Shown: piece after piece, positions 1 to 64,000 of the stretch
Position numbering within the stretch: position 1 is the stretch's first letter
Layout: the number at the start of each line of letters is the position of its first letter
NCBI RefSeq assembly: GCF_052324685.1
Contig: NW_027507037.1
Coordinates: forward strand, 1-64,000
Reading direction: 5' to 3'
Length of the DNA: 64,000 nucleotides
DNA from: Brachyhypopomus gauderio
Taxonomy: Eukaryota > Chordata > Actinopteri > Gymnotiformes > Hypopomidae
Position numbers and translations under genes: made by a program
The notes under the pieces: model-generated
What the model saw: the letters and a program-made list of their open reading frames with translations, nothing else
Database searches by the model: none
What the model was told of the DNA's origin: nothing

Positions 1-205
1 CTTCCAGTACAGATGACGGGAAACAATTTGAAAAAGACATTGGAACCCTTCTTCTTTTTCAGAGTTACATATAGCTTAGCATTTTTTACTTTGAAAGTTA
101 GGCAAGCATTGTTCCTCACAAGTTCAGCCCTGCTCATGTACCAAGTTGAGAATGCTGCTTTGGAGGACTCCAGACTTGAAAATTGCAAAAAAGAGATTAC
201 CACAG

Positions 206-287
206 GGTAGCGTGGCCGAGCGGTCTAAGGCGCTGGATTAAGGCTCCAGTCTCTGCGGAGGCGTGGGTTCGAATCCCACCGCTGCCA
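206..287 (+). tRNA. tRNA-Leu (AAG)
   Basis: Unit 1, class A1, consensus gene with T7 terminator. Confidence 0.94.
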
Positions 288-563
288 AGCAGTTTTTTTG
301 GAGATGGCAGAAGAATTCTTATACCTAATCACTCTCAACAACGGTGCCTGACCCAAGGCTGAAGAGCAGTTATTCGCATGATGGTAGCAGAGAGCCATGC
401 TACGATGCCATTTGCAAATGCTCATACCTGGCTTTGTTCTTAGGCGACATTGAAGACCCTGCAGTGTTTTGATAACAGGCAGGAAATGATGCATCTTTCC
501 TCTTCTGACAGAAGACAAATTCAGCTTCTTCTACAAGAATGTCAGCAAATACAGTCTTCCTGT

Positions 564-638
564 GGTAGCGTGTCTGAGTGGTCTAAGCACTGGATTTAGG
601 CTCCAGTCTCTGAGAAGGCATGGGATCGAATGCTGCCA
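564..638 (+). pseudogene. tRNA-Leu-like pseudogene
   Basis: Unit 1; a G is missing in the D arm (gtctaagcac), private. Confidence 0.88.
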
Positions 639-894
639 GCTGGTAACTTTACAATGATTCTTGCCTTTGTGTTCTCTTGAAAACCCTCTCTTCCAGTACA
701 GATGACGGGAAACAATTTGAAAAAGACATTGGAACCCTTCTTCTTTTTCAGAGTTACATATAGCTTAGCATTTTTTACTTTGAAAGTTAGGCAAGCATTG
801 TTCCTCACAAGTTCAGCCCTGCTCATGTACCAAGTTGAGAATGCTGCTTTGGAGGACTCCAGACTTGAAAATTGCAAAAAAGATATTACCACAG

Positions 895-976
895 GGTAGC
901 GTGGCCGAGCGGTCTAAGGCGCTGGATTAAGGCTCTAGTCTCTGCGGAGGCGTGGGTTCGAATCCCACCGCTGCCA
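895..976 (+). tRNA. tRNA-Leu (AAG)
   Basis: Unit 2, class A2. C41 is U, giving a G29-U41 wobble in the anticodon stem. Confidence 0.93.
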
Positions 977-1254
977 AGCAGTGTTTTTAGGAGATGGCAG
1001 AAGAATTCTTATACCTAATCACTCTCAACAACGGTGCCTGACCCAAGGCTGAAGAGCAGTTATTCGCATGATGGTAGCAGAGAGCCATGCTACGATGCCA
1101 TTTGCAAAATGCTCATACCTGGCTTTGTTCTTAGGCGACATTGAAGACCCTGCAGTGTTTTGATAACAGGCAGGAAATGATGCATCTTTCCTCTTCTGAC
1201 AGAAGACAAATTCAGCTTCTTCTACAAGAATGTCAGCAAATACAGTCTTCCTGT

Positions 1255-1330
1255 GGTAGCGTGTCTGAGTGGTCTAAGGCACTGGATTTAGGCTCCAGTC
1301 TCTGAGAAGGCATGGGATCGAATGCTGCCA
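1255..1330 (+). pseudogene. tRNA-Leu-like pseudogene
   Basis: Unit 2; standard form. Confidence 0.92.
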
Positions 1331-1586
1331 GCTGGTAACTTTACAATGATTCTTGCCTTTGTGTTCTCTTGAAAACCCTCTCTTCCAGTACAGATGACGG
1401 GAAACAATTTGAAAAAGACATTGGAACCCTTCTTCTTTTTCAGAGTTACATATAGCTTAGCATTTTTTACTTTGAAAGTTAGGCAAGCATTGTTCCTCAC
1501 AAGTTCAGCCCTGCTCATGTACCAAGTTGAGAATGCTGCTTTGGAGGACTCCAGACTTGAAAATTGCAAAAAAGATATTACCAAAG

Positions 1587-1668
1587 GGTAGCGTGGCCGA
1601 GCGGTCTAAGGCGCTGGATTTAGGCTCCAGTCTCTGCGGAGGCGTGGGTTCGAATCCCACCGCTGCCA
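1587..1668 (+). tRNA. tRNA-Leu (TAG)
   Basis: Unit 3, class K2-like: K flank and caatgg, then A-type gctacg and gacaaatt. Confidence 0.94.
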
Positions 1669-1946
1669 AGCAGTGTTTTTAAGAGATGGCAGAAGAATTC
1701 TTATACCTAATCACTCTCAACAATGGTGCCTGACCCAAGGCTGAAGAGCAGTCATTCGCATGATGGTAGCAGAGAGCCATGCTACGATGCCATTGCAAAT
1801 GCTCATACCTGGCTTTGTTCTTAGGCGACATTGAAGACCCTGCAGTGTTTTGATAACAGGCAGGAAATGATAGCATCTTTCCTCTTCTGACAGAAGACAA
1901 ATTCAGCTTCTTCTACAAGAATGTCAGCAAATACAGTCTTCCTGTG

Positions 1947-2021
1947 GGTAGCGTGTCTGAGTGGTCTAAGGCACTGGATTTAGGCTCCAGTCTCTGAGAG
2001 GCATGGGATCGAATGCTGCCA
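1947..2021 (+). pseudogene. tRNA-Leu-like pseudogene
   Basis: Unit 3; an A is missing in the variable arm, private. Confidence 0.88.
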
Positions 2022-2277
2022 GCTGGTAACTTTACAATGATTCTTGCCTTTGTGTTCTCTTGAAAACCCTCTCTTCCAGTACAGATGACGGGAAACAATT
2101 TGAAAAAGACATTGGAACCCTTCTTCTTTTTCAGAGTTACATATAGCTTAGCATTTTTTACTTTGAAAGTTAGGCAAGCATTGTTCCTCACAAGTTCAGC
2201 CCTGCTCATGTACCAAGTTGAGAATGCTGCTTTGGAGGACTCCAGACTTGAAAATTGCAAAAAAGATATTACCACAG

Positions 2278-2360
2278 GGTAGCGTGGCCGAGCGGTTCTA
2301 AGGCGCTGGATTAAGGCTCTAGTCTCTGCGGAGGCGTGGGTTCGAATCCCACCGCTGCCA
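2278..2360 (+). tRNA. tRNA-Leu (AAG), 83 nt as read
   Basis: Unit 4, class A2 with U41. A private extra T in the D loop is probably a consensus error. Confidence 0.87.
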
Positions 2361-2639
2361 AGCAGTGTTTTTAGGAGATGGCAGAAGAATTCTTATACCT
2401 AATCCACTCTCAACAACGGTGCCTGACCCAAGGCTGAAGAGCAGTTATTCGCATGATTGGTAGCAGAGAGCCATGCTACGATGCCATTTGCAAATGCTCA
2501 TACCTGGCTTTGTTCTTAGGCGACATTGAAGACCCTGCAGTGTTTTGATAACAGGCAGGAAATGATGCATCTTTCCTCTTCTGACAGAAGACAAATTCAG
2601 CTTCTTCTACAAGAATGTCAGCAAATACAGTCTTCCTGT

Positions 2640-2715
2640 GGTAGCGTGTCTGAGTGGTCTAAGGCACTGGATTTAGGCTCCAGTCTCTGAGAAGGCATGG
2701 GATTGAATGCTGCCA
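2640..2715 (+). pseudogene. tRNA-Leu-like pseudogene, gggattg form
   Basis: Unit 4; C-to-T in the T-loop remnant, as in units 7, 21, 24 and 38. Confidence 0.91.
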
Positions 2716-2972
2716 GCTGGTAACTTTACAATGATTCTTGCCTTTGTGTTCTCTTGAAAACCCTCTCTTCCAGTACAGATGACGGGAAACAATTTGAAAA
2801 AGACATTGGAACCCTTCTTCTTTTTCAGAGTTACATATAGCTTAGCATTTTTTACTTTGAAAGTTAGGCAAGCATTGTTCCTCACAAGTTCAGCCCTGCT
2901 CATGTACCAAGTTGAGAATGCTGCTTTGGAGGACTCCAGACTTGAAAATTGCAAAAAAGATCATTACCAAAG

Positions 2973-3054
2973 GGTAGCGTGGCCGAGCGGTCTAAGGCGC
3001 TGGATTTAGGCTCCAGTCTCTGCGGAGGCGTGGGTTCGAATCCCACCGCTGCCA
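2973..3054 (+). tRNA. tRNA-Leu (TAG)
   Basis: Unit 5, K flank. Spacer 1 is K-type as far as gccacg and A-type from gcagtg on, so this is a recombinant unit. Confidence 0.93.
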
Positions 3055-3331
3055 AGCAGTGTTTTTAAGAGATGGCAGAAGAATTCTTATACCTAATCAC
3101 TCTCAACAATGGTGCCTGACCCAAGGCTGAAGAGCAGTCATTCGCATGATGGTAGCAGAGAGCCATGCCACGATTGCCATTTGCAAATGCTCATACCTGG
3201 CTTTGTCTTAGGCGACATTGAAGACCCTGCAGTGTTTTGATAACAGGCAGGAAATGATGCATCTTTCCTCTTCTGACAGAAGACAAATTCAGCTTCTTCT
3301 ACAAGAATGTCAGCAAATACAGTCTTCCTGT

Positions 3332-3407
3332 GGTAGCGTGTCTGAGTGGTCTAAGGCACTGGATTTAGGCTCCAGTCTCTGAGAAGGCATGGGATCGAAT
3401 GCTGCCA
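3332..3407 (+). pseudogene. tRNA-Leu-like pseudogene
   Basis: Unit 5; standard form. Confidence 0.92.
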
Positions 3408-3663
3408 GCTGGTAACTTTACAATGATTCTTGCCTTTGTGTTCTCTTGAAAACCCTCTCTTCCAGTACAGATGACGGGAAACAATTTGAAAAAGACATTG
3501 GAACCCTTCTTCTTTTTCAGAGTTACATATAGCTTAGCATTTTTTACTTTGAAAGTTAGGCAAGCATTGTTCCTCACAAGTTCAGCCCTGCTCATGTACC
3601 AAGTTGAGAATGCTGCTTTGGAGGACTCCAGACTTGAAAATTGCAAAAAAGATTTTACCAAAG

Positions 3664-3746
3664 GGTAGCGTGGCCGAGCGGGTCTAAGGCGCTGGATTTA
3701 GGCTCCAGTCTCTGCGGAGGCGTGGGTTCGAATCCCACCGCTGCCA
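3664..3746 (+). tRNA. tRNA-Leu (TAG), 83 nt as read
   Basis: Unit 6, class K2 with flank gattttacc. A private extra G in the D loop is probably a consensus error. Confidence 0.87.
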
Positions 3747-4023
3747 AGCAGTGTTTTTAAGAGATGGCAGAAGAATTCTTATACCTAATCACTCTCAACA
3801 ATGGTGCCTGACCCAAGGCTGAAGAGCAGTCATTCGCATGATGGTAGCAGAGAGCCATGCTACGATGCCATTTGCAAATGCTCATACCTGGCTTTGTTCT
3901 TAGGCGACATTGAAGACCCTGCAGTGTTTTGATAACAGGCAGGAAATGATGCATCTTTCCTCTTCTGACAGAAGACAAATTCAGCTTCTTCTACAAGAAT
4001 GTCAGCAAATACAGTCTTCCTGT

Positions 4024-4099
4024 GGTAGCGTGTCTGAGTGGTCTAAGGCACTGGATTTAGGCTCCAGTCTCTGAGAAGGCATGGGATCGAATGCTGCCA
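4024..4099 (+). pseudogene. tRNA-Leu-like pseudogene
   Basis: Unit 6; standard form. Confidence 0.92.
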
Positions 4100-4357
4100 G
4101 CTGGTAACTTTACAATGATTCTTGCCTTTGTGTTCTCTTGAAAACCCTCTCTTCCAGTACAGATGACGGGAAACAATTTGAAAAAGACATTGGAACCCTT
4201 CTTCTTTTTCAGAGTTACATATAGCTTAGCATTTTTTACTTTGAAAGTTTAGGCAAGCATTGTTCCTCACAAGTTCAGCCCTGCTCATGTACCAAGTTGA
4301 GAATGCTGCTTTGGAGGACTCCAGACTTGAAAATTGCAAAAAAAGATATTACCACAG

Positions 4358-4439
4358 GGTAGCGTGGCCGAGCGGTCTAAGGCGCTGGATTAAGGCTCTA
4401 GTCTCTGCGGAGGCGTGGGTTCGAATCCCACCGCTGCCA
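4358..4439 (+). tRNA. tRNA-Leu (AAG)
   Basis: Unit 7, class A2 with U41. Confidence 0.93.
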
Positions 4440-4716
4440 AGCAGTGTTTTTAGGAGATGGCAGAAGAATTCTTATACCTAATCACTCTCAACAACGGTGC
4501 CTGACCCAAGGCTGAAGAGCAGTTATTCGCATGATGGTAGCAGAGAGCCATGCTACGATGCCATTTGCAAATGCTCATACCTGGCTTTGTTCTTAGGCGA
4601 CATTGAAGACCCTGCAGTGTTTTGATAACAGGCAGGAAATGATGCATCTTTCCTCTTCTGACAGAAGACAAATTCAGCTTCTTCTACAAGAATGTCAGCA
4701 AATACAGTCTTCCTGT

Positions 4717-4792
4717 GGTAGCGTGTCTGAGTGGTCTAAGGCACTGGATTTAGGCTCCAGTCTCTGAGAAGGCATGGGATTGAATGCTGCCA
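4717..4792 (+). pseudogene. tRNA-Leu-like pseudogene, gggattg form
   Basis: Unit 7; gggattg form. Confidence 0.91.
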
Positions 4793-5050
4793 GCTGGTAA
4801 CTTTACAATGATTCTTGCCTTTGTGTTCTCTTGAAAACCGCTCTCTTCCAGTACAGATGACGGGAAACAATTTGAAAAAGACATTGGAACCCTTCTTCTT
4901 TTTCAGAGTTACATATAGCTTAGCATTTTTTACTTTGAAAGTTAGGCAAGCATTGTTCCTCACAAGTTCAGCCCTGCTCATGTACCAAGTTGAGAATGCT
5001 GCTTTGGAGGACTCCAGACTTGAAAATTGCAAAAAAAGATATTACCAAAG

Positions 5051-5132
5051 GGTAGCGTGGCCGAGCGGTCTAAGGCGCTGGATTTAGGCTCCAGTCTCTG
5101 CGGAGGCGTGGGTTCGAATCCCACCGCTGCCA
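5051..5132 (+). tRNA. tRNA-Leu (TAG)
   Basis: Unit 8, class K1; last unit before HOR copy A. Confidence 0.94.
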
Positions 5133-5408
5133 AGCAGTGTTTTTAAGAGATGGCAGAAGAATTCTTATACCTAATCACTCTCAACAATGGTGCCTGACCC
5201 AAGGCTGAAGAGCAGTCATTCGCATGATGGTAGCAGAGAGCCATGCCACGATGCCATTTGCAAATGCTCATACCTGGCTTTGTTCTTAGGCGACATTGAA
5301 GACCCTGCGGTGTTTTGATAACAGGCAGGAAATGATGCATCTTTCCTCTTCTGACAGAAGAAAAATTCACCTTCTTCACAAGAATGTCAGCAAATGCAGT
5401 CTACCTGT

Positions 5409-5484
5409 GGTAGCGTGTCTGAGTGGTCTAAGGCACTGGATTTAGGCTCCAGTCTCTGAGAAGGCATGGGATCGAATGCTGCCA
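5409..5484 (+). pseudogene. tRNA-Leu-like pseudogene
   Basis: Unit 8; standard form. Confidence 0.92.
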
Positions 5485-5740
5485 GCTGGTAACTTTACAA
5501 TGATTCTTGCCTTTGTGTTCTCTTGAAAACCCTCTCTTCCAGTACAGATGACGGGAAACAATTTGAAAAAGACATTGGAACCCTTCTTCTTTTTCAGAGT
5601 TACATATAGCTTAGCATTTTTTACTTTGAAAGTTAGGCAAGCATTGTTCCTCACAAGTTCAGCCCTGCTCATGTACCAAGTTGAGAATGCTGCTTTGGAG
5701 GACTCCAGACTTGAAAATTGCAAAAAAGAGATTACCACAG

Positions 5741-5823
5741 GGTAGCGTGGCCGAGCGGTCTAAGGCGCTGGATTAAGGCTCCAGTCTCTGCGGAGGGCGT
5801 GGGTTCGAATCCCACCGCTGCCA
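5741..5823 (+). tRNA. tRNA-Leu (AAG), 83 nt as read
   Basis: Unit 9, class A1. A private extra G after the variable arm is probably a consensus error. Confidence 0.87.
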
Positions 5824-6101
5824 AGCAGTTTTTTTGGAGATGGCAGAAGAATTCTTATACCTAATCACTCTCAACAACGGTGCCTGACCCAAGGCTGAAG
5901 AGCAGTTATTCGCATGATGGTAGCAGAGAGCCATGCTACGATGCCATTTGCAAATGCTCATACCTGGCTTTGTTCTTAGGCGACATTGAAGACCCTGCAG
6001 TGTTTTTGATAACAGGCAGGAAATGATGCATCTTTCCTCTTCTGACAGAAGACAAATTCAGCTTCTTCTACAAGAATGTCAGCAAATACAGTCCTTCCTG
6101 T

Positions 6102-6177
6102 GGTAGCGTGTCTGAGTGGTCTAAGGCACTGGATTTAGGCTCCAGTCTCTGAGAAGGCATGGGATCGAATGCTGCCA
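6102..6177 (+). pseudogene. tRNA-Leu-like pseudogene
   Basis: Unit 9; standard form. Confidence 0.92.
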
Positions 6178-6435
6178 GCTGGTAACTTTACAATGATTCT
6201 TGCCTTTTGTGTTCTCTTGAAAACCCTCTCTTCCAGTACAGATGACGGGAAACAATTTGAAAAAGACATTGGAACCCTTCTTCTTTTTCAGAGTTACATT
6301 ATAGCTTAGCATTTTTTACTTTGAAAGTTAGGCAAGCATTGTTCCTCACAAGTTCAGCCCTGCTCATGTACCAAGTTGAGAATGCTGCTTTGGAGGACTC
6401 CAGACTTGAAAATTGCAAAAAAGATATTACCACAG

Positions 6436-6517
6436 GGTAGCGTGGGCCGAGCGGTCTAAGGCGCTGGATTAAGGCTCCAGTCTCTGCGGAGGCGTGGGTT
6501 CGAATCCACCGCTGCCA
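6436..6517 (+). tRNA. tRNA-Leu (AAG), with +1 and -1 as read
   Basis: Unit 10, class A2. An extra G near base 10 and a missing C in the T stem cancel in length; both are private. Confidence 0.82.
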
Positions 6518-6796
6518 AGCAGTGTTTTTAGGAGATGGCAGAAGAATTCTTATACCTAATCACTCTCAACAACGGTGCCTGACCCAAGGCTGAAGAGCAG
6601 TTATTCGCATTGATGGTAGCAGAGAGCCATGCTACGATGCCATTTGCAAATGCTCATACCTGGCTTTGTTCTTAGGCGACATTGAAGACCCTGCAGTGTT
6701 TTGATAACAGGCAGGAAATGATGCATCTTTCCTCTTCTGACAGAAGACAAATTCAGCTTCTTCTACAAGAATGTCAGCAAATACAGTCTTCCTGGT

Positions 6797-6872
6797 GGTA
6801 GCGTGTCTGAGTGGTCTAAGGCACTGGATTTAGGCTCCAGTCTCTGAGAAGGCATGGGATCGAATGCTGCCA
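6797..6872 (+). pseudogene. tRNA-Leu-like pseudogene
   Basis: Unit 10; standard form. Confidence 0.92.
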
Positions 6873-7128
6873 GCTGGTAACTTTACAATGATTCTTGCCT
6901 TTGTGTTCTCTTGAAAACCCTCTCTTCCAGTACAGATGACGGGAAACAATTTGAAAAAGACATTGGAACCCTTCTTCTTTTTCAGAGTTACATATAGCTT
7001 AGCATTTTTTACTTTGAAAGTTAGGCAAGCATTGTTCCTCACAAGTTCAGCCCTGCTCATGTACCAAGTTGAGAATGCTGCTTTGGAGGACTCCAGACTT
7101 GAAAATTGCAAAAAAGATATTACCAAAG

Positions 7129-7209
7129 GGTAGCGTGGCCGAGCGGTCTAAGGTGCTGGATTTAGGCTCCAGTCTCTGCGGAGGCGTGGGTTCGAATCCA
7201 CCGCTGCCA
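7129..7209 (+). tRNA. tRNA-Leu (TAG), 81 nt as read
   Basis: Unit 11, class K1 with U25, shared with units 28 and 42. The missing T-stem C is not shared with them and is suspect. Confidence 0.82.
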
Positions 7210-7490
7210 AGCAGTGTTTTTAAGAGATGGCAGAAGAATTCTTATACCTAATCACTCTCAACAATGGTGCCTGACCCAAGGCTGAAGAGCAGTCATTCGC
7301 ATGATGGTAGCAGAGAGCCATGCCACGATGCCATTTGCAAATGCTCATACCTGGCTTTGTTCTTAGGCGACATTGAAGACCCTGCGGTGTTTTGATAACA
7401 GGCAGGAAATGATGCATCTTGTCCTCTTCTGACAGAAGAAAAAATTCACCTTCTTCCACAAGAATGTCAGCAAATGCAGTCTTCCTGTGT

Positions 7491-7566
7491 GGTAGCGTGT
7501 CTGAGTGGTCTAAGGCACTGGATTTAGGCTCCAGTCTCTGAGAAGGCATGGGATCGAATGCTGCCA
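7491..7566 (+). pseudogene. tRNA-Leu-like pseudogene
   Basis: Unit 11; standard form. Confidence 0.92.
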
Positions 7567-7822
7567 GCTGGTAACTTTACAATGATTCTTGCCTTTGTGT
7601 TCTCTTGAAAAACCCTCTCTTCCAGTACAGATGACGGGAAACAATTGAAAAAGACATTGGAACCCTTCTTCTTTTTCAGAGTTACATATAGCTTAGCATT
7701 TTTTACTTTGAAAGTTAGGCAAGCATTGTTCCTCACAAGTTCAGCCCTGCTCATGTACCAAGTTGAGAATGCTGCTTTGGAGGACTCCAGACTTGAAAAT
7801 TGCAAAAAAGATATTACCAAAG

Positions 7823-7906
7823 GGTAGCGTGGCCGAGCGGTTCTAAGGCGCTGGATTTAGGCTCCAGTCTCTGCGGAGGGCGTGGGTTCGAATCCCACCG
7901 CTGCCA
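7823..7906 (+). tRNA. tRNA-Leu (TAG), 84 nt as read
   Basis: Unit 12, class K1. Extra T in the D loop and extra G after the variable arm, both absent from the matching units 29 and 43. Confidence 0.82.
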
Positions 7907-8185
7907 AGCAGTGTTTTTAAGAGATGGCAGAAGAATTCTTATACCTAATCACTCTCAACAATGGTGCCTGACCCAAGGCTGAAGAGCAGTCATTCGCATG
8001 ATGGTAGCAGAGAGCCATGCCACGATGCCATTTGCAAATGCTCATACCTGGCTTTGTTCTTAGGCGACATTGAAGACCCTGCGGTGTTTTGATAACAGGC
8101 AGGAAATGATGCATCTTTCCTCTTCTGACAGAAGAAAAAATTCACCTTCTTCCACAAGAATGTCAGCAAATGCAGTCTACCTGTG

Positions 8186-8261
8186 GGTAGCGTGTCTGAG
8201 TGGTCTAAGGCACTGGATTTAGGCTCCAGTCTCTGAGAAGGCATGGGATCGAATGCTGCCA
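8186..8261 (+). pseudogene. tRNA-Leu-like pseudogene
   Basis: Unit 12; standard form. Confidence 0.92.
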
Positions 8262-8517
8262 GCTGGTAACTTTACAATGATTCTTGCCTTTGTGTTCTCT
8301 TGAAAACCCTCTCTTCCAGTACAGATGACGGGAAACAATTTGAAAAAGACATTGGAACCCTTCTTCTTTTTCAGAGTTACATATAGCTTAGCATTTTTTA
8401 CTTTGAAAGTTAGGCAAGCATTGTTCCTCACAAGTTCAGCCCTGCTCATGTACCAAGTTGAGAATGCTGCTTTGGAGGACTCCAGACTTGAAAATTGCAA
8501 AAAAGAGATTACCACAG

Positions 8518-8599
8518 GGTAGCTTGGCCGAGCGGTCTAAGGAGCTGGATTAAGGCTCCAGTCTCTGCGGAGGTGTGGGTTCGAATCCCACCGCTGCCA
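8518..8599 (+). tRNA. tRNA-Leu (AAG), U7/A25/U48 variant
   Basis: Unit 13, class A1. Three changes shared with units 30 and 44, so real and inherited with the HOR. Confidence 0.78.
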
Positions 8600-8875
8600 A
8601 GCAGTTTTTTTGGAGATGGCAGAAGAATTCTTATACCTAATCACTCTCAACAACGGTGCCTGACCCAAGGCTGAAGAGCAGTTATTCGCATGATGGTAGC
8701 AGAGAGCCATGCTACGATGCCATTTGCAAATGCTCATACCTGGCTTTGTTCTTAGGCGACATTGAAGACCCTGCAGTGTTTTGATAACAGGCAGGAAATG
8801 ATGCATCTTTCCTCTTCTGACAGAAGACAAATTCAGCTTCTTCTACAAGAATGTCAGCAAATACAGTCTTCCTGT

Positions 8876-8951
8876 GGTAGCGTGTCTGAGTGGTCTAAGG
8901 CACTGGATTTAGGCTCCAGTCTCTGAGAAGGCATGGGATCGAATGCTGCCA
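8876..8951 (+). pseudogene. tRNA-Leu-like pseudogene
   Basis: Unit 13; standard form. Confidence 0.92.
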
Positions 8952-9208
8952 GCTGGTAACTTTACAATGATTCTTGCCTTTGTGTTCTCTTGAAAACCCT
9001 CTCTTCCAGTACAGATGACGGGAAACAATTTGAAAAAGACATTGGAACCCTTCTTCTTTTTCAGAGTTACATATAGCTTAGCATTTTTTACTTTGAAAGT
9101 TAGGCAAGCATTGTTCCTCACAAGTTCAGCCCTGCTCATGTACCAAGTTGAGAATGCTGCTTTGGAGGACTCCAGACTTGAAAATTTGCAAAAAAGATAT
9201 TACCACAG

Positions 9209-9290
9209 GGTAGCGTGGCCGAGCGGTCTAAGGCGCTGGATTAAGGCTCCAGTCTCTGCGGAGGCGTGGGTTCGAATCCCACCGCTGCCA
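9209..9290 (+). tRNA. tRNA-Leu (AAG)
   Basis: Unit 14, class A2, consensus gene. Confidence 0.94.
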
Positions 9291-9568
9291 AGCAGTGTTT
9301 TTAGGAGATGGCAGAAGAATTTCTTATACCTAATCACTCTCAACAACGGTGCCTGACCCAAGGCTGAAGAGCAGTTATTCGCATGATGGTAGCAGAGAGC
9401 CATGCTACGATGCCATTTGCAAATGCTCATACCTGGCTTTGTTCTTAGGCGACATTGAAGACCCTGCAGTGTTTTGATAACAGGCAGGAAATGATGCATC
9501 TTTCCTCTTCTGACAGAAGACAAATTCAGCTTCTTCTACAAGAATGTCAGCAAATACAGTCTTCCTGT

Positions 9569-9644
9569 GGTAGCGTGTCTGAGTGGTCTAAGGCACTGGA
9601 TTTAGGCTCCAGTCTCTGAGAAGGCATGGGATCGAATGCTGCCA
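9569..9644 (+). pseudogene. tRNA-Leu-like pseudogene
   Basis: Unit 14; standard form. Confidence 0.92.
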
Positions 9645-9900
9645 GCTGGTAACTTTACAATGATTCTTGCCTTTGTGTTCTCTTGAAAACCCTCTCTTCC
9701 AGTACAGATGACGGGAAACAATTTGAAAACGACATTGGAACCCTTCTTCTTTTTCAGAGTTACATATAGCTTAGCATTTTTTACTTTGAAAGTTAGGCAA
9801 GCATTGTTCCTCACAAGTTCAGCCCTGCTCATGTACCAAGTTGAGAATGCTGCTTTGGAGGACTCCAGACTTGAAAATTGCAAAAAAGATATTACCAAAG

Positions 9901-9983
9901 GGTAGCGTGGCCGAGCGGTCTAAGGCGCTGGATTTAGGCTCCAGTCTCTGCGGAGGCGTGGGGTTCGAATCCCACCGCTGCCA
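9901..9983 (+). tRNA. tRNA-Leu (TAG), 83 nt as read
   Basis: Unit 15, class K1, gaaaacgac marker upstream. A private extra G in the T stem is probably an error. Confidence 0.86.
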
Positions 9984-10261
9984 AGCAGTGTTTTTAAGAG
10001 ATGGCAGAAGAATTCTTATACCTAATCACTCTCAACAATGGTGCCTGACCCAAGGCTGAAGAGCAGTCCATTCGCATGATGGTAGCAGAGAGCCATGCCA
10101 CGATGCCATTTGCAAATGCTCATACCTGGCTTTGTTCTTAGGCGACATTGAAGACCCTGCGGTGTTTTGATAACAGGCAGGAAATGATGCATCTTTCCTC
10201 TTCTGACAGAAGAAAAATTCACCTTCTTCCACAAGAATGTCAGCAAATGCAGTCTTCCTGT

Positions 10262-10337
10262 GGTAGCGTGTCTGAGTGGTCTAAGGCACTGGATTTAGGC
10301 TCCAGTCTCTGAGAAGGCATGGGATCGAATGCTGCCA
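10262..10337 (+). pseudogene. tRNA-Leu-like pseudogene
   Basis: Unit 15; standard form. Confidence 0.92.
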
Positions 10338-10591
10338 GCTGGTAACTTTACAATGATTCTTGCCTTTGTGTTCTCTTGAAAACCCTCTCTTCCAGTACAG
10401 ATGACGGGAAACAATTTGAAAAAGACATTGGAACCCTTCTTCTTTTTCAGTTACATATAGCTTAGCATTTTTTACTTTGAAAGTTAGGCAAGCATTGTTC
10501 CTCACAAGTTCAGCCCTGCTCATGTACCAAGTTGAGAATGCTGCTTTGGAGGACTCCAGACTTGAAAATTGCAAAAAAGATATTACCAAAG

Positions 10592-10674
10592 GGTAGCGTG
10601 GCCGAGCGGTCTAAGGCGCTGGATTTAGGCTCCAGTCTCTGCGGAGGCGTGGGATTCGAATCCCACCGCTGCCA
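10592..10674 (+). tRNA. tRNA-Leu (TAG), 83 nt as read
   Basis: Unit 16, class K1, 2-nt deletion upstream. A private extra A breaks the B box as read; it is absent from units 33, 47 and 52. Confidence 0.84.
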
Positions 10675-10954
10675 AGCAGTGTTTTTAAGAGATGGCAGAA
10701 GAATTCTTATACCCTAATCACTCTCAACAATGGTGCCTGACCCAAGGCTGAAGAGCAGTCATTCGCATGATGGTAGCAGAGAGCCATGCCACGATGCCAT
10801 TTGCAAATGCTCATACCTGGCTTTGTTCTTAGGCGACATTGAAGACCCTGCGGTGTTTTTGATAACAGGCAGGAAATGATGCATCTTTCCTCTTCTGACA
10901 GAAGAAAAATTCACCTTCTTCCACAAGAATGTCAGCAAATGCAGTCTTCCTGTG

Positions 10955-11032
10955 GGTAGCGTGTCCTGAGTGGTTCTAAGGCACTGGATTTAGGCTCCAG
11001 TCTCTGAGAAGGCATGGGATCGAATGCTGCCA
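10955..11032 (+). pseudogene. tRNA-Leu-like pseudogene, 78 nt as read
   Basis: Unit 16; two private insertions in the D arm. Confidence 0.88.
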
Positions 11033-11290
11033 GCTGGTAACTTTACAATGATTCTTGCCTTTGTGTTTCTCTTGAAAACCCTCTCTTCCAGTACAGATGA
11101 CGGGAAACAATTTGAAAAAGACATTGGAACCCTTCTTCTTTTTCAGAGTTACATATAGCTTAGCATTTTTTACTTTGAAAGTTAGGCAAGCATTGTTCCT
11201 CACAAGTTCAGCCCTGCTCATGTACCAAGTTGAGAATGCTGCTTTGGAGGACTCCAGACTTGAAAATTGCAAAAAAAGATATTACCAAAG

Positions 11291-11372
11291 GGTAGCGTAG
11301 GCCGAGCGGTCTAAGGCGCTGGATTTAGGCTCCAGTCTCTGCGGAGGCGTGGGTTCGAATCCACCGCTGCCA
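11291..11372 (+). tRNA. tRNA-Leu (TAG), with +1 and -1 as read
   Basis: Unit 17, class K1. An extra A near base 9 and a missing T-stem C are private. Confidence 0.82.
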
Positions 11373-11651
11373 AGCAGTGTTTTTAAGAGATGGCAGAAGA
11401 ATTCTTATACCTAATCACTCTCAACAATGGTGCCTGACCCAAGGCTGAAGAGCAGTCATTCGCATGATGGTAGCAGAGAGCCATGCCACGATGCCATTTG
11501 CAAATGCTCATACCTGGCTTTTGTTCTTAGGCGACATTGAAGACCCTGCGGTGTTTTGATAACAGGCAGGAAATTGATGCATCTTTCCTCTTCTGACAGA
11601 AGAAAAATTCACCTTCTTCCACAAGAATGTCAGCAAATGCAGTCTACCTGT

Positions 11652-11727
11652 GGTAGCGTGTCTGAGTGGTCTAAGGCACTGGATTTAGGCTCCAGTCTCT
11701 GAGAAGGCATGGGATCGAATGCTGCCA
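11652..11727 (+). pseudogene. tRNA-Leu-like pseudogene
   Basis: Unit 17; standard form. Confidence 0.92.
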
Positions 11728-11984
11728 GCTGGTAACTTTACAATGATTCTTGCCTTTGTGTTCTCTTGAAAACCCTCTCTTCCAGTACAGATGACGGGAA
11801 ACAATTTGAAAAAGACATTGGAACCCTTCTTCTTTTTCAGAGTTACATATAGCTTAGGCATTTTTTACTTTGAAAGTTAGGCAAGCATTGTTCCTCACAA
11901 GTTCAGCCCTGCTCATGTACCAAGTTGAGAATGCTGCTTTGGAGGACTCCAGACTTGAAAATTGCAAAAAAGAGATTACCACAG

Positions 11985-12066
11985 GGTAGCTTGGCCGAGC
12001 GGTCTAAGGCGCTGGATTAAGGCTCCAGTCTCTGCGGAGGCGTGGGTTCGAATCCCACCGCTGCCA
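11985..12066 (+). tRNA. tRNA-Leu (AAG), U7 variant
   Basis: Unit 18, class A1. G7 is U, shared with units 35, 49 and 54. The terminator reads T8. Confidence 0.85.
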
Positions 12067-12343
12067 AGCAGTTTTTTTTGGAGATGGCAGAAGAATTCTT
12101 ATACCTAATCACTCTCAACAACGGTGCCTGACCCAAGGCTGAAGAGCAGTTATTCGCATGATGGTAGCAGAGAGCCATGCTACGATGCCATTTGCAAATG
12201 CTCATACCTGGCTTTGTTCTTAGGCGACATTGAAGACCCTGCAGTGTTTTTGATAACAGGCAGGAAATGATGCATCTTTCCTCTTCTGACAGAAGACAAA
12301 TTCAGCTTCTTCTACAAGAATGTCAGCAATACAGTCTTCCTGT

Positions 12344-12419
12344 GGTAGCGTGTCTGAGTGGTCTAAGGCACTGGATTTAGGCTCCAGTCTCTGAGAAGGC
12401 ATGGGATCGAATGCTGCCA
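12344..12419 (+). pseudogene. tRNA-Leu-like pseudogene
   Basis: Unit 18; standard form. Confidence 0.92.
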
Positions 12420-12675
12420 GCTGGTAACTTTACAATGATTCTTGCCTTTGTGTTCTCTTGAAAACCCTCTCTTCCCAGTACAGATGACGGGAAACAATTT
12501 GAAAAAGACATTGGAACCCTTCTTCTTTTTTAGAGTTACATATAGCTTAGCATTTTTTACTTTGAAAGTTAGGCAAGCATTGTTCCTCACAAGTTCAGCC
12601 CTGCTCATGTACCAAGTTGAGAATGCTGCTTTGGAGGACTCCAGACTTGAAAATTGCAAAAAGATATTACCACAG

Positions 12676-12757
12676 GGTAGCGTGGCCGAGCGGTCTAAGG
12701 CGCTGGATTAAGGCTCCAGTCTCTGCGGAGGCGTGGGTTCGAATCCCACCGCTGCCA
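12676..12757 (+). tRNA. tRNA-Leu (AAG)
   Basis: Unit 19, class A2, cttttttagag marker upstream. Confidence 0.94.
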
Positions 12758-13035
12758 AGCAGTGTTTTTAGGAGATGGCAGAAGAATTCTTATACCTAAT
12801 CACTCTCAACAACGGTGCCTGACCCAAGGCTGAAGAGGCAGTTATTCGCATGATGGTAGCAGAGAGCCATGCTACGATGCCATTTGCAAATGCTCATACC
12901 TGGCTTTGTTCTTAGGCGACATTGAAGACCCTGCAGTGTTTTGATAACAGGCAGGAAATGATGCATCTTTCCTCTTCTGACAGAAGACAAATTCAGCTTC
13001 TTCTACAAGAATGTCAGCAAATACAGTCTTCCTGT

Positions 13036-13111
13036 GGTAGCGTGTCTGAGTGGTCTAAGGCACTGGATTTAGGCTCCAGTCTCTGAGAAGGCATGGGATC
13101 GAATGCTGCCA
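13036..13111 (+). pseudogene. tRNA-Leu-like pseudogene
   Basis: Unit 19; standard form. Confidence 0.92.
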
Positions 13112-13367
13112 GCTGGTAACTTTACAATGATTCTTGCCTTTGTGTTCTCTTGAAAACCCTCTCTTCCAGTACAGATGACGGGAAACAATTTGAAAACGAC
13201 ATTGGAACCCTTCTTCTTTTTCAGAGTTACATATAGCTTAGCATTTTTTACTTTGAAAGTTAGGCAAGCATTGTTCCTCACAAGTTCAGCCCTGCTCATG
13301 TACCAAGTTGAGAATGCTGCTTTGGAGGACTCCAGACTTGAAATTGCAAAAAAGATTTTACCAAAGG

Positions 13368-13449
13368 GGTAGCGTGGCCGAGCGGTCTAAGGCGCTGGAT
13401 TTAGGCTCCAGTCTCTGCGGAGGCGTGGGTTCGAATCCCACCGCTGCCA
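13368..13449 (+). tRNA. tRNA-Leu (TAG)
   Basis: Unit 20, class K2 with gaaaacgac and gattttacc upstream. Confidence 0.93.
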
Positions 13450-13727
13450 AGCAGTGTTTTTAAGAGATGGCAGAAGAATTCTTATACCTAATCACTCTCA
13501 ACAATGGTGCCTGACCCAAGGCTGAAGAGCAGTCATTCGCATGATGGTAGCAGAGAGCCATGCTACGATGCCATTTGCAAATGCTCATACCTGGCTTTGT
13601 TCTTAGGCGACATTGAAGACCCTGCAGTGTTTTTGATAACAGGCAGGAAATGATGCATCTTTCCTCTTCTGACAGAAGACAAATTCAGCTTCTTCTACAA
13701 GAATGTCAGCAAATACAGTCTTCCTGT

Positions 13728-13803
13728 GGTAGCGTGTCCTGAGTGGTCTAAGGCACTGGATTTAGGCTCCAGTCTCTGAGAAGGCATGGATCGAATGCTG
13801 CCA
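13728..13803 (+). pseudogene. tRNA-Leu-like pseudogene
   Basis: Unit 20; one private insertion and one deletion. Confidence 0.88.
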
Positions 13804-14059
13804 GCTGGTAACTTTACAATGATTCTTGCCTTTGTGTTCTCTTGAAAACCCTCTCTTCCAGTACAGATGACGGGAAACAATTTGAAAAAGACATTGGAAC
13901 CCTTCTTCTTTTTCAGAGTTACATATAGCTTAGCATTTTTTACTTTGAAAGTTAGGCAAGCATTGTTCCTCACAAGTTCAGCCCTGCTCATGTACCAAGT
14001 TGAGAATGCTGCTTTGGAGGACTCCAGACTTGAAAATTGCAAAAAAGATATTACCACAG

Positions 14060-14141
14060 GGTAGCGTGGCCGAGCGGTCTAAGGCGCTGGATTAAGGCTC
14101 TAGTCTCTGCGGAGGCGTGGGTTCGAATCCCACCGCTGCCA
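14060..14141 (+). tRNA. tRNA-Leu (AAG)
   Basis: Unit 21, class A2 with U41. Confidence 0.94.
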
Positions 14142-14419
14142 AGCAGTGTTTTTAGGAGATGGCAGAAGAATTCTTATACCTAATCACTCTCAACAACGGT
14201 GCCTGACCCAAGGCTGAAGAGCAGTTATTCGCATGATGGTAGCAGAGAGCCATGCTACGATGCCATTTGCAAATGCTCATACCTGGCTTTGTTCTTAGGC
14301 GACATTGAAGACCCCTGCAGTGTTTTGATAACAGGCAGGAAATGATGCATCTTTCCTCTTCTGACAGAAGACAAATTCAGCTTCTTCTACAAGAATGTCA
14401 GCAAATACAGTCTTCCTGT

Positions 14420-14495
14420 GGTAGCGTGTCTGAGTGGTCTAAGGCACTGGATTTAGGCTCCAGTCTCTGAGAAGGCATGGGATTGAATGCTGCCA
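14420..14495 (+). pseudogene. tRNA-Leu-like pseudogene, gggattg form
   Basis: Unit 21; gggattg form. Confidence 0.91.
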
Positions 14496-14751
14496 GCTGG
14501 TAACTTTACAATGATTCTTGCCTTTGTGTCTCTTGAAAACCCTCTCTTCCAGTACAGATGACGGGAAACAATTTGAAAAAGACATTGGAACCCTTCTTCT
14601 TTTTCAGAGTTACATATAGCTTAGCATTTTTTTACTTTGAAAGTTAGGCAAGCATTGTTCCTCACAAGTTCAGCCCTGCTCATGTACCAAGTTGAGAATG
14701 CTGCTTTGGAGGACTCCAGACTTGAAAATTGCAAAAAAGATATTACCAAAG

Positions 14752-14834
14752 GGTAGCGTGGCCGTAGCGGTCTAAGGCGCTGGATTTAGGCTCCAGTCTC
14801 TGCGGAGGCGTGGGTTCGAATCCCACCGCTGCCA
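14752..14834 (+). tRNA. tRNA-Leu (TAG), 83 nt as read
   Basis: Unit 22, class K1. A private extra T in the D stem interrupts the A box as read; probably an error. Confidence 0.85.
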
Positions 14835-15112
14835 AGCAGTGTTTTTAAGAGATGGCAGAAGAATTCTTATACCTAATCACTCTCAACAATGGTGCCTGAC
14901 CCAAGGCTGAAGAGCAGTCATTCGCATGATGGTAGCAGAGAGCCATGCCACGATGCCATTTGCAAATGCTCATACCTGGCTTTGTTCTTAGGCGACATTG
15001 AAGACCCTGCGGTGTTTTGATAACAGGCAGGAAATGATGCATCTTTCCTCTTCTGACAGAAGAAAAATTCACCTTCTTCCACAAGAATGTCAGCAAATGC
15101 AGTCTACCTAGT

Positions 15113-15188
15113 GGTAGCGTGTCTGAGTGGTCTAAGGCACTGGATTTAGGCTCCAGTCTCTGAGAAGGCATGGGATCGAATGCTGCCA
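15113..15188 (+). pseudogene. tRNA-Leu-like pseudogene
   Basis: Unit 22; standard form. Confidence 0.92.
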
Positions 15189-15444
15189 GCTGGTAACTTT
15201 ACAATGATTCTTGCCTTTGTGTTCTCTTGAAAACCCTCTCTTCCAGTACAGATGACGGGAAACAATTTGAAAAAGACATTGGAACCCTTCTTCTTTTTCA
15301 GAGTTACATATAGCTTAGCATTTTTTACTTGAAAGTTAGGCAAGCATTGTTCCTCACAAGTTCAGCCCTGCTCATGTACCAAGTTGAGAATGCTGCTTTG
15401 GAGGACTCCAGACTTGAAAATTGCAAAAAAGAGATTACCACAGG

Positions 15445-15527
15445 GGTAGCGTGGGCCGAGCGGTCTAAGGCGCTGGATTAAGGCTCCAGTCTCTGCGGAG
15501 GCGTGGGTTCGAATCCCACCGCTGCCA
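15445..15527 (+). tRNA. tRNA-Leu (AAG), 83 nt as read
   Basis: Unit 23, class A1, first of the 3-unit insertion. A private extra G near base 10. Confidence 0.86.
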
Positions 15528-15800
15528 AGCAGTTTTTTTGGAGATGGCAGAAGAATTCTTATACCTAATCACTCTCAACAACGGTGCCTGACCCAAGGCT
15601 GAAGAGCAGTTATTCGCATGATGGTAGCAGAGAGCCATGCTACGATGCCATTTGCAAATGCTCATACCTGGCTTTGTTCTTAGGCGACATTGAAGACCCT
15701 GCAGTGTTTTGATAACAGGCAGGAAATGCATCTTTCCTCTTCTGACAGAAGACAAATTCAGCTTCTTCTACAAGAATGTCAGCAAATACAGTCTTCCTGT

Positions 15801-15876
15801 GGTAGCGTGTCTGAGTGGTCTAAGGCACTGGATTTAGGCTCCAGTCTCTGAGAAGGCATGGGATCGAATGCTGCCA
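15801..15876 (+). pseudogene. tRNA-Leu-like pseudogene
   Basis: Unit 23; standard form. Confidence 0.92.
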
Positions 15877-16133
15877 GCTGGTAACTTTACAATGATTCTT
15901 GCCTTTGTGTTCTCTTGAAAACCCTCTCTTCCAGTACAGATGACGGGAAACAATTTGAAAAAGACATTGGAACCCTTCTTCTTTTTCAGAGTTACATATA
16001 GCTTAGCATTTTTTACTTTGAAAGTTAGGCAAGCATTGTTCCTCACAAGTTCAGCCCTGCTCATGTACCAAGTTGAGAATGCTGCTTTGGAGGACTCCAG
16101 ACTTGAAAATTGCAAAAAAGATATTACCACAGG

Positions 16134-16215
16134 GGTAGCGTGGCCGAGCGGTCTAAGGCGCTGGATTAAGGCTCTAGTCTCTGCGGAGGCGTGGGTTCGA
16201 ATCCCACCGCTGCCA
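16134..16215 (+). tRNA. tRNA-Leu (AAG)
   Basis: Unit 24, class A2 with U41. Confidence 0.94.
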
Positions 16216-16493
16216 AGCAGTGTTTTTAGGAGGATGGCAGAAGAATTCTTATACCTAATCACTCTCAACAACGGTGCCTGACCCAAGGCTGAAGAGCAGT
16301 TATTCGCATGATGGTAGCAGAGAGCCATGCTACGATGCCATTTGCAAATGCTCATACCTGGCTTTGTTCTTAGGCGACATTGAAGACCCTGCAGTGTTTT
16401 GATAACAGGCAGGAAATGATGCATCTTTCCTCTTCTGACAGAAGACAAATTCAGCTTCTTCTACAAGAATGTCAGCAAATACAGTCTTCCTGT

Positions 16494-16569
16494 GGTAGCG
16501 TGTCTGAGTGGTCTAAGGCACTGGATTTAGGCTCCAGTCTCTGAGAAGGCATGGGATTGAATGCTGCCA
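16494..16569 (+). pseudogene. tRNA-Leu-like pseudogene, gggattg form
   Basis: Unit 24; gggattg form. Confidence 0.91.
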
Positions 16570-16826
16570 GCTGGTAACTTTACAATGATTCTTGCCTTTG
16601 TGTTCTCTTGAAAACCCTCTCTTCCAGTACAGATGACGGGAAACAATTTGAAAAAAGACATTGGAACCCTTCTTCTTTTTCAGAGTTACATATAGCTTAG
16701 CATTTTTTACTTTGAAAGTTAGGCAAGCATTGTTCCTCACAAGTTCAGCCCTGCTCATGTACCAAGTTGAGAATGCTGCTTTGGAGGACTCCAGACTTGA
16801 AAATTGCAAAAAAGATATTACCAAAG

Positions 16827-16909
16827 GGTAGCGTGGCCCGAGCGGTCTAAGGCGCTGGATTTAGGCTCCAGTCTCTGCGGAGGCGTGGGTTCGAATCCCA
16901 CCGCTGCCA
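16827..16909 (+). tRNA. tRNA-Leu (TAG), 83 nt as read
   Basis: Unit 25, class K1. A private extra C in the D stem; the last gene-internal indel of the noisy zone. Confidence 0.86.
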
Positions 16910-17189
16910 AGCAGTGTTTTTAAGAGATGGCAGAAGAATTCTTATACCTAATCACTCTCAACAATGGTGCCTGACCCAAGGCTGAAGAGCAGTCATTCGC
17001 ATGATGGTAGCAGAGAGCCATGCCACGATGCCATTTGGCAAATGCTCATACCTGGCTTTGTTCTTAGGCGACATTGAAGACCCTGCGGTGTTTTGATAAC
17101 AGGCAGGAAATGATGCATCTTTCCTCTTCTGACAGAAGAAAAATTCACCTTCTTCCACAAGAATGTCAGCAAATGCAGTCTACCTGTGT

Positions 17190-17266
17190 GGTAGCGTGTC
17201 TGAGTGGTCTAAGGGCACTGGATTTAGGCTCCAGTCTCTGAGAAGGCATGGGATCGAATGCTGCCA
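17190..17266 (+). pseudogene. tRNA-Leu-like pseudogene, 77 nt as read
   Basis: Unit 25; a private extra G in the D arm, the last pseudogene of the noisy zone. Confidence 0.88.
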
Positions 17267-17521
17267 GCTGGTAACTTTACAATGATTCTTGCCTTTGTGT
17301 TCTCTTGAAAACCCTCTCTTCCAGTACAGATGACGGGAAACAATTTGAAAAAGACATTGGAACCCTTCTTCTTTTTCAGAGTTACATATAGCTTAGCATT
17401 TTTTACTTTGAAAGTTAGGCAAGCATTGTTCCTCACAAGTTCAGCCCTGCTCATGTACCAAGTTGAGAATGCTGCTTTGGAGGACTCCAGACTTGAAAAT
17501 TGCAAAAAGAGATTACCACAG

Positions 17522-17603
17522 GGTAGCGTGGCCGAGCGGTCTAAGGCGCTGGATTAAGGCTCCAGTCTCTGCGGAGGCGTGGGTTCGAATCCCACCGCTG
17601 CCA
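17522..17603 (+). tRNA. tRNA-Leu (AAG)
   Basis: Unit 26, class A1, start of HOR copy B. The A-run just upstream is one base short. Confidence 0.95.
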
Positions 17604-17608
17604 AGCAG

Positions 17609-17615
17609 TTTTTTT
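17609..17615 (+). terminator. Pol III terminator, T7 (class A1, unit 26)
   Basis: Seven Ts follow the discriminator by 6 nt. This is the strongest terminator among the classes. Confidence 0.82.
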
Positions 17616-17879
17616 GGAGATGGCAGAAGAATTCTTATACCTAATCACTCTCAACAACGGTGCCTGACCCAAGGCTGAAGAGCAGTTATTCGCATGATGG
17701 TAGCAGAGAGCCATGCTACGATGCCATTTGCAAATGCTCATACCTGGCTTTGTTCTTAGGCGACATTGAAGACCCTGCAGTGTTTTGATAACAGGCAGGA
17801 AATGATGCATCTTTCCTCTTCTGACAGAAGACAAATTCAGCTTCTTCTACAAGAATGTCAGCAAATACAGTCTTCCTGT

Positions 17880-17955
17880 GGTAGCGTGTCTGAGTGGTCT
17901 AAGGCACTGGATTTAGGCTCCAGTCTCTGAGAAGGCATGGGATCGAATGCTGCCA
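17880..17955 (+). pseudogene. tRNA-Leu-like pseudogene, reference copy
   Basis: Unit 26. It aligns base for base with the tRNA-Leu gene up to the T loop: GGTAGC 5' acceptor strand, weakened D stem (TCT/GGC), perfect anticodon arm CTGGA-TTTAGGC-TCCAG with TAG, and variable arm TCTCTGAGAAGGC. Then six bases of the 3' T stem are missing, and GCTGCC plus A follows, which still pairs with GGTAGC. The A box has one mismatch (TGTCTGAGTGG) and the B box is damaged (GGATCGAATGC). No T run of four or more follows until a T5 run 106 nt downstream. It is most simply an old, decayed second tRNA gene fixed in the unit. A T-armless transcript is conceivable but unsupported. Confidence 0.93.
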
Positions 17956-18218
17956 GCTGGTAACTTTACAATGATTCTTGCCTTTGTGTTCTCTTGAAAA
18001 CCCTCTCTTCCAGTACAGATGACGGGAAACAATTTGAAAAAGACATTGGAACCCTTCTTCTTTTTCAGAGTTACATATAGCTTAGCATTTTTTACTTTGA
18101 AAGTTAGGCAAGCATTGTTCCTCACAAGTTCAGCCCTGCTCATGTACCAAGTTGAGAATGCTGCTTTGGAGGACTCCAGACTTGAAAATTGCAAAAAAGA
18201 TATTACCACAGGGTAGCG

Positions 18219-18229
18219 TGGCCGAGCGG
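18219..18229 (+). promoter_or_regulatory. A box of tRNA-Leu, representative (unit 27)
   Basis: TGGCCGAGCGG fits the eukaryotic Pol III A-box pattern TRGCNNAGYNGG, covering tRNA bases 8 onward. It is bound by TFIIIC. All clean copies share it. Confidence 0.85.
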
Positions 18230-18271
18230 TCTAAGGCGCTGGATTAAGGCTCCAGTCTCTGCGGAGGCGTG

Positions 18272-18282
18272 GGTTCGAATCC
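18272..18282 (+). promoter_or_regulatory. B box of tRNA-Leu, representative (unit 27)
   Basis: GGTTCGAATCC is a consensus Pol III B box in the T arm, 42 bp after the A box. The pseudogene has GGATCGAATGC at the same place. Confidence 0.88.
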
Positions 18283-18293
18283 CACCGCTGCCA

Positions 18294-18570
18294 AGCAGTG
18301 TTTTTAGGAGATGGCAGAAGAATTCTTATACCTAATCACTCTCAACAACGGTGCCTGACCCAAGGCTGAAGAGCAGTTATTCGCATGATGGTAGCAGAGA
18401 GCCATGCTACGATGCCATTTGCAAATGCTCATACCTGGCTTTGTTCTTAGGCGACATTGAAGACCCTGCAGTGTTTTGATAACAGGCAGGAAATGATGCA
18501 TCTTTCCTCTTCTGACAGAAGACAAATTCAGCTTCTTCTACAAGAATGTCAGCAAATACAGTCTTCCTGT
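18294..18570 (+). other. Spacer 1, representative (unit 27)
   Basis: Between gene and pseudogene. It holds the terminator, a GTAGC/GCTAC inverted repeat (18391-18395 with 18406-18410) and a 12-bp palindrome CATTTGCAAATG (18416-18427). Most class-defining bases lie here. No gene is seen on either strand. Confidence 0.85.
18301..18305 (+). terminator. Pol III terminator, T5 (class A2, unit 27)
   Basis: Five Ts begin 8 nt after the discriminator base, in agcagtgTTTTTaggag. Confidence 0.8.
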
Positions 18571-18646
18571 GGTAGCGTGTCTGAGTGGTCTAAGGCACTG
18601 GATTTAGGCTCCAGTCTCTGAGAAGGCATGGGATCGAATGCTGCCA
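18571..18646 (+). pseudogene. tRNA-Leu-like pseudogene
   Basis: Unit 27; standard form. Confidence 0.93.
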
Positions 18647-18902
18647 GCTGGTAACTTTACAATGATTCTTGCCTTTGTGTTCTCTTGAAAACCCTCTCTT
18701 CCAGTACAGATGACGGGAAACAATTTGAAAAAGACATTGGAACCCTTCTTCTTTTTCAGAGTTACATATAGCTTAGCATTTTTTACTTTGAAAGTTAGGC
18801 AAGCATTGTTCCTCACAAGTTCAGCCCTGCTCATGTACCAAGTTGAGAATGCTGCTTTGGAGGACTCCAGACTTGAAAATTGCAAAAAAGATATTACCAA
18901 AG
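18647..18902 (+). other. Spacer 2, representative (unit 27)
   Basis: Between the pseudogene and the next gene. It holds a pyrimidine tract ending in cag, a T6 run and an A-rich stretch just before the gene. Short open frames on both strands end inside tRNA or pseudogene sequence and have no coding features. No gene is seen. Confidence 0.85.
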
Positions 18903-18984
18903 GGTAGCGTGGCCGAGCGGTCTAAGGTGCTGGATTTAGGCTCCAGTCTCTGCGGAGGCGTGGGTTCGAATCCCACCGCTGCCA
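18903..18984 (+). tRNA. tRNA-Leu (TAG), U25 variant
   Basis: Unit 28, class K1. C25 is U, turning the G10-C25 pair into a wobble; likely tolerated. Confidence 0.93.
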
Positions 18985-19261
18985 AGCAGTGTTTTTAAGA
19001 GATGGCAGAAGAATTCTTATACCTAATCACTCTCAACAATGGTGCCTGACCCAAGGCTGAAGAGCAGTCATTCGCATGATGGTAGCAGAGAGCCATGCCA
19101 CGATGCCATTTGCAAATGCTCATACCTGGCTTTGTTCTTAGGCGACATTGAAGACCCTGCGGTGTTTTGATAACAGGCAGGAAATGATGCATCTTTCCTC
19201 TTCTGACAGAAGAAAAATTCACCTTCTTCCACAAGAATGTCAGCAAATGCAGTCTTCCTGT

Positions 19262-19337
19262 GGTAGCGTGTCTGAGTGGTCTAAGGCACTGGATTTAGGC
19301 TCCAGTCTCTGAGAAGGCATGGGATCGAATGCTGCCA
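19262..19337 (+). pseudogene. tRNA-Leu-like pseudogene
   Basis: Unit 28; standard form. Confidence 0.93.
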
Positions 19338-19593
19338 GCTGGTAACTTTACAATGATTCTTGCCTTTGTGTTCTCTTGAAAACCCTCTCTTCCAGTACAG
19401 ATGACGGGAAACAATTTGAAAAAGACATTGGAACCCTTCTTCTTTTTCAGAGTTACATATAGCTTAGCATTTTTTACTTTGAAAGTTAGGCAAGCATTGT
19501 TCCTCACAAGTTCAGCCCTGCTCATGTACCAAGTTGAGAATGCTGCTTTGGAGGACTCCAGACTTGAAAATTGCAAAAAAGATATTACCAAAG

Positions 19594-19675
19594 GGTAGCG
19601 TGGCCGAGCGGTCTAAGGCGCTGGATTTAGGCTCCAGTCTCTGCGGAGGCGTGGGTTCGAATCCCACCGCTGCCA
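19594..19675 (+). tRNA. tRNA-Leu (TAG), reference copy
   Basis: Unit 29, class K1. Cytosolic leucine tRNA reading CUA and perhaps CUG. It equals the AAG reference gene except at base 34, where the loop is TTTAGGC instead of TTAAGGC. The body, A box, B box and discriminator are the same, so a single base separates the two isoacceptors and leucyl-tRNA synthetase identity elements should be shared. A T5 terminator follows. The flanks differ from A1 and A2 units: gatattaccaaaggg upstream and a spacer 1 with its own set of marker bases. Confidence 0.97.
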
Positions 19676-19682
19676 AGCAGTG

Positions 19683-19687
19683 TTTTT
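19683..19687 (+). terminator. Pol III terminator, T5 (class K1, unit 29)
   Basis: Five Ts in agcagtgTTTTTaagag after the TAG gene. Confidence 0.8.
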
Positions 19688-19952
19688 AAGAGATGGCAGA
19701 AGAATTCTTATACCTAATCACTCTCAACAATGGTGCCTGACCCAAGGCTGAAGAGCAGTCATTCGCATGATGGTAGCAGAGAGCCATGCCACGATGCCAT
19801 TTGCAAATGCTCATACCTGGCTTTGTTCTTAGGCGACATTGAAGACCCTGCGGTGTTTTGATAACAGGCAGGAAATGATGCATCTTTCCTCTTCTGACAG
19901 AAGAAAAATTCACCTTCTTCCACAAGAATGTCAGCAAATGCAGTCTACCTGT

Positions 19953-20028
19953 GGTAGCGTGTCTGAGTGGTCTAAGGCACTGGATTTAGGCTCCAGTCTC
20001 TGAGAAGGCATGGGATCGAATGCTGCCA
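19953..20028 (+). pseudogene. tRNA-Leu-like pseudogene
   Basis: Unit 29; standard form. Confidence 0.93.
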
Positions 20029-20284
20029 GCTGGTAACTTTACAATGATTCTTGCCTTTGTGTTCTCTTGAAAACCCTCTCTTCCAGTACAGATGACGGGA
20101 AACAATTTGAAAAAGACATTGGAACCCTTCTTCTTTTTCAGAGTTACATATAGCTTAGCATTTTTTACTTTGAAAGTTAGGCAAGCATTGTTCCTCACAA
20201 GTTCAGCCCTGCTCATGTACCAAGTTGAGAATGCTGCTTTGGAGGACTCCAGACTTGAAAATTGCAAAAAAGAGATTACCACAG

Positions 20285-20366
20285 GGTAGCTTGGCCGAGC
20301 GGTCTAAGGAGCTGGATTAAGGCTCCAGTCTCTGCGGAGGTGTGGGTTCGAATCCCACCGCTGCCA
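20285..20366 (+). tRNA. tRNA-Leu (AAG), U7/A25/U48 variant
   Basis: Unit 30, class A1. G7 to U loses the last acceptor pair (U7 faces C66), C25 to A loses the G10-C25 pair of the D stem, and base 48 before the T stem is U. A and B boxes, anticodon arm and T7 terminator are intact, so it may be transcribed but fold or mature less well. The same three changes occur in units 13 and 44, so this is a stable lineage in the HOR. Confidence 0.8.
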
Positions 20367-20642
20367 AGCAGTTTTTTTGGAGATGGCAGAAGAATTCTTA
20401 TACCTAATCACTCTCAACAACGGTGCCTGACCCAAGGCTGAAGAGCAGTTATTCGCATGATGGTAGCAGAGAGCCATGCTACGATGCCATTTGCAAATGC
20501 TCATACCTGGCTTTGTTCTTAGGCGACATTGAAGACCCTGCAGTGTTTTGATAACAGGCAGGAAATGATGCATCTTTCCTCTTCTGACAGAAGACAAATT
20601 CAGCTTCTTCTACAAGAATGTCAGCAAATACAGTCTTCCTGT

Positions 20643-20718
20643 GGTAGCGTGTCTGAGTGGTCTAAGGCACTGGATTTAGGCTCCAGTCTCTGAGAAGGCA
20701 TGGGATCGAATGCTGCCA
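20643..20718 (+). pseudogene. tRNA-Leu-like pseudogene
   Basis: Unit 30; standard form. Confidence 0.93.
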
Positions 20719-20974
20719 GCTGGTAACTTTACAATGATTCTTGCCTTTGTGTTCTCTTGAAAACCCTCTCTTCCAGTACAGATGACGGGAAACAATTTGA
20801 AAAAGACATTGGAACCCTTCTTCTTTTTCAGAGTTACATATAGCTTAGCATTTTTTACTTTGAAAGTTAGGCAAGCATTGTTCCTCACAAGTTCAGCCCT
20901 GCTCATGTACCAAGTTGAGAATGCTGCTTTGGAGGACTCCAGACTTGAAAATTGCAAAAAAGATATTACCACAG

Positions 20975-21056
20975 GGTAGCGTGGCCGAGCGGTCTAAGGC
21001 GCTGGATTAAGGCTCCAGTCTCTGCGGAGGCGTGGGTTCGAATCCCACCGCTGCCA
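20975..21056 (+). tRNA. tRNA-Leu (AAG)
   Basis: Unit 31, class A2, consensus gene. Confidence 0.96.
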
Positions 21057-21333
21057 AGCAGTGTTTTTAGGAGATGGCAGAAGAATTCTTATACCTAATC
21101 ACTCTCAACAACGGTGCCTGACCCAAGGCTGAAGAGCAGTTATTCGCATGATGGTAGCAGAGAGCCATGCTACGATGCCATTTGCAAATGCTCATACCTG
21201 GCTTTGTTCTTAGGCGACATTGAAGACCCTGCAGTGTTTTGATAACAGGCAGGAAATGATGCATCTTTCCTCTTCTGACAGAAGACAAATTCAGCTTCTT
21301 CTACAAGAATGTCAGCAAATACAGTCTTCCTGT

Positions 21334-21409
21334 GGTAGCGTGTCTGAGTGGTCTAAGGCACTGGATTTAGGCTCCAGTCTCTGAGAAGGCATGGGATCGA
21401 ATGCTGCCA
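21334..21409 (+). pseudogene. tRNA-Leu-like pseudogene
   Basis: Unit 31; standard form. Confidence 0.93.
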
Positions 21410-21665
21410 GCTGGTAACTTTACAATGATTCTTGCCTTTGTGTTCTCTTGAAAACCCTCTCTTCCAGTACAGATGACGGGAAACAATTTGAAAACGACAT
21501 TGGAACCCTTCTTCTTTTTCAGAGTTACATATAGCTTAGCATTTTTTACTTTGAAAGTTAGGCAAGCATTGTTCCTCACAAGTTCAGCCCTGCTCATGTA
21601 CCAAGTTGAGAATGCTGCTTTGGAGGACTCCAGACTTGAAAATTGCAAAAAAGATATTACCAAAG

Positions 21666-21747
21666 GGTAGCGTGGCCGAGCGGTCTAAGGCGCTGGATTT
21701 AGGCTCCAGTCTCTGCGGAGGCGTGGGTTCGAATCCCACCGCTGCCA
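21666..21747 (+). tRNA. tRNA-Leu (TAG)
   Basis: Unit 32, class K1, gaaaacgac marker upstream. Confidence 0.96.
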
Positions 21748-22024
21748 AGCAGTGTTTTTAAGAGATGGCAGAAGAATTCTTATACCTAATCACTCTCAAC
21801 AATGGTGCCTGACCCAAGGCTGAAGAGCAGTCATTCGCATGATGGTAGCAGAGAGCCATGCCACGATGCCATTTGCAAATGCTCATACCTGGCTTTGTTC
21901 TTAGGCGACATTGAAGACCCTGCGGTGTTTTGATAACAGGCAGGAAATGATGCATCTTTCCTCTTCTGACAGAAGAAAAATTCACCTTCTTCCACAAGAA
22001 TGTCAGCAAATGCAGTCTTCCTGT

Positions 22025-22100
22025 GGTAGCGTGTCTGAGTGGTCTAAGGCACTGGATTTAGGCTCCAGTCTCTGAGAAGGCATGGGATCGAATGCTGCCA
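22025..22100 (+). pseudogene. tRNA-Leu-like pseudogene
   Basis: Unit 32; standard form. Confidence 0.93.
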
Positions 22101-22354
22101 GCTGGTAACTTTACAATGATTCTTGCCTTTGTGTTCTCTTGAAAACCCTCTCTTCCAGTACAGATGACGGGAAACAATTTGAAAAAGACATTGGAACCCT
22201 TCTTCTTTTTCAGTTACATATAGCTTAGCATTTTTTACTTTGAAAGTTAGGCAAGCATTGTTCCTCACAAGTTCAGCCCTGCTCATGTACCAAGTTGAGA
22301 ATGCTGCTTTGGAGGACTCCAGACTTGAAAATTGCAAAAAAGATATTACCAAAG

Positions 22355-22436
22355 GGTAGCGTGGCCGAGCGGTCTAAGGCGCTGGATTTAGGCTCCAGTC
22401 TCTGCGGAGGCGTGGGTTCGAATCCCACCGCTGCCA
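22355..22436 (+). tRNA. tRNA-Leu (TAG)
   Basis: Unit 33, class K1, 2-nt deletion after ctttttcag in the upstream spacer. Confidence 0.96.
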
Positions 22437-22713
22437 AGCAGTGTTTTTAAGAGATGGCAGAAGAATTCTTATACCTAATCACTCTCAACAATGGTGCCTG
22501 ACCCAAGGCTGAAGAGCAGTCATTCGCATGATGGTAGCAGAGAGCCATGCCACGATGCCATTTGCAAATGCTCATACCTGGCTTTGTTCTTAGGCGACAT
22601 TGAAGACCCTGCGGTGTTTTGATAACAGGCAGGAAATGATGCATCTTTCCTCTTCTGACAGAAGAAAAATTCACCTTCTTCCACAAGAATGTCAGCAAAT
22701 GCAGTCTTCCTGT

Positions 22714-22789
22714 GGTAGCGTGTCTGAGTGGTCTAAGGCACTGGATTTAGGCTCCAGTCTCTGAGAAGGCATGGGATCGAATGCTGCCA
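22714..22789 (+). pseudogene. tRNA-Leu-like pseudogene
   Basis: Unit 33; standard form. Confidence 0.93.
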
Positions 22790-23045
22790 GCTGGTAACTT
22801 TACAATGATTCTTGCCTTTGTGTTCTCTTGAAAACCCTCTCTTCCAGTACAGATGACGGGAAACAATTTGAAAAAGACATTGGAACCCTTCTTCTTTTTC
22901 AGAGTTACATATAGCTTAGCATTTTTTACTTTGAAAGTTAGGCAAGCATTGTTCCTCACAAGTTCAGCCCTGCTCATGTACCAAGTTGAGAATGCTGCTT
23001 TGGAGGACTCCAGACTTGAAAATTGCAAAAAAGATATTACCAAAG

Positions 23046-23127
23046 GGTAGCGTGGCCGAGCGGTCTAAGGCGCTGGATTTAGGCTCCAGTCTCTGCGGAG
23101 GCGTGGGTTCGAATCCCACCGCTGCCA
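23046..23127 (+). tRNA. tRNA-Leu (TAG)
   Basis: Unit 34, class K1, consensus gene. Confidence 0.96.
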
Positions 23128-23404
23128 AGCAGTGTTTTTAAGAGATGGCAGAAGAATTCTTATACCTAATCACTCTCAACAATGGTGCCTGACCCAAGGC
23201 TGAAGAGCAGTCATTCGCATGATGGTAGCAGAGAGCCATGCCACGATGCCATTTGCAAATGCTCATACCTGGCTTTGTTCTTAGGCGACATTGAAGACCC
23301 TGCGGTGTTTTGATAACAGGCAGGAAATGATGCATCTTTCCTCTTCTGACAGAAGAAAAATTCACCTTCTTCCACAAGAATGTCAGCAAATGCAGTCTAC
23401 CTGT

Positions 23405-23480
23405 GGTAGCGTGTCTGAGTGGTCTAAGGCACTGGATTTAGGCTCCAGTCTCTGAGAAGGCATGGGATCGAATGCTGCCA
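23405..23480 (+). pseudogene. tRNA-Leu-like pseudogene
   Basis: Unit 34; standard form. Confidence 0.93.
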
Positions 23481-23736
23481 GCTGGTAACTTTACAATGAT
23501 TCTTGCCTTTGTGTTCTCTTGAAAACCCTCTCTTCCAGTACAGATGACGGGAAACAATTTGAAAAAGACATTGGAACCCTTCTTCTTTTTCAGAGTTACA
23601 TATAGCTTAGCATTTTTTACTTTGAAAGTTAGGCAAGCATTGTTCCTCACAAGTTCAGCCCTGCTCATGTACCAAGTTGAGAATGCTGCTTTGGAGGACT
23701 CCAGACTTGAAAATTGCAAAAAAGAGATTACCACAG

Positions 23737-23818
23737 GGTAGCTTGGCCGAGCGGTCTAAGGCGCTGGATTAAGGCTCCAGTCTCTGCGGAGGCGTGGGTT
23801 CGAATCCCACCGCTGCCA
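23737..23818 (+). tRNA. tRNA-Leu (AAG), U7 variant
   Basis: Unit 35, class A1. G7 is U, so the inner acceptor pair 7-66 is lost; the rest is consensus. Confidence 0.87.
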
Positions 23819-24094
23819 AGCAGTTTTTTTGGAGATGGCAGAAGAATTCTTATACCTAATCACTCTCAACAACGGTGCCTGACCCAAGGCTGAAGAGCAG
23901 TTATTCGCATGATGGTAGCAGAGAGCCATGCTACGATGCCATTTGCAAATGCTCATACCTGGCTTTGTTCTTAGGCGACATTGAAGACCCTGCAGTGTTT
24001 TGATAACAGGCAGGAAATGATGCATCTTTCCTCTTCTGACAGAAGACAAATTCAGCTTCTTCTACAAGAATGTCAGCAAATACAGTCTTCCTGT

Positions 24095-24170
24095 GGTAGC
24101 GTGTCTGAGTGGTCTAAGGCACTGGATTTAGGCTCCAGTCTCTGAGAAGGCATGGGATCGAATGCTGCCA
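24095..24170 (+). pseudogene. tRNA-Leu-like pseudogene
   Basis: Unit 35; standard form. Confidence 0.93.
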
Positions 24171-24426
24171 GCTGGTAACTTTACAATGATTCTTGCCTTT
24201 GTGTTCTCTTGAAAACCCTCTCTTCCAGTACAGATGACGGGAAACAATTTGAAAAAGACATTGGAACCCTTCTTCTTTTTTAGAGTTACATATAGCTTAG
24301 CATTTTTTACTTTGAAAGTTAGGCAAGCATTGTTCCTCACAAGTTCAGCCCTGCTCATGTACCAAGTTGAGAATGCTGCTTTGGAGGACTCCAGACTTGA
24401 AAATTGCAAAAAAGATATTACCACAG

Positions 24427-24508
24427 GGTAGCGTGGCCGAGCGGTCTAAGGCGCTGGATTAAGGCTCCAGTCTCTGCGGAGGCGTGGGTTCGAATCCCAC
24501 CGCTGCCA
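24427..24508 (+). tRNA. tRNA-Leu (AAG)
   Basis: Unit 36, class A2, cttttttagag marker upstream. Confidence 0.96.
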
Positions 24509-24785
24509 AGCAGTGTTTTTAGGAGATGGCAGAAGAATTCTTATACCTAATCACTCTCAACAACGGTGCCTGACCCAAGGCTGAAGAGCAGTTATTCGCA
24601 TGATGGTAGCAGAGAGCCATGCTACGATGCCATTTGCAAATGCTCATACCTGGCTTTGTTCTTAGGCGACATTGAAGACCCTGCAGTGTTTTGATAACAG
24701 GCAGGAAATGATGCATCTTTCCTCTTCTGACAGAAGACAAATTCAGCTTCTTCTACAAGAATGTCAGCAAATACAGTCTTCCTGT

Positions 24786-24861
24786 GGTAGCGTGTCTGAG
24801 TGGTCTAAGGCACTGGATTTAGGCTCCAGTCTCTGAGAAGGCATGGGATCGAATGCTGCCA
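24786..24861 (+). pseudogene. tRNA-Leu-like pseudogene
   Basis: Unit 36; standard form. Confidence 0.93.
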
Positions 24862-25117
24862 GCTGGTAACTTTACAATGATTCTTGCCTTTGTGTTCTCT
24901 TGAAAACCCTCTCTTCCAGTACAGATGACGGGAAACAATTTGAAAACGACATTGGAACCCTTCTTCTTTTTCAGAGTTACATATAGCTTAGCATTTTTTA
25001 CTTTGAAAGTTAGGCAAGCATTGTTCCTCACAAGTTCAGCCCTGCTCATGTACCAAGTTGAGAATGCTGCTTTGGAGGACTCCAGACTTGAAAATTGCAA
25101 AAAAGATTTTACCAAAG

Positions 25118-25199
25118 GGTAGCGTGGCCGAGCGGTCTAAGGCGCTGGATTTAGGCTCCAGTCTCTGCGGAGGCGTGGGTTCGAATCCCACCGCTGCCA
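25118..25199 (+). tRNA. tRNA-Leu (TAG)
   Basis: Unit 37, class K2, gaaaacgac and gattttacc upstream. Confidence 0.96.
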
Positions 25200-25476
25200 A
25201 GCAGTGTTTTTAAGAGATGGCAGAAGAATTCTTATACCTAATCACTCTCAACAATGGTGCCTGACCCAAGGCTGAAGAGCAGTCATTCGCATGATGGTAG
25301 CAGAGAGCCATGCTACGATGCCATTTGCAAATGCTCATACCTGGCTTTGTTCTTAGGCGACATTGAAGACCCTGCAGTGTTTTGATAACAGGCAGGAAAT
25401 GATGCATCTTTCCTCTTCTGACAGAAGACAAATTCAGCTTCTTCTACAAGAATGTCAGCAAATACAGTCTTCCTGT

Positions 25477-25552
25477 GGTAGCGTGTCTGAGTGGTCTAAG
25501 GCACTGGATTTAGGCTCCAGTCTCTGAGAAGGCATGGGATCGAATGCTGCCA
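25477..25552 (+). pseudogene. tRNA-Leu-like pseudogene
   Basis: Unit 37; standard form. Confidence 0.93.
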
Positions 25553-25808
25553 GCTGGTAACTTTACAATGATTCTTGCCTTTGTGTTCTCTTGAAAACCC
25601 TCTCTTCCAGTACAGATGACGGGAAACAATTTGAAAAAGACATTGGAACCCTTCTTCTTTTTCAGAGTTACATATAGCTTAGCATTTTTTACTTTGAAAG
25701 TTAGGCAAGCATTGTTCCTCACAAGTTCAGCCCTGCTCATGTACCAAGTTGAGAATGCTGCTTTGGAGGACTCCAGACTTGAAAATTGCAAAAAAGATAT
25801 TACCACAG

Positions 25809-25890
25809 GGTAGCGTGGCCGAGCGGTCTAAGGCGCTGGATTAAGGCTCTAGTCTCTGCGGAGGCGTGGGTTCGAATCCCACCGCTGCCA
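25809..25890 (+). tRNA. tRNA-Leu (AAG)
   Basis: Unit 38, class A2 with U41. Confidence 0.96.
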
Positions 25891-26167
25891 AGCAGTGTTT
25901 TTAGGAGATGGCAGAAGAATTCTTATACCTAATCACTCTCAACAACGGTGCCTGACCCAAGGCTGAAGAGCAGTTATTCGCATGATGGTAGCAGAGAGCC
26001 ATGCTACGATGCCATTTGCAAATGCTCATACCTGGCTTTGTTCTTAGGCGACATTGAAGACCCTGCAGTGTTTTGATAACAGGCAGGAAATGATGCATCT
26101 TTCCTCTTCTGACAGAAGACAAATTCAGCTTCTTCTACAAGAATGTCAGCAAATACAGTCTTCCTGT

Positions 26168-26243
26168 GGTAGCGTGTCTGAGTGGTCTAAGGCACTGGAT
26201 TTAGGCTCCAGTCTCTGAGAAGGCATGGGATTGAATGCTGCCA
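26168..26243 (+). pseudogene. tRNA-Leu-like pseudogene, gggattg form
   Basis: Unit 38; gggattg form, the only one in the clean zone. Confidence 0.93.
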
Positions 26244-26499
26244 GCTGGTAACTTTACAATGATTCTTGCCTTTGTGTTCTCTTGAAAACCCTCTCTTCCA
26301 GTACAGATGACGGGAAACAATTTGAAAAAGACATTGGAACCCTTCTTCTTTTTCAGAGTTACATATAGCTTAGCATTTTTTACTTTGAAAGTTAGGCAAG
26401 CATTGTTCCTCACAAGTTCAGCCCTGCTCATGTACCAAGTTGAGAATGCTGCTTTGGAGGACTCCAGACTTGAAAATTGCAAAAAAGATATTACCAAAG

Positions 26500-26581
26500 G
26501 GTAGCGTGGCCGAGCGGTCTAAGGCGCTGGATTTAGGCTCCAGTCTCTGCGGAGGCGTGGGTTCGAATCCCACCGCTGCCA
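26500..26581 (+). tRNA. tRNA-Leu (TAG)
   Basis: Unit 39, class K1; last unit of HOR copy B. Confidence 0.96.
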
Positions 26582-26858
26582 AGCAGTGTTTTTAAGAGAT
26601 GGCAGAAGAATTCTTATACCTAATCACTCTCAACAATGGTGCCTGACCCAAGGCTGAAGAGCAGTCATTCGCATGATGGTAGCAGAGAGCCATGCCACGA
26701 TGCCATTTGCAAATGCTCATACCTGGCTTTGTTCTTAGGCGACATTGAAGACCCTGCGGTGTTTTGATAACAGGCAGGAAATGATGCATCTTTCCTCTTC
26801 TGACAGAAGAAAAATTCACCTTCTTCCACAAGAATGTCAGCAAATGCAGTCTACCTGT

Positions 26859-26934
26859 GGTAGCGTGTCTGAGTGGTCTAAGGCACTGGATTTAGGCTCC
26901 AGTCTCTGAGAAGGCATGGGATCGAATGCTGCCA
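26859..26934 (+). pseudogene. tRNA-Leu-like pseudogene
   Basis: Unit 39; standard form. Confidence 0.93.
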
Positions 26935-27190
26935 GCTGGTAACTTTACAATGATTCTTGCCTTTGTGTTCTCTTGAAAACCCTCTCTTCCAGTACAGATG
27001 ACGGGAAACAATTTGAAAAAGACATTGGAACCCTTCTTCTTTTTCAGAGTTACATATAGCTTAGCATTTTTTACTTTGAAAGTTAGGCAAGCATTGTTCC
27101 TCACAAGTTCAGCCCTGCTCATGTACCAAGTTGAGAATGCTGCTTTGGAGGACTCCAGACTTGAAAATTGCAAAAAAGAGATTACCACAG

Positions 27191-27272
27191 GGTAGCGTGG
27201 CCGAGCGGTCTAAGGCGCTGGATTAAGGCTCCAGTCTCTGCGGAGGCGTGGGTTCGAATCCCACCGCTGCCA
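27191..27272 (+). tRNA. tRNA-Leu (AAG)
   Basis: Unit 40, class A1; first unit of HOR copy C. Confidence 0.96.
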
Positions 27273-27548
27273 AGCAGTTTTTTTGGAGATGGCAGAAGAA
27301 TTCTTATACCTAATCACTCTCAACAACGGTGCCTGACCCAAGGCTGAAGAGCAGTTATTCGCATGATGGTAGCAGAGAGCCATGCTACGATGCCATTTGC
27401 AAATGCTCATACCTGGCTTTGTTCTTAGGCGACATTGAAGACCCTGCAGTGTTTTGATAACAGGCAGGAAATGATGCATCTTTCCTCTTCTGACAGAAGA
27501 CAAATTCAGCTTCTTCTACAAGAATGTCAGCAAATACAGTCTTCCTGT

Positions 27549-27624
27549 GGTAGCGTGTCTGAGTGGTCTAAGGCACTGGATTTAGGCTCCAGTCTCTGAG
27601 AAGGCATGGGATCGAATGCTGCCA
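27549..27624 (+). pseudogene. tRNA-Leu-like pseudogene
   Basis: Unit 40; standard form. Confidence 0.93.
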
Positions 27625-27880
27625 GCTGGTAACTTTACAATGATTCTTGCCTTTGTGTTCTCTTGAAAACCCTCTCTTCCAGTACAGATGACGGGAAACA
27701 ATTTGAAAAAGACATTGGAACCCTTCTTCTTTTTCAGAGTTACATATAGCTTAGCATTTTTTACTTTGAAAGTTAGGCAAGCATTGTTCCTCACAAGTTC
27801 AGCCCTGCTCATGTACCAAGTTGAGAATGCTGCTTTGGAGGACTCCAGACTTGAAAATTGCAAAAAAGATATTACCACAG

Positions 27881-27962
27881 GGTAGCGTGGCCGAGCGGTC
27901 TAAGGCGCTGGATTAAGGCTCCAGTCTCTGCGGAGGCGTGGGTTCGAATCCCACCGCTGCCA
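27881..27962 (+). tRNA. tRNA-Leu (AAG)
   Basis: Unit 41, class A2, consensus gene. Confidence 0.96.
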
Positions 27963-28239
27963 AGCAGTGTTTTTAGGAGATGGCAGAAGAATTCTTATAC
28001 CTAATCACTCTCAACAACGGTGCCTGACCCAAGGCTGAAGAGCAGTTATTCGCATGATGGTAGCAGAGAGCCATGCTACGATGCCATTTGCAAATGCTCA
28101 TACCTGGCTTTGTTCTTAGGCGACATTGAAGACCCTGCAGTGTTTTGATAACAGGCAGGAAATGATGCATCTTTCCTCTTCTGACAGAAGACAAATTCAG
28201 CTTCTTCTACAAGAATGTCAGCAAATACAGTCTTCCTGT

Positions 28240-28315
28240 GGTAGCGTGTCTGAGTGGTCTAAGGCACTGGATTTAGGCTCCAGTCTCTGAGAAGGCATGG
28301 GATCGAATGCTGCCA
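28240..28315 (+). pseudogene. tRNA-Leu-like pseudogene
   Basis: Unit 41; standard form. Confidence 0.93.
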
Positions 28316-28571
28316 GCTGGTAACTTTACAATGATTCTTGCCTTTGTGTTCTCTTGAAAACCCTCTCTTCCAGTACAGATGACGGGAAACAATTTGAAAA
28401 AGACATTGGAACCCTTCTTCTTTTTCAGAGTTACATATAGCTTAGCATTTTTTACTTTGAAAGTTAGGCAAGCATTGTTCCTCACAAGTTCAGCCCTGCT
28501 CATGTACCAAGTTGAGAATGCTGCTTTGGAGGACTCCAGACTTGAAAATTGCAAAAAAGATATTACCAAAG

Positions 28572-28653
28572 GGTAGCGTGGCCGAGCGGTCTAAGGTGCT
28601 GGATTTAGGCTCCAGTCTCTGCGGAGGCGTGGGTTCGAATCCCACCGCTGCCA
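28572..28653 (+). tRNA. tRNA-Leu (TAG), U25 variant
   Basis: Unit 42, class K1, matches unit 28. Confidence 0.93.
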
Positions 28654-28930
28654 AGCAGTGTTTTTAAGAGATGGCAGAAGAATTCTTATACCTAATCACT
28701 CTCAACAATGGTGCCTGACCCAAGGCTGAAGAGCAGTCATTCGCATGATGGTAGCAGAGAGCCATGCCACGATGCCATTTGCAAATGCTCATACCTGGCT
28801 TTGTTCTTAGGCGACATTGAAGACCCTGCGGTGTTTTGATAACAGGCAGGAAATGATGCATCTTTCCTCTTCTGACAGAAGAAAAATTCACCTTCTTCCA
28901 CAAGAATGTCAGCAAATGCAGTCTTCCTGT

Positions 28931-29006
28931 GGTAGCGTGTCTGAGTGGTCTAAGGCACTGGATTTAGGCTCCAGTCTCTGAGAAGGCATGGGATCGAATG
29001 CTGCCA
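28931..29006 (+). pseudogene. tRNA-Leu-like pseudogene
   Basis: Unit 42; standard form. Confidence 0.93.
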
Positions 29007-29262
29007 GCTGGTAACTTTACAATGATTCTTGCCTTTGTGTTCTCTTGAAAACCCTCTCTTCCAGTACAGATGACGGGAAACAATTTGAAAAAGACATTGG
29101 AACCCTTCTTCTTTTTCAGAGTTACATATAGCTTAGCATTTTTTACTTTGAAAGTTAGGCAAGCATTGTTCCTCACAAGTTCAGCCCTGCTCATGTACCA
29201 AGTTGAGAATGCTGCTTTGGAGGACTCCAGACTTGAAAATTGCAAAAAAGATATTACCAAAG

Positions 29263-29344
29263 GGTAGCGTGGCCGAGCGGTCTAAGGCGCTGGATTTAGG
29301 CTCCAGTCTCTGCGGAGGCGTGGGTTCGAATCCCACCGCTGCCA
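29263..29344 (+). tRNA. tRNA-Leu (TAG)
   Basis: Unit 43, class K1, consensus gene. Confidence 0.96.
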
Positions 29345-29621
29345 AGCAGTGTTTTTAAGAGATGGCAGAAGAATTCTTATACCTAATCACTCTCAACAAT
29401 GGTGCCTGACCCAAGGCTGAAGAGCAGTCATTCGCATGATGGTAGCAGAGAGCCATGCCACGATGCCATTTGCAAATGCTCATACCTGGCTTTGTTCTTA
29501 GGCGACATTGAAGACCCTGCGGTGTTTTGATAACAGGCAGGAAATGATGCATCTTTCCTCTTCTGACAGAAGAAAAATTCACCTTCTTCCACAAGAATGT
29601 CAGCAAATGCAGTCTACCTGT

Positions 29622-29697
29622 GGTAGCGTGTCTGAGTGGTCTAAGGCACTGGATTTAGGCTCCAGTCTCTGAGAAGGCATGGGATCGAATGCTGCCA
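29622..29697 (+). pseudogene. tRNA-Leu-like pseudogene
   Basis: Unit 43; standard form. Confidence 0.93.
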
Positions 29698-29953
29698 GCT
29701 GGTAACTTTACAATGATTCTTGCCTTTGTGTTCTCTTGAAAACCCTCTCTTCCAGTACAGATGACGGGAAACAATTTGAAAAAGACATTGGAACCCTTCT
29801 TCTTTTTCAGAGTTACATATAGCTTAGCATTTTTTACTTTGAAAGTTAGGCAAGCATTGTTCCTCACAAGTTCAGCCCTGCTCATGTACCAAGTTGAGAA
29901 TGCTGCTTTGGAGGACTCCAGACTTGAAAATTGCAAAAAAGAGATTACCACAG

Positions 29954-30035
29954 GGTAGCTTGGCCGAGCGGTCTAAGGAGCTGGATTAAGGCTCCAGTCT
30001 CTGCGGAGGTGTGGGTTCGAATCCCACCGCTGCCA
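29954..30035 (+). tRNA. tRNA-Leu (AAG), U7/A25/U48 variant
   Basis: Unit 44, class A1, matches unit 30. Confidence 0.8.
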
Positions 30036-30311
30036 AGCAGTTTTTTTGGAGATGGCAGAAGAATTCTTATACCTAATCACTCTCAACAACGGTGCCTGAC
30101 CCAAGGCTGAAGAGCAGTTATTCGCATGATGGTAGCAGAGAGCCATGCTACGATGCCATTTGCAAATGCTCATACCTGGCTTTGTTCTTAGGCGACATTG
30201 AAGACCCTGCAGTGTTTTGATAACAGGCAGGAAATGATGCATCTTTCCTCTTCTGACAGAAGACAAATTCAGCTTCTTCTACAAGAATGTCAGCAAATAC
30301 AGTCTTCCTGT

Positions 30312-30387
30312 GGTAGCGTGTCTGAGTGGTCTAAGGCACTGGATTTAGGCTCCAGTCTCTGAGAAGGCATGGGATCGAATGCTGCCA
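30312..30387 (+). pseudogene. tRNA-Leu-like pseudogene
   Basis: Unit 44; standard form. Confidence 0.93.
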
Positions 30388-30643
30388 GCTGGTAACTTTA
30401 CAATGATTCTTGCCTTTGTGTTCTCTTGAAAACCCTCTCTTCCAGTACAGATGACGGGAAACAATTTGAAAAAGACATTGGAACCCTTCTTCTTTTTCAG
30501 AGTTACATATAGCTTAGCATTTTTTACTTTGAAAGTTAGGCAAGCATTGTTCCTCACAAGTTCAGCCCTGCTCATGTACCAAGTTGAGAATGCTGCTTTG
30601 GAGGACTCCAGACTTGAAAATTGCAAAAAAGATATTACCACAG

Positions 30644-30725
30644 GGTAGCGTGGCCGAGCGGTCTAAGGCGCTGGATTAAGGCTCCAGTCTCTGCGGAGGC
30701 GTGGGTTCGAATCCCACCGCTGCCA
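30644..30725 (+). tRNA. tRNA-Leu (AAG)
   Basis: Unit 45, class A2, consensus gene. Confidence 0.96.
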
Positions 30726-31002
30726 AGCAGTGTTTTTAGGAGATGGCAGAAGAATTCTTATACCTAATCACTCTCAACAACGGTGCCTGACCCAAGGCTG
30801 AAGAGCAGTTATTCGCATGATGGTAGCAGAGAGCCATGCTACGATGCCATTTGCAAATGCTCATACCTGGCTTTGTTCTTAGGCGACATTGAAGACCCTG
30901 CAGTGTTTTGATAACAGGCAGGAAATGATGCATCTTTCCTCTTCTGACAGAAGACAAATTCAGCTTCTTCTACAAGAATGTCAGCAAATACAGTCTTCCT
31001 GT

Positions 31003-31078
31003 GGTAGCGTGTCTGAGTGGTCTAAGGCACTGGATTTAGGCTCCAGTCTCTGAGAAGGCATGGGATCGAATGCTGCCA
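31003..31078 (+). pseudogene. tRNA-Leu-like pseudogene
   Basis: Unit 45; standard form. Confidence 0.93.
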
Positions 31079-31334
31079 GCTGGTAACTTTACAATGATTC
31101 TTGCCTTTGTGTTCTCTTGAAAACCCTCTCTTCCAGTACAGATGACGGGAAACAATTTGAAAACGACATTGGAACCCTTCTTCTTTTTCAGAGTTACATA
31201 TAGCTTAGCATTTTTTACTTTGAAAGTTAGGCAAGCATTGTTCCTCACAAGTTCAGCCCTGCTCATGTACCAAGTTGAGAATGCTGCTTTGGAGGACTCC
31301 AGACTTGAAAATTGCAAAAAAGATATTACCAAAG

Positions 31335-31416
31335 GGTAGCGTGGCCGAGCGGTCTAAGGCGCTGGATTTAGGCTCCAGTCTCTGCGGAGGCGTGGGTTCG
31401 AATCCCACCGCTGCCA
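31335..31416 (+). tRNA. tRNA-Leu (TAG)
   Basis: Unit 46, class K1, gaaaacgac marker; opens the 5-unit block. Confidence 0.96.
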
Positions 31417-31693
31417 AGCAGTGTTTTTAAGAGATGGCAGAAGAATTCTTATACCTAATCACTCTCAACAATGGTGCCTGACCCAAGGCTGAAGAGCAGT
31501 CATTCGCATGATGGTAGCAGAGAGCCATGCCACGATGCCATTTGCAAATGCTCATACCTGGCTTTGTTCTTAGGCGACATTGAAGACCCTGCGGTGTTTT
31601 GATAACAGGCAGGAAATGATGCATCTTTCCTCTTCTGACAGAAGAAAAATTCACCTTCTTCCACAAGAATGTCAGCAAATGCAGTCTTCCTGT

Positions 31694-31769
31694 GGTAGCG
31701 TGTCTGAGTGGTCTAAGGCACTGGATTTAGGCTCCAGTCTCTGAGAAGGCATGGGATCGAATGCTGCCA
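31694..31769 (+). pseudogene. tRNA-Leu-like pseudogene
   Basis: Unit 46; standard form. Confidence 0.93.
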
Positions 31770-32023
31770 GCTGGTAACTTTACAATGATTCTTGCCTTTG
31801 TGTTCTCTTGAAAACCCTCTCTTCCAGTACAGATGACGGGAAACAATTTGAAAAAGACATTGGAACCCTTCTTCTTTTTCAGTTACATATAGCTTAGCAT
31901 TTTTTACTTTGAAAGTTAGGCAAGCATTGTTCCTCACAAGTTCAGCCCTGCTCATGTACCAAGTTGAGAATGCTGCTTTGGAGGACTCCAGACTTGAAAA
32001 TTGCAAAAAAGATATTACCAAAG

Positions 32024-32105
32024 GGTAGCGTGGCCGAGCGGTCTAAGGCGCTGGATTTAGGCTCCAGTCTCTGCGGAGGCGTGGGTTCGAATCCCACCGC
32101 TGCCA
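32024..32105 (+). tRNA. tRNA-Leu (TAG)
   Basis: Unit 47, class K1, 2-nt deletion upstream. Confidence 0.96.
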
Positions 32106-32382
32106 AGCAGTGTTTTTAAGAGATGGCAGAAGAATTCTTATACCTAATCACTCTCAACAATGGTGCCTGACCCAAGGCTGAAGAGCAGTCATTCGCATGA
32201 TGGTAGCAGAGAGCCATGCCACGATGCCATTTGCAAATGCTCATACCTGGCTTTGTTCTTAGGCGACATTGAAGACCCTGCGGTGTTTTGATAACAGGCA
32301 GGAAATGATGCATCTTTCCTCTTCTGACAGAAGAAAAATTCACCTTCTTCCACAAGAATGTCAGCAAATGCAGTCTTCCTGT

Positions 32383-32458
32383 GGTAGCGTGTCTGAGTGG
32401 TCTAAGGCACTGGATTTAGGCTCCAGTCTCTGAGAAGGCATGGGATCGAATGCTGCCA
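32383..32458 (+). pseudogene. tRNA-Leu-like pseudogene
   Basis: Unit 47; standard form. Confidence 0.93.
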
Positions 32459-32714
32459 GCTGGTAACTTTACAATGATTCTTGCCTTTGTGTTCTCTTGA
32501 AAACCCTCTCTTCCAGTACAGATGACGGGAAACAATTTGAAAAAGACATTGGAACCCTTCTTCTTTTTCAGAGTTACATATAGCTTAGCATTTTTTACTT
32601 TGAAAGTTAGGCAAGCATTGTTCCTCACAAGTTCAGCCCTGCTCATGTACCAAGTTGAGAATGCTGCTTTGGAGGACTCCAGACTTGAAAATTGCAAAAA
32701 AGATATTACCAAAG

Positions 32715-32796
32715 GGTAGCGTGGCCGAGCGGTCTAAGGCGCTGGATTTAGGCTCCAGTCTCTGCGGAGGCGTGGGTTCGAATCCCACCGCTGCCA
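32715..32796 (+). tRNA. tRNA-Leu (TAG)
   Basis: Unit 48, class K1, consensus gene. Confidence 0.96.
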
Positions 32797-33073
32797 AGCA
32801 GTGTTTTTAAGAGATGGCAGAAGAATTCTTATACCTAATCACTCTCAACAATGGTGCCTGACCCAAGGCTGAAGAGCAGTCATTCGCATGATGGTAGCAG
32901 AGAGCCATGCCACGATGCCATTTGCAAATGCTCATACCTGGCTTTGTTCTTAGGCGACATTGAAGACCCTGCGGTGTTTTGATAACAGGCAGGAAATGAT
33001 GCATCTTTCCTCTTCTGACAGAAGAAAAATTCACCTTCTTCCACAAGAATGTCAGCAAATGCAGTCTACCTGT

Positions 33074-33149
33074 GGTAGCGTGTCTGAGTGGTCTAAGGCA
33101 CTGGATTTAGGCTCCAGTCTCTGAGAAGGCATGGGATCGAATGCTGCCA
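33074..33149 (+). pseudogene. tRNA-Leu-like pseudogene
   Basis: Unit 48; standard form. Confidence 0.93.
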
Positions 33150-33405
33150 GCTGGTAACTTTACAATGATTCTTGCCTTTGTGTTCTCTTGAAAACCCTCT
33201 CTTCCAGTACAGATGACGGGAAACAATTTGAAAAAGACATTGGAACCCTTCTTCTTTTTCAGAGTTACATATAGCTTAGCATTTTTTACTTTGAAAGTTA
33301 GGCAAGCATTGTTCCTCACAAGTTCAGCCCTGCTCATGTACCAAGTTGAGAATGCTGCTTTGGAGGACTCCAGACTTGAAAATTGCAAAAAAGAGATTAC
33401 CACAG

Positions 33406-33487
33406 GGTAGCTTGGCCGAGCGGTCTAAGGCGCTGGATTAAGGCTCCAGTCTCTGCGGAGGCGTGGGTTCGAATCCCACCGCTGCCA
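33406..33487 (+). tRNA. tRNA-Leu (AAG), U7 variant
   Basis: Unit 49, class A1, matches unit 35. Confidence 0.87.
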
Positions 33488-33763
33488 AGCAGTTTTTTTG
33501 GAGATGGCAGAAGAATTCTTATACCTAATCACTCTCAACAACGGTGCCTGACCCAAGGCTGAAGAGCAGTTATTCGCATGATGGTAGCAGAGAGCCATGC
33601 TACGATGCCATTTGCAAATGCTCATACCTGGCTTTGTTCTTAGGCGACATTGAAGACCCTGCAGTGTTTTGATAACAGGCAGGAAATGATGCATCTTTCC
33701 TCTTCTGACAGAAGACAAATTCAGCTTCTTCTACAAGAATGTCAGCAAATACAGTCTTCCTGT

Positions 33764-33839
33764 GGTAGCGTGTCTGAGTGGTCTAAGGCACTGGATTTAG
33801 GCTCCAGTCTCTGAGAAGGCATGGGATCGAATGCTGCCA
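33764..33839 (+). pseudogene. tRNA-Leu-like pseudogene
   Basis: Unit 49; standard form. Confidence 0.93.
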
Positions 33840-34095
33840 GCTGGTAACTTTACAATGATTCTTGCCTTTGTGTTCTCTTGAAAACCCTCTCTTCCAGTAC
33901 AGATGACGGGAAACAATTTGAAAAAGACATTGGAACCCTTCTTCTTTTTTAGAGTTACATATAGCTTAGCATTTTTTACTTTGAAAGTTAGGCAAGCATT
34001 GTTCCTCACAAGTTCAGCCCTGCTCATGTACCAAGTTGAGAATGCTGCTTTGGAGGACTCCAGACTTGAAAATTGCAAAAAAGATATTACCACAG

Positions 34096-34177
34096 GGTAG
34101 CGTGGCCGAGCGGTCTAAGGCGCTGGATTAAGGCTCCAGTCTCTGCGGAGGCGTGGGTTCGAATCCCACCGCTGCCA
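34096..34177 (+). tRNA. tRNA-Leu (AAG)
   Basis: Unit 50, class A2, cttttttagag upstream and the private ttaggTgac base in spacer 1. Confidence 0.96.
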
Positions 34178-34454
34178 AGCAGTGTTTTTAGGAGATGGCA
34201 GAAGAATTCTTATACCTAATCACTCTCAACAACGGTGCCTGACCCAAGGCTGAAGAGCAGTTATTCGCATGATGGTAGCAGAGAGCCATGCTACGATGCC
34301 ATTTGCAAATGCTCATACCTGGCTTTGTTCTTAGGTGACATTGAAGACCCTGCAGTGTTTTGATAACAGGCAGGAAATGATGCATCTTTCCTCTTCTGAC
34401 AGAAGACAAATTCAGCTTCTTCTACAAGAATGTCAGCAAATACAGTCTTCCTGT

Positions 34455-34530
34455 GGTAGCGTGTCTGAGTGGTCTAAGGCACTGGATTTAGGCTCCAGTC
34501 TCTGAGAAGGCATGGGATCGAATGCTGCCA
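34455..34530 (+). pseudogene. tRNA-Leu-like pseudogene
   Basis: Unit 50; standard form. Confidence 0.93.
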
Positions 34531-34786
34531 GCTGGTAACTTTACAATGATTCTTGCCTTTGTGTTCTCTTGAAAACCCTCTCTTCCAGTACAGATGACGG
34601 GAAACAATTTGAAAACGACATTGGAACCCTTCTTCTTTTTCAGAGTTACATATAGCTTAGCATTTTTTACTTTGAAAGTTAGGCAAGCATTGTTCCTCAC
34701 AAGTTCAGCCCTGCTCATGTACCAAGTTGAGAATGCTGCTTTGGAGGACTCCAGACTTGAAAATTGCAAAAAAGATATTACCAAAG

Positions 34787-34868
34787 GGTAGCGTGGCCGA
34801 GCGGTCTAAGGCGCTGGATTTAGGCTCCAGTCTCTGCGGAGGCGTGGGTTCGAATCCCACCGCTGCCA
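34787..34868 (+). tRNA. tRNA-Leu (TAG)
   Basis: Unit 51, class K1; repeats unit 46. Confidence 0.96.
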
Positions 34869-35145
34869 AGCAGTGTTTTTAAGAGATGGCAGAAGAATTC
34901 TTATACCTAATCACTCTCAACAATGGTGCCTGACCCAAGGCTGAAGAGCAGTCATTCGCATGATGGTAGCAGAGAGCCATGCCACGATGCCATTTGCAAA
35001 TGCTCATACCTGGCTTTGTTCTTAGGCGACATTGAAGACCCTGCGGTGTTTTGATAACAGGCAGGAAATGATGCATCTTTCCTCTTCTGACAGAAGAAAA
35101 ATTCACCTTCTTCCACAAGAATGTCAGCAAATGCAGTCTTCCTGT

Positions 35146-35221
35146 GGTAGCGTGTCTGAGTGGTCTAAGGCACTGGATTTAGGCTCCAGTCTCTGAGAAG
35201 GCATGGGATCGAATGCTGCCA
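35146..35221 (+). pseudogene. tRNA-Leu-like pseudogene
   Basis: Unit 51; standard form. Confidence 0.93.
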
Positions 35222-35475
35222 GCTGGTAACTTTACAATGATTCTTGCCTTTGTGTTCTCTTGAAAACCCTCTCTTCCAGTACAGATGACGGGAAACAATT
35301 TGAAAAAGACATTGGAACCCTTCTTCTTTTTCAGTTACATATAGCTTAGCATTTTTTACTTTGAAAGTTAGGCAAGCATTGTTCCTCACAAGTTCAGCCC
35401 TGCTCATGTACCAAGTTGAGAATGCTGCTTTGGAGGACTCCAGACTTGAAAATTGCAAAAAAGATATTACCAAAG

Positions 35476-35557
35476 GGTAGCGTGGCCGAGCGGTCTAAGG
35501 CGCTGGATTTAGGCTCCAGTCTCTGCGGAGGCGTGGGTTCGAATCCCACCGCTGCCA
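35476..35557 (+). tRNA. tRNA-Leu (TAG)
   Basis: Unit 52, class K1; repeats unit 47 including the 2-nt deletion. Confidence 0.96.
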
Positions 35558-35834
35558 AGCAGTGTTTTTAAGAGATGGCAGAAGAATTCTTATACCTAAT
35601 CACTCTCAACAATGGTGCCTGACCCAAGGCTGAAGAGCAGTCATTCGCATGATGGTAGCAGAGAGCCATGCCACGATGCCATTTGCAAATGCTCATACCT
35701 GGCTTTGTTCTTAGGCGACATTGAAGACCCTGCGGTGTTTTGATAACAGGCAGGAAATGATGCATCTTTCCTCTTCTGACAGAAGAAAAATTCACCTTCT
35801 TCCACAAGAATGTCAGCAAATGCAGTCTTCCTGT

Positions 35835-35910
35835 GGTAGCGTGTCTGAGTGGTCTAAGGCACTGGATTTAGGCTCCAGTCTCTGAGAAGGCATGGGATCG
35901 AATGCTGCCA
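35835..35910 (+). pseudogene. tRNA-Leu-like pseudogene
   Basis: Unit 52; standard form. Confidence 0.93.
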
Positions 35911-36166
35911 GCTGGTAACTTTACAATGATTCTTGCCTTTGTGTTCTCTTGAAAACCCTCTCTTCCAGTACAGATGACGGGAAACAATTTGAAAAAGACA
36001 TTGGAACCCTTCTTCTTTTTCAGAGTTACATATAGCTTAGCATTTTTTACTTTGAAAGTTAGGCAAGCATTGTTCCTCACAAGTTCAGCCCTGCTCATGT
36101 ACCAAGTTGAGAATGCTGCTTTGGAGGACTCCAGACTTGAAAATTGCAAAAAAGATATTACCAAAG

Positions 36167-36248
36167 GGTAGCGTGGCCGAGCGGTCTAAGGCGCTGGATT
36201 TAGGCTCCAGTCTCTGCGGAGGCGTGGGTTCGAATCCCACCGCTGCCA
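36167..36248 (+). tRNA. tRNA-Leu (TAG)
   Basis: Unit 53, class K1; repeats unit 48. Confidence 0.96.
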
Positions 36249-36525
36249 AGCAGTGTTTTTAAGAGATGGCAGAAGAATTCTTATACCTAATCACTCTCAA
36301 CAATGGTGCCTGACCCAAGGCTGAAGAGCAGTCATTCGCATGATGGTAGCAGAGAGCCATGCCACGATGCCATTTGCAAATGCTCATACCTGGCTTTGTT
36401 CTTAGGCGACATTGAAGACCCTGCGGTGTTTTGATAACAGGCAGGAAATGATGCATCTTTCCTCTTCTGACAGAAGAAAAATTCACCTTCTTCCACAAGA
36501 ATGTCAGCAAATGCAGTCTACCTGT

Positions 36526-36601
36526 GGTAGCGTGTCTGAGTGGTCTAAGGCACTGGATTTAGGCTCCAGTCTCTGAGAAGGCATGGGATCGAATGCTGCC
36601 A
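36526..36601 (+). pseudogene. tRNA-Leu-like pseudogene
   Basis: Unit 53; standard form. Confidence 0.93.
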
Positions 36602-36857
36602 GCTGGTAACTTTACAATGATTCTTGCCTTTGTGTTCTCTTGAAAACCCTCTCTTCCAGTACAGATGACGGGAAACAATTTGAAAAAGACATTGGAACCC
36701 TTCTTCTTTTTCAGAGTTACATATAGCTTAGCATTTTTTACTTTGAAAGTTAGGCAAGCATTGTTCCTCACAAGTTCAGCCCTGCTCATGTACCAAGTTG
36801 AGAATGCTGCTTTGGAGGACTCCAGACTTGAAAATTGCAAAAAAGAGATTACCACAG

Positions 36858-36939
36858 GGTAGCTTGGCCGAGCGGTCTAAGGCGCTGGATTAAGGCTCCA
36901 GTCTCTGCGGAGGCGTGGGTTCGAATCCCACCGCTGCCA
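36858..36939 (+). tRNA. tRNA-Leu (AAG), U7 variant
   Basis: Unit 54, class A1; repeats unit 49. Confidence 0.87.
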
Positions 36940-37215
36940 AGCAGTTTTTTTGGAGATGGCAGAAGAATTCTTATACCTAATCACTCTCAACAACGGTGCC
37001 TGACCCAAGGCTGAAGAGCAGTTATTCGCATGATGGTAGCAGAGAGCCATGCTACGATGCCATTTGCAAATGCTCATACCTGGCTTTGTTCTTAGGCGAC
37101 ATTGAAGACCCTGCAGTGTTTTGATAACAGGCAGGAAATGATGCATCTTTCCTCTTCTGACAGAAGACAAATTCAGCTTCTTCTACAAGAATGTCAGCAA
37201 ATACAGTCTTCCTGT

Positions 37216-37291
37216 GGTAGCGTGTCTGAGTGGTCTAAGGCACTGGATTTAGGCTCCAGTCTCTGAGAAGGCATGGGATCGAATGCTGCCA
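37216..37291 (+). pseudogene. tRNA-Leu-like pseudogene
   Basis: Unit 54; standard form. Confidence 0.93.
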
Positions 37292-37547
37292 GCTGGTAAC
37301 TTTACAATGATTCTTGCCTTTGTGTTCTCTTGAAAACCCTCTCTTCCAGTACAGATGACGGGAAACAATTTGAAAAAGACATTGGAACCCTTCTTCTTTT
37401 TTAGAGTTACATATAGCTTAGCATTTTTTACTTTGAAAGTTAGGCAAGCATTGTTCCTCACAAGTTCAGCCCTGCTCATGTACCAAGTTGAGAATGCTGC
37501 TTTGGAGGACTCCAGACTTGAAAATTGCAAAAAAGATATTACCACAG

Positions 37548-37629
37548 GGTAGCGTGGCCGAGCGGTCTAAGGCGCTGGATTAAGGCTCCAGTCTCTGCGG
37601 AGGCGTGGGTTCGAATCCCACCGCTGCCA
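37548..37629 (+). tRNA. tRNA-Leu (AAG)
   Basis: Unit 55, class A2; repeats unit 50 without its private base. Confidence 0.96.
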
Positions 37630-37906
37630 AGCAGTGTTTTTAGGAGATGGCAGAAGAATTCTTATACCTAATCACTCTCAACAACGGTGCCTGACCCAAG
37701 GCTGAAGAGCAGTTATTCGCATGATGGTAGCAGAGAGCCATGCTACGATGCCATTTGCAAATGCTCATACCTGGCTTTGTTCTTAGGCGACATTGAAGAC
37801 CCTGCAGTGTTTTGATAACAGGCAGGAAATGATGCATCTTTCCTCTTCTGACAGAAGACAAATTCAGCTTCTTCTACAAGAATGTCAGCAAATACAGTCT
37901 TCCTGT

Positions 37907-37982
37907 GGTAGCGTGTCTGAGTGGTCTAAGGCACTGGATTTAGGCTCCAGTCTCTGAGAAGGCATGGGATCGAATGCTGCCA
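37907..37982 (+). pseudogene. tRNA-Leu-like pseudogene
   Basis: Unit 55; standard form. Confidence 0.93.
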
Positions 37983-38238
37983 GCTGGTAACTTTACAATG
38001 ATTCTTGCCTTTGTGTTCTCTTGAAAACCCTCTCTTCCAGTACAGATGACGGGAAACAATTTGAAAAAGACATTGGAACCCTTCTTCTTTTTCAGAGTTA
38101 CATATAGCTTAGCATTTTTTACTTTGAAAGTTAGGCAAGCATTGTTCCTCACAAGTTCAGCCCTGCTCATGTACCAAGTTGAGAATGCTGCTTTGGAGGA
38201 CTCCAGACTTGAAAATTGCAAAAAAGATATTACCAAAG

Positions 38239-38304
38239 GGTAGCGTGGCCGAGCGGTCTAAGGCGCTGGATTTAGGCTCCAGTCTCTGCGGAGGCATGGG
38301 TTCG
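38239..38304 (+). pseudogene. Truncated tRNA-Leu (TAG)
   Basis: Unit 56. The acceptor 5' strand, D arm, anticodon arm and variable arm are intact, with a C-to-T change giving ggcatggg. The sequence leaves the gene in the T loop after ggttcg. The 3' T stem, the 3' acceptor strand and the terminator are gone, so no tRNA can form. This is the only full-gene locus in the window destroyed by rearrangement. Confidence 0.93.
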
Positions 38305-38340
38305 CATTTATTATTCGCATGATGGTATTCGCATGATGGT
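38296..38340 (+). other. Rearrangement junction in unit 56
   Basis: The gene is intact up to gggttcg in the T arm, then runs into catttattattcgcatgat and a second ttcgcatgatggta before normal spacer 1 resumes. The 3' end of the gene, its terminator and the start of spacer 1 are lost and the unit is 79 bp short. The shared ttcg in the T loop and in spacer 1 is a likely microhomology. Bases left of the join are TAG-type and bases to the right are A-type. Confidence 0.88.
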
Positions 38341-38518
38341 AGCAGAGAGCCATGCTACGATGCCATTTGCAAATGCTCATACCTGGCTTTGTTCTTAGGC
38401 GACATTGAAGACCCTGCAGTGTTTTGATAACAGGCAGGAAATGATGCATCTTTCCTCTTCTGACAGAAGACAAATTCAGCTTCTTCTACAAGAATGTCAG
38501 CAAATACAGTCTTCCTGT

Positions 38519-38594
38519 GGTAGCGTGTCTGAGTGGTCTAAGGCACTGGATTTAGGCTCCAGTCTCTGAGAAGGCATGGGATCGAATGCTGCCA
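38519..38594 (+). pseudogene. tRNA-Leu-like pseudogene
   Basis: Unit 56; standard form, downstream of the rearranged gene. Confidence 0.93.
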
Positions 38595-38850
38595 GCTGGT
38601 AACTTTACAATGATTCTTGCCTTTGTGTTCTCTTGAAAACCCTCTCTTCCAGTACAGATGACGGGAAACAATTTGAAAAAGACATTGGAACCCTTCTTCT
38701 TTTTCAGAGTTACATATAACTTAGCATTTTTTACTTTGAAAGTTAGGCAAGCATTGTTCCTCACAAGTTCAGCCCTGCTCATGTACCAAGTTGAGAATGC
38801 TGCTTTGGAGGACTCCAGACTTGAAAATTGCAAAAAAGATATTACCAAAG

Positions 38851-38932
38851 GGTAGCGTGGCCGAGCGGTCTAAGGCGCTGGATTAAGGCTCCAGTCTCTG
38901 CGGAGGCGTGGGTTCGAATCCCACCGCTGCCA
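38851..38932 (+). tRNA. tRNA-Leu (AAG)
   Basis: Unit 57, A3 flank joined to an A1-type T7 terminator, so a mosaic; first gene of the right domain. Confidence 0.96.
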
Positions 38933-39208
38933 AGCAGTTTTTTTGGAGATGGCAGAAGAATTCTTATACCTAATCACTCTCAACAACGGTGCCTGACCCA
39001 AGGCTGAAGAGCAGTTATTCGCATGATGGTAGCAGAGAGCCATGCTACGATGCCATTTGCAAATGCTCATACCTGGCTTTGTTCTTAGGCGACATTGAAG
39101 ACCCTGCAGTGTTTTGATAACAGGCAGGAAATGATGCATCTTTCCTCTTCTGACAGAAGACAAATTCAGCTTCTTCTACAAGAATGTCAGCAAATACAGT
39201 CTTCCTGT

Positions 39209-39284
39209 GGTAGCGTGTCTGAGTGGTCTAAGGCACTGGATTTAGGCTCCAGTCTCTGAGAAGGCATGGGATCGAATGCTGCCA
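39209..39284 (+). pseudogene. tRNA-Leu-like pseudogene
   Basis: Unit 57; standard form. Confidence 0.93.
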
Positions 39285-39540
39285 GCTGGTAACTTTACAA
39301 TGATTCTTGCCTTTGTGTTCTCTTGAAAGCCCTCTCTTCCAGTACAGATGACGGGAAACAATTTGAAAAACACATTGGAACCCTTCTTCTTTTTCAGAGT
39401 TACATATAACTTAGCATTTTTTACTTTGAAAGTTAGGCAAGCATTGTTCCTCACAAGTTCAGCCCTGCTCATGTACCAAGTTGAGAATGCTGCTTTGGAG
39501 GACTCCAGACTTGAAAATTGCAAAAAAGATATTACCAAAG

Positions 39541-39622
39541 GGTAGCGTGGCCGAGCGGTCTAAGGCGCTGGATTAAGGCTCCAGTCTCTGCGGAGGCGTG
39601 GGTTCGAATCCCACCGCTGCCA
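39541..39622 (+). tRNA. tRNA-Leu (AAG)
   Basis: Unit 58, class A3, T4 terminator, with private bases gaaaaacaca and gcaagatgtt in the spacers. Confidence 0.96.
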
Positions 39623-39899
39623 AGCATTGTTTTAAGGAGATGGCAGAAGAATTCTTATACCTAATCACTCTCAACAACGGTGCCTGACCCAAGGCTGAAG
39701 AGCAGTTATTCGCAAGATGTTAGCAGAGAGCCATGCTACGATGCCATTTGCAAATGCTCATACCTGGCTTTGTTCTTAGGCGACATTGAAGACCCTGCAG
39801 TGTTTTGATAACAGGCAGGAAATGATGCATCTTTCCTCTTCTGACAGAAGACAAATTCAGCTTCTTCTACAAGAATGTCAGCAAATACAGTCTTCCTGT

Positions 39900-39975
39900 G
39901 GTAGCGTGTCTGAGTGGTCTAAGGCACTGGATTTAGGCTCCAGTCTCTGAGAAGGCATGGGATCGAATGCTGCCA
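39900..39975 (+). pseudogene. tRNA-Leu-like pseudogene
   Basis: Unit 58; standard form. Confidence 0.93.
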
Positions 39976-40231
39976 GCTGGTAACTTTACAATGATTCTTG
40001 CCTTTGTGTTCTCTTGAAAACCCTCTCTTCCAGTACAGATGACGGGAAACAATTTGAAAAAGACATTGGAACCCTTCTTCTTTTTCAGAGTTACATATAA
40101 CTTAGCATTTTTTACTTTGAAAGTTAGGCAAGCATTGTTCCTCACAAGTTCAGCCCTGCTCATGTACCAAGTTGAGAATGCTGCTTTGGAGGACTCCAGA
40201 CTTGAAAATTGCAAAAAAGATATTACCAAAG

Positions 40232-40313
40232 GGTAGCGTGGCCGAGCGGTCTAAGGCGCTGGATTAAGGCTCCAGTCTCTGCGGAGGCGTGGGTTCGAAT
40301 CCCACCGCTGCCA
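40232..40313 (+). tRNA. tRNA-Leu (AAG)
   Basis: Unit 59, class A3, T4 terminator. Confidence 0.96.
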
Positions 40314-40320
40314 AGCATTG

Positions 40321-40324
40321 TTTT
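40321..40324 (+). terminator. Pol III terminator, T4 (class A3, unit 59)
   Basis: Only four Ts, in agcattgTTTTaagg. Four is the usual minimum for vertebrate Pol III, so read-through may be higher in these copies. Confidence 0.65.
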
Positions 40325-40590
40325 AAGGAGATGGCAGAAGAATTCTTATACCTAATCACTCTCAACAACGGTGCCTGACCCAAGGCTGAAGAGCAGTTAT
40401 TCGCATGATGGTAGCAGAGAGCCATGCTACGATGCCATTTGCAAATGCTCATACCTGGCTTTGTTCTTAGGCGACATTGAAGACCCTGCAGTGTTTTGAT
40501 AACAGGCAGGAAATGATGCATCTTTCCTCTTCTGACAGAAGACAAATTCAGCTTCTTCTACAAGAATGTCAGCAAATACAGTCTTCCTGT

Positions 40591-40666
40591 GGTAGCGTGT
40601 CTGAGTGGTCTAAGGCACTGGATTTAGGCTCCAGTCTCTGAGAAGGCATGGGATCGAATGCTGCCA
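40591..40666 (+). pseudogene. tRNA-Leu-like pseudogene
   Basis: Unit 59; standard form. Confidence 0.93.
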
Positions 40667-40922
40667 GCTGGTAACTTTACAATGATTCTTGCCTTTGTGT
40701 TCTCTTGAAAACCCTCTCTTCCAGTACAGATGACGGGAAACAATTTGAAAAAGACATTGGAACCCTTCTTCTTTTTCAGAGTTACATATAACTTAGCATT
40801 TTTTACTTTGAAAGTTAGGCAAGCATTGTTCCTCACAAGTTCAGCCCTGCTCATGTACCAAGTTGAGAATGCTGCTTTGGAGGACTCCAGACTTGAAAAT
40901 TGCAAAAAAGATATTACCAAAG

Positions 40923-41004
40923 GGTAGCGTGGCCGAGCGGTCTAAGGCGCTGGATTAAGGCTCCAGTCTCTGCGGAGGCGTGGGTTCGAATCCCACCGCT
41001 GCCA
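40923..41004 (+). tRNA. tRNA-Leu (AAG)
   Basis: Unit 60, A3 flank with T7 terminator; repeats unit 57. Confidence 0.96.
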
Positions 41005-41280
41005 AGCAGTTTTTTTGGAGATGGCAGAAGAATTCTTATACCTAATCACTCTCAACAACGGTGCCTGACCCAAGGCTGAAGAGCAGTTATTCGCATGATG
41101 GTAGCAGAGAGCCATGCTACGATGCCATTTGCAAATGCTCATACCTGGCTTTGTTCTTAGGCGACATTGAAGACCCTGCAGTGTTTTGATAACAGGCAGG
41201 AAATGATGCATCTTTCCTCTTCTGACAGAAGACAAATTCAGCTTCTTCTACAAGAATGTCAGCAAATACAGTCTTCCTGT

Positions 41281-41356
41281 GGTAGCGTGTCTGAGTGGTC
41301 TAAGGCACTGGATTTAGGCTCCAGTCTCTGAGAAGGCATGGGATCGAATGCTGCCA
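41281..41356 (+). pseudogene. tRNA-Leu-like pseudogene
   Basis: Unit 60; standard form. Confidence 0.93.
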
Positions 41357-41612
41357 GCTGGTAACTTTACAATGATTCTTGCCTTTGTGTTCTCTTGAAA
41401 GCCCTCTCTTCCAGTACAGATGACGGGAAACAATTTGAAAAAGACATTGGAACCCTTCTTCTTTTTCAGAGTTACATATAACTTAGCATTTTTTACTTTG
41501 AAAGTTAGGCAAGCATTGTTCCTCACAAGTTCAGCCCTGCTCATGTACCAAGTTGAGAATGCTGCTTTGGAGGACTCCAGACTTGAAAATTGCAAAAAAG
41601 ATATTACCAAAG

Positions 41613-41694
41613 GGTAGCGTGGCCGAGCGGTCTAAGGCGCTGGATTAAGGCTCCAGTCTCTGCGGAGGCGTGGGTTCGAATCCCACCGCTGCCA
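41613..41694 (+). tRNA. tRNA-Leu (AAG)
   Basis: Unit 61, class A3, T4 terminator, gaaagccctc upstream. Confidence 0.96.
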
Positions 41695-41971
41695 AGCATT
41701 GTTTTAAGGAGATGGCAGAAGAATTCTTATACCTAATCACTCTCAACAACGGTGCCTGACCCAAGGCTGAAGAGCAGTTATTCGCATGATGGTAGCAGAG
41801 AGCCATGCTACGATGCCATTTGCAAATGCTCATACCTGGCTTTGTTCTTAGGCGACATTGAAGACCCTGCAGTGTTTTGATAACAGGCAGGAAATGATGC
41901 ATCTTTCCTCTTCTGACAGAAGACAAATTCAGCTTCTTCTACAAGAATGTCAGCAAATACAGTCTTCCTGT

Positions 41972-42047
41972 GGTAGCGTGTCTGAGTGGTCTAAGGCACT
42001 GGATTTAGGCTCCAGTCTCTGAGAAGGCATGGGATCGAATGCTGCCA
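41972..42047 (+). pseudogene. tRNA-Leu-like pseudogene
   Basis: Unit 61; standard form. Confidence 0.93.
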
Positions 42048-42303
42048 GCTGGTAACTTTACAATGATTCTTGCCTTTGTGTTCTCTTGAAAACCCTCTCT
42101 TCCAGTACAGATGACGGGAAACAATTTGAAAAAGACATTGGAACCCTTCTTCTTTTTCAGAGTTACATATAACTTAGCATTTTTTACTTTGAAAGTTAGG
42201 CAAGCATTGTTCCTCACAAGTTCAGCCCTGCTCATGTACCAAGTTGAGAATGCTGCTTTGGAGGACTCCAGACTTGAAAATTGCAAAAAAGATATTACCA
42301 AAG

Positions 42304-42385
42304 GGTAGCGTGGCCGAGCGGTCTAAGGCGCTGGATTAAGGCTCCAGTCTCTGCGGAGGCGTGGGTTCGAATCCCACCGCTGCCA
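42304..42385 (+). tRNA. tRNA-Leu (AAG)
   Basis: Unit 62, class A3, T4 terminator. Confidence 0.96.
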
Positions 42386-42662
42386 AGCATTGTTTTAAGG
42401 AGATGGCAGAAGAATTCTTATACCTAATCACTCTCAACAACGGTGCCTGACCCAAGGCTGAAGAGCAGTTATTCGCATGATGGTAGCAGAGAGCCATGCT
42501 ACGATGCCATTTGCAAATGCTCATACCTGGCTTTGTTCTTAGGCGACATTGAAGACCCTGCAGTGTTTTGATAACAGGCAGGAAATGATGCATCTTTCCT
42601 CTTCTGACAGAAGACAAATTCAGCTTCTTCTACAAGAATGTCAGCAAATACAGTCTTCCTGT

Positions 42663-42738
42663 GGTAGCGTGTCTGAGTGGTCTAAGGCACTGGATTTAGG
42701 CTCCAGTCTCTGAGAAGGCATGGGATCGAATGCTGCCA
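42663..42738 (+). pseudogene. tRNA-Leu-like pseudogene
   Basis: Unit 62; standard form. Confidence 0.93.
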
Positions 42739-42994
42739 GCTGGTAACTTTACAATGATTCTTGCCTTTGTGTTCTCTTGAAAACCCTCTCTTCCAGTACA
42801 GATGACGGGAAACAATTTGAAAAAGACATTGGAACCCTTCTTCTTTTTCAGAGTTACATATAGCTTAGCATTTTTTACTTTGAAAGTTAGGCAAGCATTG
42901 TTCCTCACAAGTTCAGCCCTGCTCATGTACCAAGTTGAGAATGCTGCTTTGGAGGACTCCAGACTTGAAAATTGCAAAAAAGATATTACCAAAG

Positions 42995-43076
42995 GGTAGC
43001 GTGGCCGAGCGGTCTAAGGCGCTGGATTAAGGCTCCAGTCTCTGCGGAGGCGTGGGTTCGAATCCCACCGCTGCCA
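42995..43076 (+). tRNA. tRNA-Leu (AAG)
   Basis: Unit 63, class A3 gene and T4 terminator, but spacer 2 upstream has the A/K-type atatagctt. Confidence 0.96.
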
Positions 43077-43353
43077 AGCATTGTTTTAAGGAGATGGCAG
43101 AAGAATTCTTATACCTAATCACTCTCAACAACGGTGCCTGACCCAAGGCTGAAGAGCAGTTATTCGCATGATGGTAGCAGAGAGCCATGCTACGATGCCA
43201 TTTGCAAATGCTCATACCTGGCTTTGTTCTTAGGCGACATTGAAGACCCTGCAGTGTTTTGATAACAGGCAGGAAATGATGCATCTTTCCTCTTCTGACA
43301 GAAGACAAATTCAGCTTCTTCTACAAGAATGTCAGCAAATACAGTCTTCCTGT

Positions 43354-43429
43354 GGTAGCGTGTCTGAGTGGTCTAAGGCACTGGATTTAGGCTCCAGTCT
43401 CTGAGAAGGCATGGGATCGAATGCTGCCA
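43354..43429 (+). pseudogene. tRNA-Leu-like pseudogene
   Basis: Unit 63; standard form. Confidence 0.93.
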
Positions 43430-43685
43430 GCTGGTAACTTTACAATGATTCTTGCCTTTGTGTTCTCTTGAAAACCCTCTCTTCCAGTACAGATGACGGG
43501 AAACAATTTGAAAAAGACATTGGAACCCTTCTTCTTTTTCAGAGTTACATATAGCTTAGCATTTTTTACTTTGAAAGTTAGGCAAGCATTGTTCCTCACA
43601 AGTTCAGCCCTGCTCATGTACCAAGTTGAGAATGCTGCTTTGGAGGACTCCAGACTTGAAAATTGCAAAAAAGAGATTACCACAG

Positions 43686-43767
43686 GGTAGCGTGGCCGAG
43701 CGGTCTAAGGCGCTGGATTAAGGCTCCAGTCTCTGCGGAGGCGTGGGTTCGAATCCCACCGCTGCCA
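43686..43767 (+). tRNA. tRNA-Leu (AAG)
   Basis: Unit 64, class A1, consensus gene. Confidence 0.96.
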
Positions 43768-44043
43768 AGCAGTTTTTTTGGAGATGGCAGAAGAATTCTT
43801 ATACCTAATCACTCTCAACAACGGTGCCTGACCCAAGGCTGAAGAGCAGTTATTCGCATGATGGTAGCAGAGAGCCATGCTACGATGCCATTTGCAAATG
43901 CTCATACCTGGCTTTGTTCTTAGGCGACATTGAAGACCCTGCAGTGTTTTGATAACAGGCAGGAAATGATGCATCTTTCCTCTTCTGACAGAAGACAAAT
44001 TCAGCTTCTTCTACAAGAATGTCAGCAAATACAGTCTTCCTGT

Positions 44044-44119
44044 GGTAGCGTGTCTGAGTGGTCTAAGGCACTGGATTTAGGCTCCAGTCTCTGAGAAGGC
44101 ATGGGATCGAATGCTGCCA
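44044..44119 (+). pseudogene. tRNA-Leu-like pseudogene
   Basis: Unit 64; standard form. Confidence 0.93.
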
Positions 44120-44375
44120 GCTGGTAACTTTACAATGATTCTTGCCTTTGTGTTCTCTTGAAAGCCCTCTCTTCCAGTACAGATGACGGGAAACAATTTG
44201 AAAAAGACATTGGAACCCTTCTTCTTTTTCAGAGTTACATATAACTTAGCATTTTTTACTTTGAAAGTTAGGCAAGCATTGTTCCTCACAAGTTCAGCCC
44301 TGCTCATGTACCAAGTTGAGAATGCTGCTTTGGAGGACTCCAGACTTGAAAATTGCAAAAAAGATATTACCAAAG

Positions 44376-44457
44376 GGTAGCGTGGCCGAGCGGTCTAAGG
44401 TGCTGGATTAAGGCTCCAGTCTCTGCGGAGGCGTGGGTTCGAATCCCACCGCTGCCA
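44376..44457 (+). tRNA. tRNA-Leu (AAG), U25 variant
   Basis: Unit 65, class A3, T4 terminator, U25 in the D stem, gaaagccctc upstream. Confidence 0.93.
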
Positions 44458-44734
44458 AGCATTGTTTTAAGGAGATGGCAGAAGAATTCTTATACCTAAT
44501 CACTCTCAACAACGGTGCCTGACCCAAGGCTGAAGAGCAGTTATTCACATGATGGTAGCAGAGAGCCATGCTACGATGCCATTTGCAAATGCTCATACCT
44601 GGCTTTGTTCTTAGGCGACATTGAAGACCCTGCAGTGTTTTGATAACAGGCAGGAAATGATGCATCTTTCCTCTTCTGACAGAAGACAAATTCAGCTTCT
44701 TCTACAAGAATGTCATCAAATACAGTCTTCCTGT

Positions 44735-44810
44735 GGTAGCGTGTCTGAGTGGTCTAAGGCACTGGATTTAGGCTCCAGTCTCTGAGAAGGCATGGGATCG
44801 AATGCTGCCA
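44735..44810 (+). pseudogene. tRNA-Leu-like pseudogene
   Basis: Unit 65; standard form. Confidence 0.93.
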
Positions 44811-45066
44811 GCTGGTAACTTTACAATGATTCTTGCCTTTGTGTTCTCTTGAAAACCCTCTCTTCCAGTACAGATGACGGGAAACAATTTGAAAAAGACA
44901 TTGGAACCCTTCTTCTTTTTCAGAGTTACATATAGCTTAGCATTTTTTACTTTGAAAGTTAGGCAAGCATTGTTCCTCACAAGTTCAGCCCTGCTCATGT
45001 ACCAAGTTGAGAATGCTGCTTTGGAGGACTCCAGACTTGAAAATTGCAAAAAAGATATTACCACAG

Positions 45067-45148
45067 GGTAGCGTGGCCGAGCGGTCTAAGGCGCTGGATT
45101 AAGGCTCCAGTCTCTGCGGAGGCGTGGGTTCGAATCCCACCGCTGCCA
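45067..45148 (+). tRNA. tRNA-Leu (AAG)
   Basis: Unit 66, class A2, consensus gene. Confidence 0.96.
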
Positions 45149-45425
45149 AGCAGTGTTTTTAGGAGATGGCAGAAGAATTCTTATACCTAATCACTCTCAA
45201 CAACGGTGCCTGACCCAAGGCTGAAGAGCAGTTATTCGCATGATGGTAGCAGAGAGCCATGCTACGATGCCATTTGCAAATGCTCATACCTGGCTTTGTT
45301 CTTAGGCGACATTGAAGACCCTGCAGTGTTTTGATAACAGGCAGGAAATGATGCATCTTTCCTCTTCTGACAGAAGACAAATTCAGCTTCTTCTACAAGA
45401 ATGTCAGCAAATACAGTCTTCCTGT

Positions 45426-45501
45426 GGTAGCGTGTCTGAGTGGTCTAAGGCACTGGATTTAGGCTCCAGTCTCTGAGAAGGCATGGGATCGAATGCTGCC
45501 A
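45426..45501 (+). pseudogene. tRNA-Leu-like pseudogene
   Basis: Unit 66; standard form. Confidence 0.93.
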
Positions 45502-45757
45502 GCTGGTAACTTTACAATGATTCTTGCCTTTGTGTTCTCTTGAAAACCCTCTCTTCCAGTACAGATGACGGGAAACAATTTGAAAAAGACATTGGAACCC
45601 TTCTTCTTTTTCAGAGTTACATATAGCTTAGCATTTTTTACTTTGAAAGTTAGGCAAGCATTGTTCCTCACAAGTTCAGCCCTGCTCATGTACCAAGTTG
45701 AGAATGCTGCTTTGGAGGACTCCAGACTTGAAAATTGCAAAAAAGACATTACCAAAG

Positions 45758-45839
45758 GGTAGCGTGGCCGAGCGGTCTAAGGCGCTGGATTTAGGCTCCA
45801 GTCTCTGCGGAGGCGTGGGTTCGAATCCCACCGCTGCCA
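45758..45839 (+). tRNA. tRNA-Leu (TAG)
   Basis: Unit 67, class K1 with flank gacattacc; one of two TAG genes in the right domain. The terminator context is agcagagTTTTT. Confidence 0.96.
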
Positions 45840-46116
45840 AGCAGAGTTTTTAAGAGATGGCAGAAGAATTCTTATACCTAATCACTCTCAACAATGGTGC
45901 CTGACCCAAGGCTGAAGAGCAGTCATTCGCATGATGGTAGCAGAGAGCCATGCCACGATGCCATTTGCAAATGCTCATACCTGGCTTTGTTCTTAGGCGA
46001 CATTGAAGACCCTGCGGTGTTTTGATAACAGGCAGGAAATGATGCATCTTTCCTCTTCTGACAGAAGAAAAATTCACCTTCTTCCACAAGAATGTCAGCA
46101 AATGCAGTCTTCCTGT

Positions 46117-46192
46117 GGTAGCGTGTCTGAGTGGTCTAAGGCACTGGATTTAGGCCCCAGTCTCTGAGAAGGCATGGGATCGAATGCTGCCA
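46117..46192 (+). pseudogene. tRNA-Leu-like pseudogene, C39 form
   Basis: Unit 67; ggcCccag breaks the A31-T39 pair. Shared with units 72 and 76. Confidence 0.93.
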
Positions 46193-46448
46193 GCTGGTAA
46201 CTTTACAATGATTCTTGCCTTTGTGTTCTCTTGAAAACCCTCTCTTCCAGTACAGATGACGGGAAACAATTTGAAAAAGACATTGGAACCCTTCTTCTTT
46301 TTCAGAGTTACATATAGCTTAGCATTTTTTACTTTGAAAGTTAGGCAAGCATTGTTCCTCACAAGTTCAGCCCTGCTCATGTACCAAGTTGAGAATGCTG
46401 CTTTGGAGGACTCCAGACTTGAAAATTGCAAAAAAGAGATTACCACAG

Positions 46449-46530
46449 GGTAGCGTGGCCGAGCGGTCTAAGGTGCTGGATTAAGGCTCCAGTCTCTGCG
46501 GAGGCGTGGGTTCGAATCCCACCGCTGCCA
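46449..46530 (+). tRNA. tRNA-Leu (AAG), U25 variant
   Basis: Unit 68, class A1 with U25. Confidence 0.93.
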
Positions 46531-46806
46531 AGCAGTTTTTTTGGAGATGGCAGAAGAATTCTTATACCTAATCACTCTCAACAACGGTGCCTGACCCAAG
46601 GCTGAAGAGCAGTTATTCGCATGATGGTAGCAGAGAGCCATGCTACGATGCCATTTGCAAATGCTCATACCTGGCTTTGTTCTTAGGCGACATTGAAGAC
46701 CCTGCAGTGTTTTGATAACAGGCAGGAAATGATGCATCTTTCCTCTTCTGACAGAAGACAAATTCAGCTTCTTCTACAAGAATGTCAGCAAATACAGTCT
46801 TCCTGT

Positions 46807-46882
46807 GGTAGCGTGTCTGAGTGGTCTAAGGCACTGGATTTAGGCTCCAGTCTCTGAGAAGGCATGGGATCGAATGCTGCCA
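46807..46882 (+). pseudogene. tRNA-Leu-like pseudogene
   Basis: Unit 68; standard form. Confidence 0.93.
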
Positions 46883-47138
46883 GCTGGTAACTTTACAATG
46901 ATTCTTGCCTTTGTGTTCTCTTGAAAACCCTCTCTTCCAGTACAGATGACGGGAAACAATTTGAAAAAGACATTGGAACCCTTCTTCTTTTTCAGAGTTA
47001 CATATAACTTAGCATTTTTTACTTTGAAAGTTAGGCAAGCATTGTTCCTCACAAGTTCAGCCCTGCTCATGTACCAAGTTGAGAATGCTGCTTTGGAGGA
47101 CTCCAGACTTGAAAATTGCAAAAAAGATATTACCAAAG

Positions 47139-47220
47139 GGTAGCGTGGCCGAGCGGTCTAAGGCGCTGGATTAAGGCTCCAGTCTCTGCGGAGGCGTGGG
47201 TTCGAATCCCACCGCTGCCA
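47139..47220 (+). tRNA. tRNA-Leu (AAG)
   Basis: Unit 69, class A3, T5 terminator. Confidence 0.96.
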
Positions 47221-47227
47221 AGCATTG

Positions 47228-47232
47228 TTTTT
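47228..47232 (+). terminator. Pol III terminator, T5 (class A3, unit 69)
   Basis: Five Ts in agcattgTTTTTagg; this is the form in the A3 units from 47 kb onward. Confidence 0.75.
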
Positions 47233-47497
47233 AGGAGATGGCAGAAGAATTCTTATACCTAATCACTCTCAACAACGGTGCCTGACCCAAGGCTGAAGAG
47301 CAGTTATTCGCATGATGGTAGCAGAGAGCCATGCTACGATGCCATTTGCAAATGCTCATACCTGGCTTTGTTCTTAGGCGACATTGAAGACCCTGCAGTG
47401 TTTTGATAACAGGCAGGAAATGATGCATCTTTCCTCTTCTGACAGAAGACAAATTCAGCTTCTTCTACAAGAATGTCAGCAAATACAGTCTTCCTGT

Positions 47498-47573
47498 GGT
47501 AGCGTGTCTGAGTGGTCTAAGGCACTGGATTTAGGCTCCAGTCTCTGAGAAGGCATGGGATCGAATGCTGCCA
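47498..47573 (+). pseudogene. tRNA-Leu-like pseudogene
   Basis: Unit 69; standard form. Confidence 0.93.
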
Positions 47574-47829
47574 GCTGGTAACTTTACAATGATTCTTGCC
47601 TTTGTGTTCTCTTGAAAACCCTCTCTTCCAGTACAGATGACGGGAAACAATTTGAAAAAGACATTGGAACCCTTCTTCTTTTTCAGAGTTACATATAACT
47701 TAGCATTTTTTACTTTGAAAGTTAGGCAAGCATTGTTCCTCACAAGTTCAGCCCTGCTCATGTACCAAGTTGAGAATGCTGCTTTGGAGGACTCCAGACT
47801 TGAAAATTGCAAAAAAGATATTACCAAAG

Positions 47830-47911
47830 GGTAGCGTGGCCGAGCGGTCTAAGGCGCTGGATTAAGGCTCCAGTCTCTGCGGAGGCGTGGGTTCGAATCC
47901 CACCGCTGCCA
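47830..47911 (+). tRNA. tRNA-Leu (AAG)
   Basis: Unit 70, class A3, T5 terminator, first unit with the gcagaaCaattc marker. Confidence 0.96.
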
Positions 47912-48188
47912 AGCATTGTTTTTAGGAGATGGCAGAACAATTCTTATACCTAATCACTCTCAACAACGGTGCCTGACCCAAGGCTGAAGAGCAGTTATTC
48001 GCATGATGGTAGCAGAGAGCCATGCTACGATGCCATTTGCAAATGCTCATACCTGGCTTTGTTCTTAGGCGACATTGAAGACCCTGCAGTGTTTTGATAA
48101 CAGGCAGGAAATGATGCATCTTTCCTCTTCTGACAGAAGACAAATTCAGCTTCTTCTACAAGAATGTCAGCAAATACAGTCTTCCTGT

Positions 48189-48264
48189 GGTAGCGTGTCT
48201 GAGTGGTCTAAGGCACTGGATTTAGGCTCCAGTCTCTGAGAAGGCATGGGATCGAATGCTGCCA
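48189..48264 (+). pseudogene. tRNA-Leu-like pseudogene
   Basis: Unit 70; standard form. Confidence 0.93.
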
Positions 48265-48520
48265 GCTGGTAACTTTACAATGATTCTTGCCTTTGTGTTC
48301 TCTTGAAAACCCTCTCTTCCAGTACAGATGACGGGAAACAATTTGAAAAAGACATTGGAACCCTTCTTCTTTTTCAGAGTTACATATAGCTTAGCATTTT
48401 TTACTTTGAAAGTTAGGCAAGCATTGTTCCTCACAAGTTCAGCCCTGCTCATGTACCAAGTTGAGAATGCTGCTTTGGAGGACTCCAGACTTGAAAATTG
48501 CAAAAAAGAGATTACCACAG

Positions 48521-48602
48521 GGTAGCGTGGCCGAGCGGTCTAAGGCGCTGGATTAAGGCTCCAGTCTCTGCGGAGGCGTGGGTTCGAATCCCACCGCTGC
48601 CA
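48521..48602 (+). tRNA. tRNA-Leu (AAG)
   Basis: Unit 71, class A1, consensus gene. Confidence 0.96.
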
Positions 48603-48878
48603 AGCAGTTTTTTTGGAGATGGCAGAAGAATTCTTATACCTAATCACTCTCAACAACGGTGCCTGACCCAAGGCTGAAGAGCAGTTATTCGCATGATGGT
48701 AGCAGAGAGCCATGCTACGATGCCATTTGCAAATGCTCATACCTGGCTTTGTTCTTAGGCGACATTGAAGACCCTGCAGTGTTTTGATAACAGGCAGGAA
48801 ATGATGCATCTTTCCTCTTCTGACAGAAGACAAATTCAGCTTCTTCTACAAGAATGTCAGCAAATACAGTCTTCCTGT

Positions 48879-48954
48879 GGTAGCGTGTCTGAGTGGTCTA
48901 AGGCACTGGATTTAGGCTCCAGTCTCTGAGAAGGCATGGGATCGAATGCTGCCA
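48879..48954 (+). pseudogene. tRNA-Leu-like pseudogene
   Basis: Unit 71; standard form. Confidence 0.93.
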
Positions 48955-49210
48955 GCTGGTAACTTTACAATGATTCTTGCCTTTGTGTTCTCTTGAAAAC
49001 CCTCTCTTCCAGTACAGATGACGGGAAACAATTTGAAAAAGACATTGGAACCCTTCTTCTTTTTCAGAGTTACATATAGCTTAGCATTTTTTACTTTGAA
49101 AGTTAGGCAAGCATTGTTCCTCACAAGTTCAGCCCTGCTCATGTACCAAGTTGAGAATGCTGCTTTGGAGGACTCCAGACTTGAAAATTGCAAAAAAGAC
49201 ATTACCAAAG

Positions 49211-49292
49211 GGTAGCGTGGCCGAGCGGTCTAAGGCGCTGGATTTAGGCTCCAGTCTCTGCGGAGGCGTGGGTTCGAATCCCACCGCTGCCA
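49211..49292 (+). tRNA. tRNA-Leu (TAG)
   Basis: Unit 72, class K1 with gacattacc; second TAG gene of the right domain, 3,453 bp after the first. Confidence 0.96.
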
Positions 49293-49569
49293 AGCAGTGT
49301 TTTTAAGAGATGGCAGAAGAATTCTTATACCTAATCACTCTCAACAATGGTGCCTGACCCAAGGCTGAAGAGCAGTCATTCGCATGATGGTAGCAGAGAG
49401 CCATGCCACGATGCCATTTGCAAATGCTCATACCTGGCTTTGTTCTTAGGCGACATTGAAGACCCTGCGGTGTTTTGATAACAGGCAGGAAATGATGCAT
49501 CTTTCCTCTTCTGACAGAAGAAAAATTCACCTTCTTCCACAAGAATGTCAGCAAATGCAGTCTTCCTGT

Positions 49570-49645
49570 GGTAGCGTGTCTGAGTGGTCTAAGGCACTGG
49601 ATTTAGGCCCCAGTCTCTGAGAAGGCATGGGATCGAATGCTGCCA
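49570..49645 (+). pseudogene. tRNA-Leu-like pseudogene, C39 form
   Basis: Unit 72; C39 form. Confidence 0.93.
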
Positions 49646-49901
49646 GCTGGTAACTTTACAATGATTCTTGCCTTTGTGTTCTCTTGAAAACCCTCTCTTC
49701 CAGTACAGATGACGGGAAACAATTTGAAAAAGACATTGGAACCCTTCTTCTTTTTCAGAGTTACATATAGCTTAGCATTTTTTACTTTGAAAGTTAGGCA
49801 AGCATTGTTCCTCACAAGTTCAGCCCTGCTCATGTACCAAGTTGAGAATGCTGCTTTGGAGGACTCCAGACTTGAAAATTGCAAAAAAGAGATTACCACA
49901 G

Positions 49902-49983
49902 GGTAGCGTGGCCGAGCGGTCTAAGGCGCTGGATTAAGGCTCCAGTCTCTGCGGAGGCGTGGGTTCGAATCCCACCGCTGCCA
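49902..49983 (+). tRNA. tRNA-Leu (AAG)
   Basis: Unit 73, class A1, consensus gene. Confidence 0.96.
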
Positions 49984-50259
49984 AGCAGTTTTTTTGGAGA
50001 TGGCAGAAGAATTCTTATACCTAATCACTCTCAACAACGGTGCCTGACCCAAGGCTGAAGAGCAGTTATTCGCATGATGGTAGCAGAGAGCCATGCTACG
50101 ATGCCATTTGCAAATGCTCATACCTGGCTTTGTTCTTAGGCGACATTGAAGACCCTGCAGTGTTTTGATAACAGGCAGGAAATGATGCATCTTTCCTCTT
50201 CTGACAGAAGACAAATTCAGCTTCTTCTACAAGAATGTCAGCAAATACAGTCTTCCTGT

Positions 50260-50335
50260 GGTAGCGTGTCTGAGTGGTCTAAGGCACTGGATTTAGGCTC
50301 CAGTCTCTGAGAAGGCATGGGATCGAATGCTGCCA
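50260..50335 (+). pseudogene. tRNA-Leu-like pseudogene
   Basis: Unit 73; standard form. Confidence 0.93.
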
Positions 50336-50591
50336 GCTGGTAACTTTACAATGATTCTTGCCTTTGTGTTCTCTTGAAAACCCTCTCTTCCAGTACAGAT
50401 GACGGGAAACAATTTGAAAAAGACATTGGAACCCTTCTTCTTTTTCAGAGTTACATATAACTTAGCATTTTTTACTTTGAAAGTTAGGCAAGCATTGTTC
50501 CTCACAAGTTCAGCCCTGCTCATGTACCAAGTTGAGAATGCTGCTTTGGAGGACTCCAGACTTGAAAATTGCAAAAAAGATATTACCAAAG

Positions 50592-50673
50592 GGTAGCGTG
50601 GCCGAGCGGTCTAAGGCGCTGGATTAAGGCTCCAGTCTCTGCGGAGGCGTGGGTTCGAATCCCACCGCTGCCA
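50592..50673 (+). tRNA. tRNA-Leu (AAG)
   Basis: Unit 74, class A3 gene; spacer 1 switches to K1 bases from gccacg onward. Confidence 0.96.
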
Positions 50674-50950
50674 AGCATTGTTTTTAGGAGATGGCAGAAC
50701 AATTCTTATACCTAATCACTCTCAACAACGGTGCCTGACCCAAGGCTGAAGAGCAGTTATTCGCATGATGGTAGCAGAGAGCCATGCCACGATGCCATTT
50801 GCAAATGCTCATACCTGGCTTTGTTCTTAGGCGACATTGAAGACCCTGCGGTGTTTTGATAACAGGCAGGAAATGATGCATCTTTCCTCTTCTGACAGAA
50901 GAAAAATTCACCTTCTTCCACAAGAATGTCAGCAAATGCAGTCTACCTGT

Positions 50951-51026
50951 GGTAGCGTGTCTGAGTGGTCTAAGGCACTGGATTTAGGCTCCAGTCTCTG
51001 AGAAGGCATGGGATCGAATGCTGCCA
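50951..51026 (+). pseudogene. tRNA-Leu-like pseudogene
   Basis: Unit 74; standard form. Confidence 0.93.
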
Positions 51027-51282
51027 GCTGGTAACTTTACAATGATTCTTGCCTTTGTGTTCTCTTGAAAACCCTCTCTTCCAGTACAGATGACGGGAAA
51101 CAATTTGAAAAAGACATTGGAACCCTTCTTCTTTTTCAGAGTTACATATAGCTTAGCATTTTTTACTTTGAAAGTTAGGCAAGCATTGTTCCTCACAAGT
51201 TCAGCCCTGCTCATGTACCAAGTTGAGAATGCTGCTTTGGAGGACTCCAGACTTGAAAATTGCAAAAAAGAGATTACCACAG

Positions 51283-51364
51283 GGTAGCTTGGCCGAGCGG
51301 TCTAAGGCGCTGGATTAAGGCTCCAGTTTCTGCGGAGGCGTGGGTTCGAATCCCACCGCTGCCA
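51283..51364 (+). tRNA. tRNA-Leu (AAG), U7 variant
   Basis: Unit 75, class A1 with U7. A private C-to-T in the variable arm (ccagTttctg) makes a wobble in its stem. Confidence 0.85.
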
Positions 51365-51640
51365 AGCAGTTTTTTTGGAGATGGCAGAAGAATTCTTATA
51401 CCTAATCACTCTCAACAACGGTGCCTGACCCAAGGCTGAAGAGCAGTTATTCGCATGATGGTAGCAGAGAGCCATGCTACGATGCCATTTGCAAATGCTC
51501 ATACCTGGCTTTGTTCTTAGGCGACATTGAAGACCCTGCAGTGTTTTGATAACAGGCAGGAAATGATGCATCTTTCCTCTTCTGACAGAAGACAAATTCA
51601 GCTTCTTCTACAAGAATGTCAGCAAATACAGTCTTCCTGT

Positions 51641-51716
51641 GGTAGCGTGTCTGAGTGGTCTAAGGCACTGGATTTAGGCTCCAGTCTCTGAGAAGGCATG
51701 GGATCGAATGCTGCCA
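51641..51716 (+). pseudogene. tRNA-Leu-like pseudogene
   Basis: Unit 75; standard form. Confidence 0.93.
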
Positions 51717-51972
51717 GCTGGTAACTTTACAATGATTCTTGCCTTTGTGTTCTCTTGAAAACCCTCTCTTCCAGTACAGATGACGGGAAACAATTTGAAA
51801 AAGACATTGGAACCCTTCTTCTTTTTCAGAGTTACATATAACTTAGCATTTTTTACTTTGAAAGTTAGGCAAGCATTGTTCCTCACAAGTTCAGCCCTGC
51901 TCATGTACCAAGTTGAGAATGCTGCTTTGGAGGACTCCAGACTTGAAAATTGCAAAAAAGATATTACCAAAG

Positions 51973-52054
51973 GGTAGCGTGGCCGAGCGGTCTAAGGCGC
52001 TGGATTAAGGCTCCAGTCTCTGCGGAGGCGTGGGTTCGAATCCCACCGCTGCCA
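51973..52054 (+). tRNA. tRNA-Leu (AAG)
   Basis: Unit 76, class A3 gene; spacer 1 switches to K1 bases already at caatgg. Confidence 0.96.
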
Positions 52055-52331
52055 AGCATTGTTTTTAGGAGATGGCAGAACAATTCTTATACCTAATCAC
52101 TCTCAACAATGGTGCCTGACCCAAGGCTGAAGAGCAGTCATTCGCATGATGGTAGCAGAGAGCCATGCCACGATGCCATTTGCAAATGCTCATACCTGGC
52201 TTTGTTCTTAGGCGACATTGAAGACCCTGCGGTGTTTTGATAACAGGCAGGAAATGATGCATCTTTCCTCTTCTGACAGAAGAAAAATTCACCTTCTTCC
52301 ACAAGAATGTCAGCAAATGCAGTCTTCCTGT

Positions 52332-52407
52332 GGTAGCGTGTCTGAGTGGTCTAAGGCACTGGATTTAGGCCCCAGTCTCTGAGAAGGCATGGGATCGAAT
52401 GCTGCCA
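52332..52407 (+). pseudogene. tRNA-Leu-like pseudogene, C39 form
   Basis: Unit 76; C39 form behind an AAG gene, which marks the unit as recombinant. Confidence 0.93.
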
Positions 52408-52663
52408 GCTGGTAACTTTACAATGATTCTTGCCTTTGTGTTCTCTTGAAAACCCTCTCTTCCAGTACAGATGACGGGAAACAATTTGAAAAAGACATTG
52501 GAACCCTTCTTCTTTTTCAGAGTTACATATAGCTTAGCATTTTTTACTTTGAAAGTTAGGCAAGCATTGTTCCTCACAAGTTCAGCCCTGCTCATGTACC
52601 AAGTTGAGAATGCTGCTTTGGAGGACTCCAGACTTGAAAATTGCAAAAAAGAGATTACCACAG

Positions 52664-52745
52664 GGTAGCGTGGCCGAGCGGTCTAAGGCGCTGGATTAAG
52701 GCTCCAGTCTCTGCGGAGGCGTGGGTTCGAATCCCACCGCTGCCA
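52664..52745 (+). tRNA. tRNA-Leu (AAG)
   Basis: Unit 77, class A1, consensus gene. Confidence 0.96.
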
Positions 52746-53021
52746 AGCAGTTTTTTTGGAGATGGCAGAAGAATTCTTATACCTAATCACTCTCAACAAC
52801 GGTGCCTGACCCAAGGCTGAAGAGCAGTTATTCGCATGATGGTAGCAGAGAGCCATGCTACGATGCCATTTGCAAATGCTCATACCTGGCTTTGTTCTTA
52901 GGCGACATTGAAGACCCTGCAGTGTTTTGATAACAGGCAGGAAATGATGCATCTTTCCTCTTCTGACAGAAGACAAATTCAGCTTCTTCTACAAGAATGT
53001 CAGCAAATACAGTCTTCCTGT

Positions 53022-53097
53022 GGTAGCGTGTCTGAGTGGTCTAAGGCACTGGATTTAGGCTCCAGTCTCTGAGAAGGCATGGGATCGAATGCTGCCA
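53022..53097 (+). pseudogene. tRNA-Leu-like pseudogene
   Basis: Unit 77; standard form. Confidence 0.93.
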
Positions 53098-53353
53098 GCT
53101 GGTAACTTTACAATGATTCTTGCCTTTGTGTTCTCTTGAAAACCCTCTCTTCCAGTACAGATGACGGGAAACAATTTGAAAAAGACATTGGAACCCTTCT
53201 TCTTTTTCAGAGTTACATATAACTTAGCATTTTTTACTTTGAAAGTTAGGCAAGCATTGTTCCTCACAAGTTCAGCCCTGCTCATGTACCAAGTTGAGAA
53301 TGCTGCTTTGGAGGACTCCAGACTTGAAAATTGCAAAAAAGATATTACCAAAG

Positions 53354-53435
53354 GGTAGCGTGGCCGAGCGGTCTAAGGCGCTGGATTAAGGCTCCAGTCT
53401 CTGCGGAGGCGTGGGTTCGAATCCCACCGCTGCCA
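53354..53435 (+). tRNA. tRNA-Leu (AAG)
   Basis: Unit 78, class A3 gene with the same spacer switch as unit 74. Confidence 0.96.
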
Positions 53436-53712
53436 AGCATTGTTTTTAGGAGATGGCAGAACAATTCTTATACCTAATCACTCTCAACAACGGTGCCTGA
53501 CCCAAGGCTGAAGAGCAGTTATTCGCATGATGGTAGCAGAGAGCCATGCCACGATGCCATTTGCAAATGCTCATACCTGGCTTTGTTCTTAGGCGACATT
53601 GAAGACCCTGCGGTGTTTTGATAACAGGCAGGAAATGATGCATCTTTCCTCTTCTGACAGAAGAAAAATTCACCTTCTTCCACAAGAATGTCAGCAAATG
53701 CAGTCTACCTGT

Positions 53713-53788
53713 GGTAGCGTGTCTGAGTGGTCTAAGGCACTGGATTTAGGCTCCAGTCTCTGAGAAGGCATGGGATCGAATGCTGCCA
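53713..53788 (+). pseudogene. tRNA-Leu-like pseudogene
   Basis: Unit 78; standard form. Confidence 0.93.
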
Positions 53789-54044
53789 GCTGGTAACTTT
53801 ACAATGATTCTTGCCTTTGTGTTCTCTTGAAAACCCTCTCTTCCAGTACAGATGACGGGAAACAATTTGAAAAAGACATTGGAACCCTTCTTCTTTTTCA
53901 GAGTTACATATAGCTTAGCATTTTTTACTTTGAAAGTTAGGCAAGCATTGTTCCTCACAAGTTCAGCCCTGCTCATGTACCAAGTTGAGAATGCTGCTTT
54001 GGAGGACTCCAGACTTGAAAATTGCAAAAAAGAGATTACCACAG

Positions 54045-54126
54045 GGTAGCTTGGCCGAGCGGTCTAAGGCGCTGGATTAAGGCTCCAGTCTCTGCGGAGG
54101 CGTGGGTTCGAATCCCACCGCTGCCA
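54045..54126 (+). tRNA. tRNA-Leu (AAG), U7 variant
   Basis: Unit 79, class A1 with U7. Confidence 0.87.
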
Positions 54127-54402
54127 AGCAGTTTTTTTGGAGATGGCAGAAGAATTCTTATACCTAATCACTCTCAACAACGGTGCCTGACCCAAGGCTG
54201 AAGAGCAGTTATTCGCATGATGGTAGCAGAGAGCCATGCTACGATGCCATTTGCAAATGCTCATACCTGGCTTTGTTCTTAGGCGACATTGAAGACCCTG
54301 CAGTGTTTTGATAACAGGCAGGAAATGATGCATCTTTCCTCTTCTGACAGAAGACAAATTCAGCTTCTTCTACAAGAATGTCAGCAAATACAGTCTTCCT
54401 GT

Positions 54403-54478
54403 GGTAGCGTGTCTGAGTGGTCTAAGGCACTGGATTTAGGCTCCAGTCTCTGAGAAGGCATGGGATCGAATGCTGCCA
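54403..54478 (+). pseudogene. tRNA-Leu-like pseudogene
   Basis: Unit 79; standard form. Confidence 0.93.
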
Positions 54479-54734
54479 GCTGGTAACTTTACAATGATTC
54501 TTGCCTTTGTGTTCTCTTGAAAACCCTCTCTTCCAGTACAGATGACGGGAAACAATTTGAAAAAGACATTGGAACCCTTCTTCTTTTTCAGAGTTACATA
54601 TAACTTAGCATTTTTTACTTTGAAAGTTAGGCAAGCATTGTTCCTCACAAGTTCAGCCCTGCTCATGTACCAAGTTGAGAATGCTGCTTTGGAGGACTCC
54701 AGACTTGAAAATTGCAAAAAAGATATTACCAAAG

Positions 54735-54816
54735 GGTAGCGTGGCCGAGCGGTCTAAGGCGCTGGATTAAGGCTCCAGTCTCTGCGGAGGCGTGGGTTCG
54801 AATCCCACCGCTGCCA
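54735..54816 (+). tRNA. tRNA-Leu (AAG)
   Basis: Unit 80, class A3, gcagaaCaattc, no K1 spacer. Confidence 0.96.
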
Positions 54817-55093
54817 AGCATTGTTTTTAGGAGATGGCAGAACAATTCTTATACCTAATCACTCTCAACAACGGTGCCTGACCCAAGGCTGAAGAGCAGT
54901 TATTCGCATGATGGTAGCAGAGAGCCATGCTACGATGCCATTTGCAAATGCTCATACCTGGCTTTGTTCTTAGGCGACATTGAAGACCCTGCAGTGTTTT
55001 GATAACAGGCAGGAAATGATGCATCTTTCCTCTTCTGACAGAAGACAAATTCAGCTTCTTCTACAAGAATGTCAGCAAATACAGTCTTCCTGT

Positions 55094-55169
55094 GGTAGCG
55101 TGTCTGAGTGGTCTAAGGCACTGGATTTAGGCTCCAGTCTCTGAGAAGGCATGGGATCGAATGCTGCCA
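55094..55169 (+). pseudogene. tRNA-Leu-like pseudogene
   Basis: Unit 80; standard form. Confidence 0.93.
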
Positions 55170-55425
55170 GCTGGTAACTTTACAATGATTCTTGCCTTTG
55201 TGTTCTCTTGAAAACCCTCTCTTCCAGTACAGATGACGGGAAACAATTTGAAAAAGACATTGGAACCCTTCTTCTTTTTCAGAGTTACATATAGCTTAGC
55301 ATTTTTTACTTTGAAAGTTAGGCAAGCATTGTTCCTCACAAGTTCAGCCCTGCTCATGTACCAAGTTGAGAATGCTGCTTTGGAGGACTCCAGACTTGAA
55401 AATTGCAAAAAAGATATTACCACAG

Positions 55426-55507
55426 GGTAGCGTGGCCGAGCGGTCTAAGGCGCTGGATTAAGGCTCCAGTCTCTGCGGAGGCGTGGGTTCGAATCCCACC
55501 GCTGCCA
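55426..55507 (+). tRNA. tRNA-Leu (AAG)
   Basis: Unit 81, class A2, consensus gene. Confidence 0.96.
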
Positions 55508-55784
55508 AGCAGTGTTTTTAGGAGATGGCAGAAGAATTCTTATACCTAATCACTCTCAACAACGGTGCCTGACCCAAGGCTGAAGAGCAGTTATTCGCAT
55601 GATGGTAGCAGAGAGCCATGCTACGATGCCATTTGCAAATGCTCATACCTGGCTTTGTTCTTAGGCGACATTGAAGACCCTGCAGTGTTTTGATAACAGG
55701 CAGGAAATGATGCATCTTTCCTCTTCTGACAGAAGACAAATTCAGCTTCTTCTACAAGAATGTCAGCAAATACAGTCTTCCTGT

Positions 55785-55860
55785 GGTAGCGTGTCTGAGT
55801 GGTCTAAGGCACTGGATTTAGGCTCCAGTCTCTGAGAAGGCATGGGATCGAATGCTGCCA
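55785..55860 (+). pseudogene. tRNA-Leu-like pseudogene
   Basis: Unit 81; standard form. Confidence 0.93.
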
Positions 55861-56116
55861 GCTGGTAACTTTACAATGATTCTTGCCTTTGTGTTCTCTT
55901 GAAAACCCTCTCTTCCAGTACAGATGACGGGAAACAATTTGAAAAAGACATTGGAACCCTTCTTCTTTTTCAGAGTTACATATAACTTAGCATTTTTTAC
56001 TTTGAAAGTTAGGCAAGCATTGTTCCTCACAAGTTCAGCCCTGCTCATGTACCAAGTTGAGAATGCTGCTTTGGAGGACTCCAGACTTGAAAATTGCAAA
56101 AAAGATATTACCAAAG

Positions 56117-56198
56117 GGTAGCGTGGCCGAGCGGTCTAAGGCGCTGGATTAAGGCTCCAGTCTCTGCGGAGGCGTGGGTTCGAATCCCACCGCTGCCA
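56117..56198 (+). tRNA. tRNA-Leu (AAG)
   Basis: Unit 82, class A3 with gcagaaCaattc. Confidence 0.96.
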
Positions 56199-56475
56199 AG
56201 CATTGTTTTTAGGAGATGGCAGAACAATTCTTATACCTAATCACTCTCAACAACGGTGCCTGACCCAAGGCTGAAGAGCAGTTATTCGCATGATGGTAGC
56301 AGAGAGCCATGCTACGATGCCATTTGCAAATGCTCATACCTGGCTTTGTTCTTAGGCGACATTGAAGACCCTGCAGTGTTTTGATAACAGGCAGGAAATG
56401 ATGCATCTTTCCTCTTCTGACAGAAGACAAATTCAGCTTCTTCTACAAGAATGTCAGCAAATACAGTCTTCCTGT

Positions 56476-56551
56476 GGTAGCGTGTCTGAGTGGTCTAAGG
56501 CACTGGATTTAGGCTCCAGTCTCTGAGAAGGCATGGGATCGAATGCTGCCA
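56476..56551 (+). pseudogene. tRNA-Leu-like pseudogene
   Basis: Unit 82; standard form. Confidence 0.93.
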
Positions 56552-56807
56552 GCTGGTAACTTTACAATGATTCTTGCCTTTGTGTTCTCTTGAAAACCCT
56601 CTCTTCCAGTACAGATGACGGGAAACAATTTGAAAAAGACATTGGAACCCTTCTTCTTTTTCAGAGTTACATATAACTTAGCATTTTTTACTTTGAAAGT
56701 TAGGCAAGCATTGTTCCTCACAAGTTCAGCCCTGCTCATGTACCAAGTTGAGAATGCTGCTTTGGAGGACTCCAGACTTGAAAATTGCAAAAAAGATATT
56801 ACCAAAG

Positions 56808-56889
56808 GGTAGCGTGGCCGAGCGGTCTAAGGCGCTGGATTAAGGCTCCAGTCTCTGCGGAGGCGTGGGTTCGAATCCCACCGCTGCCA
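56808..56889 (+). tRNA. tRNA-Leu (AAG)
   Basis: Unit 83, class A3. Confidence 0.96.
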
Positions 56890-57166
56890 AGCATTGTTTT
56901 TAGGAGATGGCAGAAGAATTCTTATACCTAATCACTCTCAACAACGGTGCCTGACCCAAGGCTGAAGAGCAGTTATTCGCATGATGGTAGCAGAGAGCCA
57001 TGCTACGATGCCATTTGCAAATGCTCATACCTGGCTTTGTTCTTAGGCGACATTGAAGACCCTGCAGTGTTTTGATAACAGGCAGGAAATGATGCATCTT
57101 TCCTCTTCTGACAGAAGACAAATTCAGCTTCTTCTACAAGAATGTCAGCAAATACAGTCTTCCTGT

Positions 57167-57242
57167 GGTAGCGTGTCTGAGTGGTCTAAGGCACTGGATT
57201 TAGGCTCCAGTCTCTGAGAAGGCATGGGATCGAATGCTGCCA
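57167..57242 (+). pseudogene. tRNA-Leu-like pseudogene
   Basis: Unit 83; standard form. Confidence 0.93.
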
Positions 57243-57498
57243 GCTGGTAACTTTACAATGATTCTTGCCTTTGTGTTCTCTTGAAAACCCTCTCTTCCAG
57301 TACAGATGACGGGAAACAATTTGAAAAAGACATTGGAACCCTTCTTCTTTTTCAGAGTTACATATAGCTTAGCATTTTTTACTTTGAAAGTTAGGCAAGC
57401 ATTGTTCCTCACAAGTTCAGCCCTGCTCATGTACCAAGTTGAGAATGCTGCTTTGGAGGACTCCAGACTTGAAAATTGCAAAAAAGATATTACCACAG

Positions 57499-57580
57499 GG
57501 TAGCGTGGCCGAGCGGTCTAAGGCGCTGGATTAAGGCTCCAGTCTCTGCGGAGGCGTGGGTTCGAATCCCACCGCTGCCA
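57499..57580 (+). tRNA. tRNA-Leu (AAG)
   Basis: Unit 84, class A2. Confidence 0.96.
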
Positions 57581-57857
57581 AGCAGTGTTTTTAGGAGATG
57601 GCAGAAGAATTCTTATACCTAATCACTCTCAACAACGGTGCCTGACCCAAGGCTGAAGAGCAGTTATTCGCATGATGGTAGCAGAGAGCCATGCTACGAT
57701 GCCATTTGCAAATGCTCATACCTGGCTTTGTTCTTAGGCGACATTGAAGACCCTGCAGTGTTTTGATAACAGGCAGGAAATGATGCATCTTTCCTCTTCT
57801 GACAGAAGACAAATTCAGCTTCTTCTACAAGAATGTCAGCAAATACAGTCTTCCTGT

Positions 57858-57933
57858 GGTAGCGTGTCTGAGTGGTCTAAGGCACTGGATTTAGGCTCCA
57901 GTCTCTGAGAAGGCATGGGATCGAATGCTGCCA
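57858..57933 (+). pseudogene. tRNA-Leu-like pseudogene
   Basis: Unit 84; standard form. Confidence 0.93.
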
Positions 57934-58189
57934 GCTGGTAACTTTACAATGATTCTTGCCTTTGTGTTCTCTTGAAAACCCTCTCTTCCAGTACAGATGA
58001 CGGGAAACAATTTGAAAAAGACATTGGAACCCTTCTTCTTTTTCAGAGTTACATATAGCTTAGCATTTTTTACTTTGAAAGTTAGGCAAGCATTGTTCCT
58101 CACAAGTTCAGCCCTGCTCATGTACCAAGTTGAGAATGCTGCTTTGGAGGACTCCAGACTTGAAAATTGCAAAAAAGATATTACCACAG

Positions 58190-58271
58190 GGTAGCGTGGC
58201 CGAGCGGTCTAAGGCGCTGGATTAAGGCTCCAGTCTCTGCGGAGGCGTGGGTTCGAATCCCACCGCTGCCA
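58190..58271 (+). tRNA. tRNA-Leu (AAG)
   Basis: Unit 85, class A2. Confidence 0.96.
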
Positions 58272-58548
58272 AGCAGTGTTTTTAGGAGATGGCAGAAGAA
58301 TTCTTATACCTAATCACTCTCAACAACGGTGCCTGACCCAAGGCTGAAGAGCAGTTATTCGCATGATGGTAGCAGAGAGCCATGCTACGATGCCATTTGC
58401 AAATGCTCATACCTGGCTTTGTTCTTAGGCGACATTGAAGACCCTGCAGTGTTTTGATAACAGGCAGGAAATGATGCATCTTTCCTCTTCTGACAGAAGA
58501 CAAATTCAGCTTCTTCTACAAGAATGTCAGCAAATACAGTCTTCCTGT

Positions 58549-58624
58549 GGTAGCGTGTCTGAGTGGTCTAAGGCACTGGATTTAGGCTCCAGTCTCTGAG
58601 AAGGCATGGGATCGAATGCTGCCA
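58549..58624 (+). pseudogene. tRNA-Leu-like pseudogene
   Basis: Unit 85; standard form. Confidence 0.93.
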
Positions 58625-58880
58625 GCTGGTAACTTTACAATGATTCTTGCCTTTGTGTTCTCTTGAAAACCCTCTCTTCCAGTACAGATGACGGGAAACA
58701 ATTTGAAAAAGACATTGGAACCCTTCTTCTTTTTCAGAGTTACATATAGCTTAGCATTTTTTACTTTGAAAGTTAGGCAAGCATTGTTCCTCACAAGTTC
58801 AGCCCTGCTCATGTACCAAGTTGAGAATGCTGCTTTGGAGGACTCCAGACTTGAAAATTGCAAAAAAGAGATTACCACAG

Positions 58881-58962
58881 GGTAGCGTGGCCGAGCGGTC
58901 TAAGGCGCTGGATTAAGGCTCCAGTCTCTGCGGAGGCGTGGGTTCGAATCCCACCGCTGCCA
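58881..58962 (+). tRNA. tRNA-Leu (AAG)
   Basis: Unit 86, class A1. Confidence 0.96.
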
Positions 58963-59238
58963 AGCAGTTTTTTTGGAGATGGCAGAAGAATTCTTATACC
59001 TAATCACTCTCAACAACGGTGCCTGACCCAAGGCTGAAGAGCAGTTATTCGCATGATGGTAGCAGAGAGCCATGCTACGATGCCATTTGCAAATGCTCAT
59101 ACCTGGCTTTGTTCTTAGGCGACATTGAAGACCCTGCAGTGTTTTGATAACAGGCAGGAAATGATGCATCTTTCCTCTTCTGACAGAAGACAAATTCAGC
59201 TTCTTCTACAAGAATGTCAGCAAATACAGTCTTCCTGT

Positions 59239-59314
59239 GGTAGCGTGTCTGAGTGGTCTAAGGCACTGGATTTAGGCTCCAGTCTCTGAGAAGGCATGGG
59301 ATCGAATGCTGCCA
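59239..59314 (+). pseudogene. tRNA-Leu-like pseudogene
   Basis: Unit 86; standard form. Confidence 0.93.
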
Positions 59315-59570
59315 GCTGGTAACTTTACAATGATTCTTGCCTTTGTGTTCTCTTGAAAACCCTCTCTTCCAGTACAGATGACGGGAAACAATTTGAAAAA
59401 GACATTGGAACCCTTCTTCTTTTTCAGAGTTACATATAGCTTAGCATTTTTTACTTTGAAAGTTAGGCAAGCATTGTTCCTCACAAGTTCAGCCCTGCTC
59501 ATGTACCAAGTTGAGAATGCTGCTTTGGAGGACTCCAGACTTGAAAATTGCAAAAAAGATATTACCACAG

Positions 59571-59652
59571 GGTAGCGTGGCCGAGCGGTCTAAGGCGCTG
59601 GATTAAGGCTCCAGTCTCTGCGGAGGCGTGGGTTCGAATCCCACCGCTGCCA
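59571..59652 (+). tRNA. tRNA-Leu (AAG)
   Basis: Unit 87, class A2. Confidence 0.96.
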
Positions 59653-59929
59653 AGCAGTGTTTTTAGGAGATGGCAGAAGAATTCTTATACCTAATCACTC
59701 TCAACAACGGTGCCTGACCCAAGGCTGAAGAGCAGTTATTCGCATGATGGTAGCAGAGAGCCATGCTACGATGCCATTTGCAAATGCTCATACCTGGCTT
59801 TGTTCTTAGGCGACATTGAAGACCCTGCAGTGTTTTGATAACAGGCAGGAAATGATGCATCTTTCCTCTTCTGACAGAAGACAAATTCAGCTTCTTCTAC
59901 AAGAATGTCAGCAAATACAGTCTTCCTGT

Positions 59930-60005
59930 GGTAGCGTGTCTGAGTGGTCTAAGGCACTGGATTTAGGCTCCAGTCTCTGAGAAGGCATGGGATCGAATGC
60001 TGCCA
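59930..60005 (+). pseudogene. tRNA-Leu-like pseudogene
   Basis: Unit 87; standard form. Confidence 0.93.
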
Positions 60006-60261
60006 GCTGGTAACTTTACAATGATTCTTGCCTTTGTGTTCTCTTGAAAACCCTCTCTTCCAGTACAGATGACGGGAAACAATTTGAAAAAGACATTGGA
60101 ACCCTTCTTCTTTTTCAGAGTTACATATAGCTTAGCATTTTTTACTTTGAAAGTTAGGCAAGCATTGTTCCTCACAAGTTCAGCCCTGCTCATGTACCAA
60201 GTTGAGAATGCTGCTTTGGAGGACTCCAGACTTGAAAATTGCAAAAAAGATATTACCACAG

Positions 60262-60343
60262 GGTAGCGTGGCCGAGCGGTCTAAGGCGCTGGATTAAGGC
60301 TCCAGTCTCTGCGGAGGCGTGGGTTCGAATCCCACCGCTGCCA
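60262..60343 (+). tRNA. tRNA-Leu (AAG)
   Basis: Unit 88, class A2. Confidence 0.96.
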
Positions 60344-60620
60344 AGCAGTGTTTTTAGGAGATGGCAGAAGAATTCTTATACCTAATCACTCTCAACAACG
60401 GTGCCTGACCCAAGGCTGAAGAGCAGTTATTCGCATGATGGTAGCAGAGAGCCATGCTACGATGCCATTTGCAAATGCTCATACCTGGCTTTGTTCTTAG
60501 GCGACATTGAAGACCCTGCAGTGTTTTGATAACAGGCAGGAAATGATGCATCTTTCCTCTTCTGACAGAAGACAAATTCAGCTTCTTCTACAAGAATGTC
60601 AGCAAATACAGTCTTCCTGT

Positions 60621-60696
60621 GGTAGCGTGTCTGAGTGGTCTAAGGCACTGGATTTAGGCTCCAGTCTCTGAGAAGGCATGGGATCGAATGCTGCCA
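60621..60696 (+). pseudogene. tRNA-Leu-like pseudogene
   Basis: Unit 88; standard form. Confidence 0.93.
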
Positions 60697-60952
60697 GCTG
60701 GTAACTTTACAATGATTCTTGCCTTTGTGTTCTCTTGAAAACCCTCTCTTCCAGTACAGATGACGGGAAACAATTTGAAAAAGACATTGGAACCCTTCTT
60801 CTTTTTCAGAGTTACATATAGCTTAGCATTTTTTACTTTGAAAGTTAGGCAAGCATTGTTCCTCACAAGTTCAGCCCTGCTCATGTACCAAGTTGAGAAT
60901 GCTGCTTTGGAGGACTCCAGACTTGAAAATTGCAAAAAAGAGATTACCACAG

Positions 60953-61034
60953 GGTAGCGTGGCCGAGCGGTCTAAGGCGCTGGATTAAGGCTCCAGTCTC
61001 TGCGGAGGCGTGGGTTCGAATCCCACCGCTGCCA
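60953..61034 (+). tRNA. tRNA-Leu (AAG)
   Basis: Unit 89, class A1. Confidence 0.96.
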
Positions 61035-61310
61035 AGCAGTTTTTTTGGAGATGGCAGAAGAATTCTTATACCTAATCACTCTCAACAACGGTGCCTGACC
61101 CAAGGCTGAAGAGCAGTTATTCGCATGATGGTAGCAGAGAGCCATGCTACGATGCCATTTGCAAATGCTCATACCTGGCTTTGTTCTTAGGCGACATTGA
61201 AGACCCTGCAGTGTTTTGATAACAGGCAGGAAATGATGCATCTTTCCTCTTCTGACAGAAGACAAATTCAGCTTCTTCTACAAGAATGTCAGCAAATACA
61301 GTCTTCCTGT

Positions 61311-61386
61311 GGTAGCGTGTCTGAGTGGTCTAAGGCACTGGATTTAGGCTCCAGTCTCTGAGAAGGCATGGGATCGAATGCTGCCA
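61311..61386 (+). pseudogene. tRNA-Leu-like pseudogene
   Basis: Unit 89; standard form. Confidence 0.93.
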
Positions 61387-61642
61387 GCTGGTAACTTTAC
61401 AATGATTCTTGCCTTTGTGTTCTCTTGAAAACCCTCTCTTCCAGTACAGATGACGGGAAACAATTTGAAAAAGACATTGGAACCCTTCTTCTTTTTCAGA
61501 GTTACATATAGCTTAGCATTTTTTACTTTGAAAGTTAGGCAAGCATTGTTCCTCACAAGTTCAGCCCTGCTCATGTACCAAGTTGAGAATGCTGCTTTGG
61601 AGGACTCCAGACTTGAAAATTGCAAAAAAGATATTACCAAAG

Positions 61643-61724
61643 GGTAGCGTGGCCGAGCGGTCTAAGGCGCTGGATTAAGGCTCCAGTCTCTGCGGAGGCG
61701 TGGGTTCGAATCCCACCGCTGCCA
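61643..61724 (+). tRNA. tRNA-Leu (AAG)
   Basis: Unit 90, class A3 with atatagctt upstream; spacer 1 has a private caacAgtgcc and the K-type gcggtg. Confidence 0.96.
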
Positions 61725-62001
61725 AGCATTGTTTTTAGGAGATGGCAGAAGAATTCTTATACCTAATCACTCTCAACAACAGTGCCTGACCCAAGGCTGA
61801 AGAGCAGTTATTCGCATGATGGTAGCAGAGAGCCATGCTACGATGCCATTTGCAAATGCTCATACCTGGCTTTGTTCTTAGGCGACATTGAAGACCCTGC
61901 GGTGTTTTGATAACAGGCAGGAAATGATGCATCTTTCCTCTTCTGACAGAAGACAAATTCAGCTTCTTCTACAAGAATGTCAGCAAATACAGTCTTCCTG
62001 T

Positions 62002-62077
62002 GGTAGCGTGTCTGAGTGGTCTAAGGCACTGGATTTAGGCTCCAGTCTCTGAGAAGGCATGGGATCGAATGCTGCCA
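62002..62077 (+). pseudogene. tRNA-Leu-like pseudogene
   Basis: Unit 90; standard form. Confidence 0.93.
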
Positions 62078-62333
62078 GCTGGTAACTTTACAATGATTCT
62101 TGCCTTTGTGTTCTCTTGAAAACCCTCTCTTCCAGTACAGATGACGGGAAACAATTTGAAAAAGACATTGGAACCCTTCTTCTTTTTCAGAGTTACATAT
62201 AACTTAGCATTTTTTACTTTGAAAGTTAGGCAAGCATTGTTCCTCACAAGTTCAGCCCTGCTCATGTACCAAGTTGAGAATGCTGCTTTGGAGGACTCCA
62301 GACTTGAAAATTGCAAAAAAGATATTACCAAAG

Positions 62334-62415
62334 GGTAGCGTGGCCGAGCGGTCTAAGGCGCTGGATTAAGGCTCCAGTCTCTGCGGAGGCGTGGGTTCGA
62401 ATCCCACCGCTGCCA
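62334..62415 (+). tRNA. tRNA-Leu (AAG)
   Basis: Unit 91, class A3 with K-type gcggtg in spacer 1. Confidence 0.96.
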
Positions 62416-62692
62416 AGCATTGTTTTTAGGAGATGGCAGAAGAATTCTTATACCTAATCACTCTCAACAACGGTGCCTGACCCAAGGCTGAAGAGCAGTT
62501 ATTCGCATGATGGTAGCAGAGAGCCATGCTACGATGCCATTTGCAAATGCTCATACCTGGCTTTGTTCTTAGGCGACATTGAAGACCCTGCGGTGTTTTG
62601 ATAACAGGCAGGAAATGATGCATCTTTCCTCTTCTGACAGAAGACAAATTCAGCTTCTTCTACAAGAATGTCAGCAAATACAGTCTTCCTGT

Positions 62693-62768
62693 GGTAGCGT
62701 GTCTGAGTGGTCTAAGGCACTGGATTTAGGCTCCAGTCTCTGAGAAGGCATGGGATCGAATGCTGCCA
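62693..62768 (+). pseudogene. tRNA-Leu-like pseudogene
   Basis: Unit 91; standard form. Confidence 0.93.
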
Positions 62769-63024
62769 GCTGGTAACTTTACAATGATTCTTGCCTTTGT
62801 GTTCTCTTGAAAACCCTCTCTTCCAGTACAGATGACGGGAAACAATTTGAAAAAGACATTGGAACCCTTCTTCTTTTTCAGAGTTACATATAGCTTAGCA
62901 TTTTTTACTTTGAAAGTTAGGCAAGCATTGTTCCTCACAAGTTCAGCCCTGCTCATGTACCAAGTTGAGAATGCTGCTTTGGAGGACTCCAGACTTGAAA
63001 ATTGCAAAAAAGATATTACCACAG

Positions 63025-63106
63025 GGTAGCGTGGCCGAGCGGTCTAAGGCGCTGGATTAAGGCTCCAGTCTCTGCGGAGGCGTGGGTTCGAATCCCACCG
63101 CTGCCA
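63025..63106 (+). tRNA. tRNA-Leu (AAG)
   Basis: Unit 92, class A2. Confidence 0.96.
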
Positions 63107-63383
63107 AGCAGTGTTTTTAGGAGATGGCAGAAGAATTCTTATACCTAATCACTCTCAACAACGGTGCCTGACCCAAGGCTGAAGAGCAGTTATTCGCATG
63201 ATGGTAGCAGAGAGCCATGCTACGATGCCATTTGCAAATGCTCATACCTGGCTTTGTTCTTAGGCGACATTGAAGACCCTGCAGTGTTTTGATAACAGGC
63301 AGGAAATGATGCATCTTTCCTCTTCTGACAGAAGACAAATTCAGCTTCTTCTACAAGAATGTCAGCAAATACAGTCTTCCTGT

Positions 63384-63459
63384 GGTAGCGTGTCTGAGTG
63401 GTCTAAGGCACTGGATTTAGGCTCCAGTCTCTGAGAAGGCATGGGATCGAATGCTGCCA
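63384..63459 (+). pseudogene. tRNA-Leu-like pseudogene
   Basis: Unit 92; standard form, last in the window. Confidence 0.93.
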
Positions 63460-63715
63460 GCTGGTAACTTTACAATGATTCTTGCCTTTGTGTTCTCTTG
63501 AAAACCCTCTCTTCCAGTACAGATGACGGGAAACAATTTGAAAAAGACATTGGAACCCTTCTTCTTTTTCAGAGTTACATATAACTTAGCATTTTTTACT
63601 TTGAAAGTTAGGCAAGCATTGTTCCTCACAAGTTCAGCCCTGCTCATGTACCAAGTTGAGAATGCTGCTTTGGAGGACTCCAGACTTGAAAATTGCAAAA
63701 AAGATATTACCAAAG

Positions 63716-63797
63716 GGTAGCGTGGCCGAGCGGTCTAAGGCGCTGGATTAAGGCTCCAGTCTCTGCGGAGGCGTGGGTTCGAATCCCACCGCTGCCA
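63716..63797 (+). tRNA. tRNA-Leu (AAG)
   Basis: Unit 93, class A3 with gcagaaCaattc; its spacer 1 is cut by the window end. Confidence 0.96.
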
Positions 63798-64000
63798 AGC
63801 ATTGTTTTTAGGAGATGGCAGAACAATTCTTATACCTAATCACTCTCAACAACGGTGCCTGACCCAAGGCTGAAGAGCAGTTATTCGCATGATGGTAGCA
63901 GAGAGCCATGCTACGATGCCATTTGCAAATGCTCATACCTGGCTTTGTTCTTAGGCGACATTGAAGACCCTGCAGTGTTTTGATAACAGGCAGGAAATGA

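Follow-up and report, generated by a model that had tools for sequence, protein, structure and literature searches.

Organisation of the array

The window, that is, the whole 64-kb stretch of DNA analysed, is occupied from edge to edge by a tDNA array whose units stand head to tail and without a break. A 20-base anchor occurs 93 times, first at position 5 and last at 63515, and the alignment of the 92 anchor-to-anchor units yielded a consensus unit of 691 bases; the GC content of the array is 45%. Within the unit lie two tRNA-Leu sequences, a live-looking gene (T1) and a dead copy (T2), and the elements needed for what follows are located thus.

1..64000, + strand: tDNA array of 93 anchors and 92 complete anchor-to-anchor units, 691-bp consensus, cut by both window edges
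57989..58679, + strand: unit 84, an example of a polished unit, placed by anchor alignment
58190..58271, + strand: T1, tRNA-Leu(AAG) of unit 84, by ARAGORN and Rfam; 92 complete copies in the window
58279..58283, + strand: run of five T on the 3' side of T1 in unit 84, Pol III terminator by motif
58549..58624, + strand: T2, degenerate tRNA-Leu with a TAG-like anticodon and six T-arm bases missing; 18.0 bits against 29
38038..38649, + strand: damaged unit 55, 612 bp, whose T1 (TAG) ends in the T arm; contains a 14-base duplication

The anchors are spaced 688-697 bases apart in the left 26 units and 689-691 thereafter, with 612 as the single exception. Identity among the 65 complete polished units (units 26-91, the damaged unit 55 being left out) is 97.3-100%, with a mean of 98.8%, and chance is therefore no issue for the array. 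These 65 units fall into 28 distinct types, the commonest being seen 11 times. No array end was found inside the 64-kb window.

The output of Tandem Repeats Finder lacks the 691-bp array because the longest period there is 500, and its single row is the 14-base duplication within unit 55. At its own cut-offs Rfam recognised no family besides tRNA in the whole window; matches to YrlA, mascRNA and others, seen in three units, lay far under the cut-offs and were taken as chance. Two further ideas about the content of the unit were tried. A reading frame was set aside, as the longest stop-free run across three units joined together spans 72 codons on the + strand and 105 on the - strand, and a shared origin of the half-units beyond their tRNA parts found no support, as the spacer-versus-spacer score of 18 was reached by 138 of 300 shuffles. 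Exact scans returned zero matches for a 24-base spacer word in viral and prokaryote contig collections, and likewise, in viral contigs, for a 26-base word from the other spacer and for the complete T1 sequence in which two bases were degenerate; this says little, since the collections are viral and prokaryotic. When one unit was compared with phages for distant likeness, 49 bases of tRNA-Leu came up in two records of one phage; this match is the general likeness of tRNAs.

A live-looking and a dead tRNA-Leu in the unit

ARAGORN called 92 tRNA-Leu genes in the window, every one on the + strand, with the anticodons AAG (63) and TAG (29). Rfam RF00005 at gathering score gave the same number (55 in 1-38700 and 37 in 38000-64000, the overlap holding none), with T1 scores of 40.3-60.1 bits against a cut-off of 29, so that 92 of 93 slots pass; the 93rd holds the truncated gene of unit 55. 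The sequence-only reading had described a tRNA-Leu unit every ~691 bp and an array that leaves both window edges, and in both respects it agrees with what we found. Its count of 93 loci, each with an apparently complete gene, stands for the anchors, and a complete gene is present in 92 of them. It had made no mention of a second, dead tRNA-Leu per unit, of two anticodons or of the apparently unpolished state of positions 1-17504, all of which are added here. The two anticodons are spread unevenly, TAG accounting for 27 of the 55 genes left of 38 kb and for 2 of the 37 right of it.

Cloverleaf pairing was checked from the unit at 17322 onward, in the 68 T1 slots that belong to the polished part. 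The canonical sequence fills 55 of them (40 AAG, 15 TAG), and five more likewise keep all cloverleaf pairs, which makes 60 of 68 intact; the acceptor pair of 7 with 75 is broken in seven, two of which have also lost 10 with 26, and one slot is truncated. T1 differs by one base, in the variable arm, from human tRNA-Leu(AAG). The canonical B box word occurs 91 times in the window and the A box word 88 times, and a T run of 4 to 8 follows a few bases 3' of all 92 complete copies. T1 thus combines a cloverleaf above the family cut-off with the motifs of a functional gene, namely the two internal promoter boxes (A and B) and the oligo-T terminator, and the retention of these three motifs suggests that T1 copies should be competent Pol III templates. 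The T1 terminator stays at least four T long amid variable neighbours, and at two of three control T-runs 16 and 21 of the 65 units went unread; the kept terminator is not counted as evidence of selection.

T2, which starts 359 bases past the start of T1, does not qualify as a functional nuclear tRNA-Leu gene. In three units scanned it scores 18.0 bits in Rfam against the cut-off of 29, and ARAGORN made no call at any T2 in the whole window. Its A and B boxes are altered and its T arm is without six bases; the word spanning this lesion occurs 92 times, once in each complete unit. No run of four or more T was found within 105 bases 3' of T2 in the one unit examined. Relative to T1 with the TAG anticodon, T2 shows eight substitutions and a gap, and four of the eight (C12T, C16T, G27A and G58A in T1 numbering) are, on our reading of the alignment, of the kind that methylated-CpG loss would leave. 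As the anticodon of T2 is TAG-like, the ancestral gene may have been TAG. Minimum-free-energy folds gave no distinction between T1 and T2 (z -1.56 to -1.88) and carry no weight here.

CpG loss is typical of methylated genomes, for instance those of vertebrates. In one unit the observed/expected CpG ratio is 0.95 for T1, 0.39 for T2, and 0.30 and 0.11 for the spacers, from which we read that the CpGs of T1 were spared by selection or by missing methylation, at least up to amplification. This protection is not complete, given that two of the eight T1 CpGs (sites 227 and 258) show C-to-T in some polished unit.

Sequence quality of the left part

The leftmost part of the array differs in texture from the remainder.

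1..17504, strand not applicable: stretch with raw-read-like errors, holding 66 inserted, 19 deleted and 4 substituted alignment cells absent from polished units

The left 26 units, up to 17504, carry 89 private alignment cells (adjoining cells being partly one event), of which 85 are indels. Among the 65 polished units, where unit 55 was left out, singletons comprise nine substitutions and not one indel. This points to the left part being probably unpolished long-read sequence. Of the indel cells, 37 of 85 lie in or beside runs of at least three equal bases, as against 30% of positions, and an excess of insertions is a trait of older PacBio reads. T1 lengths of 81, 83 and 84 bases in this part should not be taken as biological variants. 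The left part nevertheless repeats the unit order of the polished part while bearing errors of its own and three additional units (22-24), which speaks for a real array. The total array length and the block number, as assembled, may be inexact.

Variation and exchange between units

Two exact blocks and one stretch with recombinant units are located as follows.

17504..24666, + strand: exact block of 7163 bp, base for base the same as 27173-34335, 14 units apart
30885..34335, + strand: exact block of 3451 bp, base for base the same as 34337-37787; a tandem duplication of five units
50391..53843, + strand: recombinant units 73, 75 and 77, in which an AAG gene stands with spacer variants otherwise found with TAG

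Unit types, defined on 40 variable columns, recur in nested order, units 8-16 matching 25-33 and 39-47, and units 24-34 matching 38-48. The longest repeated run of types takes in 11 units, or 9 within the polished part; for both, 2000 shuffles reach at most 5.

The anticodon base takes part in this traffic. It is T in 30 of 92 units, 29 of which share three neighbouring variants, the 30th being the truncated unit 55; it is A in the other 62, where unit 75 alone bears two of the three TAG-linked variants. Paired with a variant 277 bases further on, the anticodon base occurs in all four combinations (59, 24, 6 and 3 of 92 units), which indicates exchange between units. The TAG/AAG anticodon behaves as an ordinary linked variant that is shuffled by such exchange, and the nested blocks, together with the four combinations, are what one expects if units have recently exchanged unequally and have also undergone conversion or crossing-over.

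Signs of selection acting on T1 copies were looked for as well and did not appear: 6 of 82 sites vary in T1 and 29 of 533 in the spacer, so that variable sites are no rarer in the gene (Fisher p 0.45, a test that rests on six variable T1 sites and has little power). The mean pairwise difference is 0.0016 in T2 and 0.0108 in T1, with 0.0016-0.0191 in the parts of the spacer. With T1 as variable as the spacer and T2 less diverse than T1, there is no sign of selection on single copies.

A probable tDNA macrosatellite and its alternatives

We consider it likely, on the strength of these sequence features, that the array is a nuclear tDNA macrosatellite, probably of a vertebrate, in which copies that Pol III should be able to transcribe undergo concerted evolution. 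The vertebrate origin is read from the loss of CpG and from the likeness of T1 to human tRNA-Leu(AAG). Two marks of a macrosatellite are present here: a head-to-tail unit built on a tRNA gene, and high identity combined with exchange between units. The founder would have been a unit of ~691 bp, with a working T1 and an already dead T2, which multiplied in head-to-tail order; the array would then be kept homogeneous by gene conversion and unequal exchange between units, and exchange would copy blocks of units and spread single variants, the anticodon base included. Tandem-repeat dynamics would account for most of the array's upkeep, and presumably only part of it is expressed; we infer both Pol III competence in the cell, for which the motifs are the backing, and partial silence. 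The sequence-only reading had likewise seen a tRNA gene organised in the manner of a satellite, and the homogenised units, nested blocks and between-unit exchange bear it out. Two observations weigh on the other side: the 60 intact cloverleafs among 68 also fit selection for function, and the left 17.5 kb looks unpolished, and the exact 7-kb identities could also stem from assembly.

Were the array instead an expressed gene battery, selection would have maintained it for the sake of abundant tRNA-Leu(AAG/UAG), a need that might be confined to a single tissue or stage, for example the oocyte. The canonical T1 in 55 of 68 polished-part slots, with every cloverleaf pair kept in 60, the terminator motif behind 92 of 92 complete copies and the CpGs kept, within the unit, in T1 only would all suit such a battery. 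We nonetheless think it rather unlikely, in that variable sites are as frequent in T1 as in the spacer (6 of 82 and 29 of 533, a comparison of little power with only six sites in T1), diversity is lower in the dead T2 (0.0016) than in T1 (0.0108), and an acceptor pair is broken in seven of the 68 copies. An assembly artefact was a refuting case named in the sequence-only reading, and it proved partly relevant: positions 1-17504 look unpolished and the array length may be inexact, but the tandem organisation looks real. The 85 private indel cells in 1-17504, the return of left-part blocks of types in the polished units, and the exact copies of 7163 and 3451 bp among the latter would be expected if the assembler had inflated or repeated a small array, an explanation that becomes improbable in view of the 28 distinct types among 65 polished units, of the right part (units 56-91) with unit types of its own, and of a raw-looking part that has errors of its own and the additional units 22-24, missing from the next block.

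Two further explanations were weighed. If the array served chromatin instead, as a boundary or as a TFIIIC or condensin site, with its tRNA product of no importance, this would agree with the A and B box words present in most copies, and the human 1q23.3 tDNA repeat has been implicated as a boundary (PMC4041453). A whole tRNA with its terminator, as in T1, exceeds what TFIIIC binding needs, and three crude CTCF-like words, less exact than a matrix, had no match in two units, which leaves this explanation very improbable. A tandem family of a tRNA-derived retroelement (SINE) could supply high-copy tRNA-like sequence; it is hardly credible, however, with a strictly head-to-tail period, constant flanks, a full and canonical T1 cloverleaf followed by a terminator, and Rfam cut-offs passed by the tRNA family alone.

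Returning to the macrosatellite, one may speculate, giving the idea little weight, that exchange rather than single-gene selection sets the template ratio of tRNA-Leu(AAG) to tRNA-Leu(UAG) (63 to 29), in which case turnover could shift isoacceptor supply genome-wide between individuals. If real at this size, the array would offer a compact natural setting in which to ask whether surplus tDNA gets silenced, what becomes of an anticodon under concerted evolution, and by what route a gene turns into a satellite. At that size, this one locus would also contain more tRNA-Leu templates than the whole human set for Leu(AAG) and Leu(UAG). tRNA counts call for caution in assemblies where such arrays remain unpolished.

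Comparison with known tDNA arrays

tRNA-gene arrays are already known elsewhere, and the present one is dense and has a short unit. Judged by titles and abstract openings, no description of a 691-bp tRNA-Leu satellite was found in the literature, and passages of PMC9974502, PMC11168930, PMC12360845 and PMC8450103 had no bearing on it. The tRNA array of Xenopus laevis reportedly has a 3.18-kb unit with several different tRNA genes; it is said to be, like ours, a vertebrate, head-to-tail, high-copy array, in contrast to the single amino acid and the far shorter unit seen here. For fishes, a 2010 survey found tDNAs to be strongly clustered, at 87% in stickleback and 65% in zebrafish, homogeneous being distinguished from heterogeneous clusters (PMC2888827).

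Of the arrays compared, the human 1q23.3 repeat and the plant SYY cluster come nearest. The human repeat has five tRNA genes in 7.3 kb and 9-43 units per allele at 98% identity (PMC4041453). It resembles the present array in its vertebrate-type tDNA, in head-to-tail units at ~98% identity and in having tRNA-Leu among its genes, but that unit is described as GC-rich, serving four amino acids on both strands, and CTCF-bound (PMC4041453), whereas here a 691-bp unit of 45% GC serves one amino acid on one strand, with more than 92 units in the window. The SYY cluster of Arabidopsis shares with the present array a tandem arrangement of tDNA units in which the genes come in major and minor variants, tRNA-like pseudogenes, and a core expanded through tandem duplication; it differs in being a plant cluster of serine and tyrosine genes, which most tissues keep silenced and cells of the root cap reactivate (PMC12308677). 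The protist Entamoeba has tandem units of one to five tRNA types, with copies uniform within an isolate and concerted evolution proposed (PMC2652664). Unlike here, short tandem repeats lie between the genes in some of its species, and no clear evidence of pseudogenes is reported there (PMC2652664); our array has one per unit. What is distinctive of the present array among these is the conjunction of a short unit, a single amino acid, a constant dead partner and mixed anticodons.

Among all units of the window, only the one at 38038-38649 carries a truncated T1 (the live-looking tRNA-Leu gene of each unit), and inside this same unit lies a short duplication:

38312-38341, 14-base tandem duplication

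The damaged unit also sits at the changeover of anticodons along the array, where a TAG-rich left part gives way to an AAG-rich right part.

Over 1-17504, the indels resemble raw-read errors and cease at a sharp cutoff at the end of this stretch, a pattern that probably identifies this part of the assembly as unpolished or filled in across a gap.

Unusually high variability among units was found in the following bases:

a ten-base stretch surrounding the T1 terminator, at 58276-58285 of the example unit and 288-297 in consensus numbering

Despite such variable surroundings, the T-run of the terminator itself stays at four or more T behind all complete T1 copies.
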